Origin: Flammulina velutipes
Taxonomy: Eukaryota; Basidiomycota; Agaricomycetes; Agaricales; Physalacriaceae
Reading direction: 5' to 3'
Assembly: GCA_011800155.1 (NCBI GenBank)
Contig: CM022370.1
Span: forward strand, 3,038,001 to 3,102,000
Length of the DNA stretch: 64,000 nucleotides
The first letter of the stretch is position 1. Every line of letters begins with the position of its first letter. The notes beneath the pieces are model-generated. The model had not been told where the DNA came from and ran no database searches. It saw nothing but the letters and a program-made list of their open reading frames with translations. The translations under genes and the position numbers were made by a program. Positions 1-64,000 of this stretch are shown piece by piece.

Positions 1-1046
1 TGGTCTTCATGGCCGTTTGCATTATCCTCTGGCACTCGTATGGCAAAGCGTGGATGGAGCATCGCGGACGCCGTAGGTGGCAGCGCGAGCAGAGAGGAGG
101 GGATGGTGGACTAGTCGACCCTTTCCCTCTCGGACAGCCTGTGGCCGGTTATCCTCGTGAATACCTTGATTCCGACGTTCCCCCCTCACCGCGACGCGGA
201 TTCACTTTACCTTCGTTCCCGCGTCCTCGTTTCTTTGACTCCTCGGCTTCAGATACGAAAGCGAATCGGAGTTGGGATAGTTTCTTCGGCGAGAAGCCGT
301 CATTGGAGCCTCGTCAGCGTACCATTAGTGAACCTCGGCGGCTTATGGCTATGGGAAGGAAAGGCAGAGAACAGTTCGTTCCGGATCACACCGAGTCTGA
401 TCTAGACGGTGGTGAGCACGAGCAGAATGAGAAGCGCTCTACTGCGTGGTTTGGGCGTGTCGCCAACCTTCTCAGTCGAAAACAGGATGATCCCACTTCG
501 GAGACTGCCAGCGCAACGTCTGGTTCTTCCCGCGAGCGACTTCGTCCCAACCTTCGTATCTCTGTCGGCCGTGCGTCTTCTGCGCGACCCACCTTTGCCC
601 CTCCCACAGCTGGTGATGCTCCAGCTGTCGACTCAACAGATCGTTCTCATTGGTCATCATCCCCCGTCCAACCGCCTCTTGCTCCCTGGGCCAAAAAAGT
701 TCTATCACCCAAATGGACGACTCCCAACGTTCCTAGCAAATCCAAACCGGCTGCTACGCGAGATGTTCCCACCGATGTGCGCGACTCGGTCTACCAAGAG
801 TCTATGCCAGTCCCTTCCTTCGCACCTCCCCTTCACCACGGTTTTGACAACCGTGGCCCACCGGGACTGCAACCCCTCCGATTCTCCTCCTCGTCCGCGT
901 GGTTGAAGGTAGATCCCCACGCCCCGCGGAAAGACGCTGTCAACCCCTTCGTAACGCCGTTTGACGACGAACATCGGGTGTCGATCCAACAGGCTGACCC
1001 GAGGAGGAGCATGACGACTAATCCGTTTGCTGCTGTTGCAGTATAA
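1..1046 (+). CDS. Tail of a probable single-pass membrane protein, partial at 5' end
   Basis: An open frame enters from the left edge (codons for Val-Phe precede the first Met at 9) and stops at 1044-1046, giving at least 345 residues. The first 20 or so residues are hydrophobic (around ILWHSYGKAW) and are followed at once by a basic stretch (HRGRRRWQ), the usual pattern of a transmembrane helix with a positive cytoplasmic side. The rest is rich in Ser, Pro, Arg and Asp with no recognisable fold, ending NPFAAVAV. I infer a type I or signal-anchored fungal membrane protein with a long disordered cytoplasmic tail; the lumenal part and true start lie outside the window. Function unknown. Confidence 0.6.
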   Translation, partial: VFMAVCIILWHSYGKAWMEHRGRRRWQREQRGGDGGLVDPFPLGQPVAGYPREYLDSDVPPSPRRGFTLPSFPRPRFFDSSASDTKANRSWDSFFGEKPSLEPRQRTISEPRRLMAMGRKGREQFVPDHTESDLDGGEHEQNEKRSTAWFGRVANLLSRKQDDPTSETASATSGSSRERLRPNLRISVGRASSARPTFAPPTAGDAPAVDSTDRSHWSSSPVQPPLAPWAKKVLSPKWTTPNVPSKSKPAATRDVPTDVRDSVYQESMPVPSFAPPLHHGFDNRGPPGLQPLRFSSSSAWLKVDPHAPRKDAVNPFVTPFDDEHRVSIQQADPRRSMTTNPFAAVAV

Positions 1047-1049
1047 CAC

Positions 1050-2090
1050 GACGCACGAATTTACGACTCGGACTGGAATCTGACTATCTTATATGCGTTG
1101 CGCCTTACTCTTAATTATACGGACTTCCAATCATTGTAGTATCACCAGGGGGGAAGGCTGCTTCTTGAGGGTGGAAAACATGTGGAAAAGCGGAGAGATT
1201 GATAAAAATGTTCATATCTTCTCCACTGTGAAACCCAAGTAGATAATTCAAAATTTCTCACCATATTCTCAATTCATTCTTCACGTTGCGAAACTTTCTC
1301 TTCTTCACGAATGCAGAAGATTTTGGGAACATGTTGAGTATTCAATATTTTCCAAATAGATTTCACTGTGAAGCATCCATGAACTATTATGAATGCTTTA
1401 TGGCTTTTCCCCCATGGAAAACATGCGGACAATTCAAAATTCTCAATGCCTTCTACAGGTTGGAATAGGCGTGGAGAATTCAAAAAATTCCACAAGATTT
1501 TCCCTCCTGAACTAGATATGAAAAAGTCAATCTTTTACATCAGTATCGCGTGGTGGAAAAGCGATGTAAGATATATTGTTTTTTACTGATTCTCCATGGT
1601 GAAAAATGAGTGAGATACACTATATTTTCAACGTCTTTTGAATCTCTTCTGTGGCGTCAACTATTTTTTGTTTTCCATCTATTTTTTACGCAGAAATCCT
1701 TTTTCTGGTCCATGGGGTCTCCGGATTTCCGGACATCCATGGCCGGATTTCCGGAAATCCTAAATCCGGATCCGGACAGAAATATGGCAATCTATCCTCT
1801 CAATCCGCGTCAGATGTTCGCTTATTCCGGACCCGAGCTCCAAACCTGAACAAAAGTGCAGCTTCTCACTGATGAATCCGGATCTGCTCGATGTCGGACA
1901 TGCGTCAGACGCTTCCTTTTTCGGGCCCCGGACTCCAAATCCGGACAGATACGACATCTCTATTAAACCCCCAAAAACAACGAAAGAGTGCAGTACAGTA
2001 AGACAACAACGGGGACTGGGACTGGGAGCATGAATGTTCGCACACGATAGATAGATTCATGTATCTATCCTCCCCTCTGCTCCATAACCC
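1050..2090. other. Non-coding, AT-rich stretch with a TCCGGA-rich block
   Basis: No convincing exon. Bases 1170-1700 are AT-rich and repeat loosely related words such as GTGGAAAA, TTCAAAATT and CACTGTGAA, which looks like an old repeat. Bases 1710-1950 hold a dense cluster of TCCGGA/TTCCGGA words (around 1719, 1731, 1754, 1768, 1776, 1888 and 1940) and a 15-bp word (1902-1916) that recurs at 42729-42743. Confidence 0.4.
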
Positions 2091-2095
2091 TGCGT

Positions 2096-3130
2096 CTATG
2101 GAGGGTGAATGCGACAGCGGGGGAAGACTGGTCCGAGCCCGAGGGCATTTTCGTCCCTCGAGGCGGCAGGCGAGGCCGCGTACCCACAATATTCCCCACC
2201 GAACGGGAAAAACGAGGGAGGGTACATATTCCCATTCGAAGACGAATAGGTTGACGAGCCTGACGCTGGCGGATACGACGACTTTTGGGACGATGCGGTG
2301 CGATCGTGCCACTGGCTCGAGTAAGGGTGTTGTCCGTGCCGTGGTGGGAATGATCATAGGGCAACGAATGAGACACGTTCCCATAAGAGGGGTAGTGCGG
2401 ACGACGCTAGTCATTGAGGTAGGGCAGACGATCGGCGGACGAGGATGTGGAGAATGGGTAGTTGGAGATGCGGGGATGCGAACCCTCGAACCCCCGGGTG
2501 AAAGGGCTCGAGACTATCAGCGTGAGGCGAATCGGAGCCGTCAGAAGGAGTCGGCTCTCCGAAAGCGATGTCGTCGCTCGTCAAGTCCGCTGCGTCCGGC
2601 CTGTCCGTTTTACGCTTCTTGCGCGAGTTGTTGGGTCGACGGCGGTAGACATAGTCAGGGTACTTGGAGTTGGAGTTCTCCTTAAGCTGTTTGGCCTGAT
2701 TGAGGTAGAATTGCTTGTCGGACTAGAGGGGGAGTAAGATCGTCGGGCCACTCGATGAGATGGAGTGACGTACAGTAGACATTGAAGTCCATTCTTTGCT
2801 GAGGATTTTGTGTCGCCTGTGCGCATGGACTGGTTCTCTGCCGAGACCTGGGGCGGCGTCGACGAGCGAAGATCATAAAAGCGTTCATAGGACGTTTGGG
2901 CGTGCCGTCAGCATTGAGACTTTGGCGCCGTCATCTAGAATGCAAGTCAGATAATGAACGAAGCAAACACGGCTTAGGCACGTACCGTCCGCGTCCTCGC
3001 TCTTGTTTCAGTTGCAGTAGCCATCGTTGGAACCAGAGGGAGAGCCTTTGTCGTGGCGCCTCTGTGATTTGTACGCGGTGGCATTATCGCCAAATGGAGG
3101 ACGGGCAGTAAATTGGTCGAAGCGATTCAT
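2096..3130 (-). pseudogene. HMG-box transcription factor, broken by several small frameshifts
   Basis: Reading leftwards from an ATG at 3130, the pieces of one sequence-specific HMG-box protein are in order but in different frames: KRPMNAFMIFARRRRP (from about 2900), QVSAENQSMRTGD, KILSKEWTSMS, an intron with GTACGT...CTCTAG (near 2730-2780), then SDKQFYLNQAKQLKEN and KYPDYVYRRRPNNSRKKRK. An intron GTACGTG...TTCTAG also lies upstream (about 2938-2985). The Ser/Tyr/Pro-rich C-terminus continues to a stop at 2096-2098, again after a frame change. Frame is lost by one base before the box (an AA where AAA is expected), by one in the C run after RRRRP, at GD/KILS, and again in the tail. The family binds DNA through the minor groove and often regulates fungal mating or development. 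Either a pseudogene or a gene damaged by homopolymer assembly errors. Confidence 0.65.
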
Positions 3131-3502
3131 GGAGTGGCTGTTAAGACTTTAAAACTGAATTGAAGATGATGGATGAATAGAAACACCCACGAAGCTGTCA
3201 GGTAGAATAGAATGGGAACGGCATGAAGAGCAATGCTCGAGTTTTGTATGGATGGTTAAGATTCAAGCCAGGTTGCCGTACGAGTAACTTGCAGGTTCGT
3301 GAGCCAGGTATTCGCATCTACCAAACCGCGTCCAAATCCGCTGGTTTCGACGAAAAGTTGCATGTCCCTGGGCGGGTGCATGTCAGCCAACGAGCATAGT
3401 CGACGCACCTTTGGGTCCCCACTCCAAGATCGCTCATCATGCATCATGGTCGAGCAGAAAGACGTGTCTGCTTACGTACACACTTTGATTCATATCAACG
3501 AA

Positions 3503-5754
3503 GTATGCCCTCGATATCCAAACAGAAGATGAAACAGAGAAGGATCCACCTCTCAAGTACATGGTTCAGCTGGTACGCGTCGACCTTCGCGTTCTGACGC
3601 GTTTCTGACATTTGGTGGGTAGCAACAAATCGCGAATCGTGAACAGCAGATGCTAGTCATTGACTGGCAGGACGTCGAAATGGTACGTACGCAACGTATA
3701 TCATCCGTGCTACTCTCTCTCAACCCAAATAGATGGACCGCGAACTAGTTACCGCCATCCAATCCAACACGCGTCGCTACGTTTCCCTGTTCAGCCAGGT
3801 TGTAGACACCATCATGCCAAAGTCCACCAAGGACATATCTGAATCCGATGAGGTAATTGACGTGATTTTGCACCAACGGAGGGAACGAAATGCGCAGATC
3901 GAAGGCGTCGACAGGGACAAGGGGTTGTTCCCCGCGCATTTACTACGACGATAGTGTGTCTGCTTGCAGTTTTAGCCTCTGAATGCTAACGACTCAACAG
4001 TAATCTTTACTTCAAACCACTCAAAAACGACGTACGCGGCTCCCAGTTTGGACGCCTCTTGACTGTCCGCGGCATCGTTACGCGTGTATCCGAGGTCAAA
4101 CCCCTGCTCCAAGTTAATGCATATACATGCGACGTTTGTGGCTCGGAGACCTTCCAGGATATCGCCAACAAGACCTTCCAACCTATTGCCGATTGTCAAA
4201 ATCCCAATGAACGCCTGAAAAGTGGTATACATGGTTCATTGCACATGCAGACGCGGGCATGTCGCTCTAGTCCATTTCAAGAAGTTAAGATCCAGGAGAT
4301 GGTGAGTGAATTTCATCCATTCGCTGAAATGTTTGAACTCACAATCCTCCTTAGAGTGACCAAGTACCTGTTGGGCATATCCCTCGCTCAATGAGCATCC
4401 ATCTTCACGGGGAACTTGACCCGGACACTAAGCCTAGGGGATATTGTCGATGTCGGCGGAATTTTCCTCCCCATACCCTACACAGGTTTTCAGGCAATTC
4501 GTGCTGCCCTTCTCATCGACACCTACTTGGAAGCACATCATGTGCACCAGCTCAAGAAACAGTACGCCGACATGGAGCCTACCCCACAGATTGAACGCGA
4601 GATAGCAGAGTTGGTTAGCGACCCCTTGCTTTATAACCGTCTGGCGCAGAGTATCGCACCGGAAATATATGGCCATACGGATGTCAAGAAAGCGTTACTC
4701 TTGCTATTGGTCGGGGGCACGAGTAAGGAGCGGAATGGTATGAAGATTCGGGGCGATCTCAATGTGTGCTTGATGGGCGATCCTGGTGTGTCCAAGTCCC
4801 AGTTACTCAAGTTTATCGCGAAGATTGCTCCTAGAGGTGTTTACACAACGGGCAAGGGATCTTCGGGTGTGTGTCTTACTGCTGCAGTCATGCGGGATCC
4901 AGTGACGGATGAGATGGTTTTGGGTATGTCTTTTCTTATATATCTGTATGTTCTCGCTGACAGTACGTGTGTAGAGGGTGGAGCTCTCGTTCTTGCGGAT
5001 AACGGCATCTGCTGTATAGACGAATTCGACAAGATGGAAGAAGCTGACCGTACGGCTATTCACGAAGTTATGGAACAACAGACAATATCGATCTCCAAGG
5101 CTGGTATATCGACGACGCTAAATGCGCGAACTTCCATCCTCGCAGCTGCGAATCCGCTCTATGGCCGATACAATCCCAAGGTGTCGCCGGTGGAAAACAT
5201 CAACTTGCCTGCGGCTTTGCCACCTCGGTTTGATCTACTGTTCTTGATTCTGGACGAACCGTCGAGAGACGACGACGAGCGGTTGGCGCAGCATGTTACC
5301 TACGTGCACATGCATAACCACCATCCCGAGTTGGAGTATGAACCTGTTGATCCGAAAGTTATGAGGTGAGTTTCTTATTCAACTCTTTGTCTACGTATTG
5401 AATTGAATTCGATGTTCTGTCAGACACTATATCGCCAAAGCACGGGAAGTCCTACCTACTGTCCCTCCCCCAGTCTCGAAGCACATCGTCGAGACATACG
5501 TCCGTCTACGCAAAGCATCCAAAGAATACGAAGCGGAAAACAAATCCCACACCTACACCTCTGCACGTACACTCCTGGGAATCCTCCGACTTGCACAGGC
5601 GCTAGTGCGTTTGAGGCAGAGCGTTGTGGTAAACCACTCAGACGTAGACGAAGCGTTGAGGCTCATGGAGTGCAGCAAAGAGAGTTCTCGATCAATTATA
5701 ATGAGATCGATGAGCGGTTTAGAAAGGGATCTGTACTGGTTCGGACGGAGGTGA
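3503..5754 (+). pseudogene. MCM7: MCM7 replicative helicase subunit, decayed copy
   Basis: Exons at about 3503-3572, 3623-3682, 3733-3953, 4001-4301, 4355-4923, 4975-5366 and 5425-5754 spell an MCM7 protein: an OB/zinc domain (YTCDVCGSETFQ; TVRGIVTRVSEVKP), Walker A ([11 protein letters not shown]), Walker B (CCIDEFDKM), [15 protein letters not shown], and the C-terminal TYTSARTLLGILRLAQAL block. MCM7 is part of the hexameric MCM2-7 DNA helicase. Signs of decay: no exon for the normal N-terminus; one extra base near 4421 puts GEL and [11 protein letters not shown] in different frames; the second pair of zinc cysteines is incomplete (DCQNPNER); the invariant GKGSSGVG reads GKGSSGVC; the arginine-finger motif SRFD reads PRFD; the product ends soon after the DEALRLME block without the usual last ~100 residues. 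Splice sites are well kept, so the copy is not a processed one and an intact MCM7 should exist elsewhere. Confidence 0.75.
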
Positions 5755-6269
5755 CTCTTGGATCCAAAGTATACTCGTTAACATGGATTGACTATCGTAC
5801 AGATACCTCAAGAGGTTTAACACCCCTTGACGTTGAAGCCTCTGTCGACTCTTGACGATGCGCGAACGTCGTGCGAGAACGATTGATGAAGCAGGCGGTA
5901 TATGGGGATCCGATGCGAATAGAAAGCTATAAACACGTCGTTAGCAAAGATTGAATATCTTCCAACACATTTACTCACCTGGAATCCAATGCGAGGCGGC
6001 GAGATAGACGGCTGACAAGTGAAGCTTACACAGACCATCAGTGGTTTGATAGACATAATGAAAGGATCACTCACCCGTTACGCGCATCTTTCCCAAGGCG
6101 GCGATCCAGAACGCGTAGCCCGACGCGAACGATGTCTGATAGACGTTCGGGAAGATCTATTAAAGTGTTAGCGTAGCCTCATAGTACATATACGAAAGCT
6201 TACCTACTTGTCCCAAGACGTCGAGCTGTATGGTAAACACGCAAGGACGTGAAATACAAATCTTAGCTA

Positions 6270-6675
6270 GGATTATCATTAGTATCGGGACCAGGAAAAG
6301 AGTATCTTGAAGTTGTAAGTCTAGTTCGCTGTTGCGTTGTCAGTCGAAAGAGGTTGGCAAAGACAGGAGAAGCCACAAACGTGTTAGCCCGTACTTCTTC
6401 GGGGCGTCAAAGTTGGCATTCGACGGCCAGCGTAGTGCGTTCAAGTAGAGGTACTGTGAGTCTGTTAGACGAGCGAACCTGAACAAGATTAACAACTCAC
6501 TGTCGTTGAAAGTACCATACAAGCCTATGGCAACGACATAGGAACCACCGAGGATAGAAAAAGTTATAAGGGCATCCATGATGGTCGTGAATGGAGAAAA
6601 CGCGTCTAAAATTTCAACACGATCTAAACGTGCAGAAATGGTCGCTGGATAGGTGGTAGCATTGGTATAGTCCAA
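6270..6675 (-). pseudogene. Relic of the N-terminus of an ABHD12/BEM46-like alpha/beta hydrolase
   Basis: The minus strand from 6675 encodes a hydrophobic segment (ALITFSILGGSYVVAIGLYG), a short intron ending CTAACAG, then YLYLNALRWPSNANFDAPKK and YGLT, the conserved lead-in of membrane-anchored alpha/beta hydrolases (usual form: ...FDxPEKYGLAPxKT). After a further intron (GTTTGTGG...CAACAG) the continuation reads TPN-stop-TYNFKI, where Lys is expected at the stop, and then falls into other frames with more stops. The catalytic Ser/Asp/His part is not found downstream; 5880-6200 on the same strand holds only an unidentified fragment (IFPNVYQTSFASGYAFW). Broken and truncated. Confidence 0.5.
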
Positions 6676-6984
6676 AATGTATCTATGTATAGACGACTAA
6701 GCAGACGACTAAGGACCACTAGAGAATTGTCAAATAAACTCTTTGCTCTCTTTCTTTGAAACCATCATATCCACAACATCTCCTAGTGCGTCCGGTACTG
6801 CAGTGATGGAAGAGGTGGGCCAGGGAGACATAGAAAGAGGGCTGGAGAGAGGCAAAAGCAATGTTCATCAGAAGGGTGTCCAGGTGCGCCACAGAAGACT
6901 TTCAATCATTTTCACTCACTCATTCGTGTATTATATACATCCCTTCATCCACATGCACCGTTCTTCCTCCCCCCTTTAAACGAT

Positions 6985-7530
6985 ATACGCCGCCGTTCAT
7001 CGTTCCACCTCGGTGCTCAACGTTCTGCATCGTCGTTCACCGTTTTTGCCATCGTTCAACGATTCGCACCGTTTTTGCCGCCGTTCACCGTTCTCGCCAC
7101 CGATCAACGTTCCCTCTCGCCGTTCAACGATCCGCACCACATTCGAATCCGCCTCATCGTTCAACGATCCGCCTCATCGTTCAACGATCCGCCTCATCGT
7201 TCAACGATCTGCCTCATCGTTCAACGATCTGCCTCATCGTTCAACGTTCCGCCTCATCGTTCAACGTTCCGCCTCATCGTTCAACGTTCCGCGCCGCTGT
7301 TCATCATTCCACCTCGCTGTTCGACGTTCTACACCACCCTTCAACGTTGCGCCTTCGCGGTCGATGTTGTTCACATCCGTTCAACGTTTCGCATCCCTGC
7401 TCAACATTTCCTGCGGCCAACCAACGTTCGTTCTCGCAATTCAATGTTTCTCTCCTTTCCCCCGTTCAACGTTTAACGCTGCCGTTTCACGCATTGCGCC
7501 ACCGTTCGACATTTCGTCCATTTCCAAATT
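6985..7530. repeat. 20-bp minisatellite
   Basis: Seven head-to-tail, nearly identical 20-bp units with consensus GCCTCATCGTTCAACGWTCC start at 7151, 7171, 7191, 7211, 7231, 7251 and 7271. More diverged units with the same GTTCAACG core continue on both sides to about 6985 and 7530. Because 20 is not a multiple of 3, the array is read in all three frames in turn, and all three plus-strand frames stay open for 400-700 bases. Confidence 0.9.
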
Positions 7531-7619
7531 TCGCTTCATCGTTTGCCCCTTTGCGATCTGTTACGCTCATCTTGTAGACACGCCGTTTCTATCTTCGACA
7601 AACATCCAAATACCTGAGG

Positions 7620-8250
7620 GGTAAAGAACCGGGCGCAACCAACAATCGCGCGACGTATATTCTGATCGAAGCGGAGAGGAAGTACAGGGACCACTTCCGG
7701 AAACATTCTGGTGTATATTGGGTCCTCCTGTAAGTATAAAACTATGTCAGTTGCATCTATATTCATCATTCACGATAGAGGTCATTACCACGAATCGCCT
7801 CCTCAACGTCGCAAACATATTGCCAAAAAGAAGTCAGTCCTAGTCCTTTGAGGAAGTTCATTGAATCTCATCCGCGTTTTTACAGAAAAGCGAGTTCTTA
7901 CAAAACTCCCCAAGATGAAACTAAGTAAGTGACTACTATGTAATATATTAGTAGAGAGCTGAGACTTCATTGTCAATAGAAAAGGACACCTCACCATTCG
8001 TGTGTACAGGCCAGACGGAGTATGCATCGGTGCGGTTCATTGGGTAAACGAGCACTGCTCCAAGCCCTTCTTGCATGGCCAAAATTTTTTCCTTGGAGTT
8101 CATTGGAAGCCTCAAAGCATCGCAAACTTCTTTCAGCCTTCGAACAAGAAAGTCATAGAATGTACTTACTTGTAGTTGAATCAAAGATGGGTTGAAGGTG
8201 GATGCCTCTCTGATCGGTGATTCGGTGTATCTATAATCACAGAGTGTCAT
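7620..8250 (-). other. Possible minus-strand gene, unrecognised, exons only
   Basis: Several short open stretches on the minus strand could be exons of one gene. One from an ATG at 8250 (start MTLCDYRYTESP) reaches a GTAAGTAC donor near 8171; others lie at about 7948-8130 and 7620-7769 (ending ...CARFFTPQVFGCLSK). I could not join them with confidence and do not recognise the product. Confidence 0.25.
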
Positions 8251-8381
8251 ATGACTATCGCTAAAGGATCAGATATATCTCTTTGATAATTTCCTTTGAA
8301 ATACCGACATCAAAGAGATTCACCTCTTTCACCGACAACCACCATCTCTTTCATTGTCAACCACCACTAGCCAACCAAATT

Positions 8382-9556
8382 ATGTCAACGCAAGATGCAT
8401 TCGTTAATCAACTGGAACCAGCAGGCTATACATATTCGAGTGCTGCTAATGGTGAGTAAAATACACCCTCTTCGACGTAAATTTTTTTGGGTACTCATTA
8501 TCAATGCCAGAACCCACTCGATCACTCCCGTCTTCGCCGGCCTCAATCGCCAGGCAAGACTTCTCGCAATCCGGCGACCACAACCTACCGCGATACCATC
8601 GACCCCCAGACGCCCCTCCGGTGTATGAAGACGACCAATTCGGTCCAGTCGAGGCAAATGCGGCGCTTATAACCCTCCCGTGCAACTCAAAGGCTCCGGG
8701 ATCGCCAGGCGTTGTCGATAGATGGGTTAGGGAGGAAATCCTTGCCAACGTCTGCCTTGAGCAACGCGAGGTGTGGGACCTGCTCCCGGGCAACAAGGTC
8801 ATAACATATCGATGGCAGCCCACTCTTGTCGCACTGAAAGATTCTTACGAGGCCGAGCTGCTCATCAAGGAAACAATCGAGAGGAGTTTGGGAGTGTCGA
8901 GGGTGAGGGTGTCGATGTCGATGCCGAAAGAGAAAGATTGTACAGATAGTTGGAGCGTCTTCCTCGTCTCCAACATCACCGACACGGTCACCGTCGACCT
9001 CATCGAGCGCGAATATCTGAACACCTCTTTGGGGACGATCTTCATTGTCTCCTACATCGATCAGAGACCTTCCACGTACATGGCAACCATCGACGGCCTG
9101 CATTTCCACGATGTCTCTGCGGTTGCCACCATTCCCGAAGTTCAAAGGTGCCTCGTCGATGGCCTCGCTGCCGACATGGTACTCCGATACATCGCATTCG
9201 TCAGCGTCAACATCGAAGTACCCGACGATTCCCCAGACTGGGTAAAGGCCCAACGTAAACTTGCGAGGCTTTTCGAGGGCCTGAGCGTCGAGGGTACGAT
9301 GGTATATGCGGGAGGACGTCCACGTTCTATCTTCCATGTATACTTGGATGTTCCGACATACGACATGAAGTCTCACGTGTCGTTGCGCAAATATTTCAGG
9401 CGTTACGCCGAGGTTGTTCATCCGACTCTAGGTATTGGGAGATGTGTCGACTGGGAGTGCGGTAATTGCACCAGCTGGAAGCACCCGACCCCTCTGTGCC
9501 CTGTCGCCAGACTTAACACCTTCTTCGTACCACCCGCGTCCTGTGTTAACCATTAG
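8382..9556 (+). CDS. Zinc-knuckle (CCHC) protein, paralog copy 1
   Basis: Two exons, 8382-8451 and 8511-9556, joined by a 59-nt GTGAGT...CCAG intron; the sum is 372 codons (371 aa). The closest relative in the window is the minus-strand gene at 15347-16498; they share blocks such as SLGVSRVRV, DSWSVFLVSN/DTWSVFLVSN, TIFIVSY and a conserved C-terminus. The C-terminus contains C340-x2-C343-x4-H348-x4-C353, the exact spacing of a CCHC zinc knuckle, preceded by CVDWE and followed by PVA. Zinc knuckles bind single-stranded nucleic acid and are typical of retroelement Gag proteins, but the knuckle is also used by host RNA-binding proteins. No protease, reverse transcriptase or integrase lies next to it. 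A third, broken copy lies at 20082-20297. The rest of the protein (about 280 residues of mixed alpha/beta character) is unrecognised. Confidence 0.75.
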
Positions 9557-9559
9557 GTA

Positions 9560-11640
9560 TTCATCATATCCTTACATAGATGGATCGTACCTTGTGTGTA
9601 GCATACTTGACTTAGATCTTGTGATGATGCACTAATTTGACTTGTTTGCTAGCGCTACACCTAATTCTATAAATCTCACGTCGTCCCCTATTTAATGCCC
9701 AACATATTGCAGTCGTCTGCCGGGATATGCCATATGTCCCCGTAGACAGATGAAGTGTTGTCAAATGACAAACAATGTGCTTGGGCTCGATGACGCCGAT
9801 GGCTCCTGTTCTACGACTGTCGTTTGAAGTGCGGGAAACAAGGGATATGGGGTCCGACTGAGGTCTTCTGATGGGAGTAGTTCGAGCAGGCGAACGACGA
9901 AAAAGGTGCAAACGACGTTGAGGAGTGGTGTTTGCGTCGTCTATGACACCAACACGCGAGCTCTGGCTGTCCATAGGGTCCCGAAACGGAATCGAACTAC
10001 TTCCAGCATGATTGTGTCGACAGTTGAATGTGCGATCGCCCAGAGTGATCTTCTCTAAACGAATGGCGGTACGTAGAAATAGCCAACTGTACGGTTTGCT
10101 GGACTCGACATAGCTGTGCTATGGCTGACCTGTGGACTGCACATACAACAAGAGCAGGTTGTATTGGGTATCAGACAGTTGTTTTCCTTTCGCAAGCAGA
10201 TGGAGAGCTGTAGCGTCGTCGACTGTAGAGGTTTTTGGGCGTTCAGAAGGGAAAAGTAAAGGAAAAACGGAAACCGGGCTACGAGAGACTGAGTGTTGTA
10301 GTTCGAGTGGGGTACGTAGATGAGTTTGTCGTTGGTAGGGAGGGTTTTCTACAAAGGCTCGTTACACGAATTAGATTTTCCGGACTTGCTCCAGATGATC
10401 GTCGTGGGCTTCAGTGCATCGTCCGGTTCTGCATCGATCAGTGTGTAGCATTTTGGACAACATATGGTCCGCTTGATCTGACTTCTCCTATGTCCAGGTG
10501 GTTGTAGACTGTTCGTATGTCCTGCGGAACATTGACTGAGGACTCCTTCTCCGGATACATCATGGCCAAGGGCGCGGATGGTAGTGCGTACGATGACAAT
10601 GATTGTCGACATAATGAAACCGAGATCTTTCGCAACACCATTGACAAGGCTACGACAGGCACCGCCTTGCTAATCCACGCTAGAAGAATGCAGGAATGGT
10701 TGGAAATCGGTGCAAAGACTGGAAATGAATGAGTTAGCATTGCTCTATATTCAGTGTTGGAGTTCCACGCACTGGCAGTCAAGTTGACTTTGGTAGGGGT
10801 TTGCATAACGTATACCTTCTTCGCTCTTGTGCTTGACGTGTTTTTCTTCGCCAGTCTCCCGCTTCTCTTGTTTGCAAACGTGGTCCCGATGAGTCGATCC
10901 AGAAACTCATTTGCCAATCCAAAAGGCTGTCGTGTTGGTCGACCCATTGCTCTTTCGAATCCTACCAACGACACAGATTTCTTCCCATCATCCGGACGTG
11001 AGGAATGGGTCGACAGATGCACGTTGGACTCCAGATGAACTAGGCACCCCGATGGAGGAGGTGTCGAAAGGTTTGGTAGCTAGCTGGATATGTGACATAT
11101 TGTAGTCCGTGTCGGTGCCCTCTCGTAGATCGGGATGCCAGTGCTGGAATCCAGCTTGTGCCACCTCAACAACCGTATTACGAACGTGCGTGGCCTGAGT
11201 GAGTTTACGAGCTTGCGGGACAGTCTTTTTGTTGCCTTTTTCATATTCCTCAAAAACTTCTCAGCCGAGGCGTGTCATCCTGAGTTGTTGCATGCAAGAC
11301 GTCCAGTCTTTGGCAGTGTACCCGTCAGCAAAGGTCTGCCTATCGTCCGCTGTGGCTGATATAGGTGGTTTCTGGGAGTTGAGGGCGAGCCACAAGATCC
11401 GAATATGAAGATGATAGAAGGCAGTCTGTTAGACATGATATGAGTTTTTTTATGTTTCTTCCGAAAATTAACGTACTGTAAGGCCAAGTTCGTCCGTCTT
11501 TTTGCGGTATTCGTAAGGAGCGAGCTTCGATTGCCGGCCAGCGTCGAGATTGTCTTTGTTTCCGGATGACATGGTCCGGACAGACGAGAAGATCCTATAG
11601 AGTCCTCGGTTCTGACGATGGCCAAAATGTGGGATGAAAG
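9560..11640 (-). pseudogene. Degenerate CACTA/Tnp2-type transposase relic plus an unidentified upstream exon
   Basis: The minus strand between about 11020 and 10349 keeps recognisable parts of a basidiomycete Tnp2-type transposase: NVPQDIRTVYNHLDI followed, in another frame, by ICCPKCYTLI and, further on, CNEPL. This matches in order the segment IPKDPHTLERDF ... YICCPACYSLYP ... CGENL of the full-length copy at 42.9-47.3 kb. The frame changes repeatedly and the DDE core is missing. Upstream, an ATG at about 11571 opens an exon (MSSGNKDNLDAGRQSKLAP...) with a good donor near 11480; I cannot say whether it belongs to the same relic. 9612-9974 has a further open stretch of no recognised identity. 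Confidence 0.5.
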
Positions 11641-11990
11641 AGCTCGGGTTGAGTTCGGTTTTTATGAATCCGTTGCGACACGATCGAAATACCCCACTGA
11701 CAGGAGGTAATCATAGCATGCGCAGATTCTTGGGATTGATTTAGTACACGTGGGCAAAGATATAACTACTGGTGTCCCGTACCTGCCACCGACGTTGGTG
11801 TAAGCGCTTATGCTGCGTGCCGACCTGTTGCCTCCTGACTTCCTTACTTTAGTTCATGTTCTTCAATTTATATTTTTCAACATTTACACAATTCATTGCA
11901 TACACACTCAATGAGTGCGCATACAGGTAATGGTGGTTGCAGACGACGACGGAAATGTTAGGTAAGCTTTTTCGACCAATAGATGAAGCT

Positions 11991-12042
11991 CATCCATCAA
12001 ACGACTTGCGCGGAATTATCCGCGCAAGTCGTTTGATGGATG
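11991..12042. repeat. Perfect 24-bp inverted repeat with 4-nt loop
   Basis: Left arm 11991-12014 and right arm 12019-12042 are exact reverse complements, separated by ATTA. The hairpin is bracketed by a 13-bp direct repeat TTAGGTAAGCTTT (11958-11970 and 12067-12079). It lies just upstream of the KOW-repeat gene, inside its possible first intron (11927-12196). Confidence 0.95.
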
Positions 12043-12204
12043 TGCAGTAATGCCTGGGTGTGAGAATTAGGTAAGCTTTCCAATTCTCCTTTTGCGCCAC
12101 CAGCATCTATATACCTATCCTGCTATTCGTAACTCTCATTGCCGGTATATAAACACAAATCTCTGAGCGTCTGGAATACATAAATCAAATTTGCAGGGCC
12201 CGTC

Positions 12205-15130
12205 ATGCCAGTTCGCCCAATTCAGAATCCGTTCATTGACGATGAGGCTCGAGAAAATGACAGTGAACTTGAAGAAGACGGTGAATTGTTCTACTAACTC
12301 ACGTGGAGATGAAGCTAACTCTTCTTAGACCTCGACAACTTCTTGGACGACAACACAGACGCTCCAAGCGGGCAGGTCGCTGTACATAGTATGGGAACAA
12401 GTGGCAATGAACACGGTACACCGCCTTCCTTCGTGACAAGGCTGCAAGGCATCATCGACGCGTATTCGCAACGCCCCATCCATCCCACAAAGGCAGCAGA
12501 GAGAGACGACGAAGACGGCGGCAACGTCAAAGAGGACAGTAACTCTGAGAGCGATGGTGACTCTGTACATATGGGAGATGGAGCTGCACATTTGCGTGTA
12601 GCTGCTGAGGAAATAGCAGATCGCCCCGACGTTGGCATACTGTGCTACAATCTTCGTTTCGTACGTGGGTTCTTTACATTGTTATGTATCTACTCATCTC
12701 CTGCTAACAGGGAGATACACGACACATCTTGCGCAGAGTGGAACACATCTCTGGCATGCGCGATCTAATGTGCGATTCTTGGATTACGCATGATGTCGGG
12801 TCCTCTCGTCATTTATATGTCGTTTTCTTGGCCGACGAATCAACGAATCTAGACACCAAACTAGCGAAGCTCACAAGCGTTTGGAATATCGGAGATTCTG
12901 CTCTAAACCTCGAGGACGATGTGGATCAAGCATTCTTATCAATGGCTAGTGCATTTATCGCTATTCACGGGTGCTTGGAGAAGCTCCCCAGACTGTTAGA
13001 CACACGGTCTGTCCGTCCCATTTTGGACCGTGAAGATCGCGTCACTACCCTCCTGGCACGCGTGCGCCGGCGCCGCCGTATGGATTGGGCTGGAAAATGG
13101 GTGGTAATCCGCGGCGGCGACTATGATGGAGATGTGGGCTTTGTGCGTCCTGGCCCTGCCATCTGGGACATCATTGGGAGTCGGGGCAGCTGGGTGGAAG
13201 TTTTCGTAGTGCCACGAGTATTACACGAACCCAAACTCCCTGATTGTATTCACGCCATCAGCGAAAATGGCAAGCAACATACTTTGAGTAACACGGAAGG
13301 ACAGATGAAGCGGCTCCGGTCAGAGAGAAATCCTTCCGTCGGTCGCCTGGATCCTCGTCTTTTGGTAGATCCCACGAATCTGACCCTTACAACCGAAGGA
13401 AGAGGCTTCCAGGTGTACGAGGAATTTGGCCGCAGAGTCTTCGCCACAGACCTTGAACTCATTCGAGTCCGGCCGAGATGCCTCACTCTTGCTCTGATGA
13501 CTCCATGGCCTTTACGCCTGAAGTTCCAAGCATCGGAGAATTCGCAGATCGACAAAGCGACCTTACCACCTCCGACAATTTCCAAGCTCGAAGAAGATGA
13601 GCGCGTTATTCATGTGCCAAAACGTTGGGTGGGATACATGATAGAATGGCGAGGGGAAGAAATTCTGGCCTACAGCGTTACAGATGGAGTCAGGGAAGAA
13701 CGTCTGATCCCAGCTTCAGAAACCCAGAAGTATTTCGATGTAGGAGAGTACGTCGAGGTGGTCATATATTCTGAATCCTCTACGGAAGTTGCTGGCTCTG
13801 GGTGGGTTATACAGAACATACGGGGATCGCTTCTGGAGATATTTGCTCATCGTCTCACACCAGAGGGGTACAGAGGAGAGGCCAGTTGCGCAATTATCAG
13901 ACACGTCGTCCATTGCTGAAAATCAATCCAGATGTATGACATTGAGCCAAACTTCTGTCGCGCCACTACTGGCTTCTGGAACGGTCCCAACGCCCTACTT
14001 CGTCACGTTCCTGGAGCACCTCCCTTGGTTGACATTTCTACTGTACGGCCGCAGGTCAATCTGCCGCATCACATGACCCTTCCGGACTACCATACCGGAC
14101 TTATTCCCTGGAAAAATGTGAATGTGATAGTCACTGGGAAGCATCAGTTCAAAGGACAGCGAGCGAACGTTGTAGATGTCAGTATCACGCCAGGTGCCAC
14201 GAAATCGGGATTACGAATTTCAGTGATCATGTACAATTCGGTTGCACGCACTTCATTTCATGAGAATCTGGACTATGCTGACGTGCTTGACGAAAGGTAA
14301 GTTGTTTTTTGTTTTGTTCACGTATCAACGTCTGAATTTTTATTTTATTCTAAAGAACGGGATGGCCTTTACGTGTAGCGTATCCATTGAGTCCTCGCCA
14401 CGTTCATGTCGGTTTCTGCGGCGACAAGGAGGACTGGCATCAGGAAATGGTTCGCTACTTCGGTCGAACCTATACCCTGAAAGATATCCACAACACCCTT
14501 CCACCGACTCTGAAGTTCGATACCTCTGGGGGGGGCGCATCCGCCTCAAACATCCTAGAAAGAGCGAAGCCGGAAGATTACTGGATAGGCCACGACTTTC
14601 TCAATGGTGTTGTGGTGCAGGTATTTCGCAAGAGCTCCCGGGCGGCCAAACCGAGAAGCATACCCGTTATGTATAGGGCCTCCAGAACAGCTGGAATGCC
14701 AGGTGAAATCTACGAGATAGATCTTCAAAAAGGAGGCATGAGGAAGGGAGGGCCACTGCCTCCTCAGGATCTTATTCCTCAACATCCGGGCCCGCGACCC
14801 ACTGCAGGGAAATGTTGGATGGTACTGGAGGGACCTTGGCAGGGAACGTATGTACGACCTATCAGGTACATCCAGCATGCAGAGCAGTTCGAAGGACCGA
14901 GCGAGAAGACTGTCCCACATTGGGAATTATTCGAGGTGATACGAGAAGCTGGGAATGCATTTGCGGACGTCCCGACCGACAGGAGGCTGTTGATACGTGA
15001 TGACCACCTTATTGTGATAGGAGATAATCATCGGACTGTGCAGCTCAACAAACACCTGCAAGACCGCAAAGTCACGTCCCGCGTTGAGCCCGATAATCCA
15101 TGGATAGTACAATCATACGAGCGTACATAA
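12205..15130 (+). CDS. KOW-repeat (SPT5-like) protein with one in-frame TGA
   Basis: Exons 12205-12280, 12329-12660, 12711-14296 and 14356-15130 add up to exactly 923 codons. A KOW motif is clear at about residue 262 (GKWVVIRGGDYDGDVGFVR); two more KOW-like segments follow near 602 (VNVIVTGKHQFKGQRANVV) and 815 (GKCWMVLEGPWQGTYVRPI). The N-terminus is acidic, as in SPT5. KOW domains bind RNA or protein; SPT5 is the elongation factor that clamps RNA polymerase II, and basidiomycetes carry many divergent SPT5-like KOW genes, often near transposons. Odd point: codon 539 (13917-13919) is TGA, and the frame then stays open to the true end. No plausible intron removes it, so the gene is either a very recent pseudogene or makes a shorter protein. 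An alternative upstream start exists: ATG at 11911-11926 spliced (GTAATG...TTTGCAG, 270 nt) to 12197 adds MSAHTGPV in frame. A TATATAAA-like box lies near 12147. Confidence 0.65.
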
Positions 15131-15346
15131 TTGTAGTCATGAACTTTTACATTAGATAAATAAATGGATATCTTCTTGAACAAGCCCCCGGAGTGAGGCC
15201 CGTGTAAGTTTCAACATAACCGTGGTGAGTTGTGATATCTAATGACTGATGCTCACTTTGCGTCCTAGATCCTGAGTAACGTTCAATATCGAGGGTTTGT
15301 GCAAGACATTCAAGGCATGATTAAATCATTACAGAGACTATATGAA

Positions 15347-16498
15347 TCAATAACGATTAAGACAGCGCGTGGGTGGTTCGAAAAATCCCTCCATATTGGC
15401 GACGGGGCACAGAGGGCTTGGATGTGACCAGCTCGTGCAATTATCGCACTCCCAGTCAATGCATTTCCCCAAACCTCGGGCTGCAAGGAAGAATGTTGCT
15501 GCTTTCCGGATCCAATCGCGGAACTCGTCGAAGAAAACCATATCGTTGCTCGGTATATGCATATAGAGGTGGAAAAGGGAGCGCGCGCGCCCTCCCGAGC
15601 TGATCATGACGCCCTCGACAACTATGGTGTTGAGCACCGCGTCAATTTTGTATCGAGCCGTTTCCTCGTCCGTGATGTTGGCAGGGACTTCCATATCAAC
15701 ACCGTTCATCATCTCCAGGAATCTGGGCTCGGACGCGAAAACCAAGATGATCCTCTGTCGGACTTCTTCATTGACCATCGTATCAACGCCAGGGAAGTGC
15801 ATTCCATCAATTGTCATGATGTACGTCGGGACGGTGTTATCGTAAGAGACAATGAAGATAGTCTCCTCGGGGGTGTTGAGAAACTCTCGATCTACCAACT
15901 CAGTGGCGACAGCGGCGGTGAGATTGGACACCAAAAAAACACTCCATGTATCTCGGTGTTCGCTCTCGAGTGCTGATATGAGCACCCTCACCCTCGACAC
16001 TCCTAGGCTGCCTTCAATCATCTCTTTTATCATCATCTCCGCGCTGTAACTGTCCTTGACCTCGATCATCGTTGGCTTCCAGAAGTAGGCGATAACCTTT
16101 TGGCCTGGCAGTCGGTCCCAATTCGCAAGTTGGCCTTTGAGAATTCTGGATAAGATGATATCCTTCGTCCACCTATCAACGACAAGAGGAGAACCGAGAG
16201 CCCTGGAATTGCAAGGCATTGTCTGGAGCGATTCACTTGCCTCGATCGGTGGACCGAGCTCGGCATCGTCCACGTACTCCGGGGGATTGTCCTCGTAGAG
16301 AGGGAGGTCACGGATTGACGGTGTATGTGGGACGATTGAGGTGGGTGGCAGCGAACCATCGGGAACTGGGTAGGTATTTTTCTCTGACTACTCCTCTAGT
16401 TGAAGAACGTTTCTCTTACCTTGGCTGTCAGAGGATATTCTCGGGAGAGCGACTGATCTGTGAAAGAGATTCCGTAGATAGCGCATTCTGCCGGGCAT
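15347..16498 (-). CDS. Zinc-knuckle (CCHC) protein, paralog copy 2
   Basis: Two exons on the minus strand, 16498-16420 and 16365-15347, with a 54-nt GTAAGA...CCCAG intron; 366 codons (365 aa). It parallels the 371-aa gene at 8382-9556 in length, intron position near the N-terminus, internal blocks (VVDRW, LPGQKVIAY, SLGVSRVRV, LVSNLT) and the C-terminal knuckle C333-x2-C336-x4-H341-x4-C346. The two genes point toward each other with the KOW gene and Tnp2 relic between them. The start was chosen because the exon 1 frame (MPGRMRYLRNLFHRS...) splices cleanly to the conserved part. Function unknown; RNA or ssDNA binding is inferred from the knuckle only. Confidence 0.75.
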
Positions 16499-16861
16499 TG
16501 TTTTGTTCTTGAAGATGTTCAGGAAGTATTTCGTGAAAGAACGTCAATAATTGTGAGTGATCTATTTCATCGGATATCGACGCGTGTTTAAAATGTGTTC
16601 AGGTCTCTGATCCGGAAATGATCACGTGACAGTATTTCACTGTGGCACGAACATGAGCCAGTTATGATGATTCGGAAACGTACTGCCAGTTACAATAGAT
16701 CGGATATTCCGTACCAGACAAAAGTCGATTGTGGATTATTTCGACCCGTCAAAGGTAAATGTGTGCGTCAAGCTTCACCATGTAGATTCTCTCTTTTATC
16801 AAAATCACATATAAACCATCATTAATTATTCCTTGGTCTACACAAGTAGGGCCCGCCGACA

Positions 16862-16908
16862 TTTCGGTCGAAAAAAACCGTTTCGTTACCAGCTGCAAAT
16901 ACACTCTA
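16862..16908 (+). repeat. Dispersed 45-bp repeat, copy A
   Basis: Begins TTTCGGTCGAAAAAAACCG and ends ACCAGCTGCAAATACACTCTA. The same unit is found inverted at 19705-19749 and direct at 19941-19986. Copies A and B face each other across 2.9 kb that contains the RING gene, the arrangement expected for terminal inverted repeats. Confidence 0.85.
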
Positions 16909-17079
16909 TTGTTTGAAACAGAACCCTGGTGGTGTACCGTGTACAGTAACGGTGGCACCGCATGAGAATGCACCCGTGGGATGATTGCTTTGTACAAATT
17001 ACACCCGAATATCAAGTCAAACGTAACCAGTCATTCTGAGAGTAGAGATGAAATAAGATGGTAGGTAAATAGGGTGAAA

Positions 17080-18025
17080 TCAAGAGAAAAATAGAGCGAA
17101 TGGTTTGTGAGTTGAAGCTGAGGCCTTCCTCTTGTCGCGAACCTTTGGCAGGCTGGCGTCGCCGTCTGCTTGTGTTACCATCTCTACAAGATTCTTCAGA
17201 GCAAAACTCTCGGTGGGTGGCTTTGTGACGTGTTCGCGGCAGGTGGGACATGAATATGACGGTCCGTCAGTGTCGAGTTGCTTTAAAAGGTTGATCAAGT
17301 TCTTGGGGACGAACTGGTCATAGTGAATGATCTCCCGAATATAGGCTGGAGTAGCTATAGGAGCGTTGGGATTGTATCGGGGATGCGTCGTGATGTACTC
17401 ATGGCGCACAGCCTTAAACCAGTCGACAAGACATGTTTGGCAGAATGTGTGGCCACAATCGGAAAGACTGGTGAAAGTTAGAGAAGGATGCTACAGCTGA
17501 ATGATAAAAGGGACGCACACGTATGGTTGCCACATCTTCTCAGTGCATATCTCACAGCATATAATGTCTCTTAACTGATCAGTTGCCTTTCAAAAAGTGA
17601 GCTAAAGTTCTTGTGGCGAATAAGGACACACTAGTATACCAGACCCTGCTTCTGATGATTTATTCTTGGATTCTGCGACTTTGAGCGCTTCATCGAGACA
17701 AGCTTTGTCCTTGCATAGCTTTTGATTCTTTATTGCAAGTCTGTCCTTTTCCTATAGGTGGTAAGTGATATAAAATACGGTGGACATATACGATGGAGCG
17801 TACCCTTCTCATTTTTCTGAGCTGTTGTTTGAGGTTCGCAGCCTTCGACGATTCGTCAATCGGCACATCATCGTCAGAGTCGGATGATATTTCGATGACT
17901 CCGGATGATGCGGGTAGGTGTTTCTGTGTTTCTGTGGCATCTGCACGATCAATATTCGACCGTTGGACGCGCGCAGCGACAGGGGAGCCCTCAGGTCGCG
18001 ACCTTGCGGGACGTGTAGGTGGCAT
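17080..18025 (-). CDS. Coiled-coil RING-finger protein, probable E3 ubiquitin ligase
   Basis: Four exons (18025-17804, 17751-17632, 17586-17519, 17467-17080) give 265 aa. The N-terminus is basic then acidic/Ser-rich (EISSDSDDD), followed by a Lys/Glu-rich coiled coil at about residues 62-108. The RING has C125-x2-C128, C141-x-H143-x2-C146-x2-C149 and C210-x2-C213, a full C3HC4 set. RING domains recruit an E2 enzyme and promote ubiquitin transfer. The loop between C149 and C210 is 60 residues, longer than the textbook RING limit but seen in some fungal RING proteins. The last exon junction (donor GTGCGT, phase 2) was chosen because it restores LSDCGHTFC. The gene lies between inverted repeats at 16862 and 19705. 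A second gene of the same design is at 62409-63445. Confidence 0.8.
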
Positions 18026-18029
18026 TAGG

Positions 18030-19700
18030 GTGGGTTGTTTTTGTCGATTTATTGATTGGTTTTAGACTTGGAGTCAGCGAAAGCGCGCGCGCGATTTCAA
18101 CGTTGCAACTTTGACTGTACTGCGTGTAGCGTGTGCGTAGCAGTAGAGCTACCGGATGTCCAGGTCCGGAAATGCGACGTCTGACGTATGTCTGACTGGT
18201 CTGATAATGTGCCGAGATAAGATGGGCATCATCGTTGTTCGCTAAGTAGTAAGGGAAGACAAGTTAGACCTTCGTTGTTTCTGAATAATAGTAAAAAAGA
18301 TACGTGCGATGACTTTTGGTGCGCAAGTATCTACTCAACCCTTCCATGTCGTCAGTGGAACAGATCTTCGAAGCATATCATTTGAAGAGGAGCAATCGGA
18401 ATATCCCGGAAGATGGGTCGGCGGCTACGTATCCTACTGCGGTTAAGGATTAGTCAGATTTTTTGGCCTTTGTCTCAAACGACGACGTACCAAATGAACC
18501 CGACGCCGTCAGACGGAAAGCAAGCAATGCTATAGTGAGTTCTGTGCGACGCATATTGAACATTATAGTATGGTGCCTAACGTTACCTTCCCACCATGTC
18601 TGATTTGGGTGCGTGCGTGCACTTCTGCTCATCGTCCACCTCTCTCCATTGCGTCTAGTCTCTTGGATGAAAACGAGGCCAGCAGAGGCTCAATCAGCAA
18701 GCGAGGTGGTGGAGTAACCTACGCTCGACGCACATTCTTCGATGAAGTCAATCGGATGGCGCTTTGCTATATGGTGCATCGTTTGACCTCCTTTATAGCA
18801 TCTTCGCGTGTGTGTACTCTTCCTACCTACACGACGTCCAACTGATTTGACTGAGTAGACGGGACGCCCTGCGAATGTAATACTCTAGCAGTACCTCGAC
18901 GACGGCGTTTGAACCACATGACAACGAGCTTCCATCTTCCTGGCTGTACGTAGCTATGAGCTTTCGATTTAGACTGACGCGTTTTATTCACGTCGCTGCC
19001 TGCTGCTGCTGGAAGCCGCATGAGCCAATTACCTACGTGATCCACGGTTTGGTTCAAATCCGGGCTCTCAGTCAAACTCGCCTCCAACTTCTCTCCGCCT
19101 CATTAACCACCTTCACCGCTCCAAGACTTGTCTCTCGTCCTTCGAAACTCTGACAGTCTTTACTCGGAGATGGCCCAACTCGATGCGAGGCCTTCTAGGT
19201 GCATGGTCTTATTACTTTATAATTGTCCCTACCCATATCTTAACTATTCCCATTCAAAGTGTTCAATGTGGCGACTTTCTCAAGTTGTTTCCTTCATACT
19301 ACTGAGCGCCTCAATTTACCCTGACCGTGCCGTCGCTGCCAGGCGAGGCTCATAACTTTGGGTTCTTGTTTGGTATGTTTCTCTTCCACACTCCCCTTGA
19401 CAGCTGACATTACATAGATATCGCATGGTTACATCTCCTCGCCGCCTGTAACTACTTCCCATCTCCCTCTGTCGCCCCATCGTTCCGCGTGGACGTCACC
19501 TTCCGGTTCGCATGCAGCGGTGTATGCCTGTATCTCGTCCCTCGCCTCTACTATAACCTTTCCAGATTATTGTACATGTACCAGTAACTATCGTACTGCC
19601 AATGTTGGTTTTGTAGCTGCAATCTGAATTTTTTACAACCTTTTTTAATTTGTCCAATTTTATCGCCAGGGGAAAAACAGTGGATGTAAAAATGAAAGGA
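18030..19700. other. No supported gene; short unassigned ORFs
   Basis: Short open stretches occur on both strands, for example a plus-strand run from an ATG near 18345 (MSSVEQIFEAYHLKRSNRN) and a minus-strand run at 18827-19087 with a basic patch (WFKRRRRG). None shows a recognised domain or a convincing splice chain. Confidence 0.3.
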
Positions 19701-19704
19701 GGAT

Positions 19705-19749
19705 TAGAGTGTATTTGCAGCTGGTATCGAAACAAAAGTCCGGTCGAAA
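19705..19749 (-). repeat. Dispersed 45-bp repeat, copy B (inverted)
   Basis: Reverse complement of the 16862-16908 unit; the 29 bases from GTTTCGATACCAGCTGCAA to the CACTCTA end are almost identical and the outer 15 bases are more diverged. Orientation is opposite to copies A and C. Confidence 0.85.
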
Positions 19750-19940
19750 CATTAGTGATCTAGGTCGAAATGAATTACTCCACAGTGTGGCGGATCCTTT
19801 GTGCAGGCATAGTCCTCACACCTCACGAGCTCGGTCAAGTTGCCAGTAGCATTCAGAGCCAGTCCCAAAGCTGTAAGTGTAGTGCCCTTCTGTTGTATCG
19901 GCGGTTCCACAATACATTTGATGGGTCAAAAAGTATTATA

Positions 19941-19986
19941 TTTCGGTCGAAAAAACCCTTTCGATACCAGCTGCAAATACATTCTA
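19941..19986 (+). repeat. Dispersed 45-bp repeat, copy C
   Basis: Same unit as 16862-16908 (TTTCGGTCGAAAAAACC, then TTTCGATACCAGCTGCAA). It lies 190 bp from the inverted copy B and is followed within 25 bp by a 25-bp palindrome. Confidence 0.85.
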
Positions 19987-20008
19987 TTATCATCTTTTGT
20001 ACATTCAC

Positions 20009-20033
20009 GGAGAATGTCCTGAGGACATTCTCC
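20009..20033. repeat. 25-bp palindrome
   Basis: GGAGAATGTCCT and AGGACATTCTCC are exact inverted copies around a single G. No coding frame here; it lies just downstream of repeat copy C and upstream of the zinc-knuckle relic. Confidence 0.9.
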
Positions 20034-20081
20034 CGGAAGGCCCCCCCTGACTCATGATTTTTATCCTGGGGACTCTCGAGA

Positions 20082-20297
20082 TCAAATACATAGTATTCCA
20101 AGCCCAGATGCAATCATGTCATTCCTGCTACATCCCTTGGATATCAGTTCACAGGCGTGGTTATGAGTCGGGACGATGCAGATGATGTCCTCGCGCGCGT
20201 TCAAGAACTCTAGATCCACCAATTGGGCAGCGACGGTGGCGGTGAGGTTAGACACATGCTCAGCTTGCAATATTCGAATTCGTTCGTCCATTGCCAT
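20082..20297 (-). pseudogene. Fragment of a third copy of the zinc-knuckle gene family
   Basis: The minus strand contains HVSNLTATVAAQLVDLEFLN followed by an IICIV motif, matching LVSNLTAAVATELVDREFLN and TIFIVSY of the gene at 15347-16498. The match covers only about 50 residues; neither the N-terminus nor the zinc knuckle is present nearby. A truncated dead copy. Confidence 0.7.
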
Positions 20298-20622
20298 TCA
20301 TGACTGGCACAGAATTAACCCCCGAGATCATTCACGATCAGACGTACGCAACAGACTTTTAAGTACTTAGAATAGTCATCGTGGTCAGGTACAAGGTAAG
20401 TGTCGCATCTCGGTATACAACGCACGTACAAGAGAGCAAAACAAGGTGATTATAAGTTAGCACTAATCGATAACAATTCAGCCCCGTTGTCCTCGCCATA
20501 AATGCCCGACTCAGGGCTGGAAATGCCCTCACGATTGCAGCACGACTTGAGTGCGGCTCAGATTGGACACTCTGTTGACGCTTCTCCTTCTCCCATCACA
20601 ACGGCCTGGAGCTCCAAGCGCA

Positions 20623-21098
20623 ATGTATCGCTCGTACGAAAAGTACCAACTAACGTACTCCATTTCAAACGTCCACAAAGATACCATCAACTCTATTCGT
20701 TTCTCTCCTCATGGACAGTATCTCGCCTCTTGTTCTCACGACGGTACCGTGGTCGTGGTGGACGTAGAAGGCGGGAGAACTGTCAAACGATATGCAGCCG
20801 AGGGCTGTCCGCCTTACGCTCTGACTTGGGGAGGAAGCTATAGCCTAGGAACTATTTGCCTGTACGTTGGGCTGCTCGACGGGCGTGTTCTGCAATACCG
20901 TCAGCCAACTCCGAACAGGGTATGTCACCAGTTTCCTTGGCCCCGCACAGATGATGACCTATGGACTAGGTTGTAAAATTTTTCTCCTTCCTTGGATCCT
21001 CTCAAGACACGACTGTCCTTGCGAAGCTGGCTGGGCCCATCAGGGCACTTCACTTTGACTATGCAACAGAGAGATTAATCGTCGCGCATGGCAAAGAC
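20623..21098 (+). CDS. WD40-repeat protein, exons 1-2 (gene continues at 40696)
   Basis: Exon 1 is 20623-20919 and exon 2 is 20970-21098, with a GTATGT...CTAG intron. A WD40 unit is evident (HKDTINSIRFSPHGQYLASC then HDGTVVVVDV). Both exons are whole numbers of codons (142 in total). Exon 2 ends ...LIVAHGKD at a good donor, GTATGT, at 21099. Nothing that follows for 19.6 kb continues the protein, but the exon starting at 40696 does, in phase 0. WD40 propellers are protein-interaction scaffolds; this type, with a hydrophobic C-terminus, is common in Agaricomycetes and of unknown role. Confidence 0.75.
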
Positions 21099-21613
21099 GT
21101 ATGTATTCTCATGCAGACAACGTCCGGAAGTAGCGACGACCTTCCCTTTTTTTGCGTAACTTGTTGACGCACGTCCAGATGACTGGAGAATACGAACCTA
21201 TACCGTAGACCCAATACATAAAGTCGTGCTGGTGAGCACACAAGAAAAATACACTTTTCCAGCTATAAGCACAAATAACCTAACCAGGGTAATCCCTCCT
21301 GCTTAAATATACATTACGCGGGCTGTGCATAATAAGCGTCTTTTTGCTGCTTGCGCGTTCATTACCCAATCTGGGTCCCTCCCGCCCTTCCCGCCCCGCC
21401 CACCGTTCCTGATCGGGAATCTCAAGAGATCTCATCCCTGGTCACCGATTTTGTCGATCGGCACTTCTTTGGCTAATCGCCACCTGTCCCGACGGCTTCG
21501 TACCAAAAACCCGTGACATTCGCGATATACATATATAGACCGTAAAACTTGGCTGTAACATCCCGCTCCCAAATGAAAATATCTACCCCATTTCCGTTCT
21601 CAATCCACGTCAC

Positions 21614-22246
21614 CTAAATCTCATCTACACCGTCGTAGTCCTCCCCCAAACCGTGAGCCAATTTCTCCACATACTCAGCCATCCGGTCCGCCTTTTCGGC
21701 TGCGCCACACTCGCCGTGATTTTCCCTGATACGATTGGCAAAGGACGTGAGGTCTGTAGTGACGAAAAAGAGGTCTGAAGCGGCAGTGACGCGGTAGCGG
21801 AGGTGGGCAGCGGTAGCCCAGTGATCTCTGGGGTAGATATGTTTCCTCCCAAACTGACTGGCACCTTCGTAATCCTCTGAATCCCCCAGACCATGGGCGA
21901 GGAATCCGACACGTTGCGCCAACCCATCTGCCACGACAGCTTCGTTACAAAGGGCGCCGTATGAGTGGCGCAGCTCAGAAGCCAAATGATAGAGGTCAGC
22001 CACGAAGGCGAAGACGTGACTACGAGCGGTGATCCGATAACGGAGGTGAGTGACGCTTGGGTCCTTAGCAGCGTCCTGCCTATTGGAATCATCGTAGTTA
22101 CGTTCTACGTAGCGTTGGACATCGCGCTGCGCGTATTTTTGGGCATCGCGTTGCGCGTAACGAAGAGAGTCTCGCAGCAGGTCCCAATGCGCGGCTCGAA
22201 GGGCGTCGTGCAGAGCCTCGTCAGGGCTAATTGCAAAGGCAGACAT
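21614..22246 (-). CDS. Unrecognised 210-aa protein with an internal duplication
   Basis: A single open frame from ATG 22246. Residues about 66-128 and 147-206 are two copies of one unit: both start HLRYR(I/V)TA, have an aromatic/hydrophobic middle and end with LAHGLG and an acidic DY. The N-terminus carries a short Tyr/Gln/Arg-rich periodic stretch (YAQRDAQKYAQRDVQRYVER). It is not a family I know. It lies near the left end of the putative giant element, divergent from the KDZ transposase gene 250 bp away, so the two could share a promoter region. No intron, unlike the neighbours. Confidence 0.55.
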   Translation of the reverse strand: MSAFAISPDEALHDALRAAHWDLLRDSLRYAQRDAQKYAQRDVQRYVERNYDDSNRQDAAKDPSVTHLRYRITARSHVFAFVADLYHLASELRHSYGALCNEAVVADGLAQRVGFLAHGLGDSEDYEGASQFGRKHIYPRDHWATAAHLRYRVTAASDLFFVTTDLTSFANRIRENHGECGAAEKADRMAEYVEKLAHGLGEDYDGVDEI

Positions 22247-22499
22247 AGTGAATATTACTGAAGAGATATACAGCGTGCTCTCGCAAGAGGTGAAGGTTGC
22301 TTAGAACGTCTAGCGCAAAACAAAAACATACTTATTATATTTAGGAAAAGAAGCGGCCCTAATGAATGACGTCACAGATAATAATAACAAGCAGACAGTG
22401 TACTTTGCGCTGCTCTGTCGGTGACAGGTAAGTAATCCTGGCTTTTTTACATATATCAATGGATTCCTTTCGTTCCTTGCCTCCTCCCGTCAACATTCG

Positions 22500-25400
22500 A
22501 TGCAGAGAGAATTGCAACGGCTCCTAAAGAAAAAAAGTGGACACCGACGTTCCTCGTCCACTCCGTCAGCCTCGTCGTCTCAGGCCACGACCACTGTAAC
22601 GGAACGAGTCACAAAATGGCAAGGCGACGCTATGACACCCGCACGCGTCTCTTGGTATCAGAGCACCGTGATAAACGACATTCCGGATCCGATGAACATA
22701 TCAGACACATCACAATTCCTTCAGAACGGGGGTGGCGTCTATACGTTCCCACAATCGTGGAAGGCAGCTCACGAGAGAAATGTTGAAGAACAGGCTATCA
22801 TGGCCGACCCCCACCTCCAAGAATGTTCGGAACACATAAGTCGAGCTCAATACCCCTCCGTAAATTCTTTTCCGTTCCGCCATGCAGGTACTAGCTGACA
22901 TACACCTAGGATGATCCCCTTCGAGTTTGGCGTACCCGCATAGATCACCACCTCGCACAACTTTTGACTTTGGAAGCCCCCTCGCTACATGCCCTCACCA
23001 GGTGCGCCGGAAAGGTTGGAGACGTACCTTGCTCTGAGAATGCAACATTTCAATGCCGAAGCTGTTGCGACCAACGTTTGTATTGTTCTACGTGCTGTCT
23101 GGATCAGCATCGTTCCCGTGGGTTATTTTTCCATCGAATCCAGGTACGTTCGTTTGCTCTGACCGTTCCCAACAAGTGACTGACCCCGGTCAAGCAATGG
23201 AAAGACACGCACTTTGAGAAAGTAACCTTGACCGAAATGGGGATGATTGTACAACTAGGTCACGATCCAGGCGAGGTCTGTTCCCTTCCACGTTACTCCA
23301 GCGCAAAGAAATTTGTAGTCATCGACGTCGACGGAATCCACACTATCCGTATCCAATACTGCGGGTGCGGTAAGGCAGACCCAGCCTACGACATCCAACT
23401 CTTGGCACATAGACTTTACCCTGCGACTACATCGAACCCGGAGACGTGCGCCACCTTCCGCGCTCTGGAACATTTTCAAATGTTATCCTTCATGTCCAAG
23501 GTATCGCTGAGATTGATCACTTAGGCCTACATCTGAATGGCTGCCTAGGTGTCTGCGTGGGAGTACTTCCACACAGTCTGCCGACTAACAGATAATACTG
23601 GAACGTCTACGCCGCCGGTACGTTGACGACTCGCTTTAACACGTCTGACGGATACTAAGTACGTTGCTACAGGATCGTTATCAAAATTTCCTCCTTATGA
23701 TTCGTCAATGGAGGCACCTCAAATCTTTAAAAAGATTCGGACGAGCCAACGATGTTACTGGACGAGCAGGAACTCGGGAGGGTGACTTAGCAGTACGATG
23801 CCCAGCCTGCCCTTATGCTGGAATAAATATGGAGCCTCGCGTCCCGTTGAGTACCGTTGCTCGTCCAGTTTCCCTTACTAACCTAACCCACCACACAGGT
23901 CATGTCCCAACAAGTTTGCAGATCAACTGTTCATAGCGGTTGATGCCAATTTCCGTCTCCAACACCGAGGTGGTGGCAGTTCCCTTATCAAAGACCCGAC
24001 GTTCAACGACGGCCACGCTTATATGTGCTCTGATGTGCCTTTTGAAAAATACCTGGAGGTGTTTGATAAGCCAATGACAGAAGAAAAAAATTCCTGCAGC
24101 CGATTTGACGCTGTCAAACTGGCGAACATGAAGGGTGGCAAAGGTACGACTACCACGGGCGTGGTTGCCGTTGTCTGTGCACGCCACGACATGAAACGGC
24201 CGAACTCCGTTGTCAATCTTAAAAAAGGAGAACGGTAGATTCCCTCCCCCGATCATTTTAGGGCTCCGACTAACAAATGGAACTAGGTACGTTTTTTCGG
24301 ACTACGCTGTCCTGAAGACGCTAGGCCATGCACCACCCTCAGAAGTCGTCATCTCTTACGATATCGCCTGTGTATGGTGCAAAAGCCTCTCAAGCCGTAT
24401 CACATCCTACGCTTCACACGATAAGTCCTTGTCTCCACCCTGTACCCAACATCTTCAATTTCTAGTTCCGAAATTTCATCTCCCTGGACATCTCGGACTC
24501 TGTCGCTACAGATTTTCTTTCAACTGGCTGCGGTACATGGGCCGGACTGATGGGGAGGCTCCAGAGCGGAATTGGGCGGCTTCCAACACTCTGGCCAGCA
24601 GTACCAAGGTTATGGGTTCGGGCGCTCGACGGGATACCTTGGACGACCATTTTGGGGACCAAAACTGGCGCAAGGTGTGCCTACTTCGTAAGGATAATCC
24701 TACTCTCTCCAAGCTCCGCACTAATCCGCTCCGTAGCAGCTGCTCTACGCTCCAAACTCCGCGACGCTGTCGAGAACCGCGCCGTCCAGGTCGTCTCTTT
24801 CCTGGCTTTCCAAAAATCCCTCAAAAATACCGACCAACTTGACACATGGAGAGAACTCGTGAAGAAATGGGAAAAAGACCCACAAAATATGAGCATAGAG
24901 AACCCGTTCGAACCGAAGAATCGAGGTAAGTTCATCGGATCCGAACGACGATCATAATACTTAACCGGAAATAGAATTGAAAGACTCGTCTGTCCAGCTA
25001 GCATTAGCCCAAGAGGAGGCTACTCCGAAGCCAGTGGAATACGTCCAGCATTCTGTTATTGGACCGGCACAATTTTTGACAACAGGTTTAGACCTGGAGA
25101 GTACGCAGTAAGCTGTGCTTATTCACTCACCCCCCTGTACACTAACATCCAGTCAGATTGAAGATGAAGGCTGAAGCGTCTGAGCTGAAGACGCGCACCC
25201 GACTTAGCGACTTGGACAACGCACGTTTCCAGGAAAAGCTCAACCGCCTGCAGCGACGTGTACAGGCTTTCAAGGACATTCAGGGGGTCTATATGCCTTG
25301 TGCTACTGTCTATCGCGCTGCCGAGGACACAGAGAGCTCGGGAACAGCGGAGCCTCCTTACAATATTCCACTCCTGCTTCCATCAGCTTTCTGTCGGACC

Positions 25401-26230
25401 TCTACGCAGCCGAAAACCCAATTAGATGTTCTGCTTCTCACCATTGAATTCCGTCTTCGGGAGGCGCGCGCGGAAGATACTCTGGCACGCCTGAGGGAGC
25501 ACTTACTTCTTCGGAGCAGGATGTATCGAATCAAAGATCGTCAAGTCCGTGGCCAAGTTCTTTCCACCCGAGCCTCCACTACGTTACACGCTGTCAACAT
25601 AACTATTCTAGCAGATGCCACGCAATATCGCACCCATTATCGTGCACTCGACGCTCTGGACCCCTTCGTAGCCACACACACCTGGAGGCAAAACTTGAAG
25701 TTACTGCAGGACAGCGATATGAAAACGTTAGAGGAGTCGGATGAATCCGAAGGACGTCGGTCTCTATCGTGGATATGGATAAGTCAGGTTGACGTTTCCA
25801 CCGAAGACGGTATGCAAGAAGGTCAGTCTCCGGTTGCAGTCTGTTGCTATTCCGCCGTTCCCTAACACATCACCGACCTTTAGCCTTGAGGATTGAGTGG
25901 TGCAAGTCACGGGCGCGCGCTCAGCGCTGGCAAGAAGAATGCGTCATCTTGAGAGAAGAGATGAAGCGTGTGGTGAAGTCCATCCAGTACGAGATCCAGC
26001 GCTGGACGACCTACACTACCGGTGACGGTGCGGAGTGCATGCGCACCGCGTCAGGGTTCTCGCGAGGTGCCAAAGCTTACGCCCATCGACAGATCGCACT
26101 ACGACAAAAAATGCTTCAACACGCCCAATCGATTTTTACGAAATTACCCGGGGATGTGCCTGCAGTCGTTGGGGAAAACGAGAACTTAGAGTCTATAGAT
26201 GTAACAGTGGACTTGGATATTGTAGTGTAG
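22500..26230 (+). CDS. KDZ transposase, apparently intact
   Basis: Eleven exons (22500-22859, 22910-23143, 23195-23500, 23549-23617, 23673-23845, 23899-24234, 24287-24687, 24737-24925, 24975-25107, 25157-25821, 25884-26230) sum to exactly 1071 codons, 1070 aa, with no stop. About residues 152-188 form a cysteine cluster (CRSCCDQRLYCSTCC), the CxC zinc domain typical of KDZ transposases. The RNase-H-fold core has FIAVDANFRL (D near 395), VVISYDIACVW (D near 518), KFHLPGH, and DGEAPERNWA (E near 583-586), the expected catalytic acids for cut-and-paste DNA transposition. The C-terminal half is a long helical region with LRIEWCKSRARAQRW, also normal for the family. Intron splice sites are consensus; the first exon start is the first in-frame ATG. 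Intact frame across ten introns suggests recent activity. Confidence 0.88.
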
Positions 26231-26354
26231 CTTGTAGACAATCGAACTTCTTGTGTAAGTCGGCGCGCCTTAGCGAACTAGTGGACTTAGATATTGTAGT
26301 GTAGCTTGTAGACAATCAAACTTCTTGTGTAAGTCGGCGCGCCTTAGCGAACTA
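26207..26354. repeat. 74-bp tandem duplication over the KDZ stop codon
   Basis: Unit 26207-26280 is repeated at 26281-26354 with two mismatches. The first copy holds the last codons of the KDZ gene (VDLDIVV-stop), so those codons and the stop are duplicated downstream. Confidence 0.95.
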
Positions 26355-26727
26355 GGCAGGCTAACAAAATTGGAATGCACACGAGGGTCGAGGGACAGAC
26401 AGTCAAATATCCGTCAAGGAAAGCGCAAATAACGACATCAATCACAAGATAACAAAATATATAAGTAAGCGCTATTTACAATACACAGACAGATTTATAC
26501 TGTGTCGATTTTACCCTGTCCGTCACTGGCGTAGACGCTGGCGTTTAACTTGACGCTGGGAGGGAAGGAAATTAGAGAAGGAGCCACAATCACCAGAAAG
26601 ATCTTACCGAATCGTTGTCCCCCGTCTTTCTCTCGAGAAAAAATGCCTCGTCGCTGATGCTGGTCTCCGTCTAGAAAAAGATGCCAAGTTAATAAAGCTG
26701 GAGTCGTCGACCAGAAAATACTTACAG

Positions 26728-28033
26728 CTACAAATGCTCTCTGCCCCACGAGAGTTTCTGGGGAGGGAGCTCGATGTTGTCCTCTTCATCTGTTGTGAGC
26801 GTATACGACGCCAATGTGAAGACGCGTCTCTTCGGACGTCTTCCCGGAAGCGGGAGAGTGGTTGGTGGGATGTTGTGAAGACGTGGGCTGCGTCGAGGTG
26901 GCGTGGGGTCCTCCTCCTTCCGAAGACGCCGGATTCGACGGCTACTGGATGCAGCAAGAGTGGGTGAGGTGTCCGCGACTGAGCTAGCGGACGACATAGA
27001 GCCTCTCGGCAGGCTCCCGTTAGAAAGGGTCTCGTCTACCCACTTCGTCACCCCCATCAACTCGTCATCCGTCTCCTGCATCTCTGTATCGAACTGATTC
27101 ATCTCCTCCTCGATCTCCTGGTTGGAGGGAAGGGGGCGTGGGGGGGTGGAGAAGAGCAGAGAAGGAGGAGGACGGGGCTTCAGCGTGGGGAGCAATGTGG
27201 CTGTGCGTCTGGGCCGGCTGGACGCAGTCTGTGGGACTGAGCGCTCCCTCTCCGGGGTGGGTTCCGCACTGGGGGGAGGGGCGGGTGGTACCTCGGGGGA
27301 TTGGACTGGAGAAATCTCGCTACAGTGCCGGGTGCGAGCCGCTGCCACGGTAGAGGCATCAATAGATGCTAAAGGCAGTGTCTTCGACGGCGGCACTCGT
27401 GTAGGGAATGGGGTGGGGCGCGCTTTGAGCGGTCTCTCAGGCAACGAGGCTCGCTTGGCTAGGTCGAGGTGCGGGACTGTGACAGTCTTTGAGGGAACGG
27501 AGTCTCCAGCTGGGGCACGCGCCTCCGAAGTTGTTGCTGGACGACCGCCCGTGGGCTGGTTTTTTTGTAAGGGCTGGGTCTTGGCGGGATTGCCCGTTTT
27601 AGAGTCCTGGCGCATGCGGATGTTTGCAGCAGCGTGAAGCAAATCCCTGATGTACTGCCCGAGAGAGTGAGCCAACTTGCTTGAAGACAAACTGAGAAAG
27701 ATATAATCGCACCTGGAACTCCTGAAACCGCCAAATGGCATATGGCCGAAAATCTATAGGGTCGGAGGCTTGAACACGCTTGAAACGACTTTGAAATCGG
27801 GGAAAAATCATATTGACAAGTTTCCAGACATCGCTACCGCCCAGGCCCAAAGAGCGCCGGTATTCTTCGTAGTAGTAGTTGATAAACTCGTATTCCGCTG
27901 CAGTAGGCTGTGCTGCGTCAGTAGAGGGTTCCCAAGGAGGGTGTCGTAACGTACCGTGTGGAGTGAGCTTCGGGACAACGATGTTGACGACGCCATTGAT
28001 ATTGGGGGGCGAGGGTAAAAGAGGGGGCAGCAA
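26728..28033 (-). CDS. Pro/Ser-rich basic protein, TE cargo, unrecognised
   Basis: A minus-strand frame open from 27741 to 26728 encodes a low-complexity protein rich in Pro, Arg, Thr and Ser, with an acidic helix (NQEIEEEMNQFDTEMQETDD) and basic segments near the end. Upstream, 28033-27725 encodes a more globular piece (...YEFINYYYEEYRRSLGLGG... FRPYAIWRFQEFQ) ending at a GTGCGA donor. I could not find a junction that links the two in frame, so either the donor is elsewhere or a one-base error lies between. The first ATG was not identified. The 3' end may extend: 26495-26640 has an open segment behind a GTAAGT...TTTCTAG intron. Function unknown. Confidence 0.45.
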
Positions 28034-28061
28034 AACCTTTTCCGTTTCTCATCTGCTCTTT

Positions 28062-28541
28062 TTAGCTATCGTTCGTCGCAGAAGAGTACAATCTTACCAG
28101 GAATATAGGATAGAGCTGCTTATATGCATTCTCCCTGGTAGAGGTTCTCAATATTTGCAGGATAATACCATCTTGCTGCCCGCAGAGGTCGTGCTGTCCC
28201 CTTCGACCTCCGTGATACTTTTGATCCCCGTTAACGTTGACATCCACACCCGCAGAAAAATACGACTCACCACAGTTGCACCGTGCAGTTACAACACAGG
28301 AAATACAATCTGACTGCCAGTCAAGGCTGCTCTGTCCAATTCGACCTCCGTGAAGCTTTTGATCCCCGTTAGCGTTGACATTCACATCAGCAGAAAAATA
28401 CGACTCACCACAGTCGCACTGTGCAGTTACAACGCAGGAAATACAATCCAACTGCCAGTCAAGGCCGCTCTGTCCAATTCGACCTCTGACGTTTTGATTC
28501 CCGTTAACGCTGTACATTTTGCATGGGGACTCGGGTGCCAA
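28062..28541 (-). CDS. Cys-rich tandem-repeat protein (46-aa repeat)
   Basis: A 159-aa minus-strand frame from ATG 28541 contains two and a half copies of a 46-residue unit: NGDQKLHGGRIGQSSLDWQ, then DCISCVVTAxCxCGESYFSA, then an Asx/Val-rich link. At DNA level the unit is exactly 138 bp (CTGTCC words at 28194 and 28332; TCAAGGC words at 28321 and 28459). Four cysteines per unit are conserved. There is no signal peptide at this ATG, though an upstream exon could supply one. The repeat is also open on the plus strand, so coding on this strand is an inference from Cys conservation and frame-keeping length. It might be a lectin-like module, but I cannot support that. Confidence 0.4.
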   Translation of the reverse strand: MAPESPCKMYSVNGNQNVRGRIGQSGLDWQLDCISCVVTAQCDCGESYFSADVNVNANGDQKLHGGRIGQSSLDWQSDCISCVVTARCNCGESYFSAGVDVNVNGDQKYHGGRRGQHDLCGQQDGIILQILRTSTRENAYKQLYPIFLVRLYSSATNDS

Positions 28542-28693
28542 AGAACAGAGCGTAGCGGTTTCTGGCCTCTCCGGGAAGTATCATTTGCGTCCCCTACATT
28601 ATACGTACACGGTGCCAGAAGAACCATCCTATGTTTTACTAACAAAAAAGTTTTGCGCTCGTCAGCCAAATGAACAGAGAAACATAACAGCAC

Positions 28694-29319
28694 CTACGGA
28701 AGACCGATATCAGCATCCTCCTCTAGCACTACCTGCCTGCTCATACCCTTCACTCTATCCTGAACGCGCCGCTTCTCCGCGTCCCTAACCCCTACGAAGA
28801 TGAGCTCCGGCTCTGTGTACTCTTCCGGACGTCTTAGAGAGACAACTCGAGGGTAGGCGCCCGGGTTGATCTCCTGACGATAGCGCATCCCGTAGGCTAG
28901 CAGATCGAGACGGTGAGTGGCACGATAACGGGCGGCGTGGATATTATGTCTCTGGCGCAAGACTTCTCGCTCTGACGGGGGCAACTCCTTCTCTCGTTGT
29001 CTTTTTCTATTGCGCATGAAGAGAATTACTAAGGTATCGTGAGCTTGAGAAATACTGACTGACCTCCTCATACGTTCTCTGGCTTGCGCTCTGACCCACT
29101 CCTTGCGGGCCTCTGCGGAGTCGGTTTGGTTTCCGTCCTCTCTTTCTCGTGCTCTTTTCCTAGAATGAACTTCTGGTTTAGTGTGACTTTTCTCGTTGGC
29201 ATCGAATCCACTGACCTTTCCCTCACGCGCTCACGCAACTGTTGATCTTCCCACTCAAGCTGCCGTTTGTGGTTGTAATCAACCTCTTCGTCCGTATAGG
29301 ATGGACTTGAGCCTCGCAT
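28694..29319 (-). CDS. Highly charged coiled-coil protein, TE cargo
   Basis: Three exons on the minus strand starting MRGSSPSYTDEEVDYNHKR at 29319 join in frame: the first ends REERS-type ...RERVRER near 29218 (GTCAGT donor), the second contains KRAREREDGNQ ... WVRAQARERMRR, the third KRQREKELPPSEREVLRQR and ends at 28694. The product (about 170 aa) is dominated by Arg/Glu/Lys and should form a long helix or coiled coil; a segment HRLDLLAYGMRYRQEI is more conserved-looking. Not recognised. Confidence 0.5.
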
Positions 29320-29329
29320 AGTTGGTCGT

Positions 29330-30000
29330 CGCAGTTGAGGTTGTAGCGTCCACGTGACCGTTTGATAACAACGAGCCTAGAACTTGAAGAGCCTAGACCT
29401 CTGCGTGGTGGGTCGGTAACTTACGCGGTGAGTTCGTCCTTATGCGGTGAGTTCAAACCACTGTTATGTTATTCACAGCCCTTCCTCTGGGCTTCACGCC
29501 GTAATTTAGCCAGGGAAACGGTACTGAAGTGTATTCTGAGCAATATCGTCACCTTCTCTAGTAGACCAGCCCATTCCATTACAGCTTAACGTTCAAGAGG
29601 CCTATTGATCCATCAATATGATACTGATTTCTTCCTTCGATACTGGACTCTAATGGAATTCTGTCTTCACTACCTCGTCAACTTGGCCTTGTGCTTTTGC
29701 CATGAGCTTTAGCATCCTCACTATTGGAACTGCTTTCTTTGCTTGGCTCTACCCGTAAGCAGTATGTAACACACTCTCTTCTACCTATTTTTCTACTTGG
29801 AAACCGTCGCATTGGACCTAGAGATGTTGGACAAGGAAGAGGGTTCTAAGGTCATATCAGACTACGTTCGGTGGACATCAACGTTAAAGAGAAGGCCCTA
29901 AGGGAGCCGACGGAAAGCACTTCGAACGATGTGGGAGGACAAGATGGATAGACATTGCGGAGCTTTACGTTGACAGACTACGATACATGTACAACACTGA
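29330..30000. other. No supported gene
   Basis: Between the charged coiled-coil gene and the viroplasmin-like gene no exon chain is convincing. A short repeat of GCGGTGAGTTC occurs at about 29427 and 29444. Confidence 0.4.
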
Positions 30001-30004
30001 TACT

Positions 30005-30953
30005 CTAATCTATGGAAAGCAAACGGCAGACACCCATGTTGCGTGAAAGAAGGAATTTCTCGCGCGCCTGGTACCAGTCGTCCAACTTAAGGTAGCAGTT
30101 ACGAGGGATACCAACAACGTGCGGGGAAACCACTACCCTAGAGGAAATTGAGAGTCAGGTAAGAGGACCAAGGAGAATGGGACTAACCATTCATTGTTCA
30201 ACCCAATCCAAGTTCCCTGAGTGACACAGTACCAGTAGCCGGTGTGAGGATCGGCGGGCACAGTATCCAAATCCATGGCATCCAAGGCAGCCAGTGTCCT
30301 GGCGCTCATCATAGCGCGGGCCTCGGGCGGGATGGGTCCGGCAGGTTGGATGACAATAGGTGTTGGTACAACGTCCAAAGAGCTAGCATCCGCTGCCGCG
30401 GTCGCCAAGGTGGGTGCTTCCCCGGAAGGAGGGTGGAGAGCGGAATAGGCCATGAGGGCTGGTAGGTCCCTGGCTTCATCCAGCTGCGCTAGGAGGTTGG
30501 CCAAAACGGGCAATGGGATGGTCACCGAGACACTGGGGATAGCGCCGTCGTCTGAAAGGGTTACTTAGTGAGGTGTTTGGATATGTGGGATTTTATCACG
30601 TACCAGGCCCAGTCTTGCTATCATTTTTGGTGGTTTCTAAAGAGAGTGGATCAGCCAAGGGATACCGGAGGCGCTGTACGACCTACCCATGTCGCTGCTC
30701 TCCTTCTCCGGGTCGGCACCCAAAACCACAAAGGTTTCGTTATCCTCGTCTGTAAGAGCGGGGAGTTAGAGAAATGTTGACGAGCTAGGTGAAATTTACC
30801 TTGGGGGTGTCCTCCATCGTAACTTCCCGACGGCTTTTCGTAGTTCACAGTGAGGGGCGCATCGCTGGAGAGATCCGAAAGACTCAACCCGTGGCTCAAC
30901 AGTTGGGAAAGAAGCGTGTCCATTTCGTTGACGGGAGCTGGAGTGGGAGTCAT
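30005..30953 (-). CDS. Protein with a C-terminal RNase H1-N/viroplasmin-like domain
   Basis: Exons 30953-30800, 30749-30687, 30551-30188 and 30137-30005 total 238 codons (237 aa). The first two thirds are Pro/Ala/Leu-rich and acidic. The C-terminus reads GYWYCVTQGTWIGLNNEW, then VVSPHVVGIPRNCYLKLDDW and YQAREKFL, which follows the layout of the RNase H1 N-terminal (caulimovirus viroplasmin-like) domain: W/YYVV..G...G(I/V)...W....P.V.G(V/I)..A.......F....EA...F. That small domain binds RNA/DNA hybrids or dsRNA. No RNase H catalytic domain follows. Similar stand-alone genes are common in basidiomycete repeat regions. The junction at 30188/30137 (donor GTTAGT) is the one that completes the domain. 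Confidence 0.55.
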
Positions 30954-31015
30954 CGTAGGGCAGATGCAGAAGGGCATTTGACTGGCAAGTTCTACCTTTA
31001 TAGTTCCCTAGACGT

Positions 31016-31365
31016 TCGTGCTAAAGCGTAGAGATCGTGCTAAAGCGTAGAGGTCCACAGCAGTCGAAAACAACTCCGTGGGGAAGATGTATATGTAACC
31101 TACCGAGACTCCGTGAGTTAAATGCATACTAGGTTATTGAAAGACAGCGCTCACTGGTAAGTAGAAACGTCCAGTGTGGGGAAAACGTATCGCTGGAGAT
31201 CCACGGTTGTCAAGGACAACTCCGTGGGGAAGGTGTATATGGAACCTACAAAGACTCCGTGGATTACATGCATGCCATTGGGAGACAACACTCGTTGGGA
31301 GAGATGTCCAGTCTGGGGAAAGTGCATCGCAAGCTGGTTATAACCGTGTCCGCGTCCACTTGGTA
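31016..31365. repeat. 146-bp tandem repeat and an 18-bp duplication
   Basis: TCGTGCTAAAGCGTAGAG occurs at 31016 and 31035. A longer unit starting CAACTCCGTGGGGAAG at 31071 is repeated at 31217 (period 146 bp, diverged), including GTATATG.AACCTAC and GTCCAGT.TGGGGAAA. These lie between two divergent cargo genes. Confidence 0.8.
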
Positions 31366-31511
31366 GTCGGAATGCGTTACAGTCCCGACCCAAGACTCCG
31401 TGCACGACAAGTATGGTGTAGAAACGGTCGGTTAACCTTACTGCCCTGGCCGTGTACCCCCGATCGTCGTCGTTAAAACAGCAGGTCGGTCGTACAGTCC
31501 GTAGGAACCCC

Positions 31512-32324
31512 ATGATTACCCATTCCTTGCTGGACTATCCGGTTCAGGACTTGATACCACTGTCGACCTACAATATCTTTCGCGTGGGTCACAATAGCCT
31601 CAGAAGCTTTATTGGGGATCGGGTAAGTTCCCTGGCTAAATGCTGGTAGTAGCACTCACCAGTTCAGCATCTCATCGTTTCACCCGCGGTTCACTGGATC
31701 CTCCTGCAACAAGCCAGCCCACTTCGGATCCTGATTGAGCAGATCGAGAACCCACTCTCTTCGGGCCTGTACGCCGGGGAGATGCTGGAAAGTTTCTGTG
31801 GTGAGCTGCTGGCTCATACGGAGAGACACCATCCTACCGGGGTCTTCCACACCATCGACCTCACCTATCGTCGTCAGGTGAGCGAGCTGGAAACCTGAGA
31901 GACAGCAGACTTACCTACCCGTCAGCTACTCATCCGGCTCCTCTACTCCTACGCCATGGGAGGAAAAGACTACGATCCGGGTCCATGGTCCTTTGGGCTG
32001 GACGATGCGCAAATGATGCACGCCCTGCGCGTTCCCAGCTGCCACGATTCCGGTAGGTGCGGGCCCCGTCTTTCCCGACATGTTCTAACGCGAACGACAG
32101 AGATACGGAGAGCCGCGAAAGAACAAGCGCGCAGTCGTATCGCAGCCTACCGTAACGCCCTGGGGGGTGAGATTCCTGTTCCCGATCCGGTCCTCAACGA
32201 CGACCCCCAACGGTATCCTAAAATGGGGGCAAGCCGAACGGAGCACCCTGTTGAGCGTGTTACCAAGCCAAGAGCCTTATGGGCCTTACGGGTCTGGGGG
32301 GAGGGTACTGAGACAGTGTGGTAG
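31512..32324 (+). CDS. Unrecognised 223-aa protein, TE cargo
   Basis: Exons 31512-31622, 31668-31877, 31926-32052 and 32101-32324 sum to 224 codons. The product begins MITHSLLDYPVQDLIPLSTY, has a mostly helical, Leu-rich middle (LLQQASPLRILIEQIENPL; FHTIDLTYRRQLLIRLLYSY) and a basic C-terminal helix (RRAAKEQARSRIAAYRNAL). No domain recognised. Its intact frame through three introns says that it is, or was recently, under selection. Confidence 0.55.
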
Positions 32325-32384
32325 GTAGCGTAGCCAATGCAAATCGTGATTGCGTACAATAGTAGCAAGAAATGTCTAGAGTAT

Positions 32385-33136
32385 CTAAGCGTCGGGGTCG
32401 GGCCAGAAGAAAGCCTCCCACGGGACTGTCACCGGTTGAGGATTGACCGTCCAGCCTTGAGGAGACTGGAAGGGCGGGATGACACTGTGGTTGCGAACAG
32501 CTGGGGCGCAGGAGCATCGGAGTTCGCCGACGTCAAGGCGGACGTGATTGGACTTCCAGGGGTCCAGTTGAGGATTTTGAGTGTAAAAATTGGCGCGCCA
32601 ATTGGCTACAGAGTCACCGTTAAGCACTGGAAGGGCACGGACTGCGTCCAATCGACCAGCACGCACCAACAAAACCCTCATCCAAAAAGATAATCTCGTC
32701 GTTGGGGAGCCGAGATACGCCACTGTACCCTTGGCTCCGGAGTTGCTCCTTGAGACGTTGGAGGTCTCCCGGCGCTAACGATACCTTTTTGGCCACGCTA
32801 AAAATACGTGAGTGGAAGACAAGGCGCTGTCATAGCAAACGTACCTGTTAAAACAAGGGCAGAAACCAGCCCACTTCACCACAATTTGCATGACTTTCCC
32901 CCGCTTGGTGACAGCAACGGGAGCTTCTAAAAGGGGGAGCTACAGCGTTAGAAGCGGAAAGAGGGCTTGAAGTAAACAGACGCACCCCACGTGTATTCGT
33001 TGAGCGGGGAAGACGTCGCCTTCGGAGGTGGTAGCGTGTGGCGGCCGATATCCAGATCGTTCGCGACGGGATCAAAACCCGGCCAAGGATATTCACTCCA
33101 GGGCTCCCGTGTGAAGTCCTTCCGGTCGGTGGCCAT
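32385..33136 (-). CDS. Unrecognised 194-aa protein, TE cargo
   Basis: Exons 33136-32986, 32926-32845, 32797-32667 and 32605-32385 total 195 codons, with clean GTGCGT and GTACGT donors. It begins MATDRKDFTREPWSEYPWPG, contains a possible beta-rich core (KRGKVMQIVVKWAGFCPCFN) and LAPGDLQRLKEQLRSQGY, and ends with a Pro/Trp-rich tail (TVPWEAFFWPDPDA). Not recognised. It is transcribed away from the TET/JBP gene to its right. Confidence 0.55.
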
Positions 33137-33239
33137 GGTGGAGGGAGAAGACCCAGCAAGTTGGTCGTCTTTATGTTGGGACAAGGCCAGGATACCGGTT
33201 CGGTTCAGAAAAGGCCACGCGATGGCCCTGTAGGGGCAT

Positions 33240-33620
33240 ATCGAGCAGCGAGGAAGCGGCGAGTTGCATGACGCCGCCAAGCTCGACAATCCTCCGAGGA
33301 GTATGGACCACGTATTCCGGAATGCACATACAGTGTGCCGGGTTAGGGTATCGTTCACGTTGAGGTACTGCCGGGACGTAAGAAAGAGGATGCGGGATCG
33401 CCGTGTACGGGGAAGCCTGGAAACGGTGAGTTGGATGACGCCGCCCAACCTCACGACGCTCAGACAAGTATTCCGGAACGTGTAAACGGTGCGTCGAATT
33501 ACACCGTCGTGCGCGCAGAGCTAGACCACGATGGTCTGCTCAGCCGACATCCTCGTTCCTCCGGTGAGCCAGACCGCGATGGTCTGCTCAACCGTACACA
33601 CCGTCGCCTGATGTAGCGTT
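33240..33620. repeat. Diverged local duplications upstream of the TET/JBP gene
   Basis: GACCACGATGGTCTGCTCAG at 33523 recurs with one or two changes at 33571. A longer unit with GGCGAGTTGCATGACGCCGCC (33259) and ...GTATTCCGGAAT recurs at about 33427 as GGTGAGTTGGATGACGCCGCC ... GTATTCCGGAAC. Confidence 0.7.
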
Positions 33621-33779
33621 CCGTGCTGGAGGTCTGTGCTGAACGTGCTTGGGTAAGAGCGAAACGTGTTACGGTCGATCAAGGTCTAGATTGGTTTATT
33701 AATAACCCTCATAATTAAAACACAAATATTGTACTCTTTAAAAACCATACTGACTAGGCTGCTGGCGGACGCCAAACGC

Positions 33780-34925
33780 ATGACAACCACGGAACGTCGC
33801 AAAGGGAAGACTCGACGCAGTAAATCGAAACCCGGGAAGCGGCCCGCGAAGACGAAACGCTGGTTGGAATACTCGCGTGCCCGAATTAGGGAGCATTCCG
33901 GTCAGTGATCGACATCCATTGAGAGCTCCCAATTGATCAGGCTGCCACTTAGTCGTGTTCACGGTGGATGAACACCCGTCCCACTTCCTGGGTGGCGTCA
34001 AGTGCCAACAGACGGTTCGAGACAGCATCGAGACACTCTACCCAGGCGTCCGACCCGCCGAGCTTCCTAAGGCCTGGGAAGACGATTTCACCACCGTCTC
34101 ATTCTCTCTGACGCCAGAAATGAACGAGGCGGATCGCCTGTCTGGGTTGGTGACACCTCCTTCGGTCTTGGTCCAACGCTACGACAGTGTTTACGACGAG
34201 TGGGTCTGTGCGCGATTTGTTGAATTGTACGACGCGTTCTTAGACACCGCGCCCGTGCATAAAGCTAAAAAAGCTGATCCCCGCTCTTCCACCTTGGCTT
34301 TCCATCTCGGTATCTGGCAGTTCACCAGCGCTCGGCAGAAAATTACCCGGGAGTCCCGCGAGCAGACGCCGCAAGCTATCAAGGCTATGGACGACCTATT
34401 GCTGTTTATCAAATCCCACATCGTTCCCAAAATCAACAACCGACTCCTCTATGATTTTCCCGATCAGTGGAGACGCGCACTTAAGTGAGTCCTTGTTCCC
34501 TTTCTTATTGCTTACTGAACCTGTATGTTTCTAGAGTCCGGCAGCGACTTCGACGGAACGCTAGCATCTTGAAGAAGTTGACTCTGCGTCCCGCTTTGGA
34601 TCTCGGTCCGGCCATTTGCTCCATTGCAATCAAGGACGGGTCGAGTGAGATCCTTCATTTGGATTTCTCCGACGATCCAGCTTTTCTGACGTGGATTTTC
34701 GTGGCCGGCTCATTTGTGGGAGGGGATTTCTGCTCCCCCCAACTCGGGAGACGCTTCCCTATCAGGCCTGGACAGCTATTCGCAGTACGTGCACGTTATG
34801 TTGTGCACTGTAGCGCACCTTACCAGGGGAGGAGGGTGGTCATGACGGGTTTTATGGAGGCTACGTTGCTACGGAAGGCTGACCGAGATGTCCTCCTCAG
34901 CGAGGGGATCGTGGAGCTTTCATAG
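33780..34925 (+). CDS. Fungal TET/JBP-like 2-oxoglutarate/Fe(II) dioxygenase
   Basis: Exons 33780-33900, 33953-34484 and 34535-34925 give 348 codons (347 aa). The N-terminus is very basic (RRKGKTRRSKSKPGKRPAK), fitting nuclear, DNA-bound action. The C-terminal third has the double-stranded beta-helix signature: ILHLDFSDDP with the iron ligands H259 and D261, GSFVGGDFCSPQLG, the FPIRPGQLFAVRA strand, the distal ligand H309 in RYVVHCSAP, and GRR (317-318) for the 2-oxoglutarate carboxylate. This is the arrangement of the basidiomycete TET/JBP family, whose members oxidise 5-methylcytosine (or thymine) in DNA; TET/JBP genes are expanded in mushrooms and linked to KDZ transposons. Upstream codons (LLADAKR) are open, so a further 5' exon is possible. 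All catalytic residues look intact. Confidence 0.75.
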
Positions 34926-35030
34926 ACAGTTATACACTAATTATACTGCGCTCTTTGTTTTCTAAAATCCTTATACCGTACACTGAGTAGCAAGAAATAG
35001 GTAATACATTGCAAGAACTATGTTAAACTA

Positions 35031-38000
35031 TCAAGCTAGCGAGAGAGCCAGTATAGTAGCACGAAAATCATCAAAAGCCCGTTGCCACGTCGTCAACTCC
35101 ATGCTCGAACAGCCCCAGTGGAATAGACCCAAAGTTAGTGCGATTAGCCCGTGCTCGCCACCACAACGGAGGGCGGAGAGTGCTCGGCCGTCTCTGCTCG
35201 TTGAGGGCGAAGGTGCGCTGGGTCCGTCCGGTTGAACTGCCTTCCACCAACCAAGCCACTTCTCAGAGTAATCCTTAGCATCCCCCTCCAAGATTTTGAC
35301 AGGTCGAGAGAAGTCGTAGCCTTCCGACATCCAGGTAACCAGTTGGACGGGCCGGTCGTCGTAAGGTTTCAGTTTTTTCTGAAAGATCCTTGAGTTACTG
35401 GTAGGAAAGGGAAGCGGAACCGGACAAACCGTATATTTTGGGTCTTCTTCCACAATCTTGATCTCTAATTCCCTCAACGCCAGGATCAGTCTATCCCAGA
35501 AGTCCGCGGATTCGCCCATGCATACTCCCCGCAAACCCTGAATGAGGCGCTGAAGCAAAGGCGAAAGCGTGTCCTGTTGGGCGGCGACGACAATCCGGCG
35601 AACTGGTCTGCGGGGAAGCTCTTCAGTTGGCGATGGAGGCAGCAGTTCGTGAGTTTTTTTGCTGCGTGGTCGAACGGCCTTCGGTTTTCGCTTGCGCTTT
35701 GTAGCTGGGTGCACGTCAAACGATACCTGCGGCTCTGGTTCCGGCTCCGGCTCCGGCTCCTGCGCCACATCGCGATCGGATAGATGTCCTGGTGCGGCGA
35801 CGGTGTGGTGATGAGCCTGTTCGCGGGGAGGCTGCAAGTCTAGCATACGGGATGGCCAGACAGGTGGGTTTTGACCGTTAGAAGCAGGCGGAAAGTTGAA
35901 GTCCAGGAGCGGGGTTGAAGCCGGGGCCCCCTCGGAAGACATGAAAGACCCAAAAGACCCAAAATTATCCTGGTTCGCAGAGACATTGTTAAGATGCGTG
36001 GAGGCGCTGTGAAGATTTTCTGGAGTCGGATTTTGGCCATACAAATGCACGAGCTGGTAGACCGCCGGGGGATACGAGATGAGGTGATTGAGAGACCAAG
36101 ACGGAGAGGGACCAATCCTGGGGACAGTGGGATAGACCGGAGTCAACGGAAGCGTCTGGGATGAAAATGGTGTGACGGGCTGATTAAATACCGACGGGCC
36201 GCCGTAAGAGGGACGCTGGCGGCTGTCAACAGGAAATAAAGCCTGGGAGAAGGAGCCAGGAGGGGGACTGTGGGCCGATTGTGCTCCGAATGAGCGCTGG
36301 CTTTCGTGAAAGATATTGGCGGAGTAAAAGACGGGCGGTTCCGAACTAGTCGGTGCTGCTTGTGTGGCGAAGGGGGGGCTGTAATCATGGCTCTCCAGCA
36401 GGGATTTAAAGAGCCCACTCCTCTGGGAATCGTCGAGAGCGGAGGCGGTGAAGTCCAGGTAACCTAGGGGGATCGAGTGGTCGTAGTTGGCGTCTACCTG
36501 TACAGAGGGGGGGGGGAGTGGTTGGGGGATCGACAGTGGCGTAGAGCCCAGTACGTTTCTTCCAAGCTCGGCTAAGCTGCCTGCTGCCGGGTGGATGGGT
36601 TCACCGGAAACGGGCTGCCCCCTGACCAGAGGATGTCCTACATCCGAAGAAGCAATACTTGTAGAGCTCGACGGTACGGAGGCTGTTGAGCGCTGAGCAT
36701 CACGAGATTGGACTTGACTCGCTTCTGTAGCATACGAGTTAACCGGCGCGTTACATTAACCGAATAGGTGACAACTTACTGTAGCACGTCAGCGCGTACT
36801 CTCTAAAGGGTCGCTCAACGCGTGCCTCAAAATCTGGATAGGCATCCATAAACGTTTGTTCATTGGGGTTCGTGGCGCCGTGACATATCCTAAAGGTTTA
36901 TTTAGTCACCAACAACTGAGACTTTGGCTGTACTTACATTTCGGTTGCCAAATGCCCCTCCCCATCCGGACCAGCCATGATCAAAAAGCAAGTATGGCCT
37001 GTTTGGCTAACCACAGACTCGAGGAACTGATGGGCGTGGACTGGGAGTCCTACAAGATTGCTGGAAGAAACGTTAGTTTGATGGAAGCGACTAGGGTGGA
37101 GCCAACGTACTGCTTGAGAACTTCGTTGGAGATCGGTTCCCGTGCAGACTGGGGATTTAGCTTCTTTCTCTTCTCTTCTGTCTTGGCTGCCTGCCGCGCT
37201 GCCGCGCTCGCTGCTTTCTCCGCTTCAGCGGCGTCGTTCCAGCGTTGTTGGTCGTCGGAAGGCAAGGCCTCGAAGGCTAACGCGGTGGCTGTATTGCGGA
37301 CATGGACGGGGGCCGGAGGCGCTGGCTTCAGGGAGTGCGCCGCTGCCAAGGCTTCCAACTGGGCCAACGATTCTGGGGTAGGAATGCGACCGATGTCGCA
37401 GAGTTGAGAAGTATCGATTAGAGCCTTCGTTAGGACCTGGATTAGGTTGGCTTTTTTAACAAGCATAAGGGCCCGTGGTTCGTACACGTCTCGGAAAGAC
37501 GAGTAGTGATCTTTGGAAAATAGCTCTTGACTCGTATGGGAACACTGTCTTTTCTTGGGGCCCTTTGCCGTGATCAATGTGAGACCGACTTTGCGTTTAT
37601 TGTGGTTGTTGAAATACCATCGAAGACGCTATGACCACCCATCAGTTGACGGTTCCGTAAAGAGAGTGTAGATAGCGATCATACCTTTCGAATCCGGGTG
37701 AGAGTGCTATCTTGGGGGCCAGACTTGACAATCTCCACATCAGGAATGTCATTTAGTCGAAGTGTGCTAAAGTCCTGAGAGATTGAGGGGCATTCGGCAT
37801 TCCAGGGGGTCCCATGGGTTTTTTGTTGAATTGTTCGACCAACGAACGCGGGCTCCAACGCGTGAGAAACTCGGTATCAATCATTCGGAAGAAAAGCACG
37901 GCCCCACCCACGATAGTCTTAGCCTCTAGGTATGCTGGCTGCTTGGAGTCTAGGTATAAGCGTTGTTCGTCGGTCGACCACCGGCGGCCGTCGAGTTTCG

Positions 38001-38058
38001 CTGGAATAGCAATGACCGGGACCGTGGGGACATCAGCAGTCATAGGATTGGCGTCCAT
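35031..38058 (-). CDS. Large TE-associated basidiomycete protein (about 900 aa), one apparent frameshift
   Basis: From ATG 38058 (MDANPMTADVPTVPVIAIPA) the exons run leftwards through RIRKRLRWYFNNHNKRKVG (introns near 37640-37690), an Ala/Glu-rich helix, HNLVGLPVHAHQFLESVV (GTACGT...CCAG intron near 37065-37115), ICHGATNPNEQTF...RPFREYALTCYK (introns near 36900 and 36730-36780) and a long Pro/Ser-rich exon 36728-35031 with an (EP)n run and a C-terminal block (WLGWWKAVQPDGP; LIALTLGLFHWG). The WYFNNH segment and the C-terminal W..LQP block recur in many uncharacterised mushroom repeat-linked proteins. Near 37805-37830 one base must be added (an A run or the GGGACCCCC stretch) to keep NKK...GTPWNAECPSISQDF in frame, so it is either broken or misassembled there. 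Role unknown; transcribed convergently with TET/JBP. Confidence 0.6.
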
Positions 38059-38485
38059 GGAGATAGACGGCCCTACTAACGGAAGGTGAGTTTCGGCAGT
38101 GAGGAGACGTGGGGAGACGTGGGGGAGGTGTGGGGAAAGACAACTTTACCTGGACGTGCAACCAGAGGCGGGGAAAAGAGAAAAGCAGGTAACAGTTTCT
38201 ACGCTGGGAGACAAGGTTTTCTCATGCAAAAATTTGAACAGTGGCGGGAATGTCTTCTATTTTTAGATACCCGTGTTCCTAAATGCACGACACCGTGTTT
38301 AGATACACCATCGTTGTGCTAAATGCATCCCCCTGAGCGGGGTCATCAACTGTAAACGCCTTGGGATTGCTCGTGTTGATAGGTTGGCCTGCTAAGTGTC
38401 TATATTTCTGCATGCACTTTCGTGCTAACACCCAGATCAGTCAGTGCTCTCAAATATATATTTTTCTGCTTTAACCACATCCTAG

Positions 38486-39305
38486 TTGAGTGCACGTCAA
38501 TCCCAGAAACGGCGTCTCGGACTATACACATTTCCTGGTAATCGACGTATTCGGGTGTTTCCGCAGATAGCCTTCCGATATTTTTCCTGCCACCTTGTAC
38601 GGACGTCTCGGAATCAACCTAATACAGCTCTCTTCAGACTCTCTCAAACCGACCACCATGTCCCGATTGTGAGGACGCTTTCTCCCGCCCAACCTGTCTC
38701 TAACTCACTCCGTATTGTCAGCTACCCTTTCAGTGGGCAACGTCTCGCATTCTTGAGGGAGCGATGGTATGTATACCTAAAGCTATGGGCTAAAAACGAC
38801 ATCGAGATGACCAACATGCTGGCGGTTTATAGTTCGTGATATACGTTGCTGGTCTACTCAATTACTAACACAATGCTCAGTCAGCGCTACATTCGTGGCA
38901 AAATTCCACTGGTGGATACCGTTGGATGAGGACCTCGATCCTAATGCAGTTTACGACGAGACTTCCTTGCCTGCGACCACCCTTTCTCGCAAGAGGGACA
39001 TGCAACGGGACATTGTGGAGGTGAGTTGGGTCATTTTCCGTCTTCATCACATTACCAAACGTGATATTTAGAAAGTGCTGGGATGGTTGGCTTTTATGGT
39101 TGCTCGACACAACGTGGAACATAAAATTTTGTTGTTCGAAGCTCAGTTCGGTGTTATGTTCTGCGCCGTTGATCACGCTCAGCCTTGCCGCATTGCAGGC
39201 ACCCGCCAAGTAGTCGAGTTTGCCAACGCCATGTCACCTCCCCAGGCCCACACAGTACGCCCCTTGCCGGAGGATTTCAGAGTTGAGATGGAACGTTGGC
39301 TTTAG
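38486..39305 (+). CDS. Unrecognised TE cargo protein (about 216 aa)
   Basis: Exons 38486-38766, 38885-39020 and 39072-39305 sum to 217 codons; the first exon may instead begin at an acceptor (CCTAG before 38486), as no ATG opens it. Recognisable segments are FVAKFHWWIPLDEDLDPNAV and VLGWLAFMVARHNVEHKILL. The second intron has a TTACTAAC branch point. Divergent from the 900-aa gene, with about 430 bp between. No known domain. Confidence 0.45.
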
Positions 39306-39439
39306 TGGGCTGTCCGTATTAGACTTGGCCTAAAATGTAGTTTTTGGTGGGCAATTGAGAGACACTGTCGTTCTACGGTAAATAGACGCTGCGGGAGCGG
39401 CTGTTTGGAGTGAAAGAAAGAGTAAATGCCGGGATAGAT

Positions 39440-39620
39440 GACCTGTTAGCAATAAATATACATCTAGTGTGGTTATACGCAGATATATCTTCTGTCATTA
39501 TAACCACGCTCTAACTGTACGTTACCCTCCTGTTAGCAACGACGAATATACATCTGGTGTGGTTATGCTCGTATACGTATTCTGCCGTTTTAACCATGCT
39601 CTAACTGTACACTTCCCTCA
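39440..39620. repeat. 87-bp tandem repeat
   Basis: CCTGTTAGCAA..AATATACATCT.GTGTGGTTAT and CTCTAACTGTAC at 39442-39524 recur at 39529-39614 with scattered changes. Position near the right end of the putative giant element suggests subterminal repeats. Confidence 0.8.
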
Positions 39621-40182
39621 CGGAGTTCAATCAATTCCCGCGTCCGTAGTGCATTCCACTCCTTGCCCAGTTAAAGGCCTTGAGGCTTTCCACGTCCCCT
39701 CCCCACCTATCCCCCGTCGAATCCTCATACGCGGTAAGTCTCCCTTTTTTTTATAGATTCGAGAGACAGTCTGAAAGGTGATATTTGTCCAGCAAGCATG
39801 GATCTCCGTGACGATTTCGTGTTGGTGACACCCGGACGCTACTCTGCCCAAACGACAAGAATCTTATCCTTGGAGCGGAGGTCGGACAGGTTGATGAAGA
39901 AAAAATTGCGTTTCATGGCGTTTATTCGGGAGCGCTGTCGTCGGATGTCGGGTGGAATACCGGACACGGAAATCGCAACAGTTGTGGTGAGACACAGTGA
40001 GTAGAAGAAAGACGAACACACTACGCGCTGCTAACTGGAACTCTAGAATGCGATGTTTGCAACGTCCAAGTAGACGCTCTCCGAGAACGGTGGCGTGCAG
40101 CAGTGGAAGCCAGAGAAAGGGCGCTGGATGACGCCCGAGCCGTAAAAAGATGGAAAGATCGAATTTTGTTTTCACAGGCATA
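39565..40182 (+). CDS. Small coiled-coil protein, TE cargo
   Basis: Exon candidates 39565-39734 (ending PRRILIR), 39795-40003 (SMDLRDDFVLVTPGRY ... RMSGGIPDTEIATVVVRH) and 40045-40182 (CDVCNVQVDALRERWRA ... LFSQA-stop) join in frame with GTAAGT and GTGAGT donors. The last exon is a charged helix (ARERALDDARAVKRWKDRI). The first exon start is uncertain. Not recognised. Confidence 0.45.
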
Positions 40183-40695
40183 ACGTAGTGTTATTTGTAA
40201 CCTTCGGGAACGCAGTAACGCAGTCGTTATTGTCGATTTGAGTGTTCGCATCATCTGCAGTCTCCGAGACTGCTACAACGACGATGCAGACATAAGCCAG
40301 GATGTCGATAAAAAAGAAGCCATTTTGATGGAGGCACAGAACATATCTAGATTGATAGAGCGCAACACACAGTAACCCCGAGTGTCCCGGAGCGTTGTCG
40401 ATGAGAGACTTAGCGAATGACCGAGAAGCGCCAAGGACAGTTCAGTCAACATCATCGATTCCTCATCAATTGATTCCATCGAGGATCAGGCGATCGAGAT
40501 CCAGCTGGAAATCGGGAACATGTGGAGAGAGACCTAAAGAGGCAAGGAGGCGGCAGAGCGGGAAGTTCCCACAACCCCAGGTACAGCACAGCTAACCCTT
40601 GTAAAGACCCATTACCCAGCTGTGCTTATTGGAACAAAAAATACATTTCCGACTGCGTCCTTATAACCAAACAAAGTGTATTGCCCCTACCTTAG

Positions 40696-41595
40696 GTGGT
40701 GAGAATACATTGCCAGTTCAAAGATCCGCCTCGTGATTATATCCCGGCCTTTGGCTTCAAAGAAGCTTTGCCTGTTGGGGTTCATATCCCGTTGCAGAAC
40801 AACCACTTTGTGATAGCCTACCGGGATTTGGGTATCATGTAAGATGTCTCCCTCTGTACCCTTCGTGTTGGCTCAACTCTTCACTTAGGTGCTATCGCAT
40901 GACGGGTGCTTCCGCGTATACATGCTGGACCATACCCCCTGAACGTCGTATGTATGTACATCAAATTTTCGTTGACGATGGCTCAAAATTCATGTTATTC
41001 TCTAGCGGGCTGTCGGCAATCTCACCAGATGGTACACTTATCGCCGCCTGGAATCTCTATAACGGAGTCGATATCTATAGCTTATCCGAACGCGCCCCAA
41101 TAGACACCTTCCTCATGCTCGACCAATTTCCGGACGACGGCAATATTCTGATTGACCTGCATTTCATCAATGACGGGGAAGACATTGTGGTCGGCAGCAG
41201 CAATGGGAAACCACAAATCATTGACGCTCTCACCGGAACTGTCCGACAGACTCTGTATCATTCTCAAAGTGAGTTGTCGCGAGTTGCTGTAGTTATGGTA
41301 AGATGACATCATCTGTTTCAGCCAACCACAGAGTGCCACACGTGGTAAGACTTCAACATTCCTAATCTGCACGCGGGTAACAGACTTTACACAGGCTTAT
41401 ACGTCCTACCGTAGTGTGCGATATATCGCTACTGCTGATATTGAACTTGGACTCCAAACAAGTATCAAGGTGTGGGTTAGCAAGCCTATCACCTCCACGT
41501 CAGTCTTCTGGGGCTATATGCAAGTCAGTGGTCCTTGTGCCTACATTGTCTCCCATCTCAGAGTACCGTCTAGAAGCTTCCGGATTTCTTCATGA
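40696..41595 (+). CDS. WD40-repeat protein, exons 3-6 (gene begins at 20623)
   Basis: Exons 40696-40838, 40889-41268, 41322-41344 and 41395-41595 total 249 codons; with exons 1-2 the protein is 390 aa. The first exon opens after ACCTTAG with VVRIHCQFKDPPRDY, in phase 0 with the HGKD end of exon 2. WD40 strands include LSAISPDGTLIAAWNLYNGVDIYSL-type and FINDGEDIVVGSSNGKPQIID-type repeats. The frame ends at a TGA (41593-41595) that overlaps an ATG for a 60-aa frame (41592-41774) with a Gly-zipper hydrophobic stretch (GLLGLAVGAILGCLLG) and an amphipathic tail. Related mushroom WD40 proteins end in such a membrane segment, so a one-base shift there may have removed it. No 5' half of the gene exists next to these exons. 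Confidence 0.7.
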
Positions 41596-41779
41596 TCAAG
41601 AGAGCGGGCTTGCTGGGGCTTGCCGTTGGTGCAATTCTAGGGTGTCTTTTAGGATGCCTTTTGGGTAGGAATGATGCCTTGCTAGATGATGGGAAGTTCT
41701 ACGTGAAAGACAATTTCCTGACGCCTATAGGCTCCTTTCTACGGTGGCTTGCCGACAAGGTAGCAGATCTTTGAATATA

Positions 41780-42880
41780 TAACACAAACTTCTTATATGT
41801 ACATATCAGTTTGGAATTCCCAATGCCTTTGGCCTCGTTTCAGCATGCGCTGTGGGCGCTGTAAGTACGCTACCTATCTCGTTATCAGTGCCGCACTACA
41901 ATTGGAAGACACATGTTCATCATACGACATCGCCAAAACAGAGACTTTCAATCCTTTTTCTTCTCCAAATAGCCCTATTTACAGGTGCATCCCAATAGTC
42001 CAATCTCTCCCAACGATCCGGACAGCGGAGGGCTTCACTTATGCTATAAATACGCACGGCTCTCCAGACAAGGCTGCGAAAACCCTCCGTACACTTCAAG
42101 AAGTCGGAATGCCGGTCGGACAGTTCTTCTAATCAGAGAAACTCGACATGTAGTTTGAGAGTGTTCAGTCAGGCTTCTACCGCGAAGACTCGCAGTGCTT
42201 TCTACTGTCGTACTCATTTCCTGGCATGGGTGGAACCTCACGCACGAGACAGTGTCTACAGCAGAGTGTCTAAGGAATTCTGATCTCACCAAACCGAGGC
42301 AGATGTCCATGTACAAGTCAGGTGTCACGCCAGCATTTCTCTCGTCTTAAAGGTACCAACATCTGCGTTGTCCTCTGTACTTAAGTGTCATATCGTCTCG
42401 AGCTACTTACATGCCGATCCTCCACGCAATGGTCAACCGCTTTTTCGTATCGAACAGACCGTTTCTTGACGACGCTCATAGCAAGTGGCTCATGGATTGC
42501 TTCTTCTCGTGAAGAGGTTGTATTGCATCTATATATGATTCTCACTCCCGTGTATGTGTAATATGTACTGGCCGTCACTTGTTGTATGCACCCTAGTTTG
42601 TATTACTCGACGGTTTATGGAGAATGACTTTTATTATGTAAGGGCTATGACACGCGTACTGATTGTTATCCCGCCGCTTGTCGGCCCGCCCTCATACGCT
42701 CGTTATCACCATGACATCAACATCAAAAGCGTCAGACGCTTCCGTCAGACGTACTTTGGTCATGTTTGTTCGGCAAATGTCTGTCGTCGCAAATAACTTA
42801 TTGAACAGCGATCATTCATCGGTGAGCAGCTAGAAAACGTTTCTTCTCTTATCAAAACATTTAAACCAATTTATCTAGAA
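41780..42880. other. No supported gene
   Basis: Only short, unspliceable open stretches are seen. Contains a second copy (42729-42743) of the 15-bp word GCGTCAGACGCTTCC found at 1902-1916, next to a partial third repeat (TCCGTCAGACG). Confidence 0.4.
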
Positions 42881-45800
42881 ATGGCTGGCCCGGTCAAGGT
42901 CTGCAAGTGTAATAGGTGCATTGATTCGACCCATATAGATCCCAGAACCAATAAGACGACCACCGGAGCACTCCTCAGTTCAGCAACCTTTTATCGACAC
43001 AAGCAAGATCAACTTTCCCGATCATCTCCCCAATCTGCGCCTACACCACCTGCGCCTACTGCGCCTGGGCCGGCAAATCAGACTCAAAATAACGAGACCT
43101 TCGACACTGTTTTGTTAGTATTTCAATCATTGCAGACATCAGCAGCTCACAGACAAACATTGTAGATCTTCTGACCCAGCGGGGCCCTTGGTTCGGGAAC
43201 TAGAATACTACGGTCATGTCATACCCACGACAGATTTCAACCTAATCTTCGTGAATTCACATCATCCACATCCCCCAGTATTCTCCTATGACATAGAAAC
43301 CGCCTACGATGCGAAAGCCGACTTCTTCGCTCTTACCCCAGTTCATAGCAAACAACTCTTTCTTCACTACGAAAGCAGACTCCGGGAAATCAGACAATCA
43401 CCACAGCCAGCTCTCAGTGACGAAGAGACACAGCTAGTTAGGAATCTACTGGAATTCGCCTGCCGATGCTTGACAGAAGTGAAGCAGTTGGAATGGTCGA
43501 GAAAGCATACAACAGCTACAAACTTCTACGACGCAGGTGCGTGTCATTCACGAAAACAGAGATCAGCTAACCTTTTGATACATACAGAGGTCTATTACAC
43601 TCCTTACCACGCAAGACTCGGTGCAATTCGCGTATACGCTTTAGCACTGTTGATTGCGAAGTTCTTCTTCAACTCCCCACGCCGTCTCATCACTTTCCTC
43701 TTGGGCGCATACGCGAATGCCTTCACTCTGTTATCTATACCAGAGAACATACGTCGAACAATTCCCAAAGATCCACATACACTTGAACGAGATTTCCGCC
43801 TTGCCCCTTCGACTATAACTTACATATGCTGTCCGGCGTGCTATTCGCTATATCCGATGAAGACGAAACTGGAGATCGATTACCAATGCACGTACCGAGC
43901 AACCCCTAGCTCGTCCCAGTGCGGCGAGAATCTTACCAAAAATCAGATTCGCAAGAACAAATCGAACGTCCGACCTCGACTGAAATACGTCCATCGCTCA
44001 CTTCGGGATTGGATTGCCAGGCTTCTCGCAAGGCGGGGTATGGAGCAAATCCTCCAGCAGTACTTGGACTCGACAGTGCAGGAGGTGATGTCGGATATCT
44101 GGGAATCCCCTTTCTGGTGGGGCTTTCAGGACGCCAGTAGAGGCTCTTTTGCCGATGGAAAAGGCGAACTTCGGCTATTTTTTAGCTTCGGAATGGACGG
44201 ATTCAATCCTTTTGGGGCGTTGGAGGCCAAACAAAGTCGATCATCAACGGGGATCTACATGGTGTTACTGAACCTTCCTCCCCATCTGCGATACCTCCCG
44301 GAGAACATGTATCTTGCTGGAGTTATCCCAGGTCACCCATCCAAGGATCGTATCACCCCGTTTCTAGACCTCTTGGTGGATGAGTTTATGATGTTATGGG
44401 AACCTGGTGTCTGGTTCTCTAGGACCGCACTTCACCGAGAGGGTCGCCTGTGCCTAGCAGTCATAGCCTTGGTTGTCTGTGACATGTTAGCAGCTAGGCA
44501 AGCTGCTGGGTTCTCTAGCTCCACTTCCACAAAATTCTGCTTGACATGCGCCTTGTCGTTCCAAGAGGTTGACAACCTCGACTATACGAAATGGGTTCAA
44601 CGGGATTGGTCTACGATAAAGGCTCAAGCATTCGCATGGGCCGAAGCTCCCACCGAAGCTGACCGAGACCAACTGTTCAACACCCATTATATTCGATGGT
44701 CCCCACTCAATCGCCTACCCTATTGGAATGCTGTGGAATGTGTAGTGCCAGAGGTCATGCACTTTGGATCCCTCGGTTCTCTTCAAGAGCATTGCCGCGT
44801 TGTGTGGGGAATCAACGTAAATGTTGAAGGTGGAGACGGTACAGGAGGGAGCCTGAAGGTTAAACGCCCTCTGTCGTTCGAACTCGAGGCTGCTCTCCAA
44901 GTCATCAACGGTACTCAGAATGTGGATGAACATTTCCTTGATGAGCTACGGGGGATGAAGCACGCAGTGCTCGCGACTGTTTGCTTTGATAATGCACTTC
45001 CATACGGAGGGAAGAAGTACAAACTAGCAGAGGTAATCGCCCATCATGTGAGTCACCTCGTTTATAATGCAACGTCGATCCTACTAATACTGAAAACAGA
45101 AAAAAAGTAACCCTTCCAAGGTATTTTCCCAAACAGAACGAACTGCAGAAACTGCGCAGACGGAAAATCGCGAACATGACGGCGAGTCTATGCCACACGA
45201 TACCTCCTCGTCTAGCGCTAGTGATGACCATAGTACTTCTGGTGAATCCACGCCAACCGCTTCAACACATCCTTCCCCTTTCCCATCCGTTCCTTCCCCT
45301 TCCCCTTCCCCTTCCCCTTTTCCGTTTGCTCCCTTCCAGTCCCCTTCCCCGTCTGCTCCCTTCCGTTTTCAACCCGCTTCTTCCTTTTCTCAGCCCAAAA
45401 GCTCTACTCGTAGACGATCTAGAAAGACTCCGGATGCTACCCGGACACAGTCTGCCCGACGGTCTAATACCAGCAGAAGAAAAGGAAAGGAAACTGGTCG
45501 GAGCATCATCGACGATGATATAATCATGGAGGACGTTGGTGCCTTCGATAGCCCGTCTCCTTCTTCGTCCTCTGCGGATCCTCAGCCGACAACATCTCGG
45601 AATACCCCCAGCGAGTCGGGCGGCAGCACATCGACCAAGTCTCGCAAAAAGTTGGACTTCGAGACTGTTGCGCGTTTACTTGCTATGCGGAAAGAAAAGT
45701 TTAGAAAGGGTGCACTCACCTTGAAGACATTAAGTTCATCCATTCGCAAGCCAGACCTCCAGTCGTGGTGTACCGAGTTTGGCATTCCCTTCAACATAAA

Positions 45801-47300
45801 TGCTCAGAAGGCAGAGCTGGCAGCCGTGATGTATGATTGGGTGAGGTAGCTTCTTTGTCTCCTCAGTATACCATCATTGACTTGTACACTTGTAGATGCT
45901 CCTTAATGCCAAGGGCGATACATCTCCTCACGTCTTGGGAAAGTCTATCATGGAAGCGGTTAGAAGGGATACGACTGGATTAGTTTTGCCCCTCGGGTTG
46001 TCCAAACCTCCTGAGGATTGGGGCACGCCTTCTCGCGGAAAGCTCAGTGCGAACGAATGGGAGATGATTTGCCTCTATTGTCTCCCTGTTACCCTCATTC
46101 GTGAATGGGGCTATCAGGTTGCGGGGGACGAAAGCTCGCAACGATACCGTTCAATGCTTCACAACTTCATCGACTTAGTCAAGGCTATAGAGATGGCAAA
46201 CAACCGCTCGAGCTCCGCTGCTCATGCACAGTCCTACCGTGATCACTTCATACGGTACCTCCAAACGGCGCAACAACTCTACCCTCATTTCAAGATGAAG
46301 CCATTACATCATACCGGGGTTCACTTCAGCGAATTTTTACAGAAATTGGGACCGTCGCACTCATTCCGTGCGCCTGCGTTTGAGCGCCTGAACTATGTGA
46401 TGCAGAGAGAGAAGACCAACCGGAAATACGGTTTGTGTTAGTAGTCTCCTCAGTTTGATGTGTTCTGACTTGAGTTAGGCGAAGTGGAAGCCACATTTTT
46501 GGATACGACGTCCAAAGCTTCGACCTTCATCGGAATTTTCAAGGATGATTCGGAAGTAAACAAGGACGCTTTGGATCTTGTCAAAAGATACCACGCCCTT
46601 GAAGTGGAGCGTAATTCTGGGTTGCGCCTGCTCTCTGAGGACCTACGTCGACAGGACGGTGTCTATGGCGAAGGAAGACCTTTCGATGTCCACCCTTATT
46701 TCGACATGATAAGTCGTCTTGATGTTCGCATTCAACCCTCCTTCCGCTTCTTAGAGTATCCTAACATGCTCTTGGATGGCTTGCAATATGCCTCATCCGA
46801 ACACCATGCCCCTGGTTGTTACTTCATGCTGAAGGAAGAAGCGGGGTCGGTAAATAGGGCCGCTTCATGCCGTCATATCCTCAAAGTCCATCCCGACGAC
46901 TCTAGCGGATTCCCAGAGTTGACCTTCATCCTCTATCGAGCCTTCTTACCGGCGCCGTGGAACTTGAATGATGTGTACAAGGAGCATGATATGGGGTTCC
47001 TAATCAATCGCAAGCCCGCACCTGGCATATTGGTGACCACACACTCTCTTGTGTGCAGCCCGTTCGTTGCTACACATATCACTATACAAGGGAAGGATGT
47101 AATGCATGCAAGACCTTACAACAAGGTGAGAATTGGCTCTTGGTGTTCAGTAGTCAAACCAATAATCAATCACACAGCGTCGTATTCCATTTGTTTTGAG
47201 CCCCCCGCCAGCCAACCCTTTGAAACGACGAGCAGACAATAACGAGCAGCTTGAAGGGGAACGTAACGCAAAAAGGGACAGCCGTAGCGACCGAGGTTGA
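42881..47300 (+). CDS. CACTA/Tnp2-type transposase
   Basis: An N-terminal exon from ATG 42881 holds the short zinc motif CKCNRCIDSTHIDP. A large part follows: 43188-43537, 43589-45047, 45100-45840, 45896-46430, 46479-47125 and 47178-47300, joined by consensus introns of 48-55 nt. Typical Tnp2 blocks appear in order: YICCPACYSLYP and C...CGENL, a WIARLL helix, the catalytic-region strings LFFSFGMDGFNPFG (first D), AGVIPGHPSKDRITPFLDLL (second motif), CLAVIALVVCDMLAARQAAGF (D), then CLTC...L and VVPEVMHFG. After the core there is a Ser/Pro-rich linker with PSPSPSPSPF runs. The last exon is basic. The join between 43165 and 43188 needs a frame change (NIVDLLTQRGP and LVRELEYYG are in different frames), so the gene may be broken there or have an unrecognised intron. 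Clear CACTA termini were not found. Confidence 0.75.
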
Positions 47301-47589
47301 TGGATATTCCGCTTCGCCCTCTAGTAAGTTGAACAACGGGGTCTAGGTGAATTAGCCTACTGTGTCGGCGGCAAGCTTATCGACGTGGAGCAGGATCAAG
47401 GTTGAATAATACCTAGTGCATGGCAATTCAGCGTGTAATAGACAGTTTCGTCCCTAACATGTAGCATGTGCTCTAACGCAAAACACGCAAATCCGGGCAA
47501 CGGCATCGTCGAACGCAACATATGGAAGTCGATAAGACATCAAGACATAAATGCATCTCGTGCAGTGAGAATCAGCACAGTGAGAATCG

Positions 47590-47640
47590 GCGCTGAGCGC
47601 TGAGTACTGAGTACTGAGTATTGAGTGCTCCAGAGGGCAA
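47590..47640. repeat. Short TGAGTACTGAG-type tandem words
   Basis: CGCTGAGCGCTGAGTACTGAGTACTGAGTATTGAG consists of 7- to 9-bp units ending CTGAG. It lies just after the Tnp2 gene and might be part of its subterminal repeats. Confidence 0.6.
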
Positions 47641-47762
47641 TTGAGGGCTACCTGAGGGCGTCAGAGAATGCCCGGCTCGGAAAAGATGGGGGAGATAGCA
47701 GATTGGGGGAAGCGTGATTTAGAGCAGGACGCTGCATATTTTTGAGTACCAGTAATCATATT

Positions 47763-48008
47763 TTACTGAGAACTTACTTTGCTTGATGATGCTTCCTGCG
47801 TGGGAGGTTCTTTACGCTTCACTCCAGGAGAGTCTGCCAGTGCCCCGAAATCTATCTCTTCATCATCGTCAAGGAGGGAAGCAAATCCTTCGAGAGATCC
47901 ATCATTATAGTCCTTGAATGACTGACAACTCAATTGGTGAACCTTTATAGCCCGGGAGGAATCGTTCCGTAGGATTGCATCACAATACGGGCAAGAATAC
48001 TCAGGCAT
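47763..48008 (-). CDS. Small zinc-finger exon, probably the start of a truncated TE gene
   Basis: ATG at 48008 opens MPEYSCPYCDAILRNDSSRA and continues to VHQLSCQSF: C-x2-C ... H-x3-C, a compact C2HC-type finger as found at the N-terminus of several mushroom transposon genes. An acidic segment (LLDDDEEIDFG) and SSSK follow, where a GTAAGT donor (about 47775) occurs; no downstream exons are recognisable, since the Tnp2 gene occupies the region on the other strand. Divergent from the gene at 48174, about 165 bp away. Confidence 0.5.
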   Translation of the reverse strand: MPEYSCPYCDAILRNDSSRAIKVHQLSCQSFKDYNDGSLEGFASLLDDDEEIDFGALADSPGVKRKEPPTQEASSSKVSSQ

Positions 48009-48173
48009 AACACTATGAGACGTTCAGTAACAGGCTGAAGATGTAATCATTGGTGCGTACTTCGTGGTCAAAAGGGAGCACGTTTGATGGCACGTGCACA
48101 ATTGATCGGACAAACGCGTCGCTTTCCGGAATCCTTGCCCACCTCTTTCCTTCCTGCCACCACCATTCCCGCC

Positions 48174-49921
48174 ATGTCTTTCTCTCAGGAATACGAAGAA
48201 TCTCCCAAAGCTATGCCTCCTCGCCACCGTCTTCGTCACTTCAATAGTGTCCGCCAGCGTTCAATCAACGACGCATATCGACACCAAGATCGACACCAAG
48301 ATCGTCAAGATCGCCGTGAGCGACGGTCAGACCACGAGCGACGGCCAGATCATGAACGACAAAATGCTACACCTCAGCAGCAGAATACGGACAGGAGGCG
48401 CTCGCGCTTGGACGATGACAATGACGAAGACCAACCACGTCGGAAGCACCGAAGGGAGCAGAGCCATGGGCAGCAGCGGCGCCCACAACAAAAGAAGGAT
48501 GATGATGAGGTCACTGTGGTTAAGGTGTGCGTACTATAGCCTTTCTTAGCCTTTCTTTGAAGTAACGAGTCTCTAGGGACAAGAGCGACCTTATGACTTG
48601 CAACCGAGCTGGGCGCTGGGCCGTACGGTCAGTCGACCTTGTACTGGGACTCAAGATCATCATCCAGAAAGGACTCAAATACCGGGGGAAGGAGCCCAAT
48701 ACAACGCAAGTCTTTCCAATCTCATTGCGACGCATATATTGATGTGTCCCTTTAGCGACAAAACTGAATTTAATATCCGTCGCGCTTTCGATGCCTTCCA
48801 GACGTCCGACTCCCCCATCATCCAAGACTACAGAAAGCTGCTCTCAAGAAGTACTCGGGAAACAAGCCAGCATTGGAAGAATTGCTTGACAAGGTGCGTC
48901 TCAATAAATCCTCTCCTGAGCTGTCTTAAGTTTCTTTGCAGTTCGAGGAGGGTGCGACAAGTGCACGATCTGACGACACACATAAGATCAAGGACGACAT
49001 TCTAGCGCTCATCCAATTTGACGACCGACATCGCCTCACGCTACCCCTCCCTCGAGAAAAGAGCGACCTCGGTTTCAAGTACAGGGAGACTGCCTTTCTC
49101 TGCTGTCCCGTCGACGATGTTGACAAGTTCAACGAGTCTCCCCGAGAGTGAGTGTTCTCCAACCAGTTTTTATTTACTAACCTCGTATTCATCAGATATA
49201 TGACCGCGGTTACGGACGGCTTCCACAAGATCTCTTGGTTGGAGCTACCTGTTTTTCTATTCGATATCGAGATGGAATGTGAGCAACCGCTGGCTGCAAT
49301 TTTTAGAGGGTACTTCCTCTTGCGAGTGAGTACCAATTATTCTTTGTCTAGCTGTTGTTGATTTTTCTTCGAGGTTTTTATTCACATCTTCTGCACGACG
49401 GGCATCCCTGGGCGACTGGCGACATACGGGAATAAGCCCAAGAAACCCATTGGTGCCCGAAATGGCCTGTCTATGGTTCAACCACAACATGTTGCGTACT
49501 CTGTCGTACAGGTAAGTAAATGTTCCCGCCGCCCTAGTTGCTCATATCTATCGTTTAGGCTTGTTACGCAATCTCGGACCAGAAGTCCTGGGACATGTCG
49601 GTCAGTAGTGCCAAACTGTATTTCTGGGTTCTCGATTTCTTTGAGGCACCCGCATTCAAATCGCAAGGTGACGAGATCCTTGCTGCTTGGACTGAGTACG
49701 TGGGCTATTTGCTTGTAATGCAATTACTGATACTTTTCAGGCTATACAACGAAAATCTCTCGCACAACAAAGCACCCGCTGCACTGGATGACGGCGACGA
49801 CATTCCTGCCGAGGGAAGTACGATGGCCAGGTTGATGGCTATGAAGAATGCCGGAGAAGCTACGCACGATGGAGATATTGGACCACCTCCCGGTGCCGGA
49901 GTTACTGGGCGGGGGGCCTAG
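48174..49921 (+). CDS. DUF6698-like basidiomycete protein
   Basis: The first exon (48174-48524) encodes a very basic/His/Asp-rich disordered N-terminus (MSFSQEYEESPKAMPPRHR, then DRHQDRQDRRER). After a GTGTGC...CTAG intron the second exon (from 48577) begins GQERPYDLQPSWALGRTV. Later exons carry FEEGATSARSDDTHKIKDDI, ISWLELPVFLFDIEME, RGYFLLR, YGNKPKKPIGARNGLSM and VLDFFEAPAFKSQGDEIL, ending at 49921. This block order (FEEGA.SARSDD ... WP.FLY ... LFRS.LL ... G..R..G.. VT) is that of a repeated, uncharacterised mushroom family I know as DUF6698. Between about 48620 and 48890 the frame must shift at least once to reach KYSGNKPALEELLDK, so the gene may be damaged or have an unrecognised intron. 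Function unknown. Confidence 0.6.
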
Positions 49922-49924
49922 GTG

Positions 49925-51870
49925 TCGGTAATTATTCTTGACTCGGACTTTGCTTGCTCGGACTTTGCTTTCCTGTTTCGTGGACTTCTACTTGCTTTCT
50001 CTTTACTTGCTCTGATGCTTTGGTACTCCGGATTCGCTTATTGTATGTAGTAATTGATTTGCATGTGTGTATTGGCTGAGTGAGACACCTTCCCGCAAGA
50101 TTTTATGTGCTTCACAGCCCACCTCGGAAACTATTTACAAGCCTTATTACCGGAGCATTTCACGACCCATTCCAAGACCTGTGCAAGGGGGCTTACAAAT
50201 GCATCCAAGGCTCTTATACGGAATTGCAAGATTTAATTCAAGGTGATACATTCGGTCTTCTACACGGCCTTTGGTCACCCTTACATCCCTCAGAGGTTCC
50301 TTCTAAAGCTTTGGATTCCATCCAAAGACTTGTAGGACGTCCCAATCCTTCCAGGCCTTACACTACCTTGCATACCCTAGGTAACAGATCAACACTTTTC
50401 GTGATGTGTCAGTACTAACCTCATACCACCATCTTTCGATTTTTCTCAAACCTCAGAAGCCTCAGATATCTATCTGAAAGGACTAGCGTGAAGTAGAAGG
50501 TAAAACCACATAATTTTTCCTCCGTCCGCCCTCAGAATACCTACAGCTATCTCCGGAAACAAAGCAGACAAAACATCGTTCCCAGGCGCGAAATGCCACG
50601 ACACGAACCTTCTGGACGCACAACAAGGCCAACTTCCATGAGGTACCCTCCGACTAATCTACTCCCCACGAAGTCGAACCGTCACGTCGACGCACGAGCT
50701 CGGATGAAGACGAAAGGGATGATATATAATGTAATAATTATACAGTGCGTAACTGTCCTGTGGGTCAGGCGCTTGTCTAACTTACCATCGTTGCAGCATA
50801 AAGGAAAGACCCATATACTCAAAGACACACACCCGTAGCCAGACCCCCCTTCCAAGCCAGCAGGTCCGCCTCAGGTTCTTCATATATTACTGCTTGCTCA
50901 CGGTTTCTCATCCACCACGTCCGCTTACTCCACCCAATGATCCTCCTGGAAATAGGCAATGAATGCCAGGGGGTTTGCCTGCGCGACGATGAACACTGGA
51001 AGGCACTTGATTTTGTCAAACAGAAGTTCCCCGACTAGAACAAGGACTCTCGTGCATCTACGAAACAGATACGTGCGTCTCGCCGTCCCTTCGTCGAGCA
51101 TTCACTCACATATCTTCAGGTGAGAATGAGATCAGGAGAGAGAATGTCAAACCCTATTGAAAGCGACCGACCGCAATCAACGACCTCGTCGTCCCCGCTA
51201 AAGATAGGAAAATGACCAAACCACTGCAGCTCACGAGAACGCGACAATTCCTAGAAGTGACAACCTGCGCTGACGGTGCCTATTAACGATGACGACGAAT
51301 GACTGGACCCATTCGCATACCACGCATTTCGGTGCTTGTCCTTTATGTCACAACGTCTAAGTTGCTGGCCATCGTCGTCTTTCGTCATCGAATCACCGTT
51401 TGACGACTTGGGATATTCTGAGTATCAAGAGAACGTTGCCACGAAAGGCTCAACGTTGACGTTGCGAGAGGCGACGCACTTCTCTTGACCCTCGTGTGTA
51501 ATCAGGACAAAGATGTTGAGGGGAAGAGGCGTTATAACTCCTCCACGGTCGCTGCGTCTCCATCCACCGTGTCCGCTCTACTTTTATATCCACATCCAGG
51601 TTGAGAAGCAGAAGCATAGTTTTATGTATCTACGAGGACATCATAGACGAGTATAAACAACAGTATGTATCCGGTGCCATGATTAACAAGACTTATAAGA
51701 ACAATGGGAAATTGGGAAGATAAGAGCCTGGTTGAAGGCACAGGTTTATTGTCATTTTCCTAGCCCATTCATATTATCGACCACCTCTCCAATGAGGTCT
51801 TGCAAAAGATTGCCTCTCATAGAGGCCTGGGCACGCCTCTATCGAAATAATCAATTGACTCGTCATATCA
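49925..51870. other. No supported gene
   Basis: About 1.9 kb with only short random frames on both strands. No repeats of note and no domain match. Confidence 0.4.
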
Positions 51871-51875
51871 GGAAA

Positions 51876-52883
51876 TTATGTGTCCATTACCTTGAACGCG
51901 TCAAGTCCGCTCTTCAATTCTCCGCAGAGGGTGCTCTGAATGGTTGTGTATGTGGATATCGGCAGTCTGGGGATCCCTCCCCAGAGCCAGTGGCCAGGTT
52001 CGCCGTATTCACCGGCGTCCATTGACCAGCTAAGATACTTATCCAGCACGGAGGCATGGGTAAGTAACTCGGTGGCCTTCGCACAGATCGGGTCGGAAAA
52101 TTGGGTTTGGAAGAGGGCGATCTCCTTGAATATCTGCATGATCACGGTTATTTCAGATCTACTGTCGGAGACCGGTGCCCCGATTGTCCGTATGACGTCT
52201 TCCAACCAGGACATAGAGAGGGTGTCAAGTCGTTCCAACTTGGAAGACAATGAGTGAATGGAGCCGAAAGCAAAAGAAGAGAACACTACTCACCACGACA
52301 CGAACCAATATTTGGGTCTGATAGCGTAGTTCATCTAAGTCGCCAGACGTGAGTGTCGCTGATGGAACATAAACTTGAACCTCCAACGCCGACGCGCTGA
52401 AACTCGGGAATTGGGGTGCAGACATAGTCGTAATGTCACGAACACGAGATAGTGAACGGGATGCCGCACTGGCAGCGTCCTCGATATTGGAGAGTGTGGA
52501 ACTCAGCTCATGAGCTGCTAGCCTGCCCAAAATATTAGATGGTGTGAATTGATGGGTGATTTTGTTGTCTTACCGTAACTCTACCGCTGACGCTCTCGCA
52601 ATGGCGATGTCCAAAACGAGAAGAATACCAGTTATAATAATGAGTATAGCGATGCTGAGACACGGCCCTCTCCTTGCGGGCGTTTGTCGTGTCTGGCTTG
52701 CGTCTTCTGGGGTATGCCAGTGCATGTCAAGTGGTTTGTCTGGTAACAAGAGCCTTCGCAGATATAAATTAATAAGTAGTATACATAGACGGTTTGAACT
52801 TACGATTGCACCTCGTCCTCTTCATCTTGACAGTCGGACTGACTGTCCTCTTCATCGTGCAGAGTTTCTGGTAGTGGGGGCAT
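51876..52883 (-). CDS. Membrane-anchored hypothetical protein (283 aa)
   Basis: Exons 52883-52804, 52753-52574, 52522-52294 and 52238-51876 sum to 284 codons. The N-terminus is acidic (LPETLHDEEDSQSDCQDEED), followed by one transmembrane helix (LSIAILIIITGILLVLDIAI) at about residues 53-72 and a helical C-terminal domain of about 200 residues (ELSSTLSNIEDAAS; LERLDTLSMSWLEDVI; FKEIALFQTQFSDPICAKA). This is a type II topology with a possible helical ectodomain or lumenal domain. It resembles uncharacterised mushroom membrane proteins by layout only; not recognised by family. All introns are about 50 nt with consensus ends. Confidence 0.7.
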
Positions 52884-53404
52884 TCTGGTTGGTGGTTGGG
52901 CGTAAAAGCTGCGTGCGCGCATGCCTCACTGGGCATACTGCATATATACGACCCTCATCCAATATCTGAATCGCACGGGTTCATGATACTTCATTTTCCA
53001 TCAAAATTATGTTCCAAATTTGAGCCACGACATGCGACAGTCAATGCTCGCCCCATGGCCACGACGGCGAATGTAATCACCTCAAGTCCAGCATGCCTTT
53101 GAAAGACGTACACGTCGATTGTTCCACATTCCCGTCATCTGATGTACATGTGTGCGTATATATGAAACGTGTGGAAAAGGTGGCGTGCGACGTTGAATAA
53201 GAATATTTCCTACAATCTTATGAGTGGTTATGGTAGATTCTCCTCTTGGGAGCATCTGTGTGAGACTGAATAACCTTGAAATCAGCCCGCGCGCCCATCC
53301 CACACGTGGCGGGGTGAGTCATCAATTTTGCGACATCGGTCAAAGTAAGTGAACACAATTTTGGGGGAAAAGTGCAAAAAGTAAGTGAAATGGATTATTC
53401 CCGA

Positions 53405-54917
53405 CTATACCGCCCATAATTCTCTAGTACATGTACATGAGTTACGATGTCCCTTCCTCCAAAGGATTTTGAAGCAGTCTTGCGAACATACAACAACACC
53501 AAAGCATCGAGAACAAGTTTGCAATCGTCCGCCGCCCATCCTTTTGCACTGTAGTCCAGAATTGTCAATGAAGGACTGGAAGACCTATTTCCGATCACTC
53601 ACCGCTACGTTGTTGCACACCAAGCCCCGCTCCCGACTAATGGTAGCCGCCATGATGAGATTATTCCACTCTTCGTTGAGGAGCCCAAAACTATACTCGC
53701 TTTTATCGCGCCTGATCGCCTTCGCGACCTTCCTCCCAACCACCGGGCTCGCCAATATCTGCTCCACCATAGAATGCAGCATCACCTTTATCGAAAGCAT
53801 CAGCGTGCCGCAATCACCAACTAAGAGGTCAGTTGTAGCGCGACTGAGAGATCGAATAAGTCCACAAGACACCCCCACGTACAGAACGTTGACGCCTCTG
53901 TTGGCAAAAACGGTCAGGTACATCAGGATGTCGTCGATAACCAGAGATTGGGAATGAATGGTAAGAGCATGAAAAGTTGGAGAAACAATTCGTGAGAGTG
54001 CGATACAGCTAGGTTCCACGAGCAACTGCATGAAATCCTGCAGTGCCGAAGGCGCTGGTGCTGGGTAGAAAAAATGAACCACAAGGCCCGCCACTATCTC
54101 AATGGGTATCGTGATACTACCTTCTTTGGTGTGTCCAAAAGAAGACAGCTGCCATGCAAGTCGAGCGATCTTCTGAGGTGGCTGCTGCAGAAGGCCAGCC
54201 TGAAGAGCGGGACCTTGAAACCCACTGGCATGCCCATGTAAATCCCCGTTCTCTGGTGTGAGAGCGAGCATGCAAAACCCGTGAGCGGGGTGACGATAGT
54301 CGAGTAGGGCGAGATCAAGGAGAGTGGATGCAAGGGACGTGAAGAGTAGATGAAGCTCGACCGGCGCCTGGGTTTGTAACGTAGCGTGGGTAGAGGGAAA
54401 CCTGGACAGACACGCTAGCACAAAGAATACAGGAGGTGGTACGGTTTGCTGGCTTTGACTCTTCAATGGCCTCCAATGTTTCGTCATGAAGTTCGCCCAC
54501 TTCAGTATGCGAACTGCGCTGTTGTTAAGGTGCCGCACGAAATGTCCTAGTCGCTGCTCTGTTCGTAGGTTGTTGAGATGAAGCACCTCATTGGATCGTT
54601 GGTCGAACGAGCCTGCGTATTTCCCAGTCTGTAGGACGCAATCTCCGATCACAGTCATGATTTGTATAGCGATATCGACAGTGGGAGTAATGGGGGATTG
54701 GAGTTCTGATGGAATGACCAGTGCGTGAAGGTGCTCGTCAATGTGTAGGATTTTGACCAAAAATGACGAGTTCTTGTCGTATAGCACTCGCCAAAGAAGC
54801 GGGACCTCGTGAAGCTTTACACGCTCCCCGTACGTGGCGGCTATAATCTAGCACACTTTTCAGTGACTTGTCAAACACATCGCACAGTGAAAGACCTACA
54901 TGTCGAAAAGCCGACAT
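53405..54917 (-). CDS. MYND zinc-finger protein (468 aa)
   Basis: Three exons: 54917-54900 (MSAFRH), 54847-53603 and 53548-53405; 469 codons. The long middle part is helical and Leu-rich (FFVLACLSRFPSTHATLQ; ALLDYRHPAHGFCMLALTPE) with no known fold. The last exon creates a MYND finger across the splice: CNNVACKRMGG, QTCSRCFGVVVCSQDCFK, ILWRKGHRNSC, matching C..C ... C..C ... CS..C ... H...C. MYND domains bind Pro-rich peptides, and in mushrooms they sit at the C-terminus of many large uncharacterised proteins such as this. The tiny first exon was chosen because it gives an ATG and a perfect phase-0 GTAGGT...CTAG intron. Confidence 0.8.
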
Positions 54918-54924
54918 CCTGTAG

Positions 54925-56220
54925 GCTGAGTGACTTCTAAAAAATTAACACGCTCCATGACTTATATTTCTGGATAGACGCCGCTGGATTCCACGGATAT
55001 CAGCGACATTACTGCATACAGATTTTACCATCATCGATCCAAGACTCTAGGCTCATGAATGCAAGTCAACGAGGCAGTCTAGTGAGCACAAAGAAAGAAA
55101 GAAGGCGTCTGTGAAAGAGTGATGTGCGCGATGCGAAGACACGTATCTTGGAAAATGGACGTGAATATAGTTAAGCAATGTAGCTGATGATCACAGTGGA
55201 TTGTATTATCAGGCACTTCTATAAATGTGGTAGAAGCTAGTTTGGAGATAAAGGCGCTACCTAGTGATCAGAGAAAAATGACTGGAATAACTTTCCGATT
55301 GTGTATGCGTACACGGGTTCGAAAATGAGATGCATGTTCATCGTCAAGTTCCCAGCTCTTGTCCCATAGGTCGAGCTTTGATCAGATCAGTGTTCCGATC
55401 GCTCCTATTAGTATAGAACAAAGACATTCGTCCGATCAATGATGTGATGAATGAATGGAGGACGTAGATCTAGGTTCAAGTTTCAACTCGTACGGACCAT
55501 TAAAGAAAGAAGTTCGCCGCAAGCCAAGGGTTAGCGATGGACGGAGTCCAAATAGAGACATAACATACATTGCACTAAATATTAAAGAAATGAGGCAATG
55601 CGCCTGCACACGAAACGTGTCATGGCTAGACTTGGCAGTGATACACCCGACATGCACGCCAACTTATGGACAGTGTTAACAGACGCATAATCATCAAAGA
55701 TGGTCTAGAGGTATGCACTAGAGGTATGCATACAGACGATGGGTGATCTAGAGGAGCTAGCCATAGATAACGGTACCCCAGCAGCGTAACGAAACTGACG
55801 GAGTTCAAAGAAATATCAAATTCTTGCAGGCCTGCGTACATGTACATGTCAGACGAGGCCTGGTTAGTCTACGAGACAAAGAAGTGTCGGTTTGGCGTGC
55901 TACAATGTGCCATATACTGGCGTTCTACCGGAATGTTGTAGGCACGTGTACGTGCACATGGACCCCATTCACGAAGACAAAGAACTGTCGGGTTGGCGCG
56001 TGTTACATCAGCGTTGTAGCATGCCGCTAAATATTACAAGCACGTGTGCATCCATGATCCTTGCCAATTTACAAAGAACAAGCAAGTGTCTGTCGCCGTC
56101 GGGCTGACGTGCCAAAAAGTACCACTAGGTAGACGCCTGCGGAGAGTCACCTAATTTAAATCGCACCAGCTCGAATACCAGTTGCCGCTTTTGAACTTTC
56201 GTCTTTCCCTCCAAATTCAT
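54925..56220. other. Intergenic with a three-copy degenerate repeat
   Basis: No gene seen. Between 55837 and 56115 a unit of roughly 100 bp occurs three times, each beginning with a CACGTGTACGTGCACATG-like word (55837, 55943, 56040) and containing ACAAAGAA.TGTCGG.TTGGCG. Confidence 0.5.
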
Positions 56221-56225
56221 ACGCG

Positions 56226-57644
56226 ATGTCAAATACGTCTCCACCTCAGTTCTCAAACTCGTTCCCCGATGTGAATATGGATAACCCGAGCGGACTTCAT
56301 GGCCAACAGGCTGGTGGGTCCACCAATACGGAATCTGGCCGCCGCAATAGCACGTTTGACTGGATCATCGACTGGGCCACCGGCTCCGCTTCAGGACGAT
56401 CTTCTGTAAGTGCGCCTCCCACAATTGTAGAGAAACAATACCTGATACCTTTTCGCAGTCATCTCTTCCTACAAGACTAACTACGATAGAAACAGGCCTC
56501 TCCAATTTGCAGACCGGTTTTAATAATCTTGGTGCTCTCATGCAGCGAAGCTTCGAAGCTATGAATGAGACCATTCAGCACGGTCTCGCATCTAGGGCAC
56601 CTGTGGCACCCGGGCCGGTGGGAGAGAGCGAGAGGAGATTGGCAGCGGCGGTGCTTCATGAGCCTGCAACACGTCGTCATCCTGATAATCTCCAAGACTC
56701 TGTGAGTCTGAGCCCATACGTCCTTCATAGAGCTCACTCAACGCTATCACAGCAATTCATTCGCGAACTCCTTTTTCGACATTGGAGGAAGGGAAACCAG
56801 GATCCGGACGCCAAACTCCCCCGACCCCATCCAGACCACCTGAAGGAGTACACCGACGCTTACCTCAGAAAGCCAGCGACGGCCGTCAATCACTTCTGTA
56901 CTCTCGACAATTTGAGCTTTACCACGGATTATGCCGATCCCTGGAACAAGAGCGCAGCCGACATCTTACTTCGGGACGCCTTCTTCCCCGCCCGTAACAT
57001 GCGCTGGGAAAACCCCCAACTCATCGACTACCGAAAGCGCATGGCTCTGAAGATACGCGCTCACGTCAGGCATCTTAACCACAAAGAGAGTCAAATGGGC
57101 CATCCGAGGAATGTAGCAGAGGATAAGTTTAAGAAAGCAAGGTATTCACGACGAAGAATGGTAGGTATTGCAACCCTCTTCACGTTGCAGGCTGATTTAC
57201 TGTACACAGTTGTTCGAGCGTCGGTTGACAGTGGCAAGCCAGGATGCTTCGTTACAACCCAACGTCAGGGCAATTCAACTACTTGGGCCAGATGGCATGT
57301 CGAGCGACGAAGAATCTGAACCCAATAGCAGTATCTTCATCATCCATCCTGTTCCGTGGAGATCGCAGCTCTGTCAGCAGCCCCTTCGTGCGTGCGATGA
57401 AGTCGCCCAATTGCTGAGCAAGCATTCACCAACACGTCGCGGTGCAAAGCGCACTACTCGTCAATTCGCAGAGGGCGCTGTCTCAGGAAGGCCCAGTCAT
57501 CAAATTCCTCGCGGCCTTCCTGCAAATTTCTACAACATGGAGTACCTGCGAGGACATCCAGACATTGGAACGACGGGTATCAACACCTTCGTTTTGCCCA
57601 GTGAACCCAGAGATGACTTGCTTGTCGTTCGGCGAGCCTATTAG
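56226..57644 (+). CDS. Uncharacterised repeated basidiomycete protein (GPDGMSSDE family, 420 aa)
   Basis: Exons 56226-56405, 56513-57160 and 57210-57644 sum to 421 codons. The N-terminus is Ser/Asn/Gly-rich; a helix (TGFNNLGALMQRSFEAMNET) and a more conserved middle (FIRELLFRHW; YRKRMALKIRAHVRHLNH; KARYSRRRM-LFERRL) follow. LLGPDGMSSDEESE is a hallmark string of a family found in many copies in mushroom genomes, usually near transposons; the function is unknown. The C-terminus (NMEYLRGHPDIG) also fits. The first intron acceptor (TTTGCAG at 56506-56512) is the one that keeps frame. Confidence 0.65.
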
Positions 57645-57987
57645 TGTTGTTAATCTCCGTAGATTTCCAGAAGATTTGTACCAGTGTTGTTCTCTTCAGA
57701 CGTTTTGTATTGTAGAAATACCTACTACATATATTAACATACGGCTCAATCCCGGCTGGGTTGAGTAGATTGCGAATGAATAATGCCTGTTGGAAGATGT
57801 CCTCCGTACGCACCTTCGTCATAACATATTGAGATATTAAATAGAAATACACTATAGAGTGCTTTCAAGCATGCAGAAGCGCTCTGAGCACATGCAGCGA
57901 TAGGCGAAGATTGACGATGTCCTTTCAACGTGTATCAATGACGTACAATGTTAACATGTAGTATAAGCACCGAATCATCAAGGCCAG

Positions 57988-59706
57988 ATGCATATATACC
58001 GTGCCGGTGCCGCCCTTATGTCCATGTACACATCCACAATGTTCGCCTGGACGAAAAACACGATAATTAGTCCTTTCGTCTTGTTAGCTCTCTTTTACGC
58101 TCTCTGGTGGTCATGGCTATGGCATCCGCCCCTCTACCGCTCGGAGCAGCTCAAGCCCATTCGAGTGGCGATAGTCGGTGGTGGATTCTCCGGCGTTGCT
58201 ACTGCTTTCAGCCTGCAAGAGGCTTACTCAGGAAATTTGTCGCTCTTGACGATGGACTTATACGAAAGTTCTAAGATCATTGGCGGCCGTAAGCAACAAG
58301 CTTTTTGCTTTGTTTGATAGCTGACCGATTCTCTCCTTATTCAGGATGCTCTACCATCAAACCGTTCACGCAGAGCGATATTTCTATCGACATGGGTTCT
58401 ACTTTTATCTCTGGCTCTGATGTCAACATGCGAGGACTTATTGGCAAACTCGGTTTGACGTTGGTTAAATGGCAACCGAGTGGAGCAGTGAGTGTGTGGG
58501 ACGGAGAACGGAAGGTCATCCAGGTACGTACGCCAAGTTCTGTCTCGCACCCACCAGTTGCTCAACCATTATCAGATGCAAGGTCAATTCTGGGATACTG
58601 TTGAATTGTTGTCAAAGTACGGTGTACACGCATTAACAGATACCATGTCACTGTAAGCTCGCAGTAGTACCCTAACATTGGTGGCTAACTCAATTATATT
58701 TAGTGTTTCAAGCGTGGAACAGAAGATCCCAAGGCTTCACGAAGATCTTCTTGCCCACCGAGACCAAATTCATTCTCTGGTCTCGACCTGGGGTTGGATG
58801 CCTTACTTGAACGCGAGTGCTGCCGACTTCTTCGCCATGCGTGGTGTGGACGCAAATTATATAAAGGATGTTGTCAATGCTTTGGCGCGTTTAACCTACG
58901 GTCAAGTACTTGCACCTAATCTAAGGAAATAGCACTCCTTATTAATCCCAGAATTCCAGGAACTCGAAAACATCAACATGCTTCACGCTCTCTCTGCGAT
59001 GTCATCAGCCCCTTTGTTTTCTGTTGAGGGAGGAACAGCGCAGATTTCACAACATCTCATCGAACTGACTAACACCACCACATACACCAGCACAAAGGCA
59101 AGCCGTCGCCTTTCTAGACACACTGTCCCCTCATTGTCTGATAGGTAACCTCAATCAAGTCTACCCCCGGGAAAGCTCCAACATGGGAGGTTCGCAGCTC
59201 ATTGGGTCGCAAATACTACGATGTCGTCGTGATTGCTACGCCATATCCTGGCAGTGGCATCGCACTGTCTCCGGATATTTTGGACAAGCTTCCTAGCCGT
59301 CCATATAGTATAATCCACGTCACCGTCGTTTTCCCTGGAAGTTCTTTCACAGAATCATCGACTCTTGATTTGATGGGGGAACAACTTCCATTTACCGTCC
59401 TCACCACCGCTGGGGAAGCTAACATTCTTTCTATCCTTCCGATGACAAAGACCCGAGAACACGGATGGGTTTTTAAAATAACGAGCATGGCCCCTATAGC
59501 CAATCGCGATCTAATCAAGATTTTTGGAACTCTGCATCACGTCGAGAGGAGGAAGGTCCATCTGTTATACTTTGGTTTCAATATTTTCTTTTGTAAATTT
59601 GACATCCTAGTGGAGCACGGCATACCCAACCTTTTTGAATACGACATTCATCCCCACGTTGATGCCAGCCGAAGGACTATATTACGCGAACGCATTTGAA
59701 CCGTAG
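57988..59706 (+). CDS. Prenylcysteine oxidase-like FAD protein (467 aa)
   Basis: Seven exons (57988-58288, 58345-58523, 58576-58652, 58704-58905, 58960-59097, 59145-59555, 59611-59706) total 468 codons. A signal-anchor helix (about 27-45) precedes RVAIVGGGFSGVATAFSL, the FAD-binding GGGFSG at 64-69, then ESSKIIGGR and DISIDMGSTF. The middle and C-terminal parts follow prenylcysteine oxidase/lyase (VSSVEQ, DVVVIATP, YYANAFEP). The enzyme oxidatively cleaves the thioether of farnesyl- or geranylgeranyl-cysteine released when prenylated proteins are degraded, in lysosome/vacuole-type compartments. One intron (59098-59144) uses a GC donor (AAG/GCAAGC...ATAG). The frame stops directly after NAFEP, where relatives continue with a short conserved tail, so it may have lost its last 20-30 residues. 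Confidence 0.72.
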
Positions 59707-59709
59707 GTC

Positions 59710-62400
59710 TCGTCGCCCCTCGCAATGATGTCTCTTGACTGGCGTCTAGAGTCTTGTGTAATATGGAATCACAACTTGCCATCACAGATAGAATCGCAAA
59801 GGCTATAGTGTACGATGTAGTTGGGATAAACCGATGATGGCAAGCGTATATAATTTCGTTCATCTACATATTTCCGACACACCAATGACTCAACAAAGTT
59901 CGATAAACTTCAATTTGAACGAAGTCCCGGAGACTTAGTCCGATAAACGATCACGCGCACGTGCCGCTGCAGGGCCGAAATTTGAGTCTCAGATCTGCTC
60001 GCTTCATACGTCCACCTCCAAGAAACGAATACTGTCTTCATCAACGCAGCCCAGGACGACACAAACAACACGGCAACGCGAGGTCGATGTTCAACGTTCA
60101 ATAGCGACATCAACGACGGCTGTCAACATCATCCTGCGCCAATGGCTTCGTCGTCAACGACTTGCACCACCCACACCTTACGATTCGCACCTCTTTCCAA
60201 TGGCTCGGGGCGCCTAGCAATTCCTGGCGACTTATCTTGGTGCTCGGCAGGAAAGGCAAGATTCGGACGCATATACCCGCCCAATGATTTCACTTGAGAA
60301 CACGTTCAATAAGTCATCCATTTCAACACATCAGAAATTGAATACTTGTACCCACTGGCGAGTCATTATCTTAAACCCATCTTGCATGACCTGTGTCTTA
60401 GGTCCCAATTCACATCGAGCTCCTACGTGTCCTAATTGCCAGAAACCTTGCGAGATAATTGCTATGCTTCCCGGAAGTCAGAACAGTGAAGTCGAGGGGA
60501 ACTTCTCGGTGGTCGCCGATGATCCGTGGCGGGGGTGTTCAAGGCTGTTAGCTATGCGGTATGTGGATGTTCATTGCATACACAGCTAGTTCTTGACTCT
60601 CGTGACAGGTTAGCCCATCGGCTGATGACCGATACATTTCCGAGCGCTAGCGCGTTGTTCCAGACGACGAAAATGATGCCTGCATCGCGCTACTCAAGAT
60701 GGGCACCAGCACTACCAACGACGACATGGAACGGCTCCATTTGGGTCCAGTTGGAATGATGCCACGCTCTCTGCACCTACTGCAGACCGTGCCTCCACGC
60801 ACTCTGTTGAGCACGCTAAACTGGTATTCGTCTGATTATGGCTCGTGTTGCCTATCCCGGACGTGGCACTTATATCTATGTGATGTGTCGCTGCCCTCCT
60901 TCCTACTTGCAATTGGGTATCGCAGCTGGCTGAACTTTTCAGGACAGTTTCCGTCGGGGCCCGGAAGCCACCGCTCTCAGCCATGCCTTTATTGGCTGTG
61001 GCATTTGCTATATTGCTTACATTACTCTGTCCTGAGGTCCATGAATGCTCTCGTTCAGGTTCCCTCATATTGTGAGCGCCACGGTCAAGTCCAAAGATAA
61101 CGAAGTGTGTACAATTACATGAAAATGAATAATCACTGAGGTTTCCCTCGCAGAAGTAGATTGTAGTTCAAAGACATAAAATCATCGCAGTGTTTGCTCA
61201 ATCCGTGAGCGTGATATGTCTTTGATGCATTTCGCACTGCGAATCGGAGTCTATCAGCATTATTCGATTGCTTCTGGATTTGGCTCACCGAGATAGTAGG
61301 TTGCTGGAGTTAGAAGTCTGTGTCTGTCCAACAGAACACCGATGTAGTCTTTCAAAGGAGGCATGTGCCATTGATCTGCCTTGGCTAGTAAATTCACCAA
61401 AGAATTCACCAGGATCTGAGCACCAGTTGTGCAGGTTGGTGTTGCAAGGACTGGGTCGTTCTCGTCATAGATATAGTCTGCGTGGTGTCAGGATCGTATG
61501 GATCGTATCATACTTAACACACACCAAGGAATATCTTTGCCTCAAGAGCAGTTCCTTCGAATGAATACTTCACAGGTACAGTCCCGTCTAGAATTTGCTG
61601 TGGGAAGTTGGGGGCTACGGCAGAAACGAAGGCAAGATGGAACATCAGGGAGCTTCCGAGGCCCACCGGTTGCTGGGTTTCTTGGGTTGGGATGAGTATC
61701 GCGTCGCAGAAGCGGCCTTGCTTGCGGAATGTCTTGAATCTCGACAACATCATGGCGATGAAAGACAAGGAACGCGTGCAACGTACACCATACCGGAATC
61801 AATATATATGTTATCATACTAACTCCGCTGATGAGATCTTGAGAGCTCGTTCTGGTACAAAAACCATCACTCCAGAGTGCTTGAGAAAGGGAGGAACTCT
61901 TGCGGCATTAGTGGTGCATATCTGGATAACGGGGAGAGAAATTATGTGTATTCATCACGAGCATGAGATTGATGAGTACAGCATGGAGGAACGATACAAC
62001 GACTCTGGAGAACAAGGGCTCTTTGAATGACGGACTCTGATGCTCAAGTTATCATCTGTCGTCGTGGAAGATGACGGAGAGGTACCCCGCCCTTACAAAT
62101 CGTTTAGGCTAATACCTCTACTCTCCCAGTAACTTGACGAAGCCTCAAGAGACGCGGTCTTGGGACATTCAAGCCAACAACGTTGTCACGGTTCCGACGT
62201 CATGTATACTTACCTCTTACAAACATCTATTACCCGCGGGCCCATGGTTCATAAAGGGGTGCAAGTCAATCACTATTTGCATACGTATGACTTGAGGTGC
62301 ATTGTCAATGGGAGAGCTGAAAGGCAAAGAAATAGGCCTATATAAAGACCCTCTGAATTTGGTTTAAATTTTGAGAACCTCTTTGCTTTCGCGTGCCGTT
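59710..62400. other. 2.7 kb without a supported gene
   Basis: Several open stretches exist (plus 60284-60589 with a possible CPNCQKPC metal site; minus 60712-61068; minus 61514-61768 with LSRFKTFRKQGRFCDAILIP; plus 61608-62030), but none could be spliced into a recognisable protein. Possibly old gene or transposon remains. Confidence 0.35.
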
Positions 62401-62408
62401 GAATTATA

Positions 62409-63445
62409 ATGAGCTACCGACGTACCAGACCGGATCCTGCTACTACTGGTGCGGCGTAGTAACGGTTTCACTAACAGCATGGTCATCTGAATTCCCTCTA
62501 GACGTTAGCCCATCACGCTGTCGCAAGGATGTCAAGGGGTCCAAGCCAACAAAAATACTGCCCACCACCAATCCCAAGGCATCAGACATGTCTAGAGGTC
62601 GTGATAGTATAGATGAGATGATGCATTCGAGGCAACAGTTGATCACATCTGAACTAGTAAGCCGCGGCAGCCGTCTCTGCCAAAACCGCTCGCTCAGCGC
62701 TCAACCCCCGATAGAACTTGGAAATGACACGGCATTTGAAGGCGGAGGCACGTATTGCACATGAAGGAGAATTGAAAGCTCTTCGAGAACAATTGGAGGA
62801 TGTAAAATCTGTGCGTTTCTCGTCGCTACTGTACTAGATGAATTGATCTGATTGTCACTAGGAACTCGTACGGTGTCGGGATATCATCGAGGCTCATAGC
62901 GAGGATCATCGAATGTTATTCGTGAAATTGAAGGAAACGGCTGGGAAACTCCAAGAGAGCCAGGATGTATGTGACATCCTAACTTGTTTTCCGGCAAGAG
63001 CAACCTCAATTCTCCATAGGAAACATGTGCCCTTAGAACTTTGCTTGAAGATGTGGAGTCGTCGCTGCAAGGAACACGCGACGCTCTGGAGGGAAAAGAA
63101 CAATACATCCGAACTCTGAGCGAATCACTCAATCCCATTCTCCAATGCTGCATCTGTGTAGAGGATTACAATACCCTGAAAGTACCCGTGACGTTCGTAT
63201 CACAAGCCTTCACAATTTGAGCATACTCACAGCGTTTGGTGTTTAGCATCGGTTGCGGCCATACTTTTTGTGTGGATTGCGTTTTATCTATAGCGACCTG
63301 CGCTCTCTGTCGTATGAGGGTAGAACACCCCGTCGTTTGCCTTGATTTGGAAGAAATGTCGCGCACCTTGCTTCACGGTAAAGGATCTCCGTCCCCGAAC
63401 TTATTAGCTATTAGGAAGAGGTTGACTCAGCACCGTTTATTGTAA
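62409..63445 (+). CDS. Coiled-coil RING-finger protein, probable E3 ubiquitin ligase
   Basis: Six exons (62409-62448, 62502-62656, 62715-62810, 62862-62966, 63020-63187, 63233-63445) total 259 codons, 258 aa. The start MSYRRTRPDPATT splices through consensus introns to a long coiled coil (about residues 66-170: ELKALREQLEDVKS; LKETAGKLQESQ; LLEDVESSLQGTRDALEGK). The RING follows: C175-x2-C178, C196-x-H198-x2-C201-x2-C204, C211-x2-C214, a complete C3HC4 set. The design (basic N-terminus, coiled coil, RING near the C-terminus, about 260 aa) matches the gene at 17080-18025, though here the final loop is short. Such coiled-coil RING proteins are abundant in mushrooms. Substrate unknown. Confidence 0.78.
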
Positions 63446-63491
63446 TCAAACGCGATGGAGCAAATTAGCTGTACTTCATCTCTGAACTGCA

Positions 63492-64000
63492 CTATTTTCC
63501 ACGCTTTTTCGCTGCATCCTCTTTCCTGAGAGTATCGTCCTTCACCCAATTGGGCTTATCGTTGTGAAACTTGAAGAATAAATCGGAATGACGAGGGTCT
63601 GGATGGGCAAAGCGTTGACGCTGGTTGGGGGAAGCAAATGGGATGGCAACCCATCCAGTCTGACAGTAAACCCAGATCTGCCGTTGATGGACCTCTGTGT
63701 TGATGTGAATGTAGAGTGTCCCGATAGGAGGAGCGGTTGCGCCACCCTCAGTGGGTAGCACTCTGGGAGGGGACCTCAAGCTAGCAGGGGTTTCGCTTTC
63801 GTACCAAACGGCTTCCTTATTCTTGTGTGGACCAGAGATGGACGGAATATCGGGGGCAAAAGTGGTTGCCATCGGCCAGAAAGCATTATCGGGAAAGTCA
63901 GGGCTCAGGGCTCTGCGGTTGCGGTCAATGGCTCGAATGAATGTATCTGGAGGGAGGACGACACCTTTCCCGGGACGCTGGCAGTCCTTCGACAGTAGAG
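63492..64000 (-). CDS. Uncharacterised basidiomycete repeat-linked protein, partial at the window edge
   Basis: A minus-strand frame is open from the right edge to a stop at 63492. It reads ...CQRPGKGVVLPPDTFIRAID, RNRRALSPDFPDNAFWP, then VWYESETPASLR, GTLYIHINTEVHQRQIWVY, GWVAIPF, and a C-terminal HPDPRHSDLFFKFHNDKPNW. The pattern (G.LY.H...E......W....GW....) resembles a small family of unknown function often met in mushroom repeat regions. The 5' part lies outside the window. The first internal ATG (63872) is not the start, since the open frame and similarity extend upstream. Confidence 0.5.
   Translation of the reverse strand, partial: LLSKDCQRPGKGVVLPPDTFIRAIDRNRRALSPDFPDNAFWPMATTFAPDIPSISGPHKNKEAVWYESETPASLRSPPRVLPTEGGATAPPIGTLYIHINTEVHQRQIWVYCQTGWVAIPFASPNQRQRFAHPDPRHSDLFFKFHNDKPNWVKDDTLRKEDAAKKRGK

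Follow-up and report, generated by a model that had tools for sequence, protein, structure and literature searches.

The question raised by this locus is whether a large transposon lying between the two halves of a WD40 gene occupies an intron or interrupts an exon. The DNA studied is a 64,000-nt window of the Flammulina velutipes genome (GCA_011800155.1, contig CM022370.1, positions 3,038,001-3,102,000), to which the coordinates collected in Table 1 refer. An earlier note on this DNA had proposed that a KDZ/TET-JBP element with an intact transposase, bounded at 21099-40695, lies inside a 19.6-kb intron with a GTATGT donor and a CTTAG acceptor.

The limits of the element were set by the ends common to five copies in the genome. 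These shared ends, together with the AGAATAC target-site duplication (TSD), place the real element at 21194-40701 and not at 21099-40695. The TSDs of the five copies (AGAATAC, CTTATTT, AAATACT, GCTGTGG, and GTACAGT) match at 7/7 bases in each case. An 8-bp TSD (GAGAATAC) was our initial reading, but the eighth base matches in only two of the five copies, and 7 bp was taken. The element starts with GAACC and ends with GGTGGTG (5'-GA...TG-3'). Of 109 inverted pairs, the 25 longest included none that joins both ends as a terminal inverted repeat (TIR); the only signal was subterminal, a weak and offset match of about 26 bp in inverted orientation (p 0.01, shuffles). Transposon sequence was indeed present between the WD40 halves, and the CxC2-KDZ transposase within it has an open frame.

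The WD40 exons upstream (from 20623) and downstream (to about 41595) of the element are each open, as had been reported. The upstream part gives a Pfam WD40 match (E 4e-9), and the downstream part shares 122 of 125 residues with P0005, from another public contig (564 bp). Both halves match a single paralogous stretch in the same order, not different proteins, and this result and the perfect 7-bp TSD uphold the proposal of a single insertion into one WD40 gene. The same two observations make it scarcely credible that the halves never formed one gene or that the locus is an assembly artefact, even though no junction-spanning orthologue was found: a search for an orthologous empty site found none, and the downstream half, used as a protein query, had one match, which falls short of the junction.

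Splice solutions across the empty site were listed for donors from 21030 onward, with a minimum intron length of 40 nt. Three in-frame solutions were obtained, and these and the join of the earlier note were scored by alignment with the paralogue. The highest of the four scores, 94, was given by the donor at 21130 and the acceptor ending at 21178, in which the insertion point lies 15 nt into exon 3 (exon start 21179); the paralogue contains a 46-nt phase-1 intron at most one residue from the position of this 49-nt intron. The donor at 21122 with an acceptor ending at 21188 scored 74, the donor at 21103 (GTATTC), which was our initial guess and is likewise an in-frame exon insertion, scored 67, and the join 21098/40696 scored 60. 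As a donor, GTAGCG (21130) seems weaker than GTATGT (21099), which counts against insertion into an exon. The codons GTA TGT at 21099 align with coding GTA TCT of the paralogue, and the exon 2 residues DVCILMQTTS align with its DVSVLEQNTS; the paralogue exon piece containing the latter was omitted by the gene-finder model and was taken by hand from the open frame. The reading frame of the paralogue also shifts upstream, at about L045:735-760, and these two points likewise weigh against the exon-insertion reading.

GTATGT at 21099, CTTAG at 40691-40695, and an in-phase join between them are all present, but neither motif held up as a splice site: the former consists of codons in the native gene, according to the alignment with the paralogue, and the latter is part of the transposon's own terminus CCTTAGGTGGTG in 5/5 copies. 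An element lying in a true native intron, for which the canonical appearance of donor and acceptor and the fitting phase could be cited, therefore has a negligible probability, since the TSD falls within coding sequence by the paralogue alignment, the 'acceptor' belongs to the element, and the corresponding join scores 60 vs 94. Another proposal is that the exon-inserted element is spliced out as a 19.6-kb intron, from GTATGT at 21099 to the TTAG ending at 40695, to yield a near-normal WD40 protein. Because the join is in phase, splicing at 21098/40696 retains a slight chance; it would swap only a short stretch at the site, and the terminal CTTAG is common to all five copies. We nevertheless consider it very unlikely, given that the predicted introns of the window have a median length of 52 nt (n=60; predictor range 45-120), that about ten genes on both strands lie within the span, that GTATGT belongs to native coding sequence by the paralogue alignment, and that an in-phase join is expected by chance at one in three. 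The 'extreme intron' is thus unsupported, and a clean gene disruption, the fallback of the earlier note, is the better reading (94 for exon insertion vs 60 for the spliced join).

We therefore conclude, with a probability of about 0.93, that a 19,508-bp Kyakuja-like KDZ transposon carrying a TET/JBP-like gene and about eight further conserved genes entered WD40 exon 3 in one recent insertion. This explanation draws directly on the ends, the TSD, the copies, the open frames, and the exon structure taken from the paralogue. The insertion would have duplicated AGAATAC and broken the WD40 reading frame 15 nt past the native splice acceptor, and the resulting allele would be null or truncated. If exon insertion is true, the empty WD40 allele has ATGACTGG directly before AGAATACATTGCC and reads ATGACTGGAGAATACATTGCC, with the 49-nt intron upstream.

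Table 1. Features of the WD40 locus and of the inserted element (window coordinates; Ka/Ks against C5a and C1a).
Feature	Position	Strand	Remarks
WD40 exon 1	20623..20919	+	Open frame; GTATGT donor at 20920
WD40 exon 2	20970..21129	+	Reads through GTATGT at 21099, coding here
Native 49-nt phase-1 intron	21130..21178	+	GTAGCG...GTCCAG; top of four splice solutions vs paralogue
Exon 3, 5' piece	21179..21193	+	Severed by insertion
Left TSD copy	21187..21193	+	AGAATAC, 7 bp
KDZ/TET-JBP transposon	21194..40701	+	19,508 bp; limits from ends common to five genome copies
Transposon termini		+	Left GAACCTATACC ... right CCTTAGGTGGTG
Gene A	21614..22246	-	210 aa; open in window and sister copy; Ka/Ks 0.27
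Gene B, transposase with CxC2 and KDZ	22500..26200	+	Gene model; 3' end uncertain (predictor extended model to 26967); Ka/Ks about 0.06
Gene D	26743..28048	-	ORFs conserved with C5a and C1a; not predicted by gene finder; Ka/Ks about 0.15 (82 and 141 codons)
Gene E, basic protein	28629..29319	-	Gene model; Ka/Ks about 0.25
Gene F	30005..30977	-	Gene model; Ka/Ks 0.14-0.15; frame broken in sister copy
Gene G	32385..33136	- (less certain)	Gene model; Ka/Ks 0.17-0.18; C5a has one stop
Gene H, TET/JBP-like 2OG-Fe(II) dioxygenase	33780..34925	+	347 aa; Ka/Ks 0.09-0.10; one stop in C5a
Gene I	35031..38058	-	Gene model; 913 aa; long low-complexity stretches; Ka/Ks 0.18-0.19
Gene J	38658..39305	+	164 aa; strongly conserved; Ka/Ks 0.06
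Gene K	39565..40537	+	Low-scoring model, exons uncertain; conserved blocks 39792-40200; Ka/Ks 0.22-0.24 (hand-set exons)
Right terminus CCTTAGGTGGTG	40690..40701	+	Contains CTTAG; identical in 5/5 copies
Exon 3, 3' piece	40702..40838	+	Open frame RIHCQFKDPP; first 7 nt = TSD copy
Right TSD copy	40702..40708	+	AGAATAC
WD40 exons 4-6	40889..41595	+	Native end may be about 41771

The product of gene B contains a KDZ domain (PF18758; 125.8 bits vs a cut-off of 26.6), with its N-terminal part at about 23924-24238 (64 bits), and a CxC2 domain (PF18803; 116.4 bits vs a cut-off of 27). The open frame with both domains agrees with the predicted intactness of the transposase. A KDZ transposase domain with an associated cysteine cluster (CxC) characterizes the KDZ superfamily, and the 7-bp TSD in 5/5 copies and the lack of TIRs joining the ends are features of Kyakuja, of which the 5'-CA...TG-3' termini are absent from this element. 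The element is best read as a cut-and-paste DNA transposon, KDZ in type and Kyakuja-like, and its KDZ transposase would have mobilised it.

In total, ten gene models (A, B, and D to K) were counted, excluding a low-scoring model at 31151-31986 (-). Apart from the transposase and the TET/JBP-like dioxygenase, they comprise about eight conserved proteins that match no Pfam family. No Pfam families were found at E 0.05 for A, D, E, F, G, H, I, J, and K; D and K were searched as ORF pieces, and I as its first 313 residues, with the remainder in pieces at E 0.01. The scoring of 7,995 candidates gave no homologue of protein I at E 1e-3. Parts of the gene G region are conserved on the + strand as well. 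The Ka/Ks partners, C5a and C1a, represent a subfamily about 70-75% identical to the element; rows for the sister copy were dropped because its alignments can run into nested insertions. As a control, pN/pS was calculated for wrong-frame and antisense ORFs: the median was 0.84 for the 73 that overlie model exons (every frame of the strand concerned) and 0.79 for the other 74. The highest pN/pS of any model was 0.48, and since 20 of the 74 other ORFs are at or below this value, the low ratios are strong evidence for the transposase, TET, and gene J only and are suggestive for the remaining genes.

The gene H protein, which has no direct Pfam match, shares 37% identity over 94% with P0003, an Armillaria relative bearing PF12851; no relative of the protein from any other named organism was found. 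Its HLD and a downstream H (HxD...H triad) align with P0003 and with the CcTET-type chain 8jkk_A. PF12851 matches two of the five alignment members (best 1.6e-5), and a profile of the protein and its four relatives gave weak matches to CMD1 (E 0.022), 8jkk_A (0.057), and CcTET (0.06). The TET/JBP assignment is based on these relatives and the weak profile match, and gene H probably encodes an enzyme of the DNA-demethylation type. According to a weak though ungapped alignment to 8jkk_A, the residues of gene H that correspond to CcTET Gly331 and Asp337 are Asp and Thr; the PE-type HxE is absent, HLD being present. A structure prediction of P0003 (mean pLDDT 37.4) was too poor and was left unused. 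The dioxygenase may oxidise methylated cytosine on the element and so counter silencing.

The sister copy (C5:2319493-2394231) consists of segments 99.6-100% identical to the window element. Over 19,508 aligned columns the two differ by 39 substitutions, and 8 columns contain gaps, part of them at nested-insertion joints. CpG transitions account for 28 of the 39 substitutions and 28/37 transitions (P about 2e-10), and this excess suggests cytosine methylation of the element copies. The sister is 74.7 kb long because four insertions are nested inside it: a fold-back element, a pair of LTR elements, and a 25.4-kb insertion that itself bears KDZ, with short duplications at the junctions. The three larger inserts have no match to C1a or C5a at E 1e-15 and >150 bp, except that a fold-back copy inside one LTR element matches C1a/C5a; the fold-back family is located elsewhere in C1a and C5a than in the sister. 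These junctions, and the lack of matches between the larger inserts and C1a/C5a, indicate that the window copy is the uninterrupted form. The alternative considered, in which the 74.7-kb copy is the full element and the window copy an internal-deletion product, is ruled out by the junction duplications around the inserts. When ten models were tested in the sister (the 31151 model replacing D), four were broken: F and the 31151 model, and also H and I, for which nested insertions are at least part of the cause.

Without the 19.6-kb fungal intron, the finding loses its most striking part. It keeps its value as a KDZ element of recent movement and exact limits, complete with its TSD and a TET/JBP-like gene. 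The diverged subfamily reveals which genes the element keeps, and the same-genome sister, with its nested insertions, demonstrates that nesting alone can make a 19.5-kb element resemble a 75-kb 'giant'. The element, its sister, and the subfamily together permit a test of whether transposon-encoded TET enzymes shield their own element from methylation. It is conceivable, though rather doubtful, that the element represents a separate KDZ lineage (GA...TG ends, TET/JBP without AG- or PE-type markers) that moves about ten co-evolving genes as one constant set, in which the unknown proteins and the dioxygenase would form an anti-silencing and transposition module and the CpG transitions would mean that the host still methylates the copies.

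Starships have a tyrosine recombinase captain, whereas the recombinase found in the window element is a KDZ transposase, and its gene set is common to the compared copies. Like the element, the Starships of Pezizomycotina (PMC12134995) are large, multi-gene, fungal, and mobile. The En/Spm families of Chondrus crispus (PMC6431247) are also oversized multi-gene DNA transposons (16-20 kb, 4-5 ORFs) but belong to a different superfamily. Closer in kind are KDZ1, KDZ2, and KDZ3 of Cryptococcus neoformans, large elements that encode a KDZ transposase with a cysteine cluster. According to passages of PMC12810828, they are about 9-11 kb long and jump into a reporter gene, with both introns and exons hit by KDZ2 and KDZ3; unlike the window element, they have TIRs of 139-241 bp, CxC1, TSDs of 4-8 bp, and about half the size, and a TET gene is not mentioned in those passages. 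TET+ Kyakuja DNA transposons with 7-bp TSDs are known in Agaricomycotina (Kojima 2025, PMC12730594), and Kyakuja-1_LB and its relatives share with the element a KDZ transposase, an internal TET/JBP gene, 7-bp TSDs, the lack of a clear terminal inverted repeat, and, probably, an agaricomycete host. They differ in their ends (CA...TG vs 5'-GA...TG-3') and perhaps in their AG-type TET, marked by Gly or Ser at the position of CcTET 331 and by Asp at that of 337, where gene H, in a weak alignment, has Asp and Thr. The gene content of the window element, about ten genes in 19.5 kb, may be a further difference. Overall, the element would be a large new addition to the known kind formed by TET-bearing Kyakuja transposons with 7-bp TSDs.

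The window corresponds to C3:3038001-3102000 of an assembly of 38.1 Mb in 23 contigs. When both edges of the element were searched against this assembly, homology to other genomic places began at about window position 21194 and ended at about 40701. Five copies with both ends, including the window copy, were identified (see the table). All five share the left terminus GAACCTATACCG and the right terminus CCTTAGGTGGTG, and each is flanked on both sides by its own 7-bp duplication. The base preceding the left duplication matches as well in only two of the five copies, which makes 7 bp the more cautious length for the target-site duplication (TSD). On the basis of these common ends and TSDs, the element therefore spans 21194-40701 (19,508 bp), replacing the 19.6-kb extent (21099-40695) proposed in an earlier note. 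Partial, more distant relatives of its left part (66-68% identity) are present at C10:2242605-2265024, and four short tandem duplications lie within the element (26206-26355, 28194-28518, 31016-31052, and 39455-39619, with units of 74, 138, 19, and 90 bp, respectively).

Copies of the element, its main genes, and insertions in the sister copy C5b
Feature	Location	Detail
Element copy, window	window 21194-40701	TSD AGAATAC
Element copy C5b	C5:2319493-2394231	TSD CTTATTT
Element copy C1a	C1:1610484-1643869	TSD AAATACT
Element copy C5a	C5:356312-400571	TSD GCTGTGG
Fifth element copy	C1:3676929-3725027	TSD GTACAGT; read at ends only
Transposase with CxC2 and KDZ domains	window 22500 to ~26200	domain matches, gene model
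TET/JBP-like protein	window 33780-34925	relation to a bearer of PF12851 Tet_JBP
C5b insertions, two related LTR elements		12.2 and 15.0 kb; LTRs 791 bp, 100% and 99.7% identical
C5b insertion, fold-back element		2.7 kb
C5b insertion with two KDZ matches	C5:2347961-2373311 (L028-L030)	25.4 kb

The downstream half of the interrupted WD40 gene has three matches in its own genome besides itself, the best on contig C13 (E 1.8e-14) and the other two with E values of 7e-5 and 2e-4. Both halves match the C13 stretch (L045; C13:618400-620600) on a single strand and in the order found in the window: the upstream half at 36% identity over its residues 7-127, and the downstream half at 29% over its residues 59-225, where the alignment runs across introns. 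This bears out the earlier view that both halves belong to one WD40 gene. The same note had placed the element within an intron, between a GTATGT donor and a CTTAG acceptor, and the paralogue argues against this placement. In the paralogue, coding sequence HGQDVSVLEQNTS is followed by a 46-nt phase-1 intron and then by SWRQ; this piece was read by hand, the automatic model sharing the acceptor but leaving the piece out, and an apparent frame change lies farther upstream in the paralogue. In the window, joining the flanks as in an empty site and removing a 49-nt phase-1 intron (21130-21178) places DWRIHCQ directly after HGKDVCILMQTTSGN. Among four splice solutions aligned to the paralogue, this one scored best (94, vs 74, 67, and 60, the last for the join in the earlier note); GTATGT at 21099 is thus coding sequence, and the insertion point lies 15 nt into exon 3. 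CTTAG at 40691-40695 belongs to the conserved terminus of the element, and the in-phase join is a one-in-three coincidence. The 135-aa protein of a separate public 564-bp contig is identical to the downstream WD40 part at 122 of 125 aligned residues, in an alignment that stops short of the junction.

A possible last intron in the region 41524-41771 would give the WD40 protein a hydrophobic C-terminal segment, which is seemingly present in the paralogue as well. About 1 kb past the broken gene starts a long open gene model on the plus strand (42647-47300) with a Transposase_21 (tnp2) domain (9.8e-13), which we regard as a second transposon beside the KDZ/TET-JBP element.

Pfam searches gave no match for element gene models A, D, E, F, G, I, J, and K in the forms given, nor for the TET/JBP-like protein by itself. 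The latter shares 37% identity over 94% of its length with an Armillaria ostoyae protein carrying PF12851, and a profile of this protein and four relatives gave weak matches to CMD1 (E 0.022), 8jkk_A (0.057), and CcTET (0.06), in which its HxD and distal H are aligned. In a weak alignment, HxD is kept and equivalents of CcTET Gly331 and Asp337 are absent; the protein may represent a type beside PU, AG, and PE. Ka/Ks values of all ten models against the diverged copies C1a and C5a were 0.06-0.27 over 82 to 1,006 codons; this reference subfamily is 70-75% identical in the better blocks with Ks of 0.75-2.5, so that the ratios are partly near saturation, and a wrong-frame control restricts the weight of low values for small genes. 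C5a contains one stop in the TET gene and one in gene G.

The nearly identical sister copy C5b is collinear with the window element; across 19,508 columns the two differ by 39 substitutions, and 8 columns contain gaps. Transitions account for 37 of the substitutions, 28 of them falling at CpG, which holds 25.5% of C and G (binomial P 2.5e-10 for the excess), a pattern that points to deamination of methylated cytosine since the two copies parted. C5b extends over 74.7 kb because of four insertions within it. By coordinates, the TET gene received the 25.4-kb insertion and gene I one of the LTR elements; of ten models tested, four are broken in C5b and none in the window copy. The 25.4-kb insertion has, by eye, an apparent 7-bp duplication (TATGTTG) and may itself be another large KDZ element, whose arrival would have disrupted the TET gene of C5b. 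The same fold-back family (~2.5 kb) has three insertions in C1a and one in C5a. Genome-wide, KDZ-domain matches number at least 166 (150 of 159 candidates scored), frequently two per gene owing to introns, and a large KDZ expansion is assigned to this genome.

The domain and the TSD suggest that the KDZ transposase would cut and paste the element with a 7-bp stagger. The TET/JBP-like protein would oxidise methylated cytosine and thereby oppose silencing, as the available sections of PMC12730594 propose for such elements, by their own statement without experimental validation. Transcripts of the interrupted WD40 gene are expected to stop within the element. The original KDZ/TET report is that of Iyer et al. 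(2014).

KDZ elements are also treated in PMC8290104 and PMC7473861, to judge from their available sections, and in the giant-transposon review PMC6431247, from the text of which Zisupton, Plavaka, and TET are absent. Among the titles and abstract openings listed for the matching literature, with most subscription papers outside the coverage, none described a KDZ element with ten genes. According to the available sections of PMC12810828, Cryptococcus KDZ elements are ~9-11 kb long and insert in introns and exons of a reporter gene; exon insertion is therefore ordinary behaviour for a KDZ element. TET+ Kyakuja elements of Agaricomycotina, as described in the available sections of PMC12730594, have CA...TG ends, lack TIRs, and are flanked by 7-bp TSDs. 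The window element shares with them a KDZ transposase and the 7-bp TSD and likewise shows no clear TIR, but differs from them in its first base and perhaps also in its TET type.
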